A stretch of DNA of 64,000 nucleotides from Pseudomonas frederiksbergensis. GTDB lineage: Bacteria > Pseudomonadota > Gammaproteobacteria > Pseudomonadales > Pseudomonadaceae. Below the pieces are notes generated by a model, which was not told the origin of the DNA, ran no database searches, and saw only the letters and a program-made list of their open reading frames with translations. Made by a program: the position numbers and the translations under genes. Shown piece after piece: positions 1 through 64,000 of this stretch (its first letter is position 1; every line of letters begins with the position of its first letter). Where the stretch lies: the NCBI RefSeq assembly GCF_035751725.1, contig NZ_CP142104.1, positions 4,650,001-4,714,000 of the forward strand. Direction: 5' to 3'.

Positions 1-770
1 TCGAAGGTCAATTGCGCTGCTTCGCTGATCACCGTGACCCGCTTGCGCTTGAAGCCCAGATCGGTAGCGGTGCCCGCGACTTCGCTCACCGCCGCCCCGC
101 TCTGCTCGTCGTTGCCCTTGTGCTGGCCGATGACTCGGTATTCGGAGAACACCTGGCTGTAATCCATCGGTGCGTTGCCCGACAGGATGTTCTTGCCCAA
201 CTCCAACACATCACTGGCCCGCCCACCGCTGCCGGGCTTGGCCAACAGCACACGCCCTTGGGCATCGTCGGTGGAGAACACGCGGAACAACGTCAGCAAT
301 CGGTCGATGGACTGAAAGACCGTTTCCCCCGGCACGATACTGTGTTCGCTCAGCCGCGCGGTTTCGGGGATCTCACTGACCACACCCACGCCATATTGCG
401 CCGCCAAGGCCTGGACGATGCTCAGCAGCGTTTGCCCGCGCCATTGGCTCGGGCGATTGATGGCCGCGCAGTCCACCAGGTCCTGGGTTTTCGAGCCACC
501 TTCAATGCTCAGGCTGATCTGCCGGCCGTCATAGCTGACCGGTGCCTTGAACACATAGCCGCTGAGGACCAGGTCGGCACCGATGCGCACCTGGCATTCA
601 TCGCCCGGACGGATCGGCACCGCTTGGGTCTGCCCCGGCCACTGCCAGGTGATGTCCAGTTTGAAGGTGCGGAATTGGCGCTCCAGGTCCGCACTGATTT
701 CCACGCTTTTCCAGCCGCCGTAATCCAGCCCGCCGACAGTCAGCGAGACGGCATTATCGAGCTCATCCAT
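1..770 (-). CDS. Mu gpP-like baseplate hub protein (partial, 3' end off the window)
   Basis: The reading frame is open from an ATG at 768-770 to the left edge (256 codons) with no stop. The translation starts MDELDNAVSLTVGGLDYGG and contains the pattern of Mu gpP (gp44) and T4 gp27-like hubs: an N-terminal beta domain, then DLVDCAAINRPSQWRGQTL and a LysM-like linker region. In Mu-type tails this protein forms the central baseplate hub that docks the spike. It starts 3 nt after the stop of the gpN-like gene, so it is in the same operon. The reverse strand shows a 372-codon open frame here that is only its shadow. Assignment to the gpP family is fairly secure; the C-terminus cannot be judged. 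Confidence 0.8.
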   Translation of the reverse strand, partial: MDELDNAVSLTVGGLDYGGWKSVEISADLERQFRTFKLDITWQWPGQTQAVPIRPGDECQVRIGADLVLSGYVFKAPVSYDGRQISLSIEGGSKTQDLVDCAAINRPSQWRGQTLLSIVQALAAQYGVGVVSEIPETARLSEHSIVPGETVFQSIDRLLTLFRVFSTDDAQGRVLLAKPGSGGRASDVLELGKNILSGNAPMDYSQVFSEYRVIGQHKGNDEQSGAAVSEVAGTATDLGFKRKRVTVISEAAQLTF

Positions 771-773
771 GGT

Positions 774-2012
774 TTATTCCCCCGAGACTTTCAGGTCATT
801 GGGCGGCAGGAAACCAGGATGGGCGACGCCGTTACGCTGGGTCACTTCGGTCACTCGCGTGGCATCGGCGAATTGCTGATAGGCCACCACCAACGCCGGC
901 AGGCTTTGCTTGAACGACAGGCTGATCAGCCTCACGCCCGAAGACGCCACCGCCGTCAGGTGCGCGGCCATTTGCTGACGCAGGTTGTTCATCGCCTGGT
1001 AGTGCTCCGGGTCAGCCTTGAGCGAGGCTTGCCAGATCGCATCGTTCAAGGCATCGCGCAACGCCAGTACGTCGTCGGCGACCGGAACGTCCCGGCGCTG
1101 GACCGGTTGCACGGCCTGCTGCGCCACTGAAGGCGTGGCGCCCAACTTGACCGCGGGCGCCGCCACCGGCATCGCCGCAATCCATTGCGCGGCCTGCACC
1201 AGCAAGGTGTCCTGCACTAGGTTGGCGACAGCCTGGGCCGCCGCCGTGGTGTCCTTGCCGGTGGTCAGTTTGGGCGCGTCGGACTTGCCAATGGCCTCCA
1301 CCTGTTGCGACACGCTGGCAATCACACCGCGATAGCCGTCACGGGCAAAGTCCTTCAGTTCGCGGATGTCGCCCAGCAACCCCTTGAACTCGGCCACCAC
1401 TTCCTTGGGCAATTCTTTCACCGCCTTGACCAGATCGCTGAGTTGCCGATAGGTCTCGATCAGCGGTTTGAGCTCCTGCTCGATCACGCCGTAGATGTCC
1501 TTGAGGCTGTTGCGCAGGTCCGCAATGCCGATCCGCGCGGCCTTGATCAAGGTCATGGCGTCTTCGAAGCGTCGCACGGCCGACCCCAGGAAGCTGTCGG
1601 CCGAGACCAGCAACAATTTCTGGCTATTGATCGTGGCCGAGGGAAAAGGCAGCGGTTGGTCGGGGTAGAACTTCAGGGCGAACGTCACCAGCCCGCCGTC
1701 CTGGCGGGTCTGGGTCATGTCGCACTCGCCGACCTTGACCTGCAGGCGTCCCAGCCACGGGTGCACCAGCTCGCCACTGCCCTGCTCCAAGGCCTTGAGC
1801 AGCTTGTCGCGCTGCTCCAGGCAATCGGGGCCGACGATGAACGCGGTCAGCTCATGAATCTTCGCCTGCTGGCCGAGCCCTTCGAAAAACGGCTGGTCGC
1901 GCTGTGGGTATTCATGCAGTTGGCCCTTGTGGCCAACCGGGGTTTTCGCCTGGTCGACCCAGAACCCGACGCCACGAAACGACGCCGGCAACAAACGATC
2001 ACGCCAGCTCAT
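774..2012 (-). CDS. Mu gpN-like tail/DNA circularisation N-terminal domain protein
   Basis: The 412-residue product begins MSWRDRLLPASFRGVGFWVD, typical of the DNA_circ_N family (Mu gpN, gp43). The N-terminal 100 residues (RGVGFWVD, QRDQPFFEGLGQQA, GELVHPWLGRLQVKVGEC) are the recognisable domain; the rest is helical and alanine-rich. In Mu this is a structural tail and baseplate protein needed for tail assembly. The gene overlaps the end of the tape-measure gene by 14 nt and is followed 3 nt later by the gpP-like hub, matching Mu order 42-N-P. The family call is firm, the exact structural role is from the family. Confidence 0.85.
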   Translation of the reverse strand: MSWRDRLLPASFRGVGFWVDQAKTPVGHKGQLHEYPQRDQPFFEGLGQQAKIHELTAFIVGPDCLEQRDKLLKALEQGSGELVHPWLGRLQVKVGECDMTQTRQDGGLVTFALKFYPDQPLPFPSATINSQKLLLVSADSFLGSAVRRFEDAMTLIKAARIGIADLRNSLKDIYGVIEQELKPLIETYRQLSDLVKAVKELPKEVVAEFKGLLGDIRELKDFARDGYRGVIASVSQQVEAIGKSDAPKLTTGKDTTAAAQAVANLVQDTLLVQAAQWIAAMPVAAPAVKLGATPSVAQQAVQPVQRRDVPVADDVLALRDALNDAIWQASLKADPEHYQAMNNLRQQMAAHLTAVASSGVRLISLSFKQSLPALVVAYQQFADATRVTEVTQRNGVAHPGFLPPNDLKVSGE

Positions 2013-3543
2013 TGGAGCCTCCTGTGGAAAGTGAGCGATAGCCGATGCGCGAACTCACCGCCAGGGCCGGTTGATTGGTCTGCGGGGGATCGGCGCGCAA
2101 CCCGGCCGGCGCGTTTTCGAAGCGCACGGTCAGGCCGCCTTCGAGTTGCGTGCGGTTGTTGGCGGCGCTTTGTTGCACCAGATGGCTGGAAGTTTGCGGC
2201 AACGCCCCAGGTGCCAATGACGTTTTCACAGGAGCCAGGCTCGAAGGCTGGTCGCCGGCCCCGCCAAAAAACGCCGGCGCCAACTCGCCCTTGCCTTCGG
2301 CATTGGTGGCGCGTTGCGCCTCGGTCAGTCCTTCGACCTTGCCAGTAAACGAGGTGATCATTTCGCCAAAGCCGCCGTTGAAAAACGCCTTGATCGGCGC
2401 GATCACCGCCTGCAACTCGTTCCACCACTGGCTGAACCACTCGCCCACCGGCCCCCATTGTCGAGTCAGGCCCTCGATGGGCGACCAGTCGAACAGACCG
2501 CTGAACACCGCCAGCATGATCGACACCTGGTTGCGGATGCCTTCCCAGATCCCGGCGAAGACCTCGCCGATCGTGCCCCAGTTGGCCATGATCAATCCCA
2601 GCGGCGTCCAGTCGAACAGGCCTTTAAGGGCGTCCATCACCGGCACGGTCAAGGCTTTGAGCAGATCCCAGATCGCCGCGAACAAGCCGGTCAGGGGCGC
2701 CCAATTGGCAACAATCAAACCCAAGGGTGACCAGGCGAACAGCGTCTGCATGAAACCGATGACCGGCGTTGCCGCCGCCACGATCACATTCCAGAGCGCG
2801 CCGAAAAAACCGCTGATCGGCCCCCAATTGCTGATCACCTGCCCCATCGGGGTGTAGGCGAACATCGTCTTGAAGAACTCGACCATCGGCAGCACGATCG
2901 GCGCGAGCCGTTGCCAGAGCCCGGCAAAAAACGCCGAGATCGGCGTCCAGTGGGCGATGATCATCCCTGCCGCCAAGGCGATGCCCATGGCAATCAAGCT
3001 GATGGGGTTCATCTTCATGGCCAGGCTGACCACTTCCATGGCCTGGCTCGCGCCGCTGACCGCGGTCTGGATCGCGTTGAACGCGACAACGCCCGTCGCC
3101 AGGCCCTGGACCAGTTGAGGGTTGTCCTGCAGCACCTGGGCCACGCTGCTGACCATCGGTTGCAAGGCGACCGCCACCGTGTTCACCGCAGGCCCCAGCG
3201 CCGAACCGAATTGCACCGACACGTTGCTGATGGAAGTCTTCAATCCATCCAGGCTTTGTGCCGCCACACGAGGCGCTTCGGGCGCCTGCAGGGCGCTGGC
3301 CGCCGCGTTCACCGCGCCGACTTCACCCTTGAAGGCCAGCGCCGACTTGAGCCCGTCCATGAACGGTTGGGCCAGGCCGCCGCTGGGCAGCAGCGCGGAA
3401 ATGTCCAGGCTGCCCAACCCCGTGGCATCGAGGTTCTGCTTGAAACCCGCGACCTTCGCACGAAGGCTCGCGAGCTTGGGTGACAGCTCGTCGATGCCCG
3501 TCAGCAGCACTGCTTTTTTCTCTACCTTTTCTGTGTCTGCCAT
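1999..3543 (-). CDS. Tail tape-measure protein of the Mu-like module, with 41-residue repeats
   Basis: I use the ATG at 3541-3543, which overlaps the stop of the frameshifted chaperone frame (TGATG), giving 514 residues; a GTG one codon upstream is also open. Position (after tube and chaperone, before gpN and gpP), hydrophobic and glycine-rich composition and length fit a Mu gp42-like tape measure that sets tail length and is threaded through the tube. Roughly residues 199-392 are built from five tandem units of 41 residues (the last incomplete), each starting with a tryptophan followed by P-I/L or similar and carrying LF-x-W-(T/S)-P-L-G-L-I. Helices and hydrophobic stretches near residues 185-200 may insert in the target membrane. 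Confidence 0.85.
   Translation of the reverse strand: MADTEKVEKKAVLLTGIDELSPKLASLRAKVAGFKQNLDATGLGSLDISALLPSGGLAQPFMDGLKSALAFKGEVGAVNAAASALQAPEAPRVAAQSLDGLKTSISNVSVQFGSALGPAVNTVAVALQPMVSSVAQVLQDNPQLVQGLATGVVAFNAIQTAVSGASQAMEVVSLAMKMNPISLIAMGIALAAGMIIAHWTPISAFFAGLWQRLAPIVLPMVEFFKTMFAYTPMGQVISNWGPISGFFGALWNVIVAAATPVIGFMQTLFAWSPLGLIVANWAPLTGLFAAIWDLLKALTVPVMDALKGLFDWTPLGLIMANWGTIGEVFAGIWEGIRNQVSIMLAVFSGLFDWSPIEGLTRQWGPVGEWFSQWWNELQAVIAPIKAFFNGGFGEMITSFTGKVEGLTEAQRATNAEGKGELAPAFFGGAGDQPSSLAPVKTSLAPGALPQTSSHLVQQSAANNRTQLEGGLTVRFENAPAGLRADPPQTNQPALAVSSRIGYRSLSTGGSNELA
2368..2949 (-). repeat. Five tandem 41-codon repeats within the tape-measure gene
   Basis: The encoded units start at W-T-P-I-S, W-G-P-I-S, W-A-P-L-T, W-G-T-I-G and W-G-P-V-G, each exactly 41 residues after the previous one. 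Aligned positions share F-F/F-A, L-W/I-W, P-V, L-F, W-(T/S)-P and N-W at the junction. The DNA copies are diverged, so this is an old protein-level repeat and not a recent DNA duplication. Confidence 0.8.
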
Positions 3544-3707
3544 CACTGCACCTGCTGCATCGCATTGATCCGTTGCGCGTGCTCCAAGGATTCCCGGAGC
3601 ACGTCCAGTGGCCTGGCCATCATCTGTTCGGGGTCAACCTTCCAGAACCAGGCCAGGTCATAGGCGGCGGCGATCAGGTCGCCGATGGCCGCGACGCCGC
3701 ACTCATG
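3543..3707 (-). CDS. -1 frameshift extension of the Mu-like tail chaperone
   Basis: At 3707-3713 the coding strand reads T TTT TTC, in phase with the 0 frame as X XXY YYZ. A -1 shift continues at 3707 with HECGVAAIGDLIAAAYDLAW, then a short helical tail rich in Met and Gln, ending at the TGA at 3543-3545, which overlaps the tape-measure ATG. The fused product would be 142 residues (88 + 54). The tail contains a Trp-Phe-Trp and a methionine pair typical of E' or T-domain extensions that bind the tape measure. There is no good ribosome-binding site for independent translation. Frameshift in this gene is a conserved feature of tailed phages (lambda G/GT, P2 E/E'); here it is inferred from sequence. 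Confidence 0.8.
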   Translation of the reverse strand, partial: HECGVAAIGDLIAAAYDLAWFWKVDPEQMMARPLDVLRESLEHAQRINAMQQVQ

Positions 3708-3970
3708 AAAAAACTCGCGACGGCCCAGCTCAAGGCATTGAGGTCAGCCAGGTCCAACTGGTTGACCGACGACGGCGGGATACCGGCGCACACCGCGATG
3801 TATTTGGCCGCGACGTCCATGTCCAGGCTCACCTCCTCGCTCTTGTCGATCTTGTACGGCAGCGCCTTGATCGCCCGGACTTCCTGCACCGTCGGACGGC
3901 GCAGGGTCAGCTCGCTCAACGGCTCGCCGTGGGCCTCGATGGCCACCCTCAAGGTCACGACGTCAGTCAT
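3674..3970 (-). CDS. Tail assembly chaperone, short form (Mu gp41/P2 E-like)
   Basis: This 98-residue product (MTDVVTLRVAIEAHGEPLSE) has the LTLRRPTVQEVRAIKAL and DMDVAAKYIAVCAGIPPSSV segments of the gp41/E/14 tail-assembly family. It lies between the tube and tape-measure genes, the invariant position of the tail assembly chaperone, and its ATG overlaps the tube stop (ATGA). Such proteins coat the tape measure while the tube polymerises and are not found in the finished tail. Codons 86-88 contain a slippery run that should give a longer form (separate entry). The unshifted frame ends at 3674-3676, after only ten more codons. Confidence 0.85.
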   Translation of the reverse strand: MTDVVTLRVAIEAHGEPLSELTLRRPTVQEVRAIKALPYKIDKSEEVSLDMDVAAKYIAVCAGIPPSSVNQLDLADLNALSWAVASFFMSAASRPSAT

Positions 3971-4314
3971 TGCCAGGTCCCCTTGATGCCTTCGAATTTC
4001 AGCTCGATGGTGGCGTCGTCGCCCTTGGATACCGGTTCTTCCACCAGGTAGGCGCCGGCCAGCACGTAGACCTTGCCGTTGTTGAATTCGCAGGTGACGG
4101 TCATGTCGGTGCCAGCCACCAGTTGCTTGAGCGGGAAGTCCGCGGTGTGCAGTGCCGTCACCTTGAACGACGGGGCGATGTCGGTTTCCTTGTAGAAACC
4201 CGGTACGACGGTTTCGCGTTTGGTGAACATCAGTGGCGCTTCGCAGCCGCCATTGATGGTCAGTTGAGCGCCGTCCACTTTGACGTAGCAGGTGCCCGCA
4301 ATCAGTTGACCCAT
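3967..4314 (-). CDS. Contractile tail tube protein (Mu gpM-like)
   Basis: The 115-residue product (MGQLIAGTCYVKVDGAQLTI) matches the Mu M tail-tube family: N-terminal tube motif, NGGCEAPL, KVTALHTADFPLKQLV and a C-terminal FEGIKGTWQ. It polymerises as hexameric rings around the tape measure inside the sheath. I start at the ATG at 4312-4314, preceded by AAGGGAGA on the coding strand; a longer open frame to 4497 crosses a terminator-like hairpin and is not credible. The stop overlaps the chaperone start. It directly follows the sheath gene. Confidence 0.88.
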   Translation of the reverse strand: MGQLIAGTCYVKVDGAQLTINGGCEAPLMFTKRETVVPGFYKETDIAPSFKVTALHTADFPLKQLVAGTDMTVTCEFNNGKVYVLAGAYLVEEPVSKGDDATIELKFEGIKGTWQ

Positions 4315-4333
4315 GGTGTTTCTCCCTTCAAAT

Positions 4334-4356
4334 AAAAAGCCCACGCGAGGTGGGCT
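4334..4356 (-). terminator. Hairpin with T-run between sheath and tube genes
   Basis: On the coding strand AGCCCAC-CTCGC-GTGGGCT is followed by five T. A 7-bp GC-rich stem, 5-nt loop and T tract form an intrinsic-terminator shape inside the operon. It may give partial termination, setting a tube/sheath expression step, or protect the 3' end of the sheath message. Confidence 0.6.
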
Positions 4357-4381
4357 GAGTTCATCCGACTGAGTGCTACCG

Positions 4382-5878
4382 TCAGGCAGCAGCGTCGTAT
4401 TGCAGGCGGAATTGGTTGAGCAGCGCGAACACCCGCAGGCCGTTGATGTAGTCAGGCGGGAACAGCACATTGATCCGGCTCGGATCCTGGCTGTCACGCT
4501 CGACGATCAGGTGCTCGGCGAACAGCTCGGCGTTTTCCACATGGCCTTCCAGTTCGAGCTTGGCGTATTGCGCGATCAACTCGCCGCGGATGGTGCTCGG
4601 GGTCACGATGGGCTGGCCGGCGCCGAAACGGGTACCGTCCGAGGCCAGTTTGTGGCGACCGTACTTGCTGGTAATCACGCTTTGCAGGCGGCGAACAATG
4701 AATGCCGACTGGTGCATGGTTTCACTGTCCAGGTAGGAGTTGTCAGCCTGGCCGAAAGCATTTTTCTGGTACGTGGTGATGGAACGCTGGATGCGCACGT
4801 AGCCGCCTTCGTAATAGGCCGTGGCGATGCCGTAGTTGAGCAGCGACTGACGCTCGGTCAGGGTGAAGCGCTCGCTGGCCGGCGCCGGGTCCAGGCCTGG
4901 CAGGCTGCCGCTTTGGGTTGGACGGCTGGCGTCGGCAGAGATGAATACCGCAGTGCGAGCCGCCAAAGCAGCGGCCTGTACCCAGAACGGTTGCGGGACG
5001 CCCATTTCCAGCGCCTGGATGGTCATGTGCTGGTCGTTGCGCGCCTGACCTGCGGCGACCAGGGTGCCGAGGGTGCCGCGCTTGGCGCTGTAGACATGAC
5101 CAAACAACTGCTTGGCCCAGGACCAGCGGCCGGTGCTGTCGTCCATGACCGCTTGCCAGGTGTTGAGGCTCGATACATCGGACCAGGGCATGGCGATGAA
5201 CTCGAACGGCTCATCGCCCAGGGCCGCGACTGCAGCGGTCTGGTCCGGCACACCGGCGCCGCCGGTCATCGCGGTGATGGCGGTGGTCAGCCCCGCCGGG
5301 GTGTCTTCGCCATTGCTCTTGCCCAGGCGATTGAACTGCAGGCTGATGTCGTTGCCGCTGTCGCCGGTCCATTTGGCGCTGAGGGTCACGACGCCTTCGG
5401 CGGCCGCGGCAGTCACCGGCAGATCGGCGGCGGCATTGATTTTCAACGCCAGCGCAGTGGCGGCCTGGGCCGCCGTGGCGCCGTTGACGATAGCCGCCTG
5501 GACACGCACACCGCCGACGTACAAGTTGAGCACGCCGCTTTGTGTCGCGGCGCCGGTGAGGGTCAGCACGCCCTTGGCGATCGAACCCTCGACGTTGTGC
5601 AGCGGCAGGCACCAGATTTCCCCCAGCGGGTCGGTCTTGCGCCAGGTGTCGTACATGGCGGCGAGCATCGAGCCCTGCCCGCCGATGCTCTTGGCCAGCG
5701 CGACGCTGGACACCAGCACCAGCTTGCCGACCTCGGCCGGCGCAACGTTGTCGTTGACCTGGGCGACGATCAACCGGCGCATGGCCGATGACGCGCTATT
5801 GGCGGCCGAGTTGTCCATTTCGGCGTAGAACAGCGGAACACGAATGTCCGCGGGAATGTTGCTGAATCCGATCGCCAT
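4382..5878 (-). CDS. Contractile tail sheath protein (Mu gpL-like)
   Basis: From the ATG at 5876-5878 (MAIGFSNIPADIRVPLFYAE) this gives 498 residues, the size of Mu L sheath proteins. It has the sheath N-terminus (PADIRVPLFYAEMDNSAA), an inserted domain near residues 150-250 (LNLYVGGVRVQAAIVNGATA), and the conserved sheath C-terminus around NVLFPPDYINGLRVFALLNQ. The sheath contracts to drive the tube through the target envelope. AGGGAGCC precedes the chosen start; the upstream open frame (to 5953) belongs to the DUF2635 gene region. It is followed by the tube after a terminator-like hairpin. Confidence 0.92.
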   Translation of the reverse strand: MAIGFSNIPADIRVPLFYAEMDNSAANSASSAMRRLIVAQVNDNVAPAEVGKLVLVSSVALAKSIGGQGSMLAAMYDTWRKTDPLGEIWCLPLHNVEGSIAKGVLTLTGAATQSGVLNLYVGGVRVQAAIVNGATAAQAATALALKINAAADLPVTAAAAEGVVTLSAKWTGDSGNDISLQFNRLGKSNGEDTPAGLTTAITAMTGGAGVPDQTAAVAALGDEPFEFIAMPWSDVSSLNTWQAVMDDSTGRWSWAKQLFGHVYSAKRGTLGTLVAAGQARNDQHMTIQALEMGVPQPFWVQAAALAARTAVFISADASRPTQSGSLPGLDPAPASERFTLTERQSLLNYGIATAYYEGGYVRIQRSITTYQKNAFGQADNSYLDSETMHQSAFIVRRLQSVITSKYGRHKLASDGTRFGAGQPIVTPSTIRGELIAQYAKLELEGHVENAELFAEHLIVERDSQDPSRINVLFPPDYINGLRVFALLNQFRLQYDAAA

Positions 5879-6060
5879 TATTTGGCTCCCTGTGGTTTTG
5901 CCGCTTTCACGGTTTTGGTAGTGATATCGCCATCGGCCAGACGTCGACGCCACCAGGCGTTGTCCGGCACTTCACGGCCTTCGAGGGGCAACAGATCGCC
6001 CGCTTCCGGGTCCGGTACGGCACGGCCCGGGGCCGGCAGCACGGTGATGCGTTTGCTCAT
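5878..6060 (-). CDS. DUF2635 small phage tail protein (Mu gp38-like)
   Basis: The 60-residue product (MSKRITVLPAPGRAVPDPEA) has the DUF2635 pattern: a V-x-PAPGR-x-V-x-DPE start, LPLEGREVPDNAWWRRRLAD and a DGD motif. This small protein always sits just upstream of the sheath gene in Mu-like phages; its role is not known. Its stop overlaps the sheath ATG and its start overlaps the end of the gp37-like gene by 4 nt, so the three are translationally coupled. Confidence 0.8.
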   Translation of the reverse strand: MSKRITVLPAPGRAVPDPEAGDLLPLEGREVPDNAWWRRRLADGDITTKTVKAAKPQGAK

Positions 6061-6641
6061 GGGGTTACGTCTCCAGAGAAAGTCAGTTCCACGCGCCCGT
6101 CGGGGCCGGGATGTTTCAGGTTGGGGTCCGCCGGGTCGATGGCATCGACCCGCACAGTGGCCCCGGTAAAGGACGACAAGCCGTCCAGTTCACGCTCGTG
6201 CCAGCTTTCGGCAGGCTGGCTCGCCAGGTTGCGGCCCAGCTGGAACTCGGCGAAAAAGCGCAGCCGGTACGACACACGGCTGCTGTTGATGGAAACCAGT
6301 TCGCTGCCGTCGTACTCGACGCCGGTGTACTCAGCGCCCGGCTTGAACCCCACCAGCGCCCGCCACAGTTCGGCCCGCAGGTCGTGCAACAGATCCAGCG
6401 CTTTTGTCGCGTCAGTGGCGTCAAGCACCAGCACCGCATCGAAGCGATCACGCACCGCTTGCAGCGTGACGTTTTGCGCCGCGTTCTTGCCGGCGATGTC
6501 GGCGGTGGGCAGGACATAGGCGCAGGGGGTTTGCAGCGGGGCCTCGGCTTGCAGCGTGGCGAGGTCAAAGCCTGCGGCCACGCGATGGGCGAGCGTGGGG
6601 CATTGCTCACGCAGTTGCGTGAGGATCGGGGTGATCTTCAT
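6057..6641 (-). CDS. Mu gp37-like tail terminator protein
   Basis: The 194-residue product (MKITPILTQLREQCPTLAHR) resembles Mu gp37 proteins, which sit upstream of DUF2635 and the sheath and are thought to cap the growing tail. Segments PCAYVLPTADIAGKNAAQNV and the acidic VLVLDATDATKALDLLHDLR are typical. GGAG lies 9 nt before the ATG. It is the first gene of the Mu-like module; a REPIN separates it from the P2-like module upstream. A tail with no head needs a terminator, so its retention fits a tailocin. Confidence 0.75.
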   Translation of the reverse strand: MKITPILTQLREQCPTLAHRVAAGFDLATLQAEAPLQTPCAYVLPTADIAGKNAAQNVTLQAVRDRFDAVLVLDATDATKALDLLHDLRAELWRALVGFKPGAEYTGVEYDGSELVSINSSRVSYRLRFFAEFQLGRNLASQPAESWHERELDGLSSFTGATVRVDAIDPADPNLKHPGPDGRVELTFSGDVTP

Positions 6642-6676
6642 CGAGGGACTCCAGTATCTGAAGGCGCGAGCGAACC

Positions 6677-6762
6677 CCGTGGGAACGGGCTTGCTCGCGA
6701 TGGCGGTGGGTCAGGCAGCAGAAATGTTGAATGGGATACCGCTATCGCGAGTTCCCACAGGG
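6677..6762. repeat. REPIN (inverted REP pair) between the two tail modules
   Basis: Two inverted REP-like sequences face each other: GTGGGAACGGGCTTGCTCGC on one side and CGCTATCGCGAGTTCCCACA on the other. This is the common Pseudomonas REP type. It fills the 128-nt gap between the late-control D gene and the Mu-like module. Confidence 0.75.
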
Positions 6763-6769
6763 GGTAGGG

Positions 6770-7786
6770 TCAGGCCTTGGCGTCCAGGCAGGTCGCGTCG
6801 ATGCTGCAGCGGTAGCTTTTTTCCCGGTCGCCGCTGGCGGTGACCTTGTCGATCGACCAGCGCCCGCGCATGAAATCCGGCCAGGTGGGGTCCAGCAGTA
6901 CGATGCCCTCGGCGGACAACCCCGGATTGCCGGGGCATTCGATCTTCACTTTCAAGGCTTCGCGTAACATCCGGCGCACCTCGCCTTCACCGGCGGCGCG
7001 GGCTTCCTCTGCGCTCTGGAAGCGCTGGCGCACGGTCTTGAACGGCGCGATGCCGCTCTCCTCGACCCGAAGCGTGCCCGCCGCCGCATCCCACCAAGTG
7101 GTCTTGCAACCGTTGTACTTTGCCCGCGCGGTTTCATCCAGCTTGGCCGAAATGAAAGCGTGATCACCCGGACGATTGTTCGTCGTCACTGACAGTTTCA
7201 TCTCGGGCAAGACCTTGCCCGACAACGACTTCGCCTGACCGCGCCGGGCCAGTACATACAACTCGTTGACCGGTTTGGCGACGGCGTCATAACGGTGGGC
7301 CAAGCGCGTGAGGAAACCCATGTCGGTTTCGTTGGACTGGTCGACATGCTCGATTCTGATCAGCGACAGGTCCGGCGCCACACGGGGCGAAAACCCGTGC
7401 CTGGAGGTCAGTTGACGAAACAGCGCCCCCAGAGTCGTCGGGCCATGGCTGACAGATCGGCGTTGCTTGAAGCCCGTCTGGTCCGCCGCGCTGAACGGCG
7501 CCGCCATGGCCACCAGAACGAGTTGCAGCGGAAACAGGAACGGCGTGCGCCGAGTGATGACGAACTCGCCTTTATCCACCAGTCCCGACTCCAGATAACC
7601 GACCCGCAGGCCGATTTTCCCGCCCAGGCTGGGCAACCCTTCCAGACCTTCCAGGCTGATGGTGAGCGTCAGTTGATCGGACTCGATCCCCGCCGCGTCG
7701 ACATGCTCCCACTTGAGCAGGCGCTCGTTGAGCAGCGCGGCATTCGCGCCATAAATTTCCACCGCAGGCGTAAAACCCAATGACAT
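6770..7786 (-). CDS. P2 gpD-like baseplate hub/late-control D family protein
   Basis: The 338-residue product (MSLGFTPAVEIYGANAALLN) belongs to the phage late-control D family, the baseplate hub of P2-like tails and of R-pyocins (PA0628-like). Typical stretches are GEFVITRRTPFLFPLQLVLV, the SETDMGFLTRLAHRYDA-like block (NETDMGFLTRLAHRYDA) and YNGCKTTWWDAAAG. It follows the X gene with 9 nt between. In P. aeruginosa R-pyocins the endolysin gene comes next; here a REPIN and a second tail module come next instead. Confidence 0.88.
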   Translation of the reverse strand: MSLGFTPAVEIYGANAALLNERLLKWEHVDAAGIESDQLTLTISLEGLEGLPSLGGKIGLRVGYLESGLVDKGEFVITRRTPFLFPLQLVLVAMAAPFSAADQTGFKQRRSVSHGPTTLGALFRQLTSRHGFSPRVAPDLSLIRIEHVDQSNETDMGFLTRLAHRYDAVAKPVNELYVLARRGQAKSLSGKVLPEMKLSVTTNNRPGDHAFISAKLDETARAKYNGCKTTWWDAAAGTLRVEESGIAPFKTVRQRFQSAEEARAAGEGEVRRMLREALKVKIECPGNPGLSAEGIVLLDPTWPDFMRGRWSIDKVTASGDREKSYRCSIDATCLDAKA

Positions 7787-7795
7787 GTCGCCTCC

Positions 7796-8008
7796 TTAAT
7801 CCCAGGCCGAAACCGGTGGGGTTGCCACGGGCTTGAGTTCCACTTCCGGCAAGACCACCCATACGCCCGCAGGCAATACCGGCCCCCATTCAGCCAACCC
7901 CGGATTGAGCTGCCAGAGCGCCTCCTCGACGACGTCGTCACAACGCTCCAGCTCGCGATACAGCAGCAGATTCGCCGAATCACCAGCGATACTTCGAACC
8001 CTACGCAT
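7796..8008 (-). CDS. P2 gpX-like tail protein
   Basis: The 70-residue product (MRRVRSIAGDSANLLLYREL) has the short LysM-like fold signature of P2 X: initial basic strand, DSANLLLYRELERCDDVVEE, then LNPGLAEWGPVLPAGVWVVL. P2 X and relatives probably bind the hub or connect baseplate parts. It overlaps the end of gpU by 8 nt and precedes D, the standard P2 order U-X-D. Confidence 0.85.
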   Translation of the reverse strand: MRRVRSIAGDSANLLLYRELERCDDVVEEALWQLNPGLAEWGPVLPAGVWVVLPEVELKPVATPPVSAWD

Positions 8009-8384
8009 TGGCGAACTCCGTCAAATCAACCACCCAACCGACCACCATTGCCGTGCCGTCATCAATGATTGCGGTCTGGGTTTCCGTGACATTGTTGATC
8101 CGCCACAGGCCCCAGTTGCGACCAATGCCGTCGACCAACGGCAACGGGACGCGCAGCGCCTGCAAAGCGCGCAACTCATCGAGGCGATCCATGGCGGTCG
8201 CGTACATCGATTTGCCGGTGATCGTCAGCCCTTGCAGGCCTTGGCCGATCTGGCTGGACTTGGGCTTGCTGGTGAGGATGTCGATGTTTTTCCAGCCGCC
8301 ATCCGACGTGTGTACCAATTGGTGGTAAGCAAAATTTCTCGACAGGCCAAAGATGAAACTGCCGAGGGCCATTTGTTGACGCAT
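8001..8384 (-). CDS. P2 gpU-like tail protein
   Basis: From the ATG at 8382-8384 the product is 127 residues (MRQQMALGSFIFGLSRNFAY). MALGSF-F and YHQLVHTSDGGWKNIDILTS are hallmarks of P2 gpU, a tail protein required for assembly. GGAGGT sits ahead of the ATG, which overlaps the tape-measure stop (TGATG). A GTG one codon upstream is also open but adds nothing. The position after the tape measure is as in R-pyocins (PA0626). Confidence 0.87.
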   Translation of the reverse strand: MRQQMALGSFIFGLSRNFAYHQLVHTSDGGWKNIDILTSKPKSSQIGQGLQGLTITGKSMYATAMDRLDELRALQALRVPLPLVDGIGRNWGLWRINNVTETQTAIIDDGTAMVVGWVVDLTEFANA

Positions 8385-10447
8385 CACGTACCTCCGTCGG
8401 TCAGGGCAGCGTCACTGCGCATGGCCAGTGTGTTGGGCATGGATGCCAGGCCGAACTGGCCGCTGATCTGTTGCACGACCAGGTTCGCCAACTGACTTGC
8501 ACTGGCCTGATCCTGGCCGTTGATGTAGATGTTCGCGGTCATGTTGTTCTGTTGAGCGGTGGTCTGGGCTGTGGTCTGGGCGCTGATCAAGTCTTGGGTC
8601 ACCGCCTCTGGCGCCTTGAGCCGATCACTGGGCGACGCCAGTTGCTCGCCTAGCCATGAACCGGCCATACCGCCCACGAAACCGCCGATTGCGGTGCCGA
8701 TTCCAGGCAAAAGGAACGACCCGATAGCCGCCCCAACGACCGTTCCGGTCATCTGGCCGACGGCACCTCCAACGGCCTTGTCGTCGCCGTCGCGCAATCC
8801 TTTGTAGGCATCGTATCCGGCACTGACCACCATTAGCGGTGCCGCTGCTTTGCTGACCAGGGGTTGGGCCTTGGCCACGGTCCCCATCAAACGGCTCGCC
8901 CTGCCGGCAGGCCTGGTCCTGGTCACGCGGGGCGCTCCTTTTTTGCCGCCCTTGCCCTTGCGGGTACCGTCACCAGCGTCGGCGATTACGTCCCCCACGC
9001 TTTCTGGCAGGCGAGCGGCGGTCTGGTCCAGGACCTTTTTGCCCACCCTCGAAAGCCCCTCCGACAACACAGCGTTGCCAAGCAGCGCCACCAGAGAGGC
9101 TACGGCCGCGACTGCAAGCGCAACGCCTGCTGCAGCCTTCGGCGACGCTTCTGCCAGCGAACTCAAACCGCCCGTCACTGTATCGAGGGAGGCCGTCAAA
9201 CCGTCATCCACCGGCATCAGCGCATTGCCAACCGCCGAGGACAGGCGCGTCTGATTCGCCTGATGAGCGTTCCATCGTCCTTGTGACGTATCCCCAAGCG
9301 TTTCGGCGGCCTTGGCAACGGAGCCGTCGTACTTCGGCAACGCTCCGTCAGTGGTCCGCTCGGACACCAGCGCAAACGCTTTCTGCGTGTCTTGCGGTTT
9401 TTTCAGCAGCTCAAGGATCGCCGTGTTATCGCCAAACAGAATCTTGGCAAGCGACTGTTGTTCTTCGGCAGGTTTTTTCTTCAGAGCTTCAAGCACCAGG
9501 GTGATGGTTCCCGATGCGTCCGTACGCAAACCGTCGGCCACCATCGCCGAATTGAACCTGGGGTCCAGCTCGGTCCAGGCCTGACGCTGCTGCGGTGAAG
9601 CTGCATTCCCCTTGGCCAGCACCGTGGTGAATACGTTCAAAGCCTCACCGGCGCCTGCCTTGTCCACGCCGCTGTTCAGGAACGCTGCCGCGAGGGCCGC
9701 CACTTGCTGCGGGGTCATGCCCGCGGCGATGCCAGCCTCGCCACCGCGTTGTACGACCGAGCCGATATCGGCCGCTTTGACATTCAGGCCGCTGTTGCCA
9801 AGGTGATTGGTCGCATCCGCCAGGCCCAGGCTTTGTCCCCGGTCCAGATCCAGCGCTGTGCGCCAGGCCATCAACATTTCGCTGGCAGCCTTGACATCAA
9901 GCCCGAACGCCGACGCCATGACCGCACTGTCGCGAGTGAAATTCAGTAACTCGTCCTGCTTCCTGGCTGGTTCGAGGCCACTGCCGATACCTGCTTTCGC
10001 CGCTACCAGTTCGACCTGCGCGAGTTGCACCGCTGTCGCCCCGCTGGGGGCCACCTGTTTTTCGCTGGCCATCTTCAGGTTGGCGATCGCCATGCCAGAG
10101 AGCTGGTCCTTGCTCAGTTTCGCCACCAGATTGAGCTCAACCATCGCCAACTCCAAGGCAATGGAAGACTTGCGTCGATCGGGTGGTGCGCTTTGTTCAA
10201 CCTCGGCCTTTAGCTTGGATTTCGGCTCGCTGCTTGAAGCGGCCGTCGATCCGCTTGCCTTGAGCAACGACTGCTGCTGTGACAAGGCAACGTTCAGCAA
10301 TGTCAGCGTTTCCCGCAATTTGACCTGTTCCGACACCAGCAGGCGGATGTCGAGACTGGCCGTGGTCAACGCCAGGTTCAGCCCCGATGTTTCGGATACG
10401 CTGCCCATGCTCGCCACGCCGGACAGCGAAAACGTATTGTCTGCCAT
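8384..10447 (-). CDS. Tail tape-measure protein of the P2-like module (gpT-like)
   Basis: The 687-residue product lies between E/E' and U, the place of P2 T. It has an N-terminal coiled-coil region, the PhageMin_Tail-type block around residues 180-330 (DSAVMASAFGLDVKAASEML, GLADATNHLGNSGLNVKAAD, GMTPQQVAALAAAFLNSGVD), an Ala/Val/Leu membrane-like stretch near 435-460, and a glycine-zipper segment near 585-620 (VGAAIGSFLLPGIGTAIGGF) that may act in the target inner membrane. It is about a third longer than the tape measure of the Mu-like module, so the two particles should have different tail lengths (inference). Confidence 0.88.
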   Translation of the reverse strand: MADNTFSLSGVASMGSVSETSGLNLALTTASLDIRLLVSEQVKLRETLTLLNVALSQQQSLLKASGSTAASSSEPKSKLKAEVEQSAPPDRRKSSIALELAMVELNLVAKLSKDQLSGMAIANLKMASEKQVAPSGATAVQLAQVELVAAKAGIGSGLEPARKQDELLNFTRDSAVMASAFGLDVKAASEMLMAWRTALDLDRGQSLGLADATNHLGNSGLNVKAADIGSVVQRGGEAGIAAGMTPQQVAALAAAFLNSGVDKAGAGEALNVFTTVLAKGNAASPQQRQAWTELDPRFNSAMVADGLRTDASGTITLVLEALKKKPAEEQQSLAKILFGDNTAILELLKKPQDTQKAFALVSERTTDGALPKYDGSVAKAAETLGDTSQGRWNAHQANQTRLSSAVGNALMPVDDGLTASLDTVTGGLSSLAEASPKAAAGVALAVAAVASLVALLGNAVLSEGLSRVGKKVLDQTAARLPESVGDVIADAGDGTRKGKGGKKGAPRVTRTRPAGRASRLMGTVAKAQPLVSKAAAPLMVVSAGYDAYKGLRDGDDKAVGGAVGQMTGTVVGAAIGSFLLPGIGTAIGGFVGGMAGSWLGEQLASPSDRLKAPEAVTQDLISAQTTAQTTAQQNNMTANIYINGQDQASASQLANLVVQQISGQFGLASMPNTLAMRSDAALTDGGT

Positions 10448-10453
10448 CCTGTT

Positions 10454-10615
10454 CTACTCCTGTTTCACGCCAAGGCGAGTGATCGCGATGTCGTAGCGGC
10501 GCAAGGCCTTGCCGGCGTCCCACTCCAGGATTTCCGCCTCACTTACCGAGTAAATGAGCGGCACCACATCGAGGATCACTTCGATGTCGCGCTCCGAAAG
10601 AAGTCCGCCGGTTTG
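10454..10615 (-). CDS. -1 frameshift extension E' of the P2-like tail chaperone
   Basis: The coding strand at 10615-10624 reads TTTTTTAAAC, offering two overlapping in-phase slippery heptamers, T TTT TTA and T TTA AAC. A -1 shift resumes at 10615 with QTGGLLSERDIEVILDVVPL and ends at the TAG at 10454-10456, giving a 229-residue fusion if the shift is at T TTA AAC. The extension (EAEILEWDAGKALRRYDIAI) looks like P2 GpE'-type tails. There is no independent start with a good ribosome-binding site. The tape-measure ATG follows 6 nt later. P2 itself shifts at T TTT TTG in E. Confidence 0.82.
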   Translation of the reverse strand, partial: QTGGLLSERDIEVILDVVPLIYSVSEAEILEWDAGKALRRYDIAITRLGVKQE

Positions 10616-11142
10616 TTTAAAAAATCGTCGATGCGTACCTGCAACTGGGTCCAGTCGGGCACGCTTAAAAGATCGAGATCGGGAATCATCAGGCCGGTGC
10701 AATGGGCGGTGATGAACTCGGCGCGCTCCTTGGCCGTCTTCAGCTTTTTCATGGCCTTGGTCGCACGCAGCACCGGCATTTCCAGGGTCAACGAGGTCAG
10801 GCTGCGGCCCGCGACGTCGAGCGGTTGCAGCAGCTGCACCTGGTCGGGATCGGCCTGTGGGTCATCCAGAAAATACGACGCCGGGCGCGTGGACATTTCG
10901 TGCACGTACTGGGCAATGCTCACGTAGTCCGGGCGTTTGAGCTGGTCGAGTTCCTTGCCCGACAGGCCGGTGGCCAACTTGGCCAGCTCGAAGAACTGCT
11001 CGTCTTCGTCATCGCCAGCGCGAGCCAGGGCGTCTTTTTGCGCGGCGTAGAACAGCGGTTTGAGTGTGAGCTGCTCGATCTGCGAACCGTCGTCACCGGT
11101 GATCGGCGACAACAGTTCATGGGTAGGAGGTATCCAGGACAT
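10576..11142 (-). CDS. P2 gpE-like tail assembly chaperone, short form
   Basis: From the ATG at 11140-11142 (MSWIPPTHELLSPITGDDGS), preceded by AAGGAAT, the product is 188 residues. It contains the E-family blocks FFELAKLATGLSGKELDQLK and RPDYVSIAQYVHEMSTRP, then a linker and a second helical region. That makes it about twice the usual P2 E length, as in R-pyocin PA0624-like proteins. It is an assembly factor for the tape measure and not part of the finished tail. The last 13 residues follow the slippery site and are replaced in the frameshifted form. It follows the tube gene after an 87-nt gap with a REP fragment. Confidence 0.83.
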   Translation of the reverse strand: MSWIPPTHELLSPITGDDGSQIEQLTLKPLFYAAQKDALARAGDDEDEQFFELAKLATGLSGKELDQLKRPDYVSIAQYVHEMSTRPASYFLDDPQADPDQVQLLQPLDVAGRSLTSLTLEMPVLRATKAMKKLKTAKERAEFITAHCTGLMIPDLDLLSVPDWTQLQVRIDDFLNKPADFFRSATSK

Positions 11143-11178
11143 GAAATCAATTCCTTGGTGATTCAGCGGACAACCTGC

Positions 11179-11204
11179 GGGGAGCGAGCCTGCTCCCACA
11201 GGGG
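11179..11204. repeat. Half REP sequence
   Basis: GGGGAGCGAGCCTGCTCCCACAGG-like sequence, a degenerate single REP with a short inverted repeat (GGAGC...GCTCC), lies in the gap between the tube and E genes. Confidence 0.5.
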
Positions 11205-11229
11205 ACTGCATCTGCCGGCTGGCAAAGGC

Positions 11230-11736
11230 TTAAGGCAACAACACCGCACGGCGCGCATCGCCAAGAATGTCGATGCCGTTGAGCACGAACTTCTGGGTGC
11301 GCACGTCGATGTCGATCACCGGCACGCCGTTTTCCAGGCGGTTGTAGGTGCGGCAGGACAGCTCAAGATTGGTCTTGGGCTTCTCGCCCATTTTCAGCGC
11401 GGTTTCCTCAAGGGATTTCAACTTGCCGCCCACCGTGTGGTAGGTGAACCAGGTATTGCCGTCCTGGTCCTGGCCGGCCTCGCGCACGTTCAGCAGAATG
11501 TCGTCACCAACACTCACGCCCAGCGCAAGCATGACTTCAGGGCCGAGACCTTGCAGGGTCAGCTTGGCCGTCAGCACCTTGCCGCCCTTGGCCATTTCCT
11601 CGCCAATGAAGCGGCCGCCACGCATCTCTTCCATGTCGAATTCGATCTTCGGCGGGGTGAAATCTTCCACGGTCGCCGACAACGGCAGGCCTTGCAGGGT
11701 GGCCGCGATGGCCTGTCTTACGCGGTTGGTAAACAT
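11230..11736 (-). CDS. P2 gpFII-like major tail tube protein
   Basis: The 168-residue product (MFTNRVRQAIAATLQGLPLS) carries tube-family features: PPKIEFDMEEMRGGRFIGEE, the Gly/Lys-rich hinge and LSCRTYNRLENGVPVIDIDV. It builds the inner tube of the contractile tail. Its ATG overlaps the sheath stop (TAATG), so sheath and tube are translationally coupled, as in P2 and R-pyocins. Confidence 0.93.
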   Translation of the reverse strand: MFTNRVRQAIAATLQGLPLSATVEDFTPPKIEFDMEEMRGGRFIGEEMAKGGKVLTAKLTLQGLGPEVMLALGVSVGDDILLNVREAGQDQDGNTWFTYHTVGGKLKSLEETALKMGEKPKTNLELSCRTYNRLENGVPVIDIDVRTQKFVLNGIDILGDARRAVLLP

Positions 11737-12902
11737 TAGAGAACGTCCTCCAGGAACTGCTCGATGATTTCATCGCGGGCATTGAGTTGATAAATCATGT
11801 GTTCATTCGGCGCGTAACGGCCGTAGTCGATGACCACGTACCAGGTGCCATTCTTGTACTTCTCGACGCTGTTCAATTCCGGGTGCAGGTAAACGCTGCC
11901 GCCAGGAATGGTTTCGTCGGCGACCAGGGTTTGCAGCCAGTCGTTGATGCGCTTGACCTCCTGGTCCATGAACGACTTGGTCAGGTTCTTGGCCATGGCT
12001 TTCTGGCCGGCCTTCACCAGCTTGCGGCTAATGGCATCTTCCAGGCCGACGTAGCTGATGAACTTGCCGGTGATGGAGCGGTTGCCCAGCAGCGAGAAGC
12101 CGCCGAGGATGGTCCGGGCGTAGTAGCTGACGCCGTAGCGGTTGAGCAGATCGCCTTCGGTGGAGGTGTCGAGAATGTTGTATTCCACGGTGCGGGAAAC
12201 GTCTTCGGCGAACGTCACCTGGTTACCCGGACTCTCCCATTGCTTGACCTTGGCAAGCGCGGCAATCGCCAGGCTCGACGGGGCCAGGAAGACGTTTTTC
12301 TTCGCCGCCTTGGAATACACCGCCGGCATGTTGTGCACCACCAGGCAACGGTCGAAACCGAGGTCCGCGCCGCCCAGTTCCTGGCTGTAGGTCACTTGAT
12401 CGGCGACCGAGGCATCCTTGCCGTCGAGCACCACACGGGCCTTGATGCGCTTGCCAAACGAAGCGAACTCGCCGGCCACGGCCTTGGTGCCGGTGAAGCC
12501 TGGCGCGCCGATGATGGTCAGGTCTTCAGCGACGCCGCTCAACGCCGCCAGGCCCAACTTGCGCCCGGTCTGCGCCTCGATGCCGCCGATCACGTTGTTC
12601 TGCGTGTCGGCCAGGGTGGCGCCCTCTTCGACGATGACCACATACACCGGCACCTTGACCACTTTGAGAATCTGGTAGACGGCGTGGAACAACGTACCTG
12701 CCTCGGCACCGGTCGGGTCCAGCTGGGCCTGGGTGGTGAAGCTGTTGATGCGGAACGGGGTGTTTTTCGGAATCAACGGATTGGCATTCGGCGCGGTGCC
12801 GACCAGCCCGATGACGTTATCCCCCAGGCCACCCATGGCCTCGGGAGATTCGGTGGCATTGACGGTGATGCCGTTGTGCTCGAAGTTCAAAACCTCAGCC
12901 AT
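11736..12902 (-). CDS. P2 gpFI-like tail sheath protein
   Basis: The 388-residue product (MAEVLNFEHNGITVNATESP) is the size of P2 FI and R-pyocin sheaths. Diagnostic segments are GLVGTAPNANP, the central EYNILDTSTEGDLLNRYGVS with YYARTILGGFSLLGNRSITG, and the C-terminal domain ending in the charged EQFLEDVL. It is unrelated in length and sequence to the second sheath at 4382-5878, which shows the two modules have separate origins. A small 75-residue gene lies just upstream. Confidence 0.93.
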   Translation of the reverse strand: MAEVLNFEHNGITVNATESPEAMGGLGDNVIGLVGTAPNANPLIPKNTPFRINSFTTQAQLDPTGAEAGTLFHAVYQILKVVKVPVYVVIVEEGATLADTQNNVIGGIEAQTGRKLGLAALSGVAEDLTIIGAPGFTGTKAVAGEFASFGKRIKARVVLDGKDASVADQVTYSQELGGADLGFDRCLVVHNMPAVYSKAAKKNVFLAPSSLAIAALAKVKQWESPGNQVTFAEDVSRTVEYNILDTSTEGDLLNRYGVSYYARTILGGFSLLGNRSITGKFISYVGLEDAISRKLVKAGQKAMAKNLTKSFMDQEVKRINDWLQTLVADETIPGGSVYLHPELNSVEKYKNGTWYVVIDYGRYAPNEHMIYQLNARDEIIEQFLEDVL

Positions 12903-12904
12903 GG

Positions 12905-13132
12905 TTATTCAGCCTTTTTGGTGGTGGCCTTTACGGCCTTGGTGATTGGGGTAGCTTGCGCGTCAGCAGCCAGCTGCTGCGCGTTCAGGACGCTGGTCAG
13001 TTCGAGGCGACCGGCACTGCGCAAAGCACTGGCCTCAACATCCAACAAATCCAACGTCTGGCCGGCGCTCGACCAATGGCCGCCACCGGTAGGAAATGGC
13101 AACAGCACGGTGTATTGCTTACGAATGGGCAT
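12905..13132 (-). CDS. Small phage protein upstream of the sheath, function unknown
   Basis: The 75-residue product (MPIRKQYTVLLPFPTGGGHW) has a hydrophobic start, a GGGHWSSAGQTLDLL motif and a Lys/Ala-rich C-terminus (KAVKATTKKAE). I do not recognise the family. It occupies the place that DUF2635 holds in Mu-like tails (directly ahead of the sheath, 2 nt gap), so a role in sheath or tail completion is possible but only inferred. Coding potential is supported by the tight spacing and by two terminators placed just upstream of it. Confidence 0.65.
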   Translation of the reverse strand: MPIRKQYTVLLPFPTGGGHWSSAGQTLDLLDVEASALRSAGRLELTSVLNAQQLAADAQATPITKAVKATTKKAE

Positions 13133-13159
13133 CTACGGTCTCTCCGGATGCGAAAACAC

Positions 13160-13179
13160 AAAAGCCCCATAGCGGGGCT
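13160..13179 (-). terminator. Intrinsic terminator downstream of the chaperone gene (distal)
   Basis: On the minus strand AGCCCC-GCTAT-GGGGCT is followed by TTTGTGTTTT. With the hairpin at 13191-13212 it forms a tandem pair between the fibre/chaperone genes and the sheath genes. Confidence 0.65.
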
Positions 13180-13190
13180 TAATGCGGGCG

Positions 13191-13212
13191 AAAAAAAACC
13201 GCTGTCGCGGTT
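13191..13212 (-). terminator. Intrinsic terminator downstream of the chaperone gene (proximal)
   Basis: On the minus strand AACCGC-GACA-GCGGTT runs into eight T. It lies right after the stop of the 87-residue gene. Two terminators inside the tail operon suggest a new promoter or readthrough control before the sheath, tube and tape-measure block. Confidence 0.7.
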
Positions 13213-13217
13213 GTGGT

Positions 13218-13481
13218 TTACTTGATGAAATCTGGCAGCACGGGCCAGAGCAGCCTGGACGGCTCGGCGTCCGTTTCGGGGATGTCTCGCAGGGCCTGGC
13301 GATAAGCCTTGATCTCGGCAAGTTGGGCTTCTGTTGCGGGGAAGTCCGCCAGTTGGGTGAAGTCCGTGTCCCGCAGCAGTTGGTTGCGGCGTGTGCGAAT
13401 GGCGGCCCATTCGATTTCACGCGACGGTACGGCGATTGGAGTTTCAGGAGTGTCATTGTTGGACAGATCAGACATGTTCAT
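13218..13481 (-). CDS. Phage tail (fibre) assembly chaperone, short
   Basis: The 87-residue product has the repeated pattern W-x-x-IR-x-x-RN-x-LLRDTDFTQLADFP followed by IKAYRQALRDIPET and a terminal WPVLPDFIK. That is the core of the Pseudomonas/P2 tail-fibre assembly chaperone family (XkdW- and GpG-like short forms). It follows the fibre gene by 3 nt, the usual place for a fibre-specific chaperone that helps fibre folding or attachment. The start shown (MNMSDLSNNDTPETP) could also be the second Met, two codons in. Confidence 0.75.
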   Translation of the reverse strand: MNMSDLSNNDTPETPIAVPSREIEWAAIRTRRNQLLRDTDFTQLADFPATEAQLAEIKAYRQALRDIPETDAEPSRLLWPVLPDFIK

Positions 13482-13484
13482 TCC

Positions 13485-14105
13485 TTAGCTGAAAACAACG
13501 GTTTCGGCCAGCGACAACTTGGTGGTCAAATCCCCAAGATTGAATAACCGACCATTGCCCACGCGCATGGTGTCAATGCGCACGGTGGTGTAATAAACGT
13601 TGGGAATCAGGATTCGCATGACGATATTGCCGTTCGTATCGGCATAGACAGCAGGAGTCATGTTCCCAAAGGTCGAAACACTTTGCAGGACCCGAGTGGG
13701 CTGATAGCAATACCCCACCAGCGTTTCGTCGATTATTTTGGCTGTGCCGTAGCTGTAGCCCTTGATGTTGAACCAGAACATCTCCGAATTGACATTGATG
13801 TTAAGCGGCACTTTGAAATGCATGTACACATTTGAACTGGCACCCAGGTTGGTGGAAACAAAATCACCCTGTGCCGTTGCGCCATATACGCCGCCAGTCC
13901 CGTAGACGTGTCCCTGCAAAACGTTGCGACGAATCGTGCCCAGGGCGCTTGGATCCCCTTCCACATCCTTCAGGCTTCGCCACTCATTGAACTGGGTCAA
14001 AGCCGTGGCCATGGTCGTGTTGATACTGCCGATTTTTCCATTGACCGTCGTGGTCAAGTTATTGGCCGCCGATACCAGCGACGCGATAGTGGTTTCCAGA
14101 CTCAC
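13485..14105 (-). CDS. Short tail fibre / receptor-binding protein
   Basis: The 206-residue product starts MSLETTIASLVSAANNLTTT, a heptad-like trimerisation helix often seen at the N-terminus of Pseudomonas fibre subunits. It continues into a beta-rich, aromatic and glycine-rich part (YGTGGVYGATAQGDF, WFNIKGYSYGTAK) with no enzyme motif. Base composition is visibly richer in A+T than its neighbours, as expected of a swapped specificity module. It sits between the fibre N-terminal protein and the fibre chaperone. It probably decides which strains the P2-like tailocin binds (inference). Confidence 0.72.
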   Translation of the reverse strand: MSLETTIASLVSAANNLTTTVNGKIGSINTTMATALTQFNEWRSLKDVEGDPSALGTIRRNVLQGHVYGTGGVYGATAQGDFVSTNLGASSNVYMHFKVPLNINVNSEMFWFNIKGYSYGTAKIIDETLVGYCYQPTRVLQSVSTFGNMTPAVYADTNGNIVMRILIPNVYYTTVRIDTMRVGNGRLFNLGDLTTKLSLAETVVFS

Positions 14106-14129
14106 ATTCAGGTTCCTTGTGCTATTTGA

Positions 14130-14660
14130 TTATTTGGCTTCGAGCGCCATCACCCGAAACATCAGGCCAACGTGCCGCGCCATGTTGTCGATATTGGCGG
14201 TAGCCAACGTGGCGATTTCCTCACTCATCAGAATGTTCAGATTGTCGGACCCAACCACTACCGTGACGCTTTGCGCCGGCAACGGAGAGATATCCAGCGT
14301 GAACTTTTGCAACACTCGCGCGGCGGCCGCTTTGTAGGTCAGCAGCTTTCCAGCCACCGAATACACCGCCAACAGCGTGCCGGTGGAAAGATAGAAACCG
14401 AACTCGCCAATCTCATATTCATCCGGCCCCTCAAACAGAGCGGCCATTCTCAGTTGCCCTGGGTCCAGGTCTTCGTAATCCACGATTGGCACACGCTGTC
14501 GCTCATTACGAAGCGCCGTTTCCGATCCATTGGGATCGTAACGGGCGGTGCCGGCACCTATGTGAGTGATCTCACCTTTCAAGCCTTGGTTCTTTGCCTG
14601 CAACACTTCGGCCAGGCCGGCGGAAGTGAAGCGAACCAAGCGCGTAATGTCTTCTGTCAT
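14130..14660 (-). CDS. Tail fibre N-terminal / baseplate attachment protein (P2 gpH N-like)
   Basis: The 176-residue product (MTEDITRLVRFTSAGLAEVL) matches the N-terminal phage tail-collar fibre domain of P2 H (LVRFTSAGLAEVLQAKNQGL, GLKGEITHIGAG, EYEIGEFGFYLSTGTLLAVY). It stops where a full-length fibre would continue into shaft and tip; these are encoded by the next gene after a 24-nt gap. The split could be a stable two-subunit fibre or an old break. The ATG overlaps the gpI stop by 4 nt. Confidence 0.78.
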   Translation of the reverse strand: MTEDITRLVRFTSAGLAEVLQAKNQGLKGEITHIGAGTARYDPNGSETALRNERQRVPIVDYEDLDPGQLRMAALFEGPDEYEIGEFGFYLSTGTLLAVYSVAGKLLTYKAAAARVLQKFTLDISPLPAQSVTVVVGSDNLNILMSEEIATLATANIDNMARHVGLMFRVMALEAK

Positions 14661-15301
14661 GGCTGCGCCCTGAGGTCGTAATCGTTAATGATGTAGGGTT
14701 GGAAAAGGCCGGTACTGATAAGCCGCGCATCAAGATCAAGGGATGGCAGCGCCCCGCACAGAAACAGTTCTGCCTCGCTCAACGCCCCATGGGAGGCTGA
14801 CGCAAGCGCCAGACCGCCCTTCGTTTGATGTACGAGCGTGATAGTGGCCTGGTCGCGCTCGCTCTTGGCCGCATTGATTCGCCGTATCAAGCGGTTGTGG
14901 TCGCCGCTGGACCAGTTCTGTCCGATGATCGCTTGCACATCAAACGTGTAGGGATGTGCAGGCGGTTGCTGCTCATACCAGGCGACGACATGGGGTATGA
15001 ATCCCATGGACTCGACGGCATGGCTCAGGGCTCGACGCGTACCCGCCTGACGCTGGATCTGCCAGGACAACGAAACGGTCAGGCGTTTTTCCAGGTCAGC
15101 GGCTGCTGCGTCCCACTCACTGACCCCACGGTCGGCCCCGAGATACGGCAAAAACGCCAAAGGCGTGGCCGTCGGGTTCATCAGTTCGGGAAACGGCGGA
15201 TCGATGCGTTCCAGCAGCCGGGCAAACCCGAGATCCAGCGCCCGCTCCAGCGGTGAGCTGTTGACCGGTAGCAGGCTCGGCCGAGATGTGTCGTCAGTCA
15301 T
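14657..15301 (-). CDS. P2 gpI-like tail protein I (baseplate wedge)
   Basis: The 214-residue product (MTDDTSRPSLLPVNSSPLER) carries the tail protein I pattern: LLPVNSSPLERALDLGFARL, PTATPLAFLPYLGADRGVSE and WDAAAADLEKRLTVSLSWQI. In P2 it is a wedge component that joins J and the fibre H. It overlaps J by 4 nt and the fibre gene by 4 nt, keeping the order J-I-H. Confidence 0.92.
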   Translation of the reverse strand: MTDDTSRPSLLPVNSSPLERALDLGFARLLERIDPPFPELMNPTATPLAFLPYLGADRGVSEWDAAAADLEKRLTVSLSWQIQRQAGTRRALSHAVESMGFIPHVVAWYEQQPPAHPYTFDVQAIIGQNWSSGDHNRLIRRINAAKSERDQATITLVHQTKGGLALASASHGALSEAELFLCGALPSLDLDARLISTGLFQPYIINDYDLRAQP

Positions 15302-16293
15302 AACGTATCCACCTCGACCTCGACGCCCGTGCAGTACGGCGCTTGGAAAGCCGTCGTCACAATCGGCGCAAGCGGTTCGAGAATCTGCAGTTGAACTGCG
15401 CCAGCGCTGTGCAGCGTGTAGTCGATCCAGCTGGGGTCCACCCGCCCTTCCAGGCGATGGCAGGCCTCGGCGTATTCCTGCAATTGCTGCTGTGCGGCAA
15501 TCTGGGTCAGGCCTGAGTCAGGCCCAGGATTGATCTTCGCCACGACGCGGATCTTGTAAGGTTTGATTTGCGCGGCCTGCACGATGACCAAGTCCGTCTC
15601 GGGCCGTACATCCGGTCGGGCGAAGTGCTCGCGGACGCCGTCGAGCAATGCTTCGGAGGGTGTTCCATCGCCGTCGCGGGACAGCACCGTGACCGTGACT
15701 TCGCCCGGCGCGGTACGGCGTCCGTTGCCGTCCTTGATCTGGGCGGCGTAGCTGTCCGGGTCGAAGGTGTAGGTGACCGTCACCACACCCGCCGAGGCAT
15801 TTTCGACTTTCACCGTCGGACGTTGCCCCAGGGTGAAAATCTCCCGCCGATACTGCATGCGCGAGCCGGCCGCCGGGGCATGGGGCGCCAGGTAGTAGCG
15901 CAACCGCGCATCGTCATCGCTCTCATAGACCGGTGGAACGGGCGGGAACGCGGTCGGGTCGCCCGGGTCGAGCAACTGACGTTCGAGCCCCATGTCCGCG
16001 AGGCGAGCGTCGAGGTTGGTGCCGGTGGCCCACCACGCCAACATCTGCTTGATGCGGGCGTTGTATTTGCGTTCGTGGGTTTGTAGCCGGACACAGAACG
16101 CCTCAAGGGCCAGGGTCAGCAGTTCGCTTTCGTTCTCGAGGCTGTCCACCAACTTGACGGCGCTGGCGGGAGAGCGTGTGGCGACGTACTCGACCACAAA
16201 GGTCTTGAACTCGGCGAGCAAGTCCTCGAACGCTTCGACGGTGACGATGGCCGGTTCGGCCAGTTGGTTCTGGCCGGGTATCAACATGCTCAT
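15298..16293 (-). CDS. P2 gpJ-like baseplate wedge protein
   Basis: The 331-residue product (MSMLIPGQNQLAEPAIVTVE) is a baseplate J-family protein (gp6-like of T4). Segments YESDDDARLRYYLAPHAPAA, TVTVLSRDGDGTPSEALLDG and HFARPDVRPETDLVIVQAAQ are diagnostic. It forms the main wedge of the baseplate. The start overlaps W by 4 nt. An in-frame ATG two codons later is an alternative. Confidence 0.93.
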   Translation of the reverse strand: MSMLIPGQNQLAEPAIVTVEAFEDLLAEFKTFVVEYVATRSPASAVKLVDSLENESELLTLALEAFCVRLQTHERKYNARIKQMLAWWATGTNLDARLADMGLERQLLDPGDPTAFPPVPPVYESDDDARLRYYLAPHAPAAGSRMQYRREIFTLGQRPTVKVENASAGVVTVTYTFDPDSYAAQIKDGNGRRTAPGEVTVTVLSRDGDGTPSEALLDGVREHFARPDVRPETDLVIVQAAQIKPYKIRVVAKINPGPDSGLTQIAAQQQLQEYAEACHRLEGRVDPSWIDYTLHSAGAVQLQILEPLAPIVTTAFQAPYCTGVEVEVDTL

Positions 16294-16622
16294 GTCGTCA
16301 CCTCGAAAGTCTGTTTGCGGTTTTTCCAGATACCGGCGAAACGCAGCAGCAACCCGGCTCCGTGCCGGCTGGCGACGATGACCTGGGGCTCGAAATCATC
16401 GATACCGTTGTGCGGGTTGTAGAACGCTTGGGCCGCGTGGCTCTGGGCGAGGATCAGCAGGTCGTCGCCGAGGTTCTGCCCCAGCAGCTGGGTGAGTGCG
16501 CAGCCATACAACGGGCGCTTCTGGCGAGTGCCCAACGGCGTGGTCAGCGCCCGGGTGGCGCGCTGAACGAACTGCAGCCAGTCGTCCACCGTGGCGCCAG
16601 TGTTTCGATCGATTCCAATCAT
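16290..16622 (-). CDS. P2 gpW-like baseplate protein (gp25 family)
   Basis: The 110-residue product (MIGIDRNTGATVDDWLQFVQ) has the GPW_gp25 pattern: G-x-D-(x)n-DWLQFVQRATRALTTPLGTR, R-PLYGCALTQLLGQN and RFAGIWKN. In P2 and T4 this protein holds the inner baseplate ring and starts sheath assembly. It lies between V and J as in P2 and R-pyocins (V-W-J-I). Confidence 0.92.
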   Translation of the reverse strand: MIGIDRNTGATVDDWLQFVQRATRALTTPLGTRQKRPLYGCALTQLLGQNLGDDLLILAQSHAAQAFYNPHNGIDDFEPQVIVASRHGAGLLLRFAGIWKNRKQTFEVTT

Positions 16623-16633
16623 TAGGAAATCTC

Positions 16634-17245
16634 TTATGCGGTACTGATGACGCGCCCCTGGTGATCCACCACCGGGCCGCTCAAGTGCACACCGGAGGCG
16701 TCGAGGCGAATGCCGACGGCGCCGACTTGCAGTTCGATGGCCTCGGGCGTCATCGCCAGCCGCGACGGGCCGATGTTCAACTGCAGGGCTTCACGGGAGC
16801 CGCTGAACGCCGCCGGGCCGTTTTGCCAGTGCAGGACATGGCTGGCGTGGTCGTAGCCGTTTTCCGTACCGTCCTGATAGAGGCGCCGCGTCAGCGAGGC
16901 CTGGGTCGAGACGGGCGGGAACTGACCACCGTTGAGGCCAAACAACGCCACCGCCTGCCCGCCGCTCTCGCCGCCGCCATGGTTGAGCAACAGGCATTGC
17001 TCGCCCACGGACGGAATCCGCGACTCGCTCTGGGCGCCGGCGCTGGGGTTGAAAAAGCGGATCGCCGGGGTCAGCAGTCCGCCATGGCTGACTTTGCAGG
17101 TGTTGCTGGCCGCGTCGACTTCCTGGCAAATGCCGATGCGGCAGAAACTTTCCGCACGTCGATGCAAGTCTTCCAGCTCGGTTTCCATCTGCGCCAGACG
17201 CTCGATGATCGGCCCCAGATGCATCCGTAACAGCGTATCAAACAT
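16634..17245 (-). CDS. P2 gpV-like baseplate spike protein
   Basis: The 203-residue product begins with a helix (MFDTLLRMHLGPIIERLAQM), then an OB-like domain (CRIGICQEVDAASNTCKVSH, RIPSVGEQCLLLNHGGGESG) and a C-terminal beta-helix of short repeats (AIELQVGAVGIRLDASGVHL). This is the gpV spike that punctures the outer membrane. It ends at GPVVDHQGRVISTA; I see no H-x-H iron-binding apex that many gpV spikes have at the tip. Either the tip is lost or a separate cap protein supplies it. The gene starts 3 nt after the completion protein. Confidence 0.87.
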   Translation of the reverse strand: MFDTLLRMHLGPIIERLAQMETELEDLHRRAESFCRIGICQEVDAASNTCKVSHGGLLTPAIRFFNPSAGAQSESRIPSVGEQCLLLNHGGGESGGQAVALFGLNGGQFPPVSTQASLTRRLYQDGTENGYDHASHVLHWQNGPAAFSGSREALQLNIGPSRLAMTPEAIELQVGAVGIRLDASGVHLSGPVVDHQGRVISTA

Positions 17246-17248
17246 GGC

Positions 17249-17761
17249 TCAGCCCTCGAGTGCGGTGTATTGGTCCGGGTCGTCGATGTTCGACACTTCC
17301 CAGGTGCGGGCAAACTTCGGGATACCCAGCGGGTCCTCCAGCAGCGTCGGGCCGAGGTACAGGGTTTGGGTGAAGGAAAGGGTCCAGGCGGTGTATTGCC
17401 GTGCCGGGTTGATGAACTCGGACGGCAGGCCATCGAGTTCCGTGGGCATGTCGCATTGATCGCCCGACAGCCCCCAGCGGTTATCCATGACCAAGTGCTT
17501 CAGCTCAGCGGCCAAATCGCAGGCCTCCCAGCCCGGAACGGCCATGACCACTTGCAGGGAAACCGTCAGGACATGAGCGATACGCCCGTCGTTGGCGCGG
17601 TGGCCGGGGGCATCACGCTCGATGGCAATCAGCACCCAGGGTTGGTCGTCGGTCCCATCGAAATCCTGGGGGCTGCCGACTTTCAAGGTGGGATAAGTGG
17701 TGCGCAGCGTCTGGGCGATGGCCGAGAACAACTGCGACGGTTTTTCGAGGACGGCAGGCAT
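17249..17761 (-). CDS. Tail completion-type protein (R-pyocin PA0615-like position)
   Basis: The 170-residue product (MPAVLEKPSQLFSAIAQTLR) lies between holin and V, where R-pyocin clusters have a conserved protein of this size. Blocks QPWVLIAIERDAPGHRANDG, LTVSLQVVMAVPGWEACDLA and YTAWTLSFTQTLYLGP have the look of a tail terminator or completion protein that caps the tube end. An AAGGAGG site precedes the ATG. Function is inferred from position and family resemblance. Confidence 0.7.
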   Translation of the reverse strand: MPAVLEKPSQLFSAIAQTLRTTYPTLKVGSPQDFDGTDDQPWVLIAIERDAPGHRANDGRIAHVLTVSLQVVMAVPGWEACDLAAELKHLVMDNRWGLSGDQCDMPTELDGLPSEFINPARQYTAWTLSFTQTLYLGPTLLEDPLGIPKFARTWEVSNIDDPDQYTALEG

Positions 17762-17806
17762 CCAGGCCTCCTTTTTTATGGCGGCACAAAGATCATTAGC
17801 GAGTGA

Positions 17807-18157
17807 TCAATGTTGGTCGGAACGGGAATCACGCGGCGGTGGCGCACTAACGCCCATCCGCTTGGCGGCCCAGCGTTCGTAAAGCCCGATGGCCACGTCC
17901 GCCCCGGCCATTGCGGTCAGGCATCCGAAGGCGCCCGCGGCCCAGATCGAGAAGCCCATGGCGTACAACAGCATGATCGCCGAGACGCCGCAGACCATGC
18001 AGGCACCGGAACGCAGCGCCAGGCGACGCAGCAGCGACCAGCCACGGGCGCCCTCCTTATCGGCACGCCACATCTCGCCAGTCACCCCGCCCACCAGGGC
18101 GAGCACGATGACCAGCCAGATCGGCATGTCCAGCAACGCTTGTTGCTCGTTTGTCAT
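17807..18157 (-). CDS. Phage holin (P2/HP1-type, three membrane segments)
   Basis: From the ATG at 18155-18157, preceded by AGGAAG, the product is 116 residues (MTNEQQALLDMPIWLVIVLA). It has three hydrophobic segments near residues 12-27, 47-65 and 71-88 and a basic C-terminus (RWAAKRMG), the layout of Pseudomonas R-pyocin holins (PA0614-like). It makes the inner-membrane hole that lets an endolysin reach the wall so the tailocins are released. The matching endolysin and spanins are not in the window and may lie beyond the left edge. The longer frame to 18388 overlaps the preceding gene and is rejected. Confidence 0.85.
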   Translation of the reverse strand: MTNEQQALLDMPIWLVIVLALVGGVTGEMWRADKEGARGWSLLRRLALRSGACMVCGVSAIMLLYAMGFSIWAAGAFGCLTAMAGADVAIGLYERWAAKRMGVSAPPPRDSRSDQH

Positions 18158-18221
18158 GTCAGGCTTCCTGGGGGTGAGTGATGAGCGTTTGGGGCGGGGG
18201 TCATTGAAGACGGGCGACGTT

Positions 18222-18803
18222 CTACAGTCGCTCAACGATGACGTTGTCGATGAAAGCGAAGTTGACGTAAGGATTCTGTTCGTTGGAGAAGGCCAAAGTC
18301 GTTTGAGCCGAAGTGGCCGTGAAGTCATACGTGATGGTGCTCCACTCCACGGCGGTACCTTTCGCCGATGGCGTGTTGAAGGTGACACTCTGCCCCGCCA
18401 CCTTGACCTGGATGGTGCCGTCGCCGGAGCGGCTGGCGTAGCGCGAATTACCCGCGCTGAAGGTCAAGCGGTACTTGGCGCCGACTGCGGTGGCGAAGTT
18501 CTGCTGAATGCCACCGCCGTTGCTATAGACATAGTTAGCCAAGTCGACAATTACGACGCCATCCGCCGCCACAGAACCGCCGATCGAGGCCGGCATATTG
18601 AAGTACTCGGCTCCAGACAGAAACGTCGTCCAACCCGTAATAAAGTTGGCTTTCGCCGGAGTATTCAATATGCAACTCGCGCTGCAGCCCGGCTGTTCGA
18701 AGCTACCGTTGACCAGAAGGTTGGCGGCGCTGGCGTTGCTCCCGACACCGGGCAGCGCAATGGACAGCAACAGCGGGGCGATATATTTCTTGAAACGATT
18801 CAT
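18222..18803 (-). CDS. Exported DUF642-like beta-sandwich protein (moron gene)
   Basis: The 193-residue product has a signal peptide (MNRFKKYIAPLLLSIALPGV, probable cut after NASA at residue 26), then ANLLVNGSFEQPG, FITGWTTFLSGAEY, GGGIQQNFATAVGAKYRLTF and a C-terminal YVNFAFIDNVIVERL. The last block matches the DUF642 / choice-of-anchor C galactose-binding-like fold, usually a carbohydrate binder. Two cysteines (40 and 44) sit in a short loop. It is not a tail part. It lies between com and holin with AAGAGGTGA before its ATG, so it would be induced together with the tailocin. Its function here is unknown. Confidence 0.7.
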   Translation of the reverse strand: MNRFKKYIAPLLLSIALPGVGSNASAANLLVNGSFEQPGCSASCILNTPAKANFITGWTTFLSGAEYFNMPASIGGSVAADGVVIVDLANYVYSNGGGIQQNFATAVGAKYRLTFSAGNSRYASRSGDGTIQVKVAGQSVTFNTPSAKGTAVEWSTITYDFTATSAQTTLAFSNEQNPYVNFAFIDNVIVERL

Positions 18804-18819
18804 GATTCACCTCTTGAGT

Positions 18820-18843
18820 TATCGATTGATCGCGCGGTTGATC
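18820..18843 (-). promoter_or_regulatory. Inverted repeat over the com stop, ahead of the DUF642-like gene
   Basis: On the minus strand TTGATC-AACCGCGC-GATCAA spans the com stop codon and ends shortly before the ribosome-binding site AAGAGGTGA of the next gene. It recalls the Mu mom leader, where a hairpin by the com stop controls translation of the next gene, but the stem here is only 6 bp. Confidence 0.35.
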
Positions 18844-19000
18844 AACAGCGCTCATCTCGCTCGCTGGCGTTTACTCGAGGCTCAACGGCCTTCACATGAT
18901 TCAACGTCCCGCACCGGGAACACCTGATCTGGAGTTCGGTGTGCTCGCCCATGCGGGCCAGCAGTTTTTTGCAGTGACCGCATCTGAAATCCTTCAGCAT
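18842..19000 (-). CDS. com: Com-family zinc-finger regulator (Mu Com-like)
   Basis: The 52-residue product (MLKDFRCGHCKKLLARMGEH) has C-G-H-C and C-S-R-C pairs in the arrangement R-C-x-x-C-x-K-L-L ... I-R-C-x-R-C-x-x-x-N of Mu Com, a zinc-binding protein that binds mRNA and activates translation of the DNA modification gene mom. GGGAGGG lies before the ATG. A longer frame from 19126, also with a GGAGG site, adds 42 residues that cover a terminator-like hairpin; Com homologues start as chosen here. No mom-like gene follows; the next gene encodes an exported protein. It may regulate that gene or the tailocin message (inference). Confidence 0.8.
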   Translation of the reverse strand: MLKDFRCGHCKKLLARMGEHTELQIRCSRCGTLNHVKAVEPRVNASERDERC

Positions 19001-19053
19001 CGAAAGCCCTCCCATTGGCGGCGGTTTGAAGCACCTCACGGCACAGGCATTCC

Positions 19054-19078
19054 AAAAAGCCCGGTTACCCAGGCTTTT
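19054..19078 (-). terminator. Terminator-like hairpin in the tailocin leader
   Basis: On the minus strand AAAAGCCTGG-GTAA-CCGGGCTTTT is followed by TGG, so the T run is the 3' arm itself. It lies in the transcribed leader between the promoter at 19301-19329 and com. It may act as an attenuator or antitermination target. Confidence 0.45.
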
Positions 19079-19273
19079 CAGTAATGCGCTTGATCTTTCG
19101 GCGCGACTGGCGCGGTACGGATCCATTCAAATTGTTCCTCCGGCCGCGGTCCCTGCCCGCCGGATAACTGCTTCTGGTGCTTTACGCTGCACACCCGGGC
19201 CAGTTGCCAACCCTCTGAACCGTTAAGGCCGGTTCATCGCTGCCTGTTGGTGGAACTAAAGAGCTTTGTTGCC

Positions 19274-19293
19274 AGCCGCTTTGTCGAGCGGCT
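19274..19293 (-). promoter_or_regulatory. Stem-loop at the start of the tailocin leader
   Basis: AGCCGCT-CGACAA-AGCGGCT on the minus strand lies immediately downstream of the -10 box of the tailocin promoter, so it would form the 5' end of the transcript. It could stabilise the message. Confidence 0.4.
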
Positions 19294-19300
19294 TGGACAC

Positions 19301-19329
19301 AGAATATGCATGGATGCATATACAGTCAA
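19301..19329 (-). promoter_or_regulatory. Probable sigma70 promoter of the tailocin operon
   Basis: The minus strand reads TTGACT (19324-19329), a 17-nt spacer and TATTCT (19301-19306). Spacing is ideal and both boxes are close to consensus. The spacer and -10 box are occupied by a palindrome (operator entry at 19304-19321), so a bound repressor would exclude RNA polymerase. Transcription would run into com, the DUF642-like gene, holin and the tail genes. Confidence 0.75.
19304..19321. promoter_or_regulatory. Operator 1, perfect inverted repeat in the promoter
   Basis: ATATGCAT-GG-ATGCATAT is an 8+8 bp perfect inverted repeat with a 2-nt centre, lying inside the promoter spacer and overlapping the -10 box. 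It is the best-conserved of three related sites and is the expected target of the PrtR-like repressor encoded immediately upstream. Confidence 0.75.
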
Positions 19330-19344
19330 TGCGTAAATGCATTT
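19327..19344. promoter_or_regulatory. Operator 2
   Basis: CAATGCGT-AA-ATGCATTT repeats the operator 1 pattern with two arm mismatches, centred 23 bp upstream of operator 1 and touching the -35 box. Confidence 0.65.
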
Positions 19345-19357
19345 ATTTATGCGTTGC

Positions 19358-19375
19358 GAATGCGCAAATGCATGA
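19358..19375. promoter_or_regulatory. Operator 3
   Basis: GAATGCGC-AA-ATGCATGA has the same GC(R)(Y)NNATGC core, centred 31 bp upstream of operator 2. A further half site, TTATGCGT, lies at 19347-19354 between them. Confidence 0.6.
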
Positions 19376-19414
19376 AAGCCTTGTAAATGCGGGGGTGTGA
19401 GTTTTCACGAGGCG

Positions 19415-19442
19415 AAAAAAAACCCGCACGACGGCGGGTTTT
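19415..19442 (-). terminator. Terminator of the repressor gene
   Basis: On the minus strand AACCCGC-CGTCGT-GCGGGTT runs into eight T, just after the repressor stop. It separates the repressor transcript from the tailocin promoter region. Confidence 0.85.
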
Positions 19443-19459
19443 ATCTGACAGCGGAAGGG

Positions 19460-20203
19460 TTAGCGGGCGTACATGCCCCACCAGAAGACGTGACCGAGGA
19501 TGACGATCTGCTCGTCCTGCATTTCCTGGAAGGTGTAGTCCTCATCCGGATGCTCATCGCGGTTGAAGCTGCGCAGGCGGATGCCGGTGGGCAGGCGATA
19601 AAGCTGCTTCACCCGCAGTTGGCCGTTGTGGTTGATGGCGTAGAGGTCACCGTCGACGATGTCGCCGATCCCGCATTTACCGGCATTCACCCCAACCGTG
19701 GCGCCGTCGCGCAGCACTGGCAACATGCTGTTGCCGCGTACCGTCACGCATTTGGCCTGGTCGAACTGCACGCCGTTGTGGCGCAGGCTGCGCTTGCCGA
19801 AGCGCAGGCTGGAGCGCTCGCTTTCCTCGATGACGAATCTTCCTGATCCAGCAGCCAATTCAACCTCACGCAGAAAAGGGACCGACACCTCGTCTTCTTC
19901 GACGGGTGTTTCGTCGTCCCACAGGCTAATGTCCTTGAGTTCGGAATGCGGCTCGTCGCGGCGGACATTGCCGGCAGGCACAACGTCCGCGCGCCCGCGC
20001 AACTGGTCGGTGCTCACGGCAAAATATTCGGCGATCTTCGAGATGTGTTTATCCGAAGGGTCGACGATCTTGCCGCTGAGGATCCGCGAGAGGGTGGACT
20101 GAGGCACGCCGGTACGCCGGTGAAGCTCCGTGGGGGAGATCCCGTGCTGATCGAGCAATGCTCTTAATACGGTAGAAACGTTGCGTTTTTGCATAACGCG
20201 CAT
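19460..20203 (-). CDS. prtR: PrtR/LexA-like self-cleaving repressor of the tailocin cluster
   Basis: From ATG 20201-20203 (MRVMQKRNVSTVLRALLDQH) the product is 247 residues; a start three codons later is equally possible, and neither has a strong Shine-Dalgarno. The N-terminus is a helix-turn-helix of the XRE type (PTELHRRTGVPQSTLSRILS). The C-terminus is an S24 peptidase with an Ala-Gly cut site (VELAAGSGRF, near residues 118-119), catalytic Ser in VRGNSM (159) and Lys in LRVKQL (199). RecA activated by DNA damage should trigger self-cleavage and derepression. In P. aeruginosa PrtR represses the activator prtN; no prtN-like gene is seen here, and operator-like sites lie directly in the tailocin promoter. 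Confidence 0.88.
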   Translation of the reverse strand: MRVMQKRNVSTVLRALLDQHGISPTELHRRTGVPQSTLSRILSGKIVDPSDKHISKIAEYFAVSTDQLRGRADVVPAGNVRRDEPHSELKDISLWDDETPVEEDEVSVPFLREVELAAGSGRFVIEESERSSLRFGKRSLRHNGVQFDQAKCVTVRGNSMLPVLRDGATVGVNAGKCGIGDIVDGDLYAINHNGQLRVKQLYRLPTGIRLRSFNRDEHPDEDYTFQEMQDEQIVILGHVFWWGMYAR

Positions 20204-20238
20204 AGTGCTTGTTCTTTCTGCGGAAGACAAATGCTGAT

Positions 20239-20254
20239 TTGCATAAAGATGCAA
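20239..20254. promoter_or_regulatory. Possible autoregulatory operator of the repressor gene
   Basis: TTGCAT-AAAG-ATGCAA is an inverted repeat 36 nt upstream of the repressor start, with the same ATGC arms as operators 1-3 but a 4-nt centre. A related sequence (ATGCGCGTTATGCAA) covers the two candidate start codons. Confidence 0.5.
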
Positions 20255-20299
20255 TTTCCGCTTTTTACACTCGCCACGGAATACGTCCTACAGGCCCTT

Positions 20300-20647
20300 G
20301 GGAAAAGGCTCCAAACCCGTCCTTCAAAAGCGCAACACAAGGCTACGCCAACTTGCGCCTCTGCCTACAACTACGCCAGAATCCGCCGGCTTGTGCGCCT
20401 TGGATCCCATCGGTACTTTTGATCTCGTCACTGTCCATCAGTGATCGGGTTTAGTCGCTCGGTATTCCAAGGTGCTCATTGCTCCATTAAGTCAGGTACT
20501 TCTTATTCCTGCACTCAATGGTGGCTGTGCGCAGGGCGCCCTCGGGCGCGCCGGTTCCTTGGATCCCCGGTCGACTAACCTGCGTACAGCTGCCCCCCCC
20601 TCGTTTAGTCGCGAGTGAGTGGTGGCTCAACTTCAAGGATCCATAGA
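20300..20647 (+). other. Structured leader-like region upstream of the DUF6124 gene
   Basis: There is no credible gene here. The stretch contains a perfect stem-loop TCACTG-TCCAT-CAGTGA (20428-20444), a GC-rich self-complementary part (GGGCGCCCTCGGGCGCGCC, about 20534-20552), and a direct repeat of GTTTAGTCGC at 20449-20458 and 20603-20612. From memory, very similar sequence stands before small DUF3077/DUF6124 genes at many loci in P. fluorescens genomes, which would make it a dispersed conserved leader. I could not test this. Confidence 0.45.
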
Positions 20648-21001
20648 ATGCCGAAGAACACTCCAAATCCCCCAGACGATCACGTCTCCCGCAGCCAATC
20701 GGCCAACGCCAAGAAACTCGACGACGCGGCCACCCGCGCGCTGGACTACTACCTCAAGCCGAAAACCGACAAAGCCACCGCCGACACACCTGACACCCTT
20801 TTCCTCATCGCGCCTAACATCGACGCCGAATGCCTGCTCGCCAACCTCAGCGAAACCCTGGCCTCGGCCAACGCCATGGTCAGCGACCTGGCATTCGACC
20901 TGAAGGGCTCGCGACGGAATATCTTGCTGGGGATTCAGCAGATGATCGAGCTGAGCCAGTTGCTAGCGAATCGGGCGTTGGATGTGGTTGAGGTGAGGTA
21001 G
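20648..21001 (+). CDS. DUF6124 family small protein
   Basis: The 117-residue product (MPKNTPNPPDDHVSRSQSAN) has the DUF6124 pattern common and multicopy in Pseudomonas: a polar N-terminus, A-ALDYYLKP, LFLIAPNIDAECLLANLSET, then a helical end (LASANAMVSDLAFDL, RRNILLGIQQMIELSQLLAN). The function is unknown. The ATG follows CAAGGATCCATAG; a longer frame starting at 20615 reaches into the leader and is rejected. It is the only plus-strand gene between the tailocin repressor and mutS and does not look phage-derived. Confidence 0.75.
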   Translation: MPKNTPNPPDDHVSRSQSANAKKLDDAATRALDYYLKPKTDKATADTPDTLFLIAPNIDAECLLANLSETLASANAMVSDLAFDLKGSRRNILLGIQQMIELSQLLANRALDVVEVR

Positions 21002-21044
21002 GCACTCATGATGCAAGCCGAGACCTAAGAGAAGCCCGAGTAAT

Positions 21045-21133
21045 CACTGTGGGAGTGAGCTCGCGATAGCGGTAGTCCAGTTACAACTAAGTTGTATTGG
21101 CTGCCGTCATCGCGAGCAAGCTCGCTCCCACAT
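21045..21133. repeat. REPIN (inverted REP pair)
   Basis: GTGGGAGTGAGCTCGCGATA and CATCGCGAGCAAGCTCGCTC-CCACA flank about 40 nt of unrelated sequence in opposite orientation. Confidence 0.8.
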
Positions 21134-21137
21134 TGGA

Positions 21138-21252
21138 TCGGGGTACAGCCGGAGAGACAGGTCGGCTGTCAGGCCGCCTCGCGAGCAAGCTTTGCTCCCA
21201 CAGATATGATGGGTGTACGACCGGGAGAGCCAGGTCGGCTATTAGGCCGCCT
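21138..21252. repeat. Direct repeat plus single REP
   Basis: A roughly 40-nt unit (GGGTACAGCCGGAGAGACAG followed by GTCGGCTGTCAGGCCGCCTC) recurs about 69 nt later as GGGTGTACGACCGGGAGAGC followed by CAGGTCGGCTATTAGGCCGC. A single REP (CGCGAGCAAGCTTTGCTCCC) lies between the copies. No gene is seen in this stretch. Confidence 0.65.
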
Positions 21253-21560
21253 CGGTTTTGTTTTTGATCTGGGGCGCCCCGTTAACCACGCTGGCTGAAC
21301 GAAGGTATTGCGCAGTGGGCAACCCGGCATGGATGCCGGGTTAGCCGCGCTGGGCCATGGATGGCCCTTCGCGGCGGCCCACGGAGCAATGCCTTCGTTC
21401 AGGCATGCCGAGCCTGGGCGAGGCACCGAGTGGTGGGGCAAAAGCGCTTTGGTTACTTTCGCGCTTTTCGAAAGTGACCCGCCGTCAGGGCGGAACCATA
21501 AGTAGCCGTTACCGCGGCAAAGGATATACACCCAATCCCAAACTGGGTCCCCCCCGACCA
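21253..21560. repeat. Hairpin-rich dispersed intergenic element upstream of mutS
   Basis: Contains the perfect inverted repeats AACCCGGCAT-GG-ATGCCGGGTT (21321-21342) and GGGCCAT-GG-ATGGCCC (21352-21367) and the pair AAAAGCGC ... GCGCTTTT around 21441-21468. Short open frames cross it on both strands but show no protein-like composition. I recall near-identical sequence at many intergenic sites of P. fluorescens genomes, often misannotated as small proteins; a copy-number search would settle it. Confidence 0.6.
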
Positions 21561-21649
21561 CCCATGTTAACCTTGCGCCCATCGCGGAAAAGCCGGGCCG
21601 ATGCCCCTCCTTTTGCCCCACACCTTCCAACGAGCTTTGCCTGACACCC

Positions 21650-24229
21650 ATGAATACAGCCGTGAACGACCTGTCCTCCCACACGCCGATGATGCAGCAA
21701 TACTGGCGCTTGAAGAACCAGCACCCCGATCAACTGATGTTCTACCGCATGGGCGACTTCTACGAAATCTTCTACGAGGACGCGAAGAAAGCCGCCAAAC
21801 TGCTGGACATCACCCTGACGGCGCGTGGGCAATCGGCGGGCATGGCGATTCCGATGTGTGGGATTCCTTACCACGCGGCGGAAGGTTATCTGGCGAAGCT
21901 GGTCAAGCTGGGCGAGTCCGTGGTGATCTGCGAGCAAGTCGGCGACCCGGCCACCAGCAAAGGCCCGGTAGAACGCCAAGTGGTGCGCATCATCACACCG
22001 GGTACCGTCAGTGACGAAGCCTTGCTGGATGAACGCAGGGACAACCTGATCGCCGCGGTCCTGGGCGACGAACGCCTGTTTGGCCTGGCCGTGCTGGACA
22101 TCACCAGCGGTAATTTCTCGGTTTTGGAAATCAAGGGCTGGGAAAACCTGCTGGCGGAGCTGGAGCGGGTCAATCCGGTAGAGCTGTTGATTCCCGATGA
22201 CTGGCCCAAGGACCTGCCTGCGGAGAAACGCCGTGGCGTACGTCGTCGGGCACCGTGGGATTTCGAGCGCGACTCGGCGCTGAAAAGTCTCTGCCAGCAG
22301 TTCGCGACACAAGACCTGAAGGGCTTTGGTTGCGAGAACCTGACCCTGGCCATCGGCGCGGCCGGTTGCCTGCTGGCCTACGCCAAGGAAACCCAGCGCA
22401 CCGCCCTGCCCCATTTGCGCAGCCTGCGTCACGAACGCCTGGATGACACGGTGGTGCTGGACGGCGCGAGCCGGCGCAACCTGGAGCTGGACACCAACCT
22501 GGCCGGCGGTCGCGACAACACCTTGCAATCGGTGGTCGATCGCTGCCAGACCGCCATGGGCAGCCGCCTGCTGACCCGCTGGTTGAACCGCCCGCTTCGG
22601 GACCTGACGGTACTGACAGCGCGCCAATCATCCATTACCTGCCTGCTGGATCGTTATCGCTTCGAACAATTGCAACCGCAACTCAAGGAAATCGGCGACA
22701 TCGAGCGGATCCTCGCACGTATCGGCCTGCGCAACGCCCGTCCCCGTGACCTGGCGCGCCTGCGCGATGCCCTCGGCGCGTTGCCTGAATTGCTGGTGGC
22801 AATGACCGACCTCGAAGCACCGCACCTGCAGCAACTGGCGCGCACCACCAGCACCTACCCGGACCTGGCCGCGCTGCTGGAAAAAGCGATCATCGACAAT
22901 CCGCCGGCAGTGATCCGTGACGGTGGCGTGTTGAAAACCGGCTACGACGCCGAGCTCGACGAACTGCAATCGCTGAGCGAAAACGCTGGCCAGTTCCTGA
23001 TCGACCTCGAAGCCCGGGAAAAAGCCCGCACCGGCCTGGCCAACCTCAAGGTCGGCTACAACCGCATCCACGGCTACTTCATCGAACTGCCGAGCAAGCA
23101 GGCCGAGCAAGCCCCGGCCGATTACATTCGCCGCCAGACCCTCAAGGGTGCCGAGCGTTTCATCACTCCGGAGCTCAAGGCGTTCGAAGACAAGGCGCTG
23201 TCCGCCAAGAGCCGCGCCCTGGCCCGAGAGAAGATGCTCTACGAAGCGCTGCTCGAAGACTTGATCAGCCAGCTCCCGCCGTTGCAGGATACCGCCGCCG
23301 CCCTGGCGGAACTGGACGTGCTGAGCAACCTGGCCGAACGCGCCCTGAACCTGGACCTCAACTGCCCGCGCTTCGTCAGCGAGCCGTGCATGCGCATCAG
23401 CCAGGGTCGCCACCCGGTGGTCGAGCAAGTCCTGACCACGCCGTTCGTGGCCAACGACCTGAGCCTGGACGACAACACCCGCATGCTGGTGATCACCGGT
23501 CCGAACATGGGCGGTAAATCCACCTACATGCGTCAGACCGCGTTGATCGTGCTGCTGGCCCATATCGGCAGCTTTGTCCCCGCGGCCAGCTGCGAATTGT
23601 CCCTGGTGGACCGCATTTTCACCCGGATCGGCTCCAGCGACGACCTGGCCGGCGGGCGTTCGACGTTCATGGTGGAAATGAGCGAAACCGCGAACATCCT
23701 GCACAACGCCACCGAACGCAGCCTGGTGCTGATGGACGAGGTCGGCCGCGGCACCAGCACCTTCGACGGCTTGTCCCTGGCTTGGGCTGCGGCAGAACGT
23801 CTCGCCCAGTTGCGGGCCTACACGCTGTTCGCCACGCACTACTTCGAATTGACTGTGCTGCCGGAAAGCCAGCCGCTGGTGGCCAACGTCCACCTCAACG
23901 CCACTGAGCACAACGAACGCATCGTCTTCCTCCACCACGTGCTGCCCGGCCCTGCCAGCCAGAGCTATGGCCTGGCGGTGGCCCAGCTGGCCGGGGTTCC
24001 GAGCGATGTCATCAGCCGCGCCCGCGAGCACCTGAGCCGCCTGGAAACCACCAGCCTGCCCCACGAAGCACCGCGCCCGACCAAAGGCAAACCGGCTGCG
24101 CCGCAGCAAAGCGACCTGTTCGCCAGCCTGCCGCATCCGGTGCTCGATGAACTGGCCAAGCTCGATCTGGATGACCTGACGCCCCGTCGGGCGCTGGATT
24201 TACTCTATACATTGAAGACACGGATCTAA
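21650..24229 (+). CDS. mutS: DNA mismatch repair protein MutS
   Basis: The 859-residue product is full length for MutS. It has the mismatch-binding F-x-E motif (GDFYEIF, Phe37 and Glu39), connector and lever domains, Walker [10 protein letters not shown] at about residue 617, the Walker B/signature region with [20 protein letters not shown], and a C-terminal tail ([20 protein letters not shown]) for tetramerisation. MutS recognises mispairs and recruits MutL. The plus-strand gene stands alone, 145 nt before fdxA. The mutS boundary is a known integration site of tailocin clusters in this genus. Confidence 0.97.
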
Positions 24230-24373
24230 CGCACAGGCTTTCAAGCTGTTAGAATCTCGCGCGGTTTGGGATGCTGCTGCCTATTAGCCTGGGTTTGCAG
24301 ATTATCGCTCCCGAACCCCGCGACCCCCACCGTGAAGGGGCTTCGCCGCAGCCGCCTGAGGAGAGAATTAGAA

Positions 24374-24697
24374 ATGACCTTCGTCGTCACCGACAACTGC
24401 ATCAAGTGCAAGTACACCGACTGCGTAGAAGTGTGTCCGGTGGACTGCTTTTACGAAGGCCCGAATTTCCTGGTCATTCACCCGGACGAGTGCATCGACT
24501 GCGCCCTGTGCGAACCGGAATGCCCGGCGAATGCCATTTTCTCGGAAGACGAAGTGCCAGCCGGCATGGAGAACTTCATCGAGCTGAACGCTGAACTGGC
24601 GGACATCTGGCCGAACATTACCGAGAAGAAAGATGCGCTGCCGGACGCTGAAGAGTGGGATGGCAAGCCAGGCAAGATTGCAGACCTCGAGCGCTGA
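24374..24697 (+). CDS. fdxA: Ferredoxin FdxA (3Fe-4S/4Fe-4S)
   Basis: From ATG 24374 ([20 protein letters not shown]), preceded by GAGGAGAG, the product is 107 residues. It has the seven-iron ferredoxin cysteines: [17 protein letters not shown] in the N-terminal site and [12 protein letters not shown] in the second. It carries electrons in redox metabolism; the in vivo partner is not visible. An upstream -10-like TAGAAT lies at 24250-24255. In Pseudomonas fdxA is convergent with rsmZ and rpoS, as here. Confidence 0.95.
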
Positions 24698-24713
24698 TCT
24701 TCCCTGCGTCACC

Positions 24714-24737
24714 AAAAGGCCCCTTGCGGGCCTTTTT
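24714..24737 (+). terminator. fdxA terminator
   Basis: AAAGGCCC-CTTGC-GGGCCTTTTT immediately after fdxA forms an 8-bp stem ending in a T run. Confidence 0.85.
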
Positions 24738-24761
24738 GCTGCCTGGAACCAAATCGCAGGC

Positions 24762-24894
24762 AAAAAAAGGGGCGGTTTGACCCGCCCACATTTTTTCCCT
24801 AATCCCTTTAATCCTTTTCATCGTCCTGATGAATCGCGTCCTGCGATGTCCTTCCGTTCCCATCATCCTTGACGGGTGTGTCTGTCCGTCGACA
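24762..24894 (-). ncRNA. rsmZ: Small regulatory RNA RsmZ
   Basis: This lies between rpoS and fdxA, the fixed place of rsmZ in Pseudomonas. The transcript would begin near TGTCGACGGACAGACA, run about 133 nt, and end with GGGCGG-GTCAAA-CCGCCC and seven T. It contains ten GGA motifs, several in hairpin loops (CAGGACG twice, AAGGATG, AAGGACA). RsmZ titrates the translational repressor RsmA/RsmE and so relieves repression of secondary metabolism genes under the Gac/Rsm cascade. A -10 box TAATAT lies at 24903-24908. Confidence 0.93.
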
Positions 24895-25063
24895 CAGGGT
24901 TGATATTAGTGTTTTCTCAATCCAGCGCAATGGGGCCAAGGCGAGTGCCGAGCTCTGTAACGGTCTATTCATAAAGAGTAAATTCCTTCAATAACAACGT
25001 GTTGAACATTTTACGACGTCTTTTTGAGTCAACTGTCCCATTGAAGGAAACCCGAAAGCTTAC

Positions 25064-25086
25064 GTAACACTAGGCAAAGGCTTACA
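25064..25086 (-). promoter_or_regulatory. Candidate GacA upstream activating site for rsmZ
   Basis: The minus strand has TGTAAG at 25081-25086, a perfect left half of the GacA box TGTAAG-N6-CTTACA, followed by an imperfect right part with TTACG. It is about 190 nt upstream of the rsmZ start, the distance at which this site stands in P. fluorescens. The right half is poorly conserved here. Confidence 0.45.
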
Positions 25087-25132
25087 AACTGAAACTACAA
25101 AAAGGGCAGCACCGAAAGATCACAATCCAGAA

Positions 25133-25161
25133 AAGCAAAAGCCCCGAACCAGTCGGGGCTT
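25133..25161 (-). terminator. rpoS terminator
   Basis: On the minus strand AGCCCCGA-CTGGT-TCGGGGCT is followed by TTTGCTTTTC, 23 nt after the rpoS stop. Confidence 0.85.
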
Positions 25162-25183
25162 TCTCTGCTGCGCTTGTTGAGCG

Positions 25184-26191
25184 TTATTGAAACAGCGACT
25201 CACTCGACAAGCCGTTCTTCTCCAGGATCTCCCGCAGACGCTTGAGGCCTTCAACCTGGATCTGCCTAACCCGTTCACGGGTCAAACCAATCTCCAGGCC
25301 CACATCTTCCAGCGTGCTGCTTTCATGCCCGCGCAAGCCGAAGCGGCGAATCACCACTTCCCGTTGCTTGTCGGTCAGTTCCGAGAGCCATTGGTCGATG
25401 CTTTGGGACAGGTCATCGTCCTGCAGCAATTCGCACGGGTCGGTAGGTCGATCGTCCGTGAGGGTATCGAGCAACGTCTTGTCCGAGTCCGGACCCAGGG
25501 AAACGTCCACCGAGGAAACCCGCTCGTTGAGCCCAAGCATGCGCTTGACCTCGCCCACCGGTTTTTCCAGCAGGTTGGCGATTTCTTCAGGCGAAGGCTC
25601 ATGGTCGAGTTTCTGGGTCAACTCACGGGCAGCCCGCAAGTAGACGTTCAGCTCCTTGACCACATGAATCGGCAGCCGGATGGTCCGGGTCTGATTCATG
25701 ATTGCCCGTTCGATGGTCTGGCGGATCCACCAGGTCGCATAGGTCGAGAAACGGAAACCGCGCTCGGGGTCGAATTTCTCGACAGCGCGAATCAGGCCCA
25801 GGTTGCCCTCTTCGATCAGGTCCAGCAGCGAAAGCCCACGATTGACGTAACGTCGGGCGATTTTCACCACCAGGCGCAGGTTGCTTTCAATCATGCGTTT
25901 TCGACCAGCCGGGTCGCCACTTTGCGATAGGCGCGCAAAATGAACTTCTTCCTCGGGGGAGAGCAGCGGCGAGAAACCGATTTCGTTGAGGTACAGCTGA
26001 GTGGCGTCCAGCGCCCGTGTGTAGTCGATGTACTTATGTTGTTTAAGTGAAGCGGAGTGTTTGGATTTGGCACGAACGGAAGGTGGAGTCGCCCCTTCAT
26101 CATTCGACATCGAATCCATAGCGATGCCGGCCTCCATAAGGAGAACCTCATCGTCGATGTCAAACTCCGGCACTTCTTTACTGAGAGCCAT
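25184..26191 (-). CDS. rpoS: RNA polymerase sigma factor RpoS
   Basis: The 335-residue product ([20 protein letters not shown]) has region 1.2 ([20 protein letters not shown]), 2.3-2.4 ([34 protein letters not shown]) and 4.2 ([20 protein letters not shown]), typical of RpoS. It directs stationary-phase and general-stress transcription and, in fluorescent pseudomonads, antibiotic output. It follows nlpD, inside which its main promoter lies in this genus; the 106-nt gap holds no gene. Confidence 0.97.
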
Positions 26192-26297
26192 TGTTATAGT
26201 CCTTTGGTGAGTTCGACCTCAAGCTCGAGCGACGCCTTTATCCTTGGCAACGCTGGAGCCTGTTCCCTCTACGTGACGGAACAGGCTGACATGCAAA

Positions 26298-27143
26298 TCA
26301 ACGACGTGGCAGGAATTGCAGCGGATCTACAGGCTTACCTTGTCGGCGAATCTCAAAATGCAGTTTCACCCGGTCTGTACCCGTCGATCCCATTTCGGCA
26401 ATTGTCTGCCCGACCTTGACCTGCTGCCCCTCCCGAACCAACAGCCTGCGGTTGTGACCGTAGGCACTGACGTAGGTATCGCTGTGTTTGATGATCACGA
26501 GTTCGCCGTAGCCCCTCAAACCACTCCCGGCGTACACAACCGTGCCATCAGACGCGGCAAAAACAGGCTGTCCCAAATCCCCGGCGATATCAATTCCTTT
26601 ATTCAAACTACCGTTTGAAGAGAATTTTCCAATGAGAACGCCATTAGAAGGCCATCCCCAGCCAGTCGGGGCGGGGCCTGCCGGAGGCATCGGAGCGGGC
26701 GCCGGCTTGTTCGCGACGGACGGTATAGTCGCCGTGGTGGGACCGACCGGACGACGGATAACCGTGGTTTTACTCGAGGACGAAGGCGTCGAACCCGACT
26801 GCGTGACGACCGCCGTAGGCGTTGAACCGCTGCGACCGTCAAAGCGAATTGTCTGACCTGGATGGATCGTATATGGCGCAGGAATATTGTTCCGAGCCGC
26901 GAGGGCTTTGTAGTCCCAGCCGTAGCGAAAAGCGATGGAAAACAGCGTATCGCCGCGACGGACTACATACTGGCCGGTCGTTACGGTAGGCCGTTGCGGT
27001 GTCGCGTTGTTGCGATCGACCACCCGGACGTTACCCGAAGGCGTACTGGAACAACCGACCAGCAAGGTACTCAAGAGAAGGCCAGTCACCAGGCGCTTTA
27101 AGCTCGTGATACCCATACGCTGCGCAATGACTGTGAGACTCAC
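26298..27143 (-). CDS. nlpD: NlpD-like lipoprotein, amidase activator
   Basis: The 281-residue product starts at a GTG (MSLTVIAQRMGITSLKRLVT) with GGAGCGG upstream, has a lipobox (LLVGC, Cys31), a LysM domain (YVVRRGDTLFSIAFRYGWDY), a Pro/Ser linker and a C-terminal LytM/M23 domain. In that domain the metal ligands of active peptidases are changed: NKGID in place of H-x-GxD and VKLHFE in place of H-x-H. This degenerate form fits NlpD, which activates a cell-division amidase and does not cut peptidoglycan itself. It precedes rpoS as in enteric and Pseudomonas genomes. Confidence 0.92.
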   Translation of the reverse strand: MSLTVIAQRMGITSLKRLVTGLLLSTLLVGCSSTPSGNVRVVDRNNATPQRPTVTTGQYVVRRGDTLFSIAFRYGWDYKALAARNNIPAPYTIHPGQTIRFDGRSGSTPTAVVTQSGSTPSSSSKTTVIRRPVGPTTATIPSVANKPAPAPMPPAGPAPTGWGWPSNGVLIGKFSSNGSLNKGIDIAGDLGQPVFAASDGTVVYAGSGLRGYGELVIIKHSDTYVSAYGHNRRLLVREGQQVKVGQTIAEMGSTGTDRVKLHFEIRRQGKPVDPLQFLPRR

Positions 27144-27368
27144 CCGCCGCTCCCTTTGTGGTGGCTGAAGAAATTCGAAACTGCCTGTCCAGGCAGATAT
27201 GTTGCCCTGTGGGTGACCGACATCCTGCTTCTATAAAGGAAGCGCAAAGGACGCTCGCACACGTTTGCTCGACGCTGTTCAACGTTATTTGGCAAACCGG
27301 CGCCCGACCGACAGGTGCTGCCGTAAGACACGGTCCGCGTCTTGGAATTCAGCACCGATCATAAATGC

Positions 27369-28782
<1,414 letters not shown>

Positions 28783-28795
<13 letters not shown>

Positions 28796-29841
28796 GGGCT
28801 GTCCGTCTGCCCTGCTGGCACCAGATCGACGAGTTCGCGCACCAAGACAGTGGCGAAACATCCGGCCGGCAGGACGAATTCCAATTGCAGAATGTCAGGC
28901 TCGGGATAATGCCACGACAACCCGCCAATGGGCAGTCGCAGGATGCGACGTTCGTGACTCATTCCCGCGTTTATCAACCAGTCGCGCAGATCCGCTTCGC
29001 CTTGGGCGACGGCCTGCTCCAACTCGAAGACCACGCCGGCGGCGGGCGAAGGTCCCTCGCCCCATTGGGGGCCGGTCGGATGCAGATCTAGAATCGCCAG
29101 GCGCGGATCGCTGCATTCGGCCTCCCCGGCCGGGAAGAAACTCCGGCTGTCGGTGAAGGCCAGCAGATCACCCACCTGGGCACGTTGCCAGGTACCGTCG
29201 GCCACCCTGGCCGCCAGCACTTTGTTGAACAGGAAGCTGCGCGCCGTGGACAGCAGGCGCGAACGCACATTGCGTTGCTCCGGCAAGGCTTTGCGGGCAG
29301 CCCACGTGCGGGCATCGACGACATTGCCACCGTCATGGCCGAAGCGCTGGGCACCAAAATAGTTGGGGATCCCCTGACGGATAATCTGTTGCAGGCGTGC
29401 TTCGATCGCCGCCACGTCGCCCTTGAATTGGGTCAGGCGCAAGGTGAAGCCGTTGGCCGAATGCGCGCCGCGCTGCAGCTTGCGCTTGTGGCGGACGGTC
29501 TTGAGGATCTTCAGCGTGTCGTTCTCTGCCGCCGACAAGTCCGGATCGGCCTTGCCCGGCAATTGGACGCTGAACCACTGGCGGGTCAGGGCCTGGCGAT
29601 CCTTGAGCCCGGCGTAGCTGACGGTACGCAACGGCACGCTGGCGGCCTTGGCGATTCGCCGTGCAGCCTCCTCGGTGTTCAAGCCACGTTTTTCCACCCA
29701 GATCCACAGGTGCTCACCGTCGCCGGTCAACGGGATGTCGAGCACTTCATCGACTTGGAAATCTTCAGCGCTGGCCTTGAGTACAGCGCTGCCCAACGAC
29801 TCTCCATAGGCCCGCGGCCCCAACAGTTCCAGTTCGGTCAT
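28783..29841 (-). CDS. truD: tRNA pseudouridine(13) synthase TruD
   Basis: The 352-residue product has the TruD active-site block [17 protein letters not shown] with catalytic Asp81, [15 protein letters not shown] and the C-terminal [20 protein letters not shown]. It isomerises U13 in tRNA-Glu. It overlaps ispF by 4 nt and surE by 13 nt, so the four genes ispF-truD-surE-pcm are one operon. Confidence 0.96.
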
Positions 29842-30311
29842 GGGCGCAGCAACAAGGCAACGGAATGGACGGCAATGCCTTCTTCGCGACCGACGAAGCC
29901 CAGCTTCTCGGTGGTGGTGGCTTTCACGTTCACTTGGTCCAGCTCAACTTGAAGATCCTCGGCGATCACTTGGCGCATCGCTTCGATGTGCGGCGCCATC
30001 TTGGGGGCCTGGGCGACAATGGTGTTATCGACATTGCCGACTTTCCAGCCCTTGGCGTGGATCAGCGAAACCACATGGCGCAGTAGCACGCGGCTGTCGG
30101 CGCCCTTGAATTGCGGGTCTGTGTCGGGGAAGTGCTTGCCGATGTCACCCAGGGCAGCCGCGCCGAGCAGTGCATCGCTCAAGGCGTGCAGCAGGACATC
30201 ACCGTCAGAATGCGCGAGCAGCCCGAAGCCGTGTGCGATCCGCACGCCGCCCAGAGTAATGAAGTCGCCTTCAGCGAAACGGTGAACATCGTAGCCGTGG
30301 CCAATACGCAT
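29838..30311 (-). CDS. ispF: 2-C-methyl-D-erythritol 2,4-cyclodiphosphate synthase
   Basis: The 157-residue product ([20 protein letters not shown]) has the zinc ligands Asp8 and His10, the [20 protein letters not shown] block and [15 protein letters not shown]. It makes MEcPP in the non-mevalonate isoprenoid pathway. ispD, which acts earlier, lies at 33.4-34.1 kb and dxr at 54 kb, so the pathway genes are spread through the window. Confidence 0.96.
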
Positions 30312-30341
30312 AAAAAAACGCCCCGATTTTTGTCAGGGCGT
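30312..30341 (-). terminator. fghA terminator
   Basis: On the minus strand ACGCCCTGA-CAAAAA-TCGGGGCGT (one mismatch) is followed by seven T, between fghA and ispF. Confidence 0.8.
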
Positions 30342-30354
30342 GATTCTACCTGCA

Positions 30355-31200
30355 TTAGGCGTCTAGAGCGCGTGCATGATGTTGCAAGTGATCATCGATG
30401 AAGCTGGCGATGAAGAAGTAGCTGTGGTCATAGCCCGGTTGCAAGCGCAGTTCCAGCGGATGGCCGGCAGTCTTGGCCGCCTGTTGCAGGGCATCGGGCT
30501 TGAGCTGGTTGGCCAGGAAATCATCTCGATCACCTTGATCCACCAGCAGTGGCAGCCGCTCATGCGCCTCGGCAATCAGCGCACAGGCATCCCATTCCCG
30601 CCACTTCGAGCGATCTTCTCCCAGGTAACGGGAGAAAGCCTTTTGGCCCCATGGGCAATCCATCGGATTGTTGATCGGCGAAAAGGCTGACACCGAACGG
30701 TAACGCCCCGGGTTGCGCAAGGCGCAGACCAGCGCGCCGTGGCCGCCCATGGAATGTCCGCTGATACCGCGTTTATCCGAAGCCGGGAAATGCGCTTCGA
30801 CCAACGTCGGCAATTCCTGCACGACATAGTCATGCATCCGATAGTGCCGCGCCCAAGGTTCCTGCGTGGCATTCAGATAGAACCCTGCCCCGAGGCCGAA
30901 GTCCCACGCGCCGTCCGGATCGCCCGGCACATCGGCGCCACGGGGACTGGTGTCCGGCGCGACGATGATCAGGCCCAGCTCGGCGGCCATGCGCTGGGCA
31001 CCGGCCTTTTGCATAAAGTTCTCGTCGGTGCAGGTCAATCCGGACAACCAATACAGCACCGGCAACTTGCCGCCCTGCTCGGCTTGCGGAGGCAGGTACA
31101 CGGCAAACACCATGTCACAACCGAGCACTTCGGAACGGTGCCGGTAACGCTTATGCCAGCCGCCGAAGCTTTTCTGGCAAGAGATGTTTTCCAGACTCAT
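30355..31200 (-). CDS. fghA: S-formylglutathione hydrolase
   Basis: The 281-residue product is an esterase-D-type hydrolase with nucleophile Ser150 in [10 protein letters not shown], an acidic residue in VDQGDRDDF and His in GYDHSYFFI. It cleaves S-formylglutathione to formate and glutathione, the last step of formaldehyde detoxification. The preceding gene, 8 nt upstream, is frmA, which makes the substrate. Confidence 0.95.
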
Positions 31201-31208
31201 GACTGACC

Positions 31209-32402
<1,194 letters not shown>

Positions 32403-32429
32403 TTATTGCTGCACAGGGATAATCGACTC

Positions 32430-33326
32430 ATGTCTGATAACCGCTGGGAAGGCATCGACGAGTTTGTTGCCGTGGCCGAATGCAGCCAATTTACTGCTGC
32501 CGCCGAACGTCTTGGGGTGTCGTCTTCCCATATCAGTCGACAAATCGTACGGCTTGAAGAGCGTCTGCAGACACGCTTGCTGTACCGCAGCACCCGCCGG
32601 GTGACCCTGACTGAAGCCGGACAAACCTTTTTGCAGCATTGCCAGCGCCTGCAGGACGGACGCGAGGAAGCACTGCGGGCCGTTGGCGACTTGACCAGCG
32701 AACCCAAGGGCATGCTGCGCATGACCTGCGCGGTGGCTTATGGTGAACGATTTATCGTGCCGTTGGTGACCCGCTTCATGGGCCTCTACCCGCAATTGCG
32801 GGTGGACATCGAACTGAGCAATCGCCCGCTGGACCTGGTGCATGAAGGCCTGGACCTGGCGATTCGCCTGGGCCGGTTGCAGGACTCGCGCCTGGTGGCC
32901 ACGCGCCTGGCGCCCAGACGCATGTACTTGTGCGCTTCACCCTCTTATCTGGAACGCTACGGCCGGCCCCACAGCGTGTCGGAACTGAGCCGCCACAACT
33001 GCCTGATCGGCAGCTCCGACATGTGGCAACTGGAGCAGAACGGGCGGGAGTTTTCCCAGCGAGTACAGGGAAACTGGCGCTGCAACAGTGGGCAAGCGGT
33101 GCTCGATGCGGCGCTGCAAGGGGTGGGTTTGTGCCAACTGCCGGACTATTACGTGCTCGGGCATTTGCACAGCGGTGCGTTGATTTCGCTACTGGAAGCT
33201 CATCAGCCACCGAATACGGCGGTGTGGGCGCTGTATCCGCAGCAGCGGCATCTGTCACCAAAGGTGCGCAAGCTGGTGGATTATTTGAAGGAAGGGTTGG
33301 CTGAGCGGCCGGAGTATCGGGGGTAA
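32430..33326 (+). CDS. LysR-family transcriptional regulator
   Basis: From ATG 32430 (MSDNRWEGIDEFVAVAECSQ) the product is 298 residues. It has the LysR winged helix (FTAAAERLGVSSSHISRQIV, RLEERLQTRLLYRSTRRVTL) and a periplasmic-binding-protein-like effector domain (RMTCAVAYGERFIVPLVTRF, LDLAIRLGRLQDSRLVATRL). It belongs to the CrgA/AphT-like group. It is divergent from frmA-fghA and may respond to formaldehyde or glutathione status; the effector is unknown. Confidence 0.92.
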   Translation: MSDNRWEGIDEFVAVAECSQFTAAAERLGVSSSHISRQIVRLEERLQTRLLYRSTRRVTLTEAGQTFLQHCQRLQDGREEALRAVGDLTSEPKGMLRMTCAVAYGERFIVPLVTRFMGLYPQLRVDIELSNRPLDLVHEGLDLAIRLGRLQDSRLVATRLAPRRMYLCASPSYLERYGRPHSVSELSRHNCLIGSSDMWQLEQNGREFSQRVQGNWRCNSGQAVLDAALQGVGLCQLPDYYVLGHLHSGALISLLEAHQPPNTAVWALYPQQRHLSPKVRKLVDYLKEGLAERPEYRG

Positions 33327-33344
33327 CGGAGGGGTCTTGTTGCC

Positions 33345-33378
33345 TGGGATGACGCCATCGCGAGCTGGCTCGCGATTA
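33345..33378. repeat. Single REP sequence
   Basis: GACGCCATCGCGAGCTGGCTC followed by GCGATTAGC is a single, diverged REP with its short inverted arms, in the LysR-ispD gap. Confidence 0.55.
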
Positions 33379-33423
33379 GCGCCACCCCAGACGATGAAAA
33401 TCCACCGAGGGAACAGATCCGGC

Positions 33424-34131
33424 TCAACGCCGATTCGCCCACCGCTGGCGCAACCATTCCAGGTCTTCCGGCCGGGTGACCTTGATGTTGTCCGCCCGCC
33501 CTTCGACCAGCCGAGGCGCCTGCCCCGCCCATTCCATGGCGGACGCTTCGTCGGTAATCAGCGCATCCGCCACCAGGCTGTCGGCCAGGGCCCGATGCAA
33601 GGCGCCGAGACGGAACATCTGCGGTGTATAGGCTTGCCAGATCACGCTGCGATCAACGGTCTCCAGTACACGACCGTGCTTGTCGGCGCGCTTGAGGGTG
33701 TCACGCGCGGGGACAGCCAACAGGCCGCCGACCGCATCGTTCGCCAACTCATGGAGCAGGTTATCGAGATCGTCCCGGGCCAGGTTCGGCCGGGCGGCGT
33801 CGTGCACCAGCACCCAATCGAAATCATCGGCGCCCTGCTCGTGAAGGTGCAGCAACGCATTGAGCACCGAATCCGAACGTTGTTCGCCACCGTCAACGCG
33901 CTGGATGCGCGTGTCGTTGGCGCAGGCCAGGGTCGGCCAATAGGGATCGTCGGGTGCAACGCTGACCACCACGCCCTTGACGGTCGGGTGATCGAGGAAA
34001 CAGCCAAGGCTGTGTTCGAGAATTGTGCGTGCGCCCAGTTGCAGGTATTGCTTGGGGCGGTCGGCAGCCATACGGGCACCAACGCCCGCGGCAGGAATGA
34101 CGGCCCAGAAGGCCGGTAGACGAATGCTCAT
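33424..34131 (-). CDS. ispD: 2-C-methyl-D-erythritol 4-phosphate cytidylyltransferase
   Basis: The 235-residue product has the CTP-binding glycine-rich start AVIPAAGVGARMAADRPKQY, the WVLVHDAARPNL block and KVTRPEDLEWL near the end. It activates MEP with CTP in the non-mevalonate pathway. It overlaps ftsB by 4 nt, the usual ftsB-ispD pair. Confidence 0.95.
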   Translation of the reverse strand: MSIRLPAFWAVIPAAGVGARMAADRPKQYLQLGARTILEHSLGCFLDHPTVKGVVVSVAPDDPYWPTLACANDTRIQRVDGGEQRSDSVLNALLHLHEQGADDFDWVLVHDAARPNLARDDLDNLLHELANDAVGGLLAVPARDTLKRADKHGRVLETVDRSVIWQAYTPQMFRLGALHRALADSLVADALITDEASAMEWAGQAPRLVEGRADNIKVTRPEDLEWLRQRWANRR

Positions 34132-34406
34132 TGGGCCAACTGGTAGAGGGTTTCGCCCTCCTTGACCATGCCCAACTCATGGCGAGCCCGCTCTTCGACG
34201 GTCTCCATGCCTTTCTTCAGTTCCATCACTTCGGCGTCCATCACTCGATTACGCTCCAGCAATGCCTCGTTTTCGGCGTGCTGGTCGGCAATTTGCTGAG
34301 TCAGCTCGGCCACTTGCGCCAGGCTGCCATTGCCCACCCACAGGCGGTACTGCAGGCCGGCCAGCAACAAGAGCAAGACGAGAAACAACCAATTGGGACT
34401 GCGCAT
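34128..34406 (-). CDS. ftsB: Cell division protein FtsB
   Basis: The 92-residue product has one N-terminal membrane segment (NWLFLVLLLLLAGLQYRLWV), then a coiled coil (AELTQQIADQHAENEALLER, VMELKKGMETVEERARHELG) and the conserved GETLYQL end. It joins FtsL and FtsQ in the divisome and activates FtsWI. It is coupled to ispD. Confidence 0.93.
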   Translation of the reverse strand: MRSPNWLFLVLLLLLAGLQYRLWVGNGSLAQVAELTQQIADQHAENEALLERNRVMDAEVMELKKGMETVEERARHELGMVKEGETLYQLAQ

Positions 34407-34468
34407 CGAATATCAGGTATCCAGTGAAAAAAGACCGCCATGCCAAACTTGAAGCGTCTGATAGCACG

Positions 34469-34489
34469 AAGCCTGGAAAATCCAGGCTT
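34469..34489 (-). terminator. Hairpin between ftsB and eno
   Basis: AAGCCTGGA-AAA-TCCAGGCTT is a perfect 9-bp stem, 88 nt beyond the eno stop, without a clear T run. It may end eno transcription or mark a 3' processed end. Confidence 0.5.
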
Positions 34490-34576
34490 GTGCTTGATAA
34501 GGCATCAGATTAGAGGCAAAACCACCATGTTGGCGACCTTTGCGACGCAATCCGCTGTCTTTTTACCATTTACCGC

Positions 34577-35917
<1,341 letters not shown>

Positions 35918-36012
35918 TTACCGTCGGCGGGGATCGAGCAGCGGGCAGGCTCGCCGACGACAACGCCCGGCCTGCAGGCCAGAGCGTTTATCGAGCGGTA
36001 CTTTACCGGAGA

Positions 36013-38801
<2,789 letters not shown>

Positions 38802-40103
38802 TCATGGCTGCCAAATCAGTTGCCATCTGCCGTCAGCGTCCCGATCCAACATCGGGAGGTTGGCAATCCCCAGCAATTGCTCGCCCCGATACAGCAAAGG
38901 CAATCGAGCGCGAACGAACGCCGGCACGCCGTTTTCGTTGAGCAAACGCTTGAGGTCCCGGTGCCCGCGCCCCGGCAGTTCCATGACCTCGCCGCCCTGG
39001 CGATAGCGGATGCAAAGCGCTCCCGCGGGGGCTTCGCCGCGAAGGATCACCCGGCCATTGCCGGGCAGTGACAACACCTGATCAACCCGGGGCCATCCAA
39101 CGGGACCGGAAACTGGCTGCAACCAGTGGTCGGATAACCACCAGATGCGTCCGCCGCTCCGGTGCATTTCCCCATCGGCGAGACGCCAGACGGGATGGCC
39201 ATCTTCCCTGGCATCACGCAACGAGTCCCAGCCCACCCAATGGTCGCTATCGGGAAACCTCGTCACAGGCGCCAGCCAATGGCTCAGCGCATTGCGCTGG
39301 CGGGCGGGGGACAAGGCCCGCAAAGGCGCCAATTCAAGCGACCGCAGCCCGAGCCAATCGAACGCGCTGACGGTCAGGGCCCGCTCCAGGTCGATCTGCG
39401 CCAACTCATCCAGCAAGCCTTGCGCCTCGCTCAGATGCGCGGCGCTGCGGGCGAGGGTCAACGATGCATGGGGCCACTGCTCGGCGAGGACCGGAAAGAC
39501 CCGCTGGCGCAGGAAATTGCGGGCGTATCGATGATCCTCATTGGAGGGGTCATGAACCCAGCTCAAGCCATGCCGACTGGCATATGCCTCCAACTCCGCC
39601 CGGGACACATCGAGCAATGGCCGCAGCAGATGCCCCTGCCCCAAGGGACGCTGCCTCGGCATCGCCGACAAACCCCGTACCCCTGCCCCACGCAGCAAAC
39701 GGAACAACAGGGTTTCGGCCTGATCGTCGCGGTGCTGGGCAGTGAGCAGCACGTCGTTCTCTTGTGTCGCGGCAATGAAAGCCGCGTAGCGCGCGTCCCG
39801 GGCGGCGCGCTCGACGCTGGCGCCGGGCCGGACCTCCACGCAGGCCACTTGCAGCGGCACGCCCAAGGCGTCGCAGACCTGACGACAATGTTCCGGCCAC
39901 GCGTCGGCCACGGCCTGGAGGCCATGATGAACGTGGATTGCGCTTATTGGCGGCAGGGATTGGTTTTCGGCCAGGGAAACGAGCAGGTGCAGCAGGACGG
40001 TGGAGTCGAGGCCACCGGAGAAGGCGATTCGCCAGGTGGCTGCGTGGCGCCAGGGAATGAGTTGGGTCAGCAGGCGGCTTGGCAGATCGTTGCTTGCATT
40101 CAT
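38802..40103 (-). CDS. tilS: tRNA(Ile)-lysidine synthase
   Basis: From ATG 40101-40103 (MNASNDLPSRLLTQLIPWRH) the product is 433 residues. It has the PP-loop ATP site AFSGGLDSTVLLHLL, LTAQHRDDQAETLLFRLLRG, then the TilS substrate-binding and C-terminal domains. It converts C34 of tRNA-Ile to lysidine so that AUA is read as Ile. It follows accA and a REPIN. Confidence 0.95.
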   Translation of the reverse strand: MNASNDLPSRLLTQLIPWRHAATWRIAFSGGLDSTVLLHLLVSLAENQSLPPISAIHVHHGLQAVADAWPEHCRQVCDALGVPLQVACVEVRPGASVERAARDARYAAFIAATQENDVLLTAQHRDDQAETLLFRLLRGAGVRGLSAMPRQRPLGQGHLLRPLLDVSRAELEAYASRHGLSWVHDPSNEDHRYARNFLRQRVFPVLAEQWPHASLTLARSAAHLSEAQGLLDELAQIDLERALTVSAFDWLGLRSLELAPLRALSPARQRNALSHWLAPVTRFPDSDHWVGWDSLRDAREDGHPVWRLADGEMHRSGGRIWWLSDHWLQPVSGPVGWPRVDQVLSLPGNGRVILRGEAPAGALCIRYRQGGEVMELPGRGHRDLKRLLNENGVPAFVRARLPLLYRGEQLLGIANLPMLDRDADGRWQLIWQP

Positions 40104-40128
40104 GGGTTTCAGCCTTGGCACAAATCAA

Positions 40129-40220
40129 ATGTGGGAGCGGGCTTGCTCGCGAAGGCGGTAGATCAGTCAACACATGGGTTGAATGTTAAACCGCTTTCGC
40201 GAGCAAGCCCGCTCCCACAT
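40129..40220. repeat. REPIN between accA and tilS
   Basis: ATGTGGGAGCGGGCTTGCTC-GCGAA faces TTCGCGAGCAAGCCCGCTCC-CACAT across about 45 nt; the arms are near perfect. This is the best-preserved REPIN of the window. Confidence 0.9.
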
Positions 40221-40253
40221 TGGCTCCCCCCAACAGTTGGAAGCTTGGTCAGA

Positions 40254-41201
40254 TCAGAGACCGTAGCTCATCAACCGCTCATAACGACGAGCCAGCAGCG
40301 CTTCGTTGTCGAACTTCTTGAGCATCGACAGCTGCGAGCTCAGCTCAGCGCGGATCAGCGCCGCGGCTGCAGCAGGGTCGCGGTGGGCGCCGCCCACTGG
40401 CTCGTTGATCACTTTATCAACGATGCCCAGGCCCTTGAGGCGCTCGGCGGTGATGCCCATGGCTTCAGCGGCATCCGGCGCCTTCTCGGCGGTTTTCCAC
40501 AGGATCGAGGCGCAGCCTTCCGGCGAGATCACCGCGTAGGTGGAATATTGCAACATGTTCAACTGGTCGCAGACGCCAATGGCCAACGCACCGCCGGAGC
40601 CGCCTTCGCCAATCACGGTAGCGATGATCGGGGTCTTCAGGCGAGCCATGACGCGCAGGTTCCAGGCAATCGCTTCGCTCTGGTTGCGCTCTTCGGCGTC
40701 GATGCCCGGGTAGGCGCCCGGGGTGTCGATGAAGGTCAGGATCGGCATCTTGAAGCGCTCGGCCATTTCCATCAGGCGGCACGCCTTGCGGTAGCCTTCC
40801 GGACGCGGCATGCCGAAGTTGCGGCGCACTTTCTCGCGCACTTCGCGACCCTTCTGGTGACCGATCACCATCACCGGCTGGTCGTCCAGGCGGGCAACGC
40901 CGCCAACGATCGCGGCGTCATCGGAGAAGTGACGGTCGCCGTGAAGCTCATCGAACTCGGTGAAGATGTGTTCAATGTAGTCCAGGGTGTAGGGCCGACG
41001 CGGATGACGCGCCAGACGCGCGATCTGCCAGCTGGTCAGCTTGCCGAAGATATCTTCGGTCAGCGTGCGGCTCTTGTCCTGCAGCCGAGAGATTTCATCG
41101 CCGATATTCAGCGAATTGTCGTTACCGACCAAGCGCAACTCTTCGATCTTGGCTTGAAGGTCGGCGATCGGCTGTTCGAAATCTAGAAAATTCGGGTTCA
41201 T
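40254..41201 (-). CDS. accA: Acetyl-CoA carboxylase carboxyltransferase subunit alpha
   Basis: From ATG 41199-41201 ([20 protein letters not shown]) the product is 315 residues. It has the AccA blocks [40 protein letters not shown] and [13 protein letters not shown]. With AccD it moves the carboxyl group from biotin to acetyl-CoA to make malonyl-CoA. It lies 150 nt downstream of dnaE, a common neighbour. Confidence 0.97.
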
Positions 41202-41351
41202 AGGCGTCCGTCTTGGGTCGACGTCCAAGAGAGCTTGGGCCGGCCGGTTGTCTATTCGCGCCCTACCTTAAGGGAGAGGCGCGTTCAGGTCGAGATTAAA
41301 AATTCGAGTCGAGGTCAGGGGCGCTCCGGGTATGGGAGTGGCCCCTGGCCG

Positions 41352-44873
<3,522 letters not shown>

Positions 44874-44903
44874 AGTGATCCTGCGTTAAGTCATGAAAAC
44901 AAC

Positions 44904-44927
44904 AAGGCCCGGATTGTACCGGGCCTT
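44904..44927 (-). terminator. Hairpin between rnhB and dnaE
   Basis: AAGGCCCGG-ATTGTA-CCGGGCCTT is a perfect 9-bp stem. On the minus strand it is followed by GTTGTTTTC, so it may be the terminator of the lpxB-rnhB transcript or a pause site ahead of dnaE. Confidence 0.55.
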
Positions 44928-44970
44928 GGGTAAAACATCAGCCAGCAACCCATTCTCTTGAAGATTGAGC

Positions 44971-45064
44971 CCGTGGCGAGCGAGCTTGCTCCCGCTGGGC
45001 TGCCCAGCAGCCCCCTTCCTATGGGCGCTTCGCACCCAAGCGGGAGCAAGCTCCCTCGCCACGA
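44971..45064. repeat. REPIN of the GAGCGAGCTTGCTCCC type
   Basis: CCGTGGCGAGCGAGCTTGCT-CCCGCT and AGCGGGAGCAAGCTCCCTCG-CCACG are inverted arms around a GC-rich spacer that is itself foldable (GGGCTGCCCAGCAGCCC). Confidence 0.8.
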
Positions 45065-45068
45065 TGAA

Positions 45069-45722
45069 TCAGGTGAACCCCTCGCTCACGACCAACCCAT
45101 CACGAGCTTCATAAGCCAGCCGAACCGGTGCAAACGAACGCCGATGGATGGGCGTAGGCCCAAGGCGCGCCAGGGCTTCCAGATGGACGGGGGTCGGGTA
45201 GCCCTTGTGACTGCCGATGCCATAGCCCGGGTAGATCAATTCGAACGCGGCCATTTCCCGGTCACGGCTGACCTTGGCCAGGATCGAGGCCGCCGCGATG
45301 GCGGGTACCTTGCCGTCGCCCTGGATGACCGCTTCGGCGCGCATCGACAGTTTCGGACAACGATTGCCGTCGATCATCGCCAGCTTCGGCGTGATATGCA
45401 GCCCCTGCACTGCACGTTGCATGGCGAGCATGGTGGCGTGCAGGATATTGAGTTCATCGATTTCTTCGACTTCGGCCCGGGCAATGCACCAGCTCAGGGC
45501 CTTCTCGCAGATTTCTTCGTAAAGTTTTTCGCGACGGGCTTCGGTGAGTTTCTTGGAATCATCGAGGCCGAGGATCGGCCGTTTCGGATCGAGAATCACC
45601 GCGGCGGTCACCACGGCGCCGCACAAAGGCCCGCGCCCGACTTCATCGACACCGGCCACCAGCTCTTCCACTTCGGCAACCAGGTTGAAATCCAGGCCCA
45701 TCTGTAGCTTTACGTTGCTCAT
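45069..45722 (-). CDS. rnhB: Ribonuclease HII
   Basis: The 217-residue product has the RNase HII acid cluster: [34 protein letters not shown] and [10 protein letters not shown], plus the C-terminal [20 protein letters not shown]. It removes ribonucleotides from DNA. It overlaps lpxB by 4 nt, the last of the lpx run. Confidence 0.96.
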
Positions 45723-46849
45723 GGTTTTGCGCCGATCAGGGTCAGTACTGCGTCGGCCGCCTGATTGGAGGCATCGCGGCGCAAGGTACGATGAATTTCG
45801 TCAAAGCCCCGAGTCTGTTCCGCGCCGCCATCGATCAAGGGCGACAGCGTTCTGGCCAAAGCGTCGGCGGTCGCATCGTCTTGCAGCAGCTCGGGGACCA
45901 GCAGGCGCTGGGCCAGCAGATTGGGCAAGGAAACGTAAGGGCTCTTGACCATGCGCTTGAGAATCCAGAACGTCAGCGGCGCCAGGCGATAGGCAACCAC
46001 CATCGGGCGTTTGAACAGCAACGCCTCAAGGGTAGCAGTGCCGGATGCAATCAACACGGCGTCACAGGCCGCCAGCGCATCATGGGAACGCCCATCGAGC
46101 AACGTCACTGGCAAATCGCGACCGACCAGCAGGGCTTCAAGCTGGACGCGACGCTGCGCACTGGCACACGGCAGGACAAACCGTACACCGGGGCGCATTG
46201 CCCTCAGGCGCTCGGCGGCGTCAAAAAACAGGCCACCCAGGCGACTCACTTCGCCGCCCCGGCTGCCGGGCATCAATGCTACCAGCGGCCCATCCGGCAG
46301 GCCCAACGCCTGGCGCGCCGCTTCGCGATCGGCTTGCAGGGGAATGGTATCGGCCAGGGTATGCCCGACAAACCGCACCGGCACGCCTTTTTCTTCGTAG
46401 AAGCGGGCTTCGAATGGCAGCAGCGTCAGCATCAGGTCGCAGCCTTCGCGGATTTTCAGCACCCGCTTCTGCCGCCAGGCCCAGACAGACGGGCTGACGT
46501 AATGCACGGTCTTGATCCCGGCCTGACGCAACTTCAGTTCGATATTGAGGGTGAAATCCGGCGCATCGATGCCGATGAATACGTCCGGTTTTTCGTCGAT
46601 CAGCGTCTGGATCAGCTTCTTGCGACGAGCGAGCAGCTCGCGCAGGCGCCCGAGCACCTCCACCAGGCCCATGACCGACAGGCGTTCCATCGGGAAGTAG
46701 GATTCCATCCCTTCGGCTTGCATCAATGGCCCGCCGACCCCAATGAACTCGACTGCGGGATGCTGCGCCTTGAGCGCGCGCATCAAGCCGGCCCCCAGGA
46801 TGTCACCGGAAGCTTCACCCGCCACCAGCGCAATACGCAGATTGGCCAT
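45719..46849 (-). CDS. lpxB: Lipid-A-disaccharide synthase
   Basis: The 376-residue product has [40 protein letters not shown] and [20 protein letters not shown]. It joins UDP-diacylglucosamine and lipid X. It follows lpxA by 2 nt in the lpxD-fabZ-lpxA-lpxB operon. Confidence 0.97.
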
Positions 46850-46851
46850 GG

Positions 46852-47628
46852 TCAGCGAGTGATGCCGCGGGTCGAAGACTGGATCGAGTCACGGAATATC
46901 GCGACTTCCGGGAACTGCGTGGACGCTTCGGCCAGCTCGGCGAGCGCCTGTTCGACGGTCAGGCCCTGGCGGTAGACAACCTTGTAGGCGCGACGAAGCG
47001 CCGTGATCGCCTCTTCACTGAAACCACGACGGCGCATGCCTTCGAAATTCATGCTGCGCGCTTCGGCCGGGTTACCGAACACGGTGACATAGGCCGGGAC
47101 ATCCTTGCCGATGGCGGTGCCCATGCCGGAGAAACTGTGGGCGCCGATATGGCAATACTGGTGGACCAGGGTGAAACCGGACAGGATCGCCCAATCATCC
47201 ACGTGCACATGGCCGGCCAACGCCGTGTTGTTGACCAGGATGCAGTGGTTGCCGATGACGCTGTCGTGACCGATGTGGGCATAGGCCATGATCAGGTTGT
47301 GATCGCCCAGCGTCGTTTCGGAACGGTCCTGAACGGTGCCACGGTGAATCGTCACGCCTTCACGGATCACGTTGTGATCGCCGATCACCAGGCGGGTTTC
47401 TTCACCTTTGTACTTGAGATCGGGCGTGTCCTCGCCTACCGATGAAAACTGGTAGATGCGATTGTGCCTACCGATCCGGGTCGGGCCCTTGAGAATTACG
47501 TGGGGACCGATCACGGTGCCCTCGCCGATTTCCACACCTGCGCCGACGATCGACCATGGGCCAACCTCGACATCGGCGGCCAGCACGGCCGTCGGATCGA
47601 TGATTGCGCGAGGGTCAATCAAACTCAT
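46852..47628 (-). CDS. lpxA: UDP-N-acetylglucosamine acyltransferase LpxA
   Basis: The 258-residue left-handed beta-helix protein has hexapeptide repeats from residue 7 on, catalytic His in [20 protein letters not shown], and C-terminal [20 protein letters not shown]. It adds 3-hydroxyacyl to UDP-GlcNAc, the first step of lipid A. It overlaps fabZ by 4 nt. Confidence 0.97.
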
Positions 47629-48065
47629 AGCTTGCGTTCCGCACAGATGATTTCAGCGGAGCAGACCGGCTTGCCGTCGACCGAAGCCTGGCATTCGAAC
47701 TTCCAGATCTGACGCTTGCAGCTGATGAACTTGGCCTCGAGGATCAACTGGTCGCCCGGGGTCACCGGCTGGCGGAAGCGCAGCTTGTCGGAGCCGACGA
47801 AGTAGTAAAGCGTGCCGTCGGCAGGCTTCACGTCGAGCATTTTGAAACCAAGGATCCCGGCAGCCTGAGCCATCGCTTCGATGATCAACACGCCCGGCAT
47901 GATTGGATGCGCGGGGAAGTGGCCATTGAAGAACGGTTCGTTGATGCTGACATTCTTGTAGGCGCGAATGCGCTTGCCTTCAACATCCAGGTCCACGACC
48001 CGATCCACCAGCAGGAACGGGTAACGGTGAGGCAGGTATTCGCGAATCTCGTTGATGTCCATCAT
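47625..48065 (-). CDS. fabZ: (3R)-hydroxyacyl-ACP dehydratase FabZ
   Basis: From ATG 48063-48065 ([20 protein letters not shown]) the product is 146 residues. It has the catalytic His in [20 protein letters not shown] and the acidic residue of the same hotdog fold. It dehydrates beta-hydroxyacyl-ACP. It competes with LpxA and LpxD for the same 3-hydroxyacyl-ACP pool, hence the shared operon. No strong Shine-Dalgarno is seen; the longer frame from 48125 lacks conservation. Confidence 0.96.
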
Positions 48066-48176
48066 TTCGGGGGGAAGCCTATGTAAAGATTGGGAGCGCA
48101 CGATTGACGCGCACCCCGCTAGCAAATCAAGGAGGCCAAGGCCTAGCGGCTGTGCACACTTGATATGGAAATGGTA

Positions 48177-49232
48177 TCAGCCATCTGATGAAGCATTACC
48201 GCCAGGGGTCACGTCCCCTACACGCTTTTCCATCTGCTTGAGGCGCCGCGCGATGTCGTCGAGCTGGCGGATACGCGCCGCGCTCTTGCGCCACTCGGCA
48301 GCCGGTTGCATGGCTGTGCCGGAAGAATAGGCACCCGGCTCGGTAATCGAGTGGGTCACCATGGTCATCCCGGTCAGGAATACGTTGTCACAAATATCGA
48401 TATGACCCACCAGGCCCACGCCGCCGGCGAGCATGCAGTGCTTGCCGATCTTGGTGCTGCCGGAAATACCGACACAGGCCGCCATGGCGGTGTGGTCACC
48501 GACCTGGACGTTGTGGGCGATCTGGATCTGATTGTCGAGCTTGACGCCATTGCCGATGACGGTATCGGCCAGCGCGCCACGGTCGATGGCGGTATTGACG
48601 CCGATCTCCACGTCATCGCCAATGCTCACGCCGCCGATCTGGGCGATCTTCTGCCAGACGCCTTTCTCATTGGCGAAACCGAACCCTTCACCGCCCAACA
48701 CCGCGCCGGACTGAATCACCACCCGCTTGCCGATGCGCACATCGTGATACAGGGTCACCCGCGGCGCCAGCCAACCGCCTTCGCCGATCTCGCTGCGCGC
48801 ACCGATGAAGCAGTGCGCGCCCAGCGTCACGCCAGCGCCAATCCGGGCCGCGCCTTCGATGACGACAAAGGGACCGATACTGGCCGTGGGGTCGACAATG
48901 GCATCCGCCGCGATCACCGCACTGGGATGGATGCCTGCCGCCGACTTGGGCTTGGGATCGAACAGATGGGAAATTCGGGCATACGCCAGGTACGGATCGG
49001 CCACGACCAGCGCATCGCCAACGAACCCTTCGGCATCGCCGGCTTTGAGCAATAACGCGCCAGCCCGGCTGTCAGCCAGGTATTTGCGGTACTGGGGATT
49101 TGCCAGGAAGCTCAACTGAGCTGGGCCAGCCTCTTGCAAAGTGGCTAGCCCAGTGATTGGCTTCTCCGGGTCGCCACGCAGGGTGGCGCCGAGGAACTCG
49201 GCCAATTGGCCGAGCTTGATAGTCGCTGTCAT
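48177..49232 (-). CDS. lpxD: UDP-3-O-(3-hydroxymyristoyl)glucosamine N-acyltransferase LpxD
   Basis: The 351-residue product has the N-terminal uridine-binding domain ([20 protein letters not shown]), hexapeptide repeats, catalytic His in [20 protein letters not shown], and a C-terminal helix ([20 protein letters not shown]). It adds the second acyl chain in lipid A synthesis. skp precedes it by 3 nt and fabZ follows after 111 nt. Confidence 0.97.
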
Positions 49233-49235
49233 GGA

Positions 49236-49739
49236 TTACTTCAGCTGGTTCATGCGCTCGATGACCTGGCGCGTGATGTCATATTGAGGTTTGACATCGA
49301 TGACCGCACCCCGCTCGAACACCAGGTCGAAACCACCCTTCTTGATGACTTCTTCCACGGCGCTGTCGAGTTTCGGCTTGAGCTGCTTGAGCATTTCACG
49401 GTCGGCCACGGCTTTTGCTTCGTTCAGCTCCTTGGACTGGAACTGGAAGTCACGAGCCTTCTGCTTGAATTCAAGCTCCAGGCGTTCGCGCTCGCCTTGG
49501 GCCATCTTGTCGCCACCGGCCACCAGACGGTCCTGGATACCCTTCGCGCTGCTTTCCAGGCCCTTGAGCTTGGTCAGTTGCGGACCGAACTTCTTCTCGG
49601 CGTCCACGGCATATTTCTTTGCCGCGTCGGACTCCAGCAAGGCCATCTGATAGTTCAGCACGGCGATTTTCATGTCGGCAAAAGCCGGGCCTGCGACCAG
49701 CACGGTCGCCAGGAGAACCAATTGAGTCAACTTACGCAC
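49236..49739 (-). CDS. skp: Periplasmic chaperone Skp/OmpH
   Basis: The 167-residue product has a signal peptide (MRKLTQLVLLATVLVAGPAF, cut after A21) and the Skp coiled-coil arms (KFGPQLTKLKGLESSAKGIQ, GERERLELEFKQKARDFQFQ), forming the trimeric jellyfish chaperone that holds outer-membrane proteins for BamA. It lies between bamA and lpxD. Confidence 0.96.
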   Translation of the reverse strand: MRKLTQLVLLATVLVAGPAFADMKIAVLNYQMALLESDAAKKYAVDAEKKFGPQLTKLKGLESSAKGIQDRLVAGGDKMAQGERERLELEFKQKARDFQFQSKELNEAKAVADREMLKQLKPKLDSAVEEVIKKGGFDLVFERGAVIDVKPQYDITRQVIERMNQLK

Positions 49740-49784
49740 GATGTACTCCTACAAAATCCATTGTCGTTATCTTGGGTCAGACGC

Positions 49785-52160
49785 TTAGAACGTCTGGCCG
49801 AGGGAGAATTGGAACACTTGGGTTTCAGCGTCATCCGGCTTCTTGATCGGCATCGCCAACGCGAAGCTCAGCGGACCCAGCGCAGTGACCCAGGTCACGC
49901 CCACGCCGACGGAGCTCGCCAGGTTGCTGAGACTGATGTCGTTGCACTTGGTATTGGAAGTCGTACCGTTGGCGTTGGTGGTGTCATCGCAACTGGAGTC
50001 GAAGACGTTACCCACGTCCCAGAATACCGAGGTACGCAGGGAGCGCTGATCCTTGACGAACGGCATCGGGAACAGGATCTCCGCACCGCCCTGGATAAGC
50101 ACGTTACCACCGAACGGCAGCGGATCCTGGTCCGGGTCGGCAATCGTGCCCGGGTTGGTACCGCGGCTCGGCGTACTGCGCGGGCCCAGGGTGCTGTCCT
50201 TGAAGCCACGTACCGAGTTGAAACCACCGGCGTAGTAGTTCTCGTAGAACGGCAGGCCGTCGGTCGAACCGTAGCCATCGCCGTAACCCAGCTCGGTGTG
50301 CAGGCGCATGGTGTAGTTGTCGGTCAACGGCTGGAACACCTGGCCGCGATAATCGATCTTGAAGAACGACAGGTCACTGCCAGGCGTGGTGGTTTCCAGC
50401 ACCAGGCTCTGGGAGCGGCCACGGGTCGCCAGCACACCTTTGTTCAGGGTCGATTCGGACCAGCCGACAGACGCCTTGAAGTTCAGGTAGTTATCGCCTT
50501 CCTTCTCGACGAAATCGAAGATCTCGTCGACGGTGTAGCGACCGGTGTTGATCTTGTCCTGCTGAGCAGTCAAACCGAAGGTCAGGCGCGAAGTCTCGCT
50601 GATCGGATAGCCGACGTTGACGCCCGCACCCAGGCTGTCCACCGCATAGCTGGAGATGTCGGAGTCGAGTTCGTCATAGTCAGTGGTGCGATAGAAGGCG
50701 TTGTAGCCCAGGCTCACACCGTCGGCGGTCCAGTAGGGGTCCACGTAGCCGAAGTTGTAGCGGGTCTGGTATTCGCTACGGGTCAGGCCGACGCTGACCT
50801 TGTTGCCGGTACCGAGGAAGTTGTTCTGGGTGATCGAACCACCCAGGATCAGGCCCGCGCTCTGGGCGAAACCGACACTGGCGGTGATCGAGCCAGAGGC
50901 TTGTTCCTCGACGCTGTAGTTCACATCGACCTGGTCATCGACGCCCGGTACGGCCGGGGTCTCGACGTTGACTTCCTTGAAGAAGCCCAGGCGTTCCAGG
51001 CGGGTCTTGGATTGGTCGATCAGGTAGGTCGACGCCCAGCCGCCTTCCATCTGACGCATTTCACGGCGCAGCACTTCGTCCTCGGACTTGGTGTTGCCAC
51101 GGAAGTTGATGCGATTGACGTAGGCACGCTTGCCCGGGTCCACGGCGAAGGTGATGTCGACGGTATGGTCTTCATCGTGCGGCTGCGGAACACCGTTGAC
51201 GTTGGCGAAGGTGTAACCCTCGTTACCCAGGCGGCGGGTGATCAGCTCGGACGTGGTGGTCATCAGCTTACGCGAGAAAACCTGGCCCTTTTGTACCAGC
51301 AGGAGCGACTTGACCTGGTCTTCAGGCACCTTCAGGTCACCGCTGAGCTTGACATCGCGAACAGTGTATTTCTCGCCTTCGTTGACGTTGACAGTGATGT
51401 AGACGTGTTTCTTGTCTGGCGTGATGGACACCTGGGTCGAAGCGATGTCCATGTTGATGTAGCCACGGTCCAGGTAGTAGGAACGCAGGCGTTCCAGGTC
51501 ACCGGAGAGTTTTTCACGGGCGTACTTGTCGTCGTTCTTGAAGAACGACAGCCAGTTGGTGGTCTTGAGCTCGAACAGGTCGATCAGGTCTTCGTCAGGG
51601 AAAACCGTGTTGCCCACCACGTTGATGTGCTGGATGGCTGCGACGGTGCCTTCGTTGATGTTGACCTTGAGGCCGACACGGTTGCGCGGCTGCGGCACGA
51701 CTTCAGTGTCCACAGTGGCCGAGTAGCGGCCCTGGGCAACGTACTGGCGTTGCAGCTCGTTACGAACACCTTCGAGGGTGGCGCGCTGGAAGATCTCGCC
51801 TTCGGCCAGGCCGGATTGCTTGAGGCCTTTCATCAGGTCTTCAGTGGAGATCGCCTTGTTGCCCTCGATCTCGATACTGGCGACCGACGGACGCTCGACT
51901 ACCGTGATGACCAGGACATTGCCGTCACGGCCCAGCTGGATATCTTGAAAGAAGCCGGTCTTGAACAACGCACGAGTGGATTCCACCAGGCGCCGATCAT
52001 CCGCTTGCTCGCCGACGTTCAGCGGCAAGGCACCAAAGACGCTACCCGCGGAAACCCGCTGGAGGCCATTGACGCGAATATCAGAGATAGTGAAGGACTC
52101 GGCGTGAACTTCGGCGATCATCAATACGGTGAGAACCGCAGTTAGCAGCAGACGTTTCAT
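49785..52160 (-). CDS. bamA: Outer membrane protein assembly factor BamA
   Basis: From ATG 52158-52160 the 791-residue product has a signal peptide (MKRLLLTAVLTVLMIAEVHA), five POTRA domains (the first with ISDIRVNGLQRVSAGSVFGA) and a 16-strand barrel with the Omp85 signature region (YYAGGFNSVRGFKDSTLGPR) and terminal Phe (QFSLGQTF). It inserts outer-membrane proteins. It follows rseP, from which it is separated by a hairpin. Confidence 0.98.
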   Translation of the reverse strand: MKRLLLTAVLTVLMIAEVHAESFTISDIRVNGLQRVSAGSVFGALPLNVGEQADDRRLVESTRALFKTGFFQDIQLGRDGNVLVITVVERPSVASIEIEGNKAISTEDLMKGLKQSGLAEGEIFQRATLEGVRNELQRQYVAQGRYSATVDTEVVPQPRNRVGLKVNINEGTVAAIQHINVVGNTVFPDEDLIDLFELKTTNWLSFFKNDDKYAREKLSGDLERLRSYYLDRGYINMDIASTQVSITPDKKHVYITVNVNEGEKYTVRDVKLSGDLKVPEDQVKSLLLVQKGQVFSRKLMTTTSELITRRLGNEGYTFANVNGVPQPHDEDHTVDITFAVDPGKRAYVNRINFRGNTKSEDEVLRREMRQMEGGWASTYLIDQSKTRLERLGFFKEVNVETPAVPGVDDQVDVNYSVEEQASGSITASVGFAQSAGLILGGSITQNNFLGTGNKVSVGLTRSEYQTRYNFGYVDPYWTADGVSLGYNAFYRTTDYDELDSDISSYAVDSLGAGVNVGYPISETSRLTFGLTAQQDKINTGRYTVDEIFDFVEKEGDNYLNFKASVGWSESTLNKGVLATRGRSQSLVLETTTPGSDLSFFKIDYRGQVFQPLTDNYTMRLHTELGYGDGYGSTDGLPFYENYYAGGFNSVRGFKDSTLGPRSTPSRGTNPGTIADPDQDPLPFGGNVLIQGGAEILFPMPFVKDQRSLRTSVFWDVGNVFDSSCDDTTNANGTTSNTKCNDISLSNLASSVGVGVTWVTALGPLSFALAMPIKKPDDAETQVFQFSLGQTF

Positions 52161-52195
52161 GAAGTCCTTTCTTATTCCAACTGGCAATAAACAAA

Positions 52196-52214
52196 CTGCC
52201 GCAAAACGCGGCAG
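52196..52214 (-). terminator. Hairpin between rseP and bamA
   Basis: CTGCCGC-AAAAC-GCGGCAG is a 7-bp stem followed on the minus strand by TTTGTTTATT. It may reduce readthrough from rseP into bamA. Confidence 0.55.
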
Positions 52215-52234
52215 ATTCGCAATTCAGCGAAGCG

Positions 52235-53587
52235 TTACAGACGACCCAGATCGTTGACCAAGGCAAGCAACATCACCCCGACCACCAAGCTGATACCGAT
52301 CTGTATCCCCCAACCTTGCACCCGATCCGACAAGGGACGACCACGCGCCCACTCGATCAGATAAAACAGCAGATGCCCCCCATCCAATACCGGGATGGGC
52401 AGCAAATTCAGAACTCCCAGGCTAATGCTCAGATACGCAAGGAAATTCAAGAAATCAGCGACGCCCGACTGGGCAGAAGCGCCCGCCACTTTAGCAATGG
52501 TTATCGGTCCACTCAAGTTTTTTACCGAGAGCTCGCCGAACAACATTTTCTTCAGCGAGTCCAGGGTCAGGACACTCATGGTCCACGTACGACGCGCGCC
52601 CTCGCCAATTGCCGCGAGAGGACCGAAGCTGACCTCGCGAACCATCTCCGGCGGCCAGTCGACAGCCTTGACACCCGCCCCCAGGTAACCGGTCGGCGCC
52701 TTGCTCTCGCCACGGGCGGCCAGGGTCACCGGGACGTCGATTGGAGCACCGTCGCGCTCGATGCGCAGCACAATTTTGGTATCAGGACGTACACGAACCG
52801 AATCGACCACCTGTTGCCAGTCGCTGACCGACTGGCCATCGAACGCGAGCAAACGGTCACCGGTCTTCAGACCTGCGGCTTGGGCTGGACCTTTCGGATC
52901 GAGCTCGGCAAGCACGGGCGGCAGCGCGGGGCGCCATGGGCGGATCCCGAGAGAGCGGATCGGGTCGGGCTCGTCGGCACCCTTGAGCCAGTTGTCGAGC
53001 ACCAGCTCCCGCGGCGAATCTGCAGTGGAGCCCTCTTCGCGGACCATCATCTGCAGGGAACCGCTCTCACCCAGGCGACGCACCAGCTGCAAGTTGACGG
53101 CGGCCCAGCCCGAGGTTGGCTCGCCGTCGATGGCGACGATTTCCTGGCCGGCGCCCAGTCCGGCACGTGCTGCAACGCTTCCCGCCTCGACCGCACCAAT
53201 GACCGGTCGTACCTGCTCGCTTCCCAGCATGGCCAGCGCCCAGAAAAACACCAGGGCCAGCAGGAAATTGGCAATCGGCCCCGCCGCGACGATGGCGATA
53301 CGCTGACGAACGGTCTTGCGATTGAAGGATTGGTCGACCTGATCGGCCGGGACTTCGCCTTCACGCTCGTCGAGCATCTTGACGTAGCCGCCCAGCGGGA
53401 TGGCCGCGACGACGAACTCCGTGCCTTTCTTGTCGTGCCAGCGCAGCAATGGCATGCCAAAGCCGACAGAGAAACGAAGAACCTTGACGCCACAGCGACG
53501 CGCGACCCAGAAATGGCCGAATTCGTGAAAAGTGACCAGCACCCCCAACGCAACCAGGGTGCCGACAATCATATAGAGCGCGCTCAT
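52235..53587 (-). CDS. rseP: Site-2 zinc protease RseP
   Basis: From ATG 53585-53587 (MSALYMIVGTLVALGVLVTF) the product is 450 residues. It has HEFGH in the first membrane helix, two PDZ domains (ELDPKGPAQAAGLKTGDRLL), and the N-L-L-P-I-P-V-L-D-G-G motif in the third helix. It cleaves the anti-sigma factor (MucA/RseA) in the envelope-stress response. It lies between dxr and bamA, as in E. coli. Confidence 0.97.
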   Translation of the reverse strand: MSALYMIVGTLVALGVLVTFHEFGHFWVARRCGVKVLRFSVGFGMPLLRWHDKKGTEFVVAAIPLGGYVKMLDEREGEVPADQVDQSFNRKTVRQRIAIVAAGPIANFLLALVFFWALAMLGSEQVRPVIGAVEAGSVAARAGLGAGQEIVAIDGEPTSGWAAVNLQLVRRLGESGSLQMMVREEGSTADSPRELVLDNWLKGADEPDPIRSLGIRPWRPALPPVLAELDPKGPAQAAGLKTGDRLLAFDGQSVSDWQQVVDSVRVRPDTKIVLRIERDGAPIDVPVTLAARGESKAPTGYLGAGVKAVDWPPEMVREVSFGPLAAIGEGARRTWTMSVLTLDSLKKMLFGELSVKNLSGPITIAKVAGASAQSGVADFLNFLAYLSISLGVLNLLPIPVLDGGHLLFYLIEWARGRPLSDRVQGWGIQIGISLVVGVMLLALVNDLGRL

Positions 53588-53639
53588 CTGTTTTCTCCAC
53601 AATCCTGCCCGGGACAACCCTGGCTAACGTACCGCAGCC

Positions 53640-54830
53640 TCAACGCCCGTGGCGACTCAACCATTGGCCTGCCAACTGACGAGCCCTGGCATCCACGGTG
53701 AATACCGCGTCGAGGTCATCGAGGGAGACCACGGCCTCGAGATTCAAGACTTCCTCGATGATACTCGCGATCTCGAGGTAACGGACACGCCCGTCCAGAA
53801 ACGCTGCAACCGCCACTTCGTTGGCCGCGTTAAGCATGGCCGGCGCGCTGTTGCCCGCCTCGGCCGCCTGTCGTGCCAGGCGCAGGCAGGGAAAGCGCTG
53901 CTCATCGGGCGCCTGGAAGTCCAGGCGCGCGATCGCGAACAGGTCCAGCGGCGCAACACCCGAGTCGATGCGCTCCGGCCAGGCCAAGGCGTTGGCGATC
54001 GGCGTGCGCATGTCCGGATTACCCAACTGGGCCAGCACCGAACCGTCGACATAATCGACGAGGGAGTGAATCACGCTTTGCGGGTGGATCACCACCTCGA
54101 CCTGCGATGGCCTGGCGTCAAACAGCCAGCAGGCTTCGATCAACTCCAAGCCCTTGTTCATCATGCTGGCCGAGTCCACGGAAATCTTGCGCCCCATGGA
54201 CCAGTTCGGGTGGGCGCAGGCCTGTTCCGGCGAAACATGCACCAATTCTTCCAGCGGCGTCTGCCGGAACGGACCACCGGAGGCTGTCAGCAAAATCCGC
54301 CGAACCCCTACCGCGCCGAGACCGCGGGAAAAATCCTGCGGCATGCACTGAAAAATCGCATTGTGCTCGCTGTCGATAGGCAGCAACACCGAGCCGCTTT
54401 TGCGCACAGCCTGCATGAACAGCGCGCCAGACATTACCAGCGCTTCTTTGTTGGCCAGCAGGATCTTCTTGCCGGCTTCCACCGCCGCCAACGTCGGACG
54501 CAAGCCCGCCGCACCAACGATCGCTGCCATCACAGCGTCGACTTCGGGGTCGGAAGCCACCTGGCAGAGCCCCTCCTCCCCTACCAGCACGCGGGTTTGC
54601 AAGCCGGCGGCGCGCAGATCGTCCTGCAACGCCCGCGCCACACCAGCCTCAGGCACCACGGCAAACCGCGGAGTGTGGCGGATGCACAACGCCAGCAATT
54701 CACTCAAGCGCGTGAATCCACTGAGGGCGAACACCTGGTAGCGCTCCGGGTGCCGGCCGATGACGTCGAGCGTACTCAGGCCAATCGATCCGGTCGCGCC
54801 AAGGACAGTGATCTGCTGGGGGCGACTCAC
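53640..54830 (-). CDS. dxr: 1-deoxy-D-xylulose-5-phosphate reductoisomerase
   Basis: I start at the GTG at 54828-54830, which overlaps the cdsA stop (GTGA) and gives 396 residues beginning [20 protein letters not shown]; an ATG five codons upstream is possible. The NADPH site (GATGSIG), [22 protein letters not shown] and the C-terminal helical domain are intact. It makes MEP in the isoprenoid pathway. Confidence 0.96.
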
Positions 54831-55633
54831 GATGCCGCCATCCACAACAGCACCGCGAAGATCGGGATCGCGGCAGTCAGGCTGTCGATGCGATCCAGTA
54901 CGCCGCCGTGACCCGGCAGCAAGTTACTGCTGTCCTTGATCCCGGACTGACGCTTGAACATGCTTTCGGTCAGGTCGCCGACCACCGACACGAACACGAT
55001 GAGGGCCGCACTGATCAGCCCCATCAGCAGCTGCGCGACAGTCCAGTCCCGCACGAAACCAACCACCGCCGTGATGACCAGGCTCAAGGCCAGGCCGCCG
55101 TAGACGCCTTCCCAGCTTTTGCCAGGACTGACCTTTGGCGCCAGCTTGCGCTTGCCGAAGGCACGACCAGAGAAATAGGCACCTACATCGGCACCCCAGA
55201 CCAGCACCATCACCGCCATGATCTGCCAGTTGCCCAGCGGCCCCTGCTTGATCCAGATCAGCCCTTGCCAGGCCGGCAGCAGGATCAGCAGGCCGATCAA
55301 CAACTTGGTCGCCGCATTGGCCCAATGATGCGTCGTCTGCGGATAGGTCAGGACCAGGAAGGTCGCCACCGCCCACCACAGCACTGCCGCACCCAGCACC
55401 CAAGGCGCGAGGCCGGGCACCACGTACATGATGAACAGCATGGCGGCCACGGCTGCCGCATAGATCACGCGTGCCGATTGCGCCGCAAAACCCGCCAGCC
55501 GCGCCCATTCCCACGCGCCAAGGGTCACGACCAGGCCAATGAACAGGGCGAAGCCCGCACCTTCGAGCAGGAAAAAACCACCCAAGGCGATGGGCAACAG
55601 GATCAGGGCAGTGATGATTCGTTGTTTTAGCAT
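54827..55633 (-). CDS. cdsA: Phosphatidate cytidylyltransferase
   Basis: The 268-residue product has about eight membrane segments, starting [20 protein letters not shown], the [13 protein letters not shown] site and the CTP-transferase signature near the C-terminus ([15 protein letters not shown]). It makes CDP-diacylglycerol, the precursor of all phospholipids. It abuts uppS directly. Confidence 0.96.
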
Positions 55634-56389
55634 TTATACCCGGGCTCCAGCTTCGATCTGCTCGCTCGTTTTACCGAAACGACGCTGACGGGAAGCGAAA
55701 TCGGCCAGCGCGGTGCGCATGGCTTCGTGTTTGAAGTCCGGCCAGAACAGGTCGGAGAAATACAGCTCGGCGTAAGCCAGCTGCCACAGCAGGAAATTGC
55801 TGATGCGGTGTTCGCCACCGGTGCGGATGCACAGGTCCGGCAGCGGCAGGTCGCCGGTTGCCAGACAGGTTTGCAACAGCTCAGGAGTAATGTCTTCGGG
55901 CCGCAGATGACCGGCCTGGACTTCCCGCGCCAGTCGCTGGGCCGCCTGGGCGATGTCCCACTGGCCGCCATAGTTGGCCGCGATTTGCAGGACAAACCGA
56001 TCGGCACCAGCCGTGGCTGACTCAGCCTCACGCATTGCCGCCTGCAGTTCCGGATGAAAACGCGAACGATCGCCGATGATGCGCAAGCTGATCTTGTTGT
56101 CGTTGAGGCGCTTGGCCTCGCGACGCAGAGCCTTGAGAAACAGGTCCATCAAGGCGCTGACTTCATCGGCCGGCCGCTGCCAGTTCTCACTGGAGAAGGC
56201 GAACAGGGTCAGCACCTCGACCCCTGCCTCGGCGCACACCTCGATGACCGCACGCACTGCATCGACCCCCGCCTTGTGCCCGGCGACGCCAGGCATAAAG
56301 CGTTTCTTGGCCCAGCGGTTGTTGCCGTCCATGATGATCGCCACGTGGCGCGGCACCGCGAACGGCACGGCCTGCTTGGTCTTTTCCAT
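55634..56389 (-). CDS. uppS: Undecaprenyl diphosphate synthase
   Basis: The 251-residue product has the UPPS start HVAIIMDGNNRWAKKRFMPG with catalytic Asp, FAFSSENWQRP and the C-terminal LCIRTGGEHRISNFLLWQ. It makes the C55 lipid carrier for peptidoglycan and LPS from farnesyl-PP supplied by the MEP pathway genes of the same region. It follows frr by 13 nt. Confidence 0.97.
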   Translation of the reverse strand: MEKTKQAVPFAVPRHVAIIMDGNNRWAKKRFMPGVAGHKAGVDAVRAVIEVCAEAGVEVLTLFAFSSENWQRPADEVSALMDLFLKALRREAKRLNDNKISLRIIGDRSRFHPELQAAMREAESATAGADRFVLQIAANYGGQWDIAQAAQRLAREVQAGHLRPEDITPELLQTCLATGDLPLPDLCIRTGGEHRISNFLLWQLAYAELYFSDLFWPDFKHEAMRTALADFASRQRRFGKTSEQIEAGARV

Positions 56390-56402
56390 GAAAACGAGAC
56401 CC

Positions 56403-56960
56403 TTATACGGCCATCAGGTCTTTTTCTTTATCGTCCGTGGCCTTGCTGATCTGGGCCTCGAATTCCTTGGTCAACTTATCGATATCAGCGATGGCACGAC
56501 GCTCTTCGTCTTCGCTGATTTCCTTGTCCTTGACCAGCTTCTTCAGGTCACCCAACGCGTCACGACGGATATTGCGCACGGCAACACGCGCGTCTTCCGC
56601 TGCGCTACGGGCCTGCTTGGTGAAGCCTTTGCGCGTTTCCTCGGTGAGGGCCGGCATCGAAATCAGCAGCAGCTCGCCCAGGTTAGTGGGGTTGAGGTTC
56701 AGACCGGCGCTCTGGATCGCCTTGTCTACAGCAGCGAGCATGTTGCGCTCGAAAGCCACGACCTGCAGGGTGCGCGAGTCTTTCACGGTGACGTTGGCTA
56801 CGCTGCTCAGCGGCGTGTCAGTGCCGTAGTAAGGCACCATGACGCTGCCGAGGATGCTCGGGTGAGCCTTGCCGGTACGAATCTGGCCGAATGCGTGGCT
56901 CAGGGACTCCAGGGATTTGCGCATGCGCTCTTGAGCGTCTTTCTTGATTTCATTGATCAT
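56403..56960 (-). CDS. frr: Ribosome recycling factor
   Basis: From ATG 56958-56960 ([20 protein letters not shown]) the product is 185 residues with [39 protein letters not shown] and the long coiled-coil ending ([20 protein letters not shown]). It splits post-termination ribosomes with EF-G. The ATG overlaps the pyrH stop by 4 nt; the longer frame to 57071 is ignored. Confidence 0.97.
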
Positions 56961-57700
56961 TGCTTGCCTTCCTCGATCAGTGTTCCTTCGGCGCCGCCAT
57001 GGACGATATTGAGCAGGGCACCGGGTTTGTTCATGTTGAAAACGCGCAGAGGCATCTTGTGGTCGCGGCACAAGCAGATAGCCGTCAGGTCCATTACACC
57101 CAGCTTGCGATCCAGCACTTCATCGTAGGTCAGATGATCGAACTTCTCGGCATGCGGGTCTTTGAACGGGTCAGCGGTGTACACACCATCCACCTTGGTT
57201 GCCTTGAGCACGACATCGGCGTCGATCTCGATCGCTCGCAGGCACGCAGCCGAATCCGTGGTGAAGAACGGATTACCGGTACCGGCGGCGAAAATCACCA
57301 CTTCCTTGGAGTTGAGGTGGCGCATGGCTTTGCGGCGATCGTAGTGATCGGTCACGCCAACCATGGAAATGGCCGACATCACGATGGCCGAGATATTGGC
57401 ACGCTCGAGCGCGTCGCGCATAGCCAGGGCGTTCATCACAGTGGCCAGCATGCCCATGTGGTCGCCTGTGACCCGATCCATGCCGGCCGCGCTCAGCGCT
57501 GCGCCGCGGAACAGGTTGCCGCCGCCGATGACCAGGCCGACCTGGACGCCGATCCCGACCAACTGGCCAACTTCCAGGGCCATGCGATCCAGCACTTTCG
57601 GGTCGATCCCGAACTCTTCCGAGCCCATCAGGGCCTCGCCGCTAAGCTTGAGTAGAATGCGTTTATAGCGAGCCTGATAACCACTGCCCTGCTGAGCCAT
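56957..57700 (-). CDS. pyrH: UMP kinase
   Basis: From ATG 57698-57700 ([20 protein letters not shown]) the product is 247 residues. It has [34 protein letters not shown] and [20 protein letters not shown] of the amino-acid-kinase-type UMP kinase. It makes UDP for pyrimidine nucleotides. It lies between tsf and frr. Confidence 0.97.
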
Positions 57701-57854
57701 TGCGAATCTCTCCTGCGGCGTATTCTCAAAAATTCTTTGCAAGCTGTTTTCAGCCTGCGTTCACTCTAGTCTGACGCTGACACAGCGCCATCGGAACACG
57801 GCTTTGTAAGCCAGTTCCGGCAGGAAACCAATATAAATCGGCATCCCATCCAAA

Positions 57855-57890
57855 AAGAGGCTGCGCGCGTTAAGCGGGCAGCCTCTTCTG
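57855..57890 (-). terminator. tsf terminator
   Basis: On the minus strand AAGAGGCTGC and GCAGCCTCTT flank a 13-nt loop and run into TTT, just downstream of tsf. Confidence 0.8.
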
Positions 57891-57911
57891 GGCGACGTTA
57901 TGAAAACCGTC

Positions 57912-58778
57912 TTATTGCTTGCTGGCAGCAGCTACCTGGGCAGCAACTTCTTCAGCGAAGTTGTCGACCGGCTTCTCGATACCTTCGCCCACTTTGAAGT
58001 AGGTGAAGGAAACGATTTCAGCGCCGGCTTTCTTCGCCAGGTCGCCAACCTTGATTTCCGGGTTCTTGACGAACGCCTGCTCGACCAGGCTGGCTTCGGC
58101 CAGGAACTTGGAAATACGGCCGCTGACCATTTTCTCGGCGATTTCAGCAGGCTTGCCTTTCAGCTTCTCTTCGTTCAGCTGCAGGAAAACGCCCTTCTCG
58201 CGCTCGATCGCTTCAGCCGAAACGTCCGAAGGCAGCAGGAACTCAGGGTTGGTCGCAGCCACGTGCATGGCGATGTCTTTCGCCAGCTCGGTATCGCCGC
58301 CCTTCAGGACAACTGCAACACCGATCTTGTTGCCGTGCAGGTAGGTACCGACCACGTCACCTTCAACGCGAACCAGGCGACGGATGTTGACGTTTTCGCC
58401 GGTCTTGCCAACCAGTACCAGGCGCGCTTCTTCCTGAGCTTCGATCAGCGGAGCTGCGTCGGTCAGTTTGTCAGCGAAGGCCTTGTCGACGCTGGCAGCG
58501 ACGAATGCCTTGAAGTCGTCTTGCAGGGCCAGGAAGTCGGTCTGGGAGTTGACTTCCAGCAGAACGGCGGCTTTACCGTCGTCCTTGATGGCGATGGCGC
58601 CTTCAGCGGCAACGTTGCCGGCTTTCTTGGCTGCCTTGATGGCGCCCGAAGCACGCATGTCATCAATGGCTTTCTCGATGTCGCCGCCAGCCTTGGTCAA
58701 GGCTTTCTTGCAATCCATCATGCCTTCGCCGGTACGCTCGCGCAGTTCTTTGACCAACGCTGCAGTAATCTCTGCCAT
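57912..58778 (-). CDS. tsf: Elongation factor Ts
   Basis: The 288-residue product ([20 protein letters not shown]) has the EF-Ts signature [20 protein letters not shown] and the TDF motif in [14 protein letters not shown]. It exchanges GDP for GTP on EF-Tu. It follows rpsB, from which it is separated by a terminator-like hairpin that allows partial readthrough. Confidence 0.97.
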
Positions 58779-58917
58779 TTCAAAATCCTCTTGGATAGGT
58801 TTTCAACCATTCCACCCGATCGAACGGGCGATCAATTCTTCCCGAAAAACCACTGCTTATAGGCCGCGGCAGGTTACAAAAAAGTCACTGCACTGGCGGC
58901 AAATGGTTTTCGAGGTG

Positions 58918-58945
58918 GCAAAAAGGGGGCCAAGCCCCCTTTTTG
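58918..58945. terminator. Bidirectional hairpin between rpsB and tsf
   Basis: AAAAAGGGGGC-CAA-GCCCCCTTTTT has A and T runs on both sides. In many bacteria this attenuates rpsB transcription into tsf. Confidence 0.75.
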
Positions 58946-58973
58946 CTTACTGAGTCAACGCCAGGGGCGTCGA

Positions 58974-59714
58974 TTACTCAGCGGCTGCTGCCGGAGCTTC
59001 GTCAGCTGCGAACTCAACAGTACCGCCAGAAACATTGTTGCGACCACGGATCACAGCATCAGCCATCGAACCCATGTACAGCTGGATGGCGCGAATGGCG
59101 TCATCGTTGCCTGGGATGATGTAGTCAACGCCTTCCGGGCTGCTGTTGGTATCGACAACGCCGATGACCGGGATACCCAGCTTGTTGGCTTCGGTGATCG
59201 CGATGCGCTCGTGGTCAACGTCGATCACGAACAGTGCGTCAGGCAGACCGCCCATGTCCTTGATACCGCCCAGGGAGCGGTCCAGCTTCTCAAGATCGCG
59301 AGTGCGCATCAGCGCTTCTTTCTTGGTCAGCTTGGCGAAAGTACCGTCTTCGGACTGGACTTCAAGGTCACGCAGACGCTTGATGGAAGCGCGAATGGTC
59401 TTGAAGTTGGTCAGCATGCCGCCCAACCAGCGGTGATCGACGTACGGCGAACCGCAACGTGCTGCTTCTTCAGCAACGATCTTGCCAGCGGAACGCTTGG
59501 TGCCGACGAACAGAATCTTGTTTTTGCCCTGGGCCAGGCGCTCTACGAAGGTCAGTGCTTCGTTGAACATCGGCAGGGTTTTTTCAAGGTTGATGATGTG
59601 GATCTTGTTACGCGCGCCGAAAATGTACTTGCCCATTTTCGGGTTCCAGTAACGGGTCTGGTGACCGAAGTGCACACCGGCCTTCAGCATATCGCGCATG
59701 TTGACTTGGGACAT
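58974..59714 (-). CDS. rpsB: 30S ribosomal protein S2
   Basis: The 246-residue product ([20 protein letters not shown]) has the S2 signatures [20 protein letters not shown] and [20 protein letters not shown]. It ends with an Ala-rich tail. It is the first gene of the rpsB-tsf operon. Confidence 0.98.
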
Positions 59715-60087
59715 GATAGTTCCTTGATAAGTCGGGTTTGGCCTCCACGTATCCCAATGACCAACCAGTGGCTATACAGCCAAAGGCACCCAGGTCATCG
59801 TGTCGACACGTGTGTGGATTTAAGCTTACGGGGTCATCCCCGGAAAGCGGCGCATTTTATACCACAGCAAGGGCGAAAACGAAACCCGGATTCTGAAATC
59901 CTGGAGAAGCACCCTTGTCCTGCCCTTCCATCGGCTGTGAATACACACCCTTATAGACAGAAGCGATGCACGCAGGCGCGGATTTGCCTTGCTCGTCTGT
60001 TAGAATCGCGTTTTTCAGGGCCGCATGGATCATCATCCACCGCCCATTTCGTTTTGAACAGCGCCGTCGGGCGCAGAGAGAGCCTGT
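59715..60087 (-). promoter_or_regulatory. rpsB promoter and leader; map promoter on the other strand
   Basis: On the minus strand TATAAAAT (59854-59861) is a strong -10 box; the leader would then be about 140 nt long and could carry the S2-binding autoregulatory structure known from gamma-proteobacterial rpsB. For map on the plus strand TAGAAT (60001-60006) is the best -10. No gene or repeat is seen. Confidence 0.45.
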
Positions 60088-60870
60088 ATGACCGTTACCC
60101 TCAAGACGCCCGAGGACATCGCAAAAATGCGTGTCGCCGGCAAACTCGCCGCCGAAGTGCTGGAGATGATCGCCGACTACGTCAAGCCGGGCGTGACCAC
60201 GGAAGAGCTGGACCGCATCTGCCACGACTATATCGTCAACGAGCAGAAAGCCATCCCGGCCCCGCTCAACTACAAAGGCTTCCCGAAGTCGATCTGCACC
60301 TCGATCAACCATGTGGTCTGCCACGGCATCCCCAACGAGAAACCGTTGAAGGACGGCGACACCTTGAACATCGACGTCACCGTCATCAAGGACGGCTACC
60401 ACGGCGACACCAGCCGCATGTTCCATGTCGGCAACGTGCCGGAGTGGGCCGAGCGCCTGTCCAAGGTCACCCAGGAATGCATGTACATGGCCATCGAGCT
60501 GGTGAAACCGGGCTGCCGCCTGGGCGACATCGGCGAAGTGATCCAGAAGCACGCGCAAAAGAATGGGTTTTCGGTGGTGCGCGAGTTCTGCGGCCACGGC
60601 ATTGGCAAGGTGTTTCACGAAGAACCGCAGATCCTGCACTACGGCCGTGCCGGCACCGGCATGGAACTGCAGGCTGGCATGACCTTCACCATCGAGCCGA
60701 TGATCAACCAGGGCCGCGCTGACACCAAGGTATTGGGCGACGGTTGGACTGCCATTACCAAGGATCGCAAGCTGTCGGCGCAGTGGGAACACACGCTGCT
60801 GGTGACCGAGACCGGCTACGAGATCTTTACCCTGCGCAGCGACGACACCATCCCGCGCGTTTCCGCCTGA
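60088..60870 (+). CDS. map: Type I methionine aminopeptidase
   Basis: The 260-residue product ([20 protein letters not shown]) has the metal-ligand motifs: [20 protein letters not shown] (two Asp), [14 protein letters not shown] (His) and FTIEPMIN (Glu), and a last Glu in [13 protein letters not shown]. It removes the initiator Met from new proteins. It is divergent from rpsB. Confidence 0.97.
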
Positions 60871-60914
60871 CCCGTAACCAGCCTATAGATATAGATAGAA
60901 AGGAAAGCCATTCG

Positions 60915-63617
60915 ATGCCGCAGGTGGATCCCGAACTCTTCGACCGCGGCCAGTTCCAGGCTGAACTGGCCCTGAAGGCAAGCCCCATCTCGGCGTTCAA
61001 GAAGGCGATCCGCCAAGCGCATGAAGTGCTCGACCAGCGCTTTCGCAGTGGCCGCGATATCCGCCGGCTGATCGAAGACCGCGCCTGGTTCGTTGATAAC
61101 ATCCTGCAAAAGGCCTGGGAACAGTTCAATTGGAGTGAAGACGCCGACATCGCCCTGGTGGCAGTGGGCGGATATGGGCGCGGAGAGCTGCACCCCTACT
61201 CCGATATCGACCTGCTGATCCTGCTGGACAGTGCCGACCATGAAGTTTTCCGCGACTCCATCGAGCGGTTCCTGACGTTGCTGTGGGACATCGGCCTGGA
61301 AGTCGGCCAGAGCGTACGCTCGGTGCAGGAATGCGCCGACGAGGCCCGCGCCGACCTGACGGTGATCACCAACCTGATGGAAAGCCGCACCATCGCCGGC
61401 CCCGAGCGCCTGCGCCAGCGCATGCTCGACGTCACCAGTACGGCGCAAATGTGGCCGAGCAAGGATTTCTTCCTGGCCAAGCGCGCCGAACAAAAGGCCC
61501 GTCACCACAAGTACAACGACACCGAGTACAACCTGGAACCCAACGTCAAGGGCTCGCCTGGCGGGCTGCGGGATATCCAGACCATCTTGTGGGTCGCCCG
61601 TCGCCAGTACGGTACGTTGAACCTGCGAGCCCTGGCCGGCGAGGGTTTCCTGGTGGAAAGCGAAAATGCCCTGTTGGCGTCGTCCCAGGAGTTTTTGTGG
61701 AAGGTCCGCTACGCACTCCATATGCTCGCCGGGCGCTCCGAGGACCGCCTGCTGTTCGATCACCAGCGTTCCATCGCCGGCCTGCTGGGTTTCGAAGGAC
61801 AGGACGCCAAGCAATCCATCGAAAACTTCATGCAGCAGTATTACCGCGTGGTGATGAGCATCGCCCAGCTCAGCGAACTGATCATCCAGCATTTCGAGGA
61901 GGTGATCCTCGCCCCCGAAGATGAAGAGCCGCCGCAGCCGATCAACTCCCGCTTTCAACTGCACGACGGCTACATCGAAGCGCGCAACGCCAACGTATTC
62001 CGCCGCACGCCGTTTGCCATGCTCGAGATTTTCGTGCTGATGGCCCAGCAGCCGGAAATCAAGGGCGTGCGCGCCGATACCATTCGCCTGCTGCGGGAAA
62101 ACCGTCACCTGATCGATGACGATTTTCGCCATGACATTCGCAACACCAGCCTGTTCATCGAACTGTTCAAGTGCAAGATCGGTGTGCACCGCAACCTGCG
62201 CCGCATGAACCGCTACGGAATCCTCGGCCGCTACCTGCCGGAGTTCGGTTTCATCGTCGGGCAGATGCAACACGACCTGTTCCACATCTATACGGTCGAT
62301 GCCCACACCCTGAACCTGATCAAGCACCTGCGTAAGCTGCAATACACCCAGGTATCAGAGAAATTCCCGCTGGCCAGCAAACTCATGGCCAAGCTGCCCA
62401 AGCCCGAGCTGATCTACATGGCCGGGCTATACCACGACATTGGCAAGGGCCGCCAGGGCGACCATTCCGAGATTGGCGCGGTGGATGCCGAGGCGTTCTG
62501 CCAGCGGCACCAACTGCCGGTATGGGACAGCCGGCTGATCGTCTGGCTCGTCCAGAACCACCTGGTGATGTCGACCACCGCCCAGCGCAAGGACCTGTCC
62601 GACCCGCAGGTCATCCACGACTTCGCCCAGATCGTCGGTGATGAAACGCGCCTGGATTACCTCTACGTACTGACCGTGGCAGACATCAACGCCACCAACC
62701 CGAGCCTGTGGAATTCCTGGCGAGCGAGCCTGTTGCGCCAGCTCTACACCGAGACCAAGCGAGCCCTGCGCCGCGGCCTGGAGAACCCGGTGGACCGCGA
62801 GGAGCAGATCCGTCGTACCCAGAGCGCGGCCCTGGACATCCTGGTGCGCGGCGGCACCGATCCGGACGATGTCGAGCAGCTCTGGTCGCAGTTGGGCGAT
62901 GACTACTTCCTGCGCCACACCGCCGGCGACGTGGCCTGGCACAGCGACGCGATCCTGCAGCAGCCGGCCGATGGCGGCCCGCTGGTGTTGATCAAGGAAA
63001 CCACGCAGCGCGAGTTCGAGGGCGGTACGCAGATTTTCATCTATGCACCGGACCAGCACGACTTCTTCGCCGTGACCGTGGCGGCGATGGACCAACTCAA
63101 CCTCAACATCCATGACGCCCGGGTCATCACGTCCACCAGCCAGTTCACCCTCGACACCTACATCGTGCTCGACACCGACGGCGATTCGATCGGCGACAAC
63201 CCGGCGCGGGTCAAGCAGATTCGCGACGGCCTCACCGAAGCCCTGCGCAACCCGGCGGACTACCCGACCATCATCCAGCGCCGCGTGCCGCGCCAGCTCA
63301 AGCATTTCGCCTTCGCGCCACAAGTGACGATCCACAACGACGCCCAGCGCCAGGTCACCGTGCTGGAACTCAGCGCGCCAGATCGCCCGGGCCTGCTGGC
63401 GCGGGTCGGCCATATCTTCCTGGAGTTCGACCTTTCGCTGCAAAACGCCAAGATCGCCACGCTCGGCGAGCGGGTGGAGGACGTGTTCTTCATTACCGAC
63501 GCACACAACCAGCCGTTGTCCGATCCGCAGTTGTGCAGCCGCTTGCAGGAGGCGATCGTGCAGCATTTGAGCGTCAACCAGGAACCCGACATCAACCTGA
63601 CGCGAATCAGCATCTGA
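60915..63617 (+). CDS. glnD: [Protein-PII] uridylyltransferase/uridylyl-removing enzyme GlnD
   Basis: From ATG 60915 ([20 protein letters not shown]), with AGGAAAG before it, the product is 900 residues. It has the nucleotidyltransferase site [20 protein letters not shown], a GlnD-specific middle part, an HD domain ([20 protein letters not shown]) and two ACT domains (around [20 protein letters not shown] and [20 protein letters not shown]). It senses glutamine and uridylylates GlnB/GlnK. The longer frame back to 60744 overlaps map and is rejected. Confidence 0.97.
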
Positions 63618-63656
63618 TCGCGTCATGATTCAGCCGATTTGAGAGATTGCGCAACG

Positions 63657-64000
63657 ATGAACAACGCCCTGTCCCAGCTCCAGCCCTACCCGTTCGAAAA
63701 ACTGCGCGCCCTGCTCGGCAGCGTCACGCCGAACCCGGACAAGCGTCCGATCGCGCTGTCCATCGGCGAGCCCAAGCACCGTTCACCGAGCTTTGTAGCT
63801 GAGGCGCTGGCCAGCAATCTGGAAAAAATGGCGGTGTACCCGACCACCCTCGGCATCCCGGAGCTGCGCGAAGCCATCGCTGGTTGGTGCGAGCGTCGCT
63901 TCAATGTGCCAAGCGGCTGGCTCGACCCGGCGCGCCATGTGCTGCCGGTCAACGGCACCCGTGAAGCCTTGTTCGCCTTCACCCAGACCGTGGTCAACCG
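63657..64000 (+). CDS. dapC: Succinyldiaminopimelate transaminase (partial, 3' end off the window)
   Basis: The frame is open from ATG 63657 (MNNALSQLQPYPFEKLRALL) to the right edge (114 codons). SIGEPKHRSPSFVAEALASN and VYPTTLGIPELREAIAGWCE are the N-terminal blocks of the fold-I aminotransferase DapC; the PLP lysine lies beyond the window. It makes N-succinyl-LL-diaminopimelate in the lysine and peptidoglycan pathway. glnD-dapC order is typical of Pseudomonas. Confidence 0.9.
   Translation, partial: MNNALSQLQPYPFEKLRALLGSVTPNPDKRPIALSIGEPKHRSPSFVAEALASNLEKMAVYPTTLGIPELREAIAGWCERRFNVPSGWLDPARHVLPVNGTREALFAFTQTVVN

Follow-up and report, generated by a model that had tools for sequence, protein, structure and literature searches.

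The 64,000-nucleotide stretch of the soil-type bacterium Pseudomonas frederiksbergensis analysed here (the window) very probably takes in, at the mutS-cinA hotspot, a double R-tailocin locus of P. fluorescens-group type, with genes for two particles, one switch and one lysis set. The cluster lies on the minus strand with mutS, recognised by translation, on one side and cinA-recA-recX, recognised by Pfam, on the other, which is the location typical of tailocins of this group, and mutS has counterparts of at least 92% identity in 18 named loci. Gene identities come from profile searches, which covered all 40 proteins from repressor to spanin with Pfam or PHROGs (Table 1).

Table 1. The tailocin cluster and its borders, from mutS to cinA. 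Positions are those of the window; entries with L002 or L003 lie left of it.
Feature	Position	Strand	Profile match or remark
mutS, right-hand host border	21650..24229	+	recognised from translation; no profile scan
PrtR-like repressor (HTH, S24 peptidase), control gene	19460..20203	-	PF01381, PF00717; phrog_4
Com-like zinc ribbon protein	18842..19126	-	PF10122
DUF642/choice-of-anchor C protein, signal-like N-terminus, cargo gene	18222..18803	-	PF04862; phrog_18458 (function unknown)
Holin	17807..18157	-	PF16085, residues 78-186 of longer ORF; only holin recognised in cluster
170-aa protein	17249..17761	-	phrog_1072, function not stated
Spike V	17245-16634	-	PF04717
Wedge W	16622-16290	-	phrog_43; no Pfam match
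Wedge J	16293-15298	-	PF04865
P2-type I	14657..15301	-	PF09684
Fibre H, 176 aa	14660-14130	-	phrog_3737
Second fibre ORF (so called), 206 aa	14105-13485	-	weak PHROG matches (phrog_8748), first 38-47 residues only
Fibre chaperone, 87 aa	13481-13218	-	PF16778
75-aa protein preceding P2-type sheath	12905..13132	-	phrog_6423, function unknown
P2-type sheath FI, 388 aa	12902-11736	-	phrog_23; no Pfam match at E 0.001
P2-type tube FII	11736-11230	-	PF04985
P2-type tail chaperone E with -1 frameshift extension	10454..11142	-	PF10109
P2-type tape measure, 687 aa	8384..10447	-	PF10145, TIGR01760
P2-type U, X, hub D	6770..8387	-	U PF06995, X PF05489, D phrog_52
Junction of modules, 128 nt, REP-type hairpin	6642..6769	-	fold z -4.0
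gp37-like tail terminator	6057..6641	-	PF23840
DUF2635 protein, 60 aa	5878..6060	-	PF10948
Mu-type sheath, 498 aa	4382..5878	-	phrog_165, PF04984
Mu-type tube	3967..4314	-	PF10618, phrog_185
Chaperone gp41 with -1 frameshift extension	3543..3970	-	PF10109
Mu-type tape measure, 515 aa, five 41-residue repeats	1999..3546	-	phrog_4200; TIGR01760 just below cut-off
Mu-type N	774..2012	-	PF07157, phrog_184
Mu-type hub P (gp44), beginning	1..770	-	PF21683/22255/21929; remainder in L003
gp45	L003	-	PF06890
gp46	L003	-	PF07409
gp47	L003	-	PF04865
gp48	L002	-	PF10076
Three fibre genes with following genes	L002 17141-12330	-	
Endolysin, GH19	L002 12305-11742	-	PF00182
Rz-like spanin	L002 11760-11224	-	PF03245
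cinA	L002 11152-10652	-	PF02464; recA and recX beyond, by Pfam

The original prediction of two contractile-tail modules in one cluster was borne out, in that a complete P2/R-pyocin-type module runs from holin to D (18157-6770) and is followed, 128 nt on, by a Mu/SfV-type module that is likewise complete and extends leftwards from 6641. Sheath, tube, frameshifted chaperone, tape measure, hub, spike, wedges and fibres are encoded separately in each, which gives both the structural equipment of an R-type tailocin (contractile sheath and tube, baseplate, tape measure, fibres). In the PDB, the P2-type sheath resembles the R2 pyocin sheath PA0622 (E 2e-17), hub D (7786-6770) the R2 pyocin chain 6u5h_C (E 7.5e-19) and the Mu-type sheath 9khy_a (E 1.8e-90), while P matches Mu gp44 1wru and MuSo2 3cdd. 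In each chaperone a -1 slippery heptamer is preserved in register, with TTTTTTA/TTTAAAC in E (start set at Met24) and TTTTTTC in gp41 (gp41 proper at 3970-3674), and an open -1 frame is present in each; like the dN/dS values below, this points to more than chance. The DUF2635 protein was matched in all 80 of 80 named loci. The 170-aa protein, which had no PDB match, perhaps serves the P2-type module as its collar or terminator, a guess from its position, and position is also why the 206-aa ORF is called a fibre part.

Neither of the outcomes named in advance as refuting the prediction appeared. Beyond the window edge, the Mu-like module is intact and runs to three fibre genes, which end 7.7 kb left of the window, a GH19 endolysin (8.3 kb left), an Rz-like spanin and cinA. 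The sequence there consists of tail, fibre and lysis genes up to cinA, and Pfam recognised none of these as capsid, portal or terminase; likewise, no head, portal, terminase or integrase gene was found by Pfam among the 40 cluster proteins, and the prohead protease profile PF04586 had no match in the whole genome. Two PHROG labels, 'portal' on the Mu-type terminator and 'head closure' on the P2-type tube, are contradicted by Pfam (PF23840 and PF04985, respectively) and were overruled.

If one module were a decaying prophage remnant, only one particle would be made, and the P2-type fibre, with its two short ORFs of 176 and 206 aa, could resemble a break. We consider this improbable. H, the second ORF and the 87-aa chaperone are all matched in two relatives (G125 and G112), and the two-ORF form is kept there at 90-96% identity with a dN/dS of 0.06 for each ORF against G112, which argues for a stable form and rules out a lesion. 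Moreover, no structural ORF of either module is interrupted in the window strain, and the computed ones are under purifying selection, with dN/dS of 0.00-0.13 for sheaths and tubes and of 0.32 or less in every computed gene pair except the Mu tape measure against G183 (0.43), as calculated against three relatives where at least 80% of the gene aligned (none of the three gave a value for com, holin or fibre C). Least probable of all is a single hybrid particle, or a complete prophage, to which both modules would belong, contiguous as they are on one strand and with one lysis set: sheath, tube, hub and wedges each exist in two versions that show no similarity by blastp, either module is found alone in relatives, and the absence of Pfam head genes, also left of the window, led us to reject a complete prophage. 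When 16 P2-module proteins were compared with 18 Mu-module proteins, no sheath, tube, hub or wedge pair was found at E<=0.1, and only short matches were seen (V/gp45, I/tape measure, fibre chaperones); the sheaths differ in both length (388 versus 498 aa) and sequence, as first noted.

Turning to the control of the double locus, the cluster carries one PrtR-like repressor, one holin and one endolysin, and its lysis cassette is split, with the holin first and the endolysin and spanin last, a gene content that predicts SOS control. Because one repressor and one split lysis cassette serve both modules, one control region is the simplest reading, and a transcript that reads through the 128-nt REP hairpin is presumed; promoter scans were at chance level, both near the junction (0 promoter-like sites versus 0.2 expected) and on the repressor side (1 versus 1.3). 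Both REP 8-mers occur in 32/55 junction gaps, and fold z was below -3 in 34 of the 47 junction gaps that were folded. However, the same 8-mers are also present in 27/75 P-gp45 and 18/43 FII-E gaps (0/80 and 0/50 in two others) and are therefore not specific to the module boundary, so that a role of the hairpin as a special boundary was rejected. The Com-like protein is the single match to PF10122 in the genome. The DUF642 protein matched TIGR04362 below the cut-off, and a literature search for DUF642 together with tailocins found no paper containing both words.

Here we propose that DNA damage would inactivate the PrtR-like repressor, as its S24 domain suggests, and that one long transcript might then start on the repressor-holin side. 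Two orthogonal contractile particles could assemble from it, namely a P2/R-pyocin-type particle with the 388-aa sheath, the 687-aa tape measure and its own fibre, and a Mu/SfV-type particle with the 498-aa sheath, the 515-aa tape measure and three alternative fibres. Lysis by the one holin at the operon head and the one endolysin/spanin set at the far end would release both particles, with which the strain might kill its targets. The differing fibres and tape measures (687 versus 515 aa) support the earlier expectation of different specificities and tail lengths.

In a survey of 199 genomes from the genus, counting ours, the P2-type sheath (at least 79% identity) is present in 53 and the Mu-type sheath (at least 86%) in 45, and 23 have both, collinear in the order P2 then Mu and 5.2-6.9 kb apart. 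A P2 sheath lies upstream on the same strand in 49 of the 77 named Mu-sheath loci with at least 7.5 kb of upstream sequence; in the other 28, no own-type P2 sheath was found in that sequence. At one place, between holin and lysis genes, three states occur: P2 only (G153, G125, G039, G160), Mu only (G049) and both (our strain, G112, G010, G183, G097). The locus does not always take one of these forms, given that G062 has Mu-type genes while our P2 module, repressor and holin had no match in its 9.9 kb upstream. Fibre arrays comprise 1-5 genes among the matches listed; the count is approximate, because it excludes matches under about 76 bits as well as the split-contig genome G035, and because one of the copies included (G108) carries a stop within its matched stretch.

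The R2/F2 locus of P. aeruginosa PAO1 likewise pairs two tail modules, the second being a flexible F-type tail. That module thus differs from the contractile Mu-type module here, while our P2-type sheath and hub are homologous to R2 pyocin; the PAO1 locus sits between trpE and trpG (PMC10598620) rather than at mutS-cinA. Tandem R-tailocins at the mutS locus, to which the original prediction had referred, have precedents in P. fluorescens Pf0-1, P. protegens CHA0 and P. chlororaphis, all likened to our locus by description. According to the available parts of Mavrodi 2009 (PMC2647930), the mutS-recA region of Pf0-1 is a double tail cluster in which SfV-type (there 'lambda-like') and P2/CTX-like tails occupy the mutS-cinA site as here; the authors likened it to the R2/F2 locus of PAO1, named the conserved flanking prtR-hol and lys segments a recombination hotspot and, unlike us, read the SfV-type tail as F-pyocin-like, and the same parts state the absence of head and integrase genes for Pf-5 and Q8r1-96. 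In CHA0, the accessible sections of Vacheron 2021 (PMC7815802) describe R-tailocins #1 and #2 at mutS-cinA/recA, each with its own sheath, tape measure and fibres, visible by TEM and with tagged sheaths; particle length was attributed to tape measure length, and two endolysins were reported versus one recognised here, the comparison covering layout rather than ancestry of the modules. For P. chlororaphis, two tailocins of distinct origin with a common lysis cassette and three fibre genes on one of them (Dorosky 2017, 2018, as reviewed in the available portion of PMC12090994) match our two-tailocin cluster, one lysis set and three-fibre tailocin. Two particles with separate targets in one strain are described for Pse04 (PMC8319346, in part available), and in the excerpt of Carim 2021, Rp3 denotes tail tubes clustering with P. 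fluorescens SF4c tailocin 1 and Rp4 those clustering with P. syringae B728a.

The Mu-type tape measure has a 41-residue tandem repeat anchored by Trp, of which 75/81 sequences (redundant ones included, starts set by a simple rule) carry 4 to 13 in-register units, while the accompanying sheaths are 86-100% identical, and tail length may therefore evolve by whole units. Repeat number correlated with tape measure length at rho 0.24 with a strict motif and 0.62 with W in the exact 41-register (81 sequences); against a simple rule, six tape measures have only 1-3 W in register yet measure 513-623 aa. Co-adapted tail lengths of the two modules were dropped, as P2- and Mu-type tape measure lengths within a locus are only loosely related (Spearman 0.26, p 0.06, n=51, a statistic that ignores kinship). 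Here we speculate, tentatively, that the length of the Mu-type tailocin could be adjusted stepwise by gain or loss of whole repeat units, each worth about 6 nm if helical. Length would then join the 1-5-gene fibre array as another axis of specificity, perhaps matching target O-antigen thickness. W/F-anchored tape measure repeats of 11-residue and 11-11-18 patterns are already known from the part of PMC3271669 available, and the 41-residue repeat is thus not a new kind; a literature search, judged by title and abstract start, gave no relevant report of tape measure recombination in tailocins.

The arrangement itself, with a pair of particles of differing ancestry, a common lysis set, multiple fibres and a wider killing range, is already in print, and only the survey numbers, namely the 1-5-gene fibre arrays and the 41-residue tape measure repeat, are novel here. 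Together with figures on how frequent the arrangement is, the present study adds a clean, fully sequenced double tailocin, and the repeat-based tape measure would be of modest importance if tail length is a selected trait.

Profile searches confirmed each part of the two contractile-tail modules of different ancestry that the original prediction had placed in one tailocin cluster. The sheath and hub (D) of the P2-type module both match R2 pyocin chains in the PDB, and this sheath, which has no Pfam match at E 0.001, is identified through phrog_23 together with its R2 pyocin match. Two Mu-type proteins also have matches in the PDB: the sheath matches 9khy_a, whose sequence is also present in entry 9ki1, which contains Mu gp44, and the hub matches both MuSo2 (3cdd) and Mu gp44 (1wru); among named records the nearest Mu-type sheath is that of P. 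frederiksbergensis SI8 (100%). When the modules were compared by blastp, nothing was found at E 0.1 outside the fibre chaperones and short V/gp45 and I/tape-measure stretches.

Every tail gene is encoded on the minus strand and sits between mutS (recognised by translation) and cinA-recA-recX. Within the 20 kb examined beyond the window's left edge, the Mu-type module goes on to its fibres, followed by the lysis genes and cinA. The claim that head, terminase and integrase genes are absent was also borne out, as none of these, nor a portal, had a Pfam match among the 40 proteins from repressor through spanin, and both the observation and its interpretation hold. Two cluster proteins bear the PHROG names "portal" and "head closure", which conflict with their Pfam matches to terminator and tube models. 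A DUF6124 protein lies between repressor and mutS, and a second, distant P2-like sheath (25% identity), perhaps in a prophage, is encoded elsewhere in the genome, which is a single contig of 6.0 Mb. The operon also carries a DUF642 protein, matched in G153, G125 and G183 at 75-94% identity, possibly a secreted or carbohydrate-binding cargo. In phage Mu, Com is a translational activator of mom; the Com-like zinc ribbon adjoining the repressor, the sole match in the genome, is a possible post-transcriptional regulator of the tailocin.

Features of the tailocin locus and its surroundings
Feature	Position	Strand	Remark
Mu-type tape measure	window 1999-3546	-	five Trp-anchored 41-residue repeats
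REP-type hairpin	window 6642-6769		inter-module gap; fold z -4.0
P2-type fibre	window 13485-14660	-	two ORFs, 176 and 206 aa
DUF642 / choice-of-anchor C protein	window 18222-18803	-	signal-like N-terminus
Com-like zinc ribbon	window 18842-19126	-
DUF6124 protein	window 20615-21001	+
Three tandem Mu-side fibre genes and following genes	L002 (left of window) 12330-17141	-	common N-terminal anchor
Mu-type module, left part	left of window		P, gp45, gp46, gp47, gp48, three fibre genes
Lysis genes	after fibre genes		GH19 endolysin, Rz-like spanin (PF03245, phrog_2466), then cinA
Second P2-like sheath	G000:C1:3843407-3844558

Across 199 genus genomes, own included, the P2-type sheath occurs in 53 at 79-100% identity (next matches 29% and less) and the Mu-type sheath at >=86% identity in 45. 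Both lie on one contig in 23 genomes, on the same strand with P2 first and 5.2-6.9 kb apart, and on different contigs in G035; 29 have P2 without Mu (G179 with a partial Mu-type sheath, G052 with an 82% one elsewhere), 21 Mu without P2 and 125 neither, absences that contig breaks may explain. The sheaths co-occur at Fisher p 1.3e-5, uncorrected for kinship. Among 80 named loci found by Mu-type sheath, 77 had at least 7.5 kb upstream, and 49 of these carried the P2 sheath there, always on the same strand (49/49) and 5.8-6.9 kb apart. Four close P2-only relatives have the order D, endolysin, spanin, cinA, with D-to-endolysin gaps of 33 nt (G153), 134 nt (G039) and 72 nt (G160), or 1135 nt of other DNA (G125), and in G049, without a P2 module, holin is followed by gp37. 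The five double genomes compared (own, G112, G010, G183, G097) are all arranged as repressor, holin, P2, Mu, lysis genes, cinA; in G010 no match to the endolysin was obtained. G062 fits none of these layouts. The layouts in relatives thus indicate that tail modules behave as cassettes between holin and endolysin, as proposed by Mavrodi 2009 (PMC2647930). REP pairs like that of the inter-module gap recur in other gaps of the same operon in relatives.

Both modules bear signs of preserved function. In both tail chaperone genes the -1 frame is open across the stop and the slippery heptamers are correctly in register; E has TTTTTTA and TTTAAAC, and gp41 has TTTTTTC. Against G112, G010 and G183, and for genes aligned over at least 80%, dN/dS came to 0.02-0.07 in both sheaths and 0.00-0.13 in the tubes; least constrained were the tape measures (0.15-0.43), I (0.14-0.31), gp37 (0.22-0.29), a 170-aa protein (0.17-0.26) and the spanin (0.23-0.29). 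Stops precede Met24 of E in two relatives, so that Met24 is probably its start; no stop was found in the other gene pairs computed.

Among own and relatives' loci, with start positions approximate, tape measures span 657-824 aa in the P2-type (58 sequences) and 457-845 aa in the Mu-type (81 sequences). The strongest self-match is lag 41 in 73/81 Mu-type sequences; among the 58 P2-type ones this lag is absent from the commonest strongest lags. Four to 13 repeat units stand in register in 75/81, with median lengths of 499, 520, 563, 590, 632, 673, 756 and 845 aa for 4, 5, 6, 7, 8, 9, 11 and 13 in-register W; the classes of 1, 2 and 3 W (585, 537 and 523 aa; six sequences) run against the trend. 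As repeat number varies, tail length is predicted to vary with an almost constant sheath.

The N-termini of the three Mu-side fibres are alike pairwise at 47-49 of the first 72 positions and diverge beyond. Fibres 2 and 3 are followed by profile-confirmed chaperones (PF02413, PF16778), and fibre 1 by a 169-aa protein (phrog_8983, function unknown), a putative chaperone by position alone. Up to 25 kb downstream of 44 Mu-type modules (>=86%; the 45 minus split G035), and among the matches listed, 1/2/3/4/5 fibre copies occur in 7/1/4/5/6 of 23 double clusters and 0/1/2/3/4/5 in 1/7/7/3/2/1 of 21 Mu-only clusters; among the matches listed, a single copy goes with each of ten Mu-type sheaths that are more distant (79-83%). 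In P. chlororaphis, according to section 8 of a review (PMC12090994), three fibre genes give three kinds of particle. The two-ORF form of the P2-type fibre is kept in G125 and G112, and neither ORF has a match in G153, G039, G160, G010, G183 or G097.

The double-tailocin arrangement is already known from PMC2647930, PMC7815802, PMC8319346, PMC12090994 (section 8) and PMC10598620. The analysis shows the genetic layout; by homology with tested systems, SOS would trigger loss of repression, two orthogonal particles would assemble, and one lysis set would release both; the fibres would then bind target LPS, and particle contraction would be followed by membrane depolarisation.
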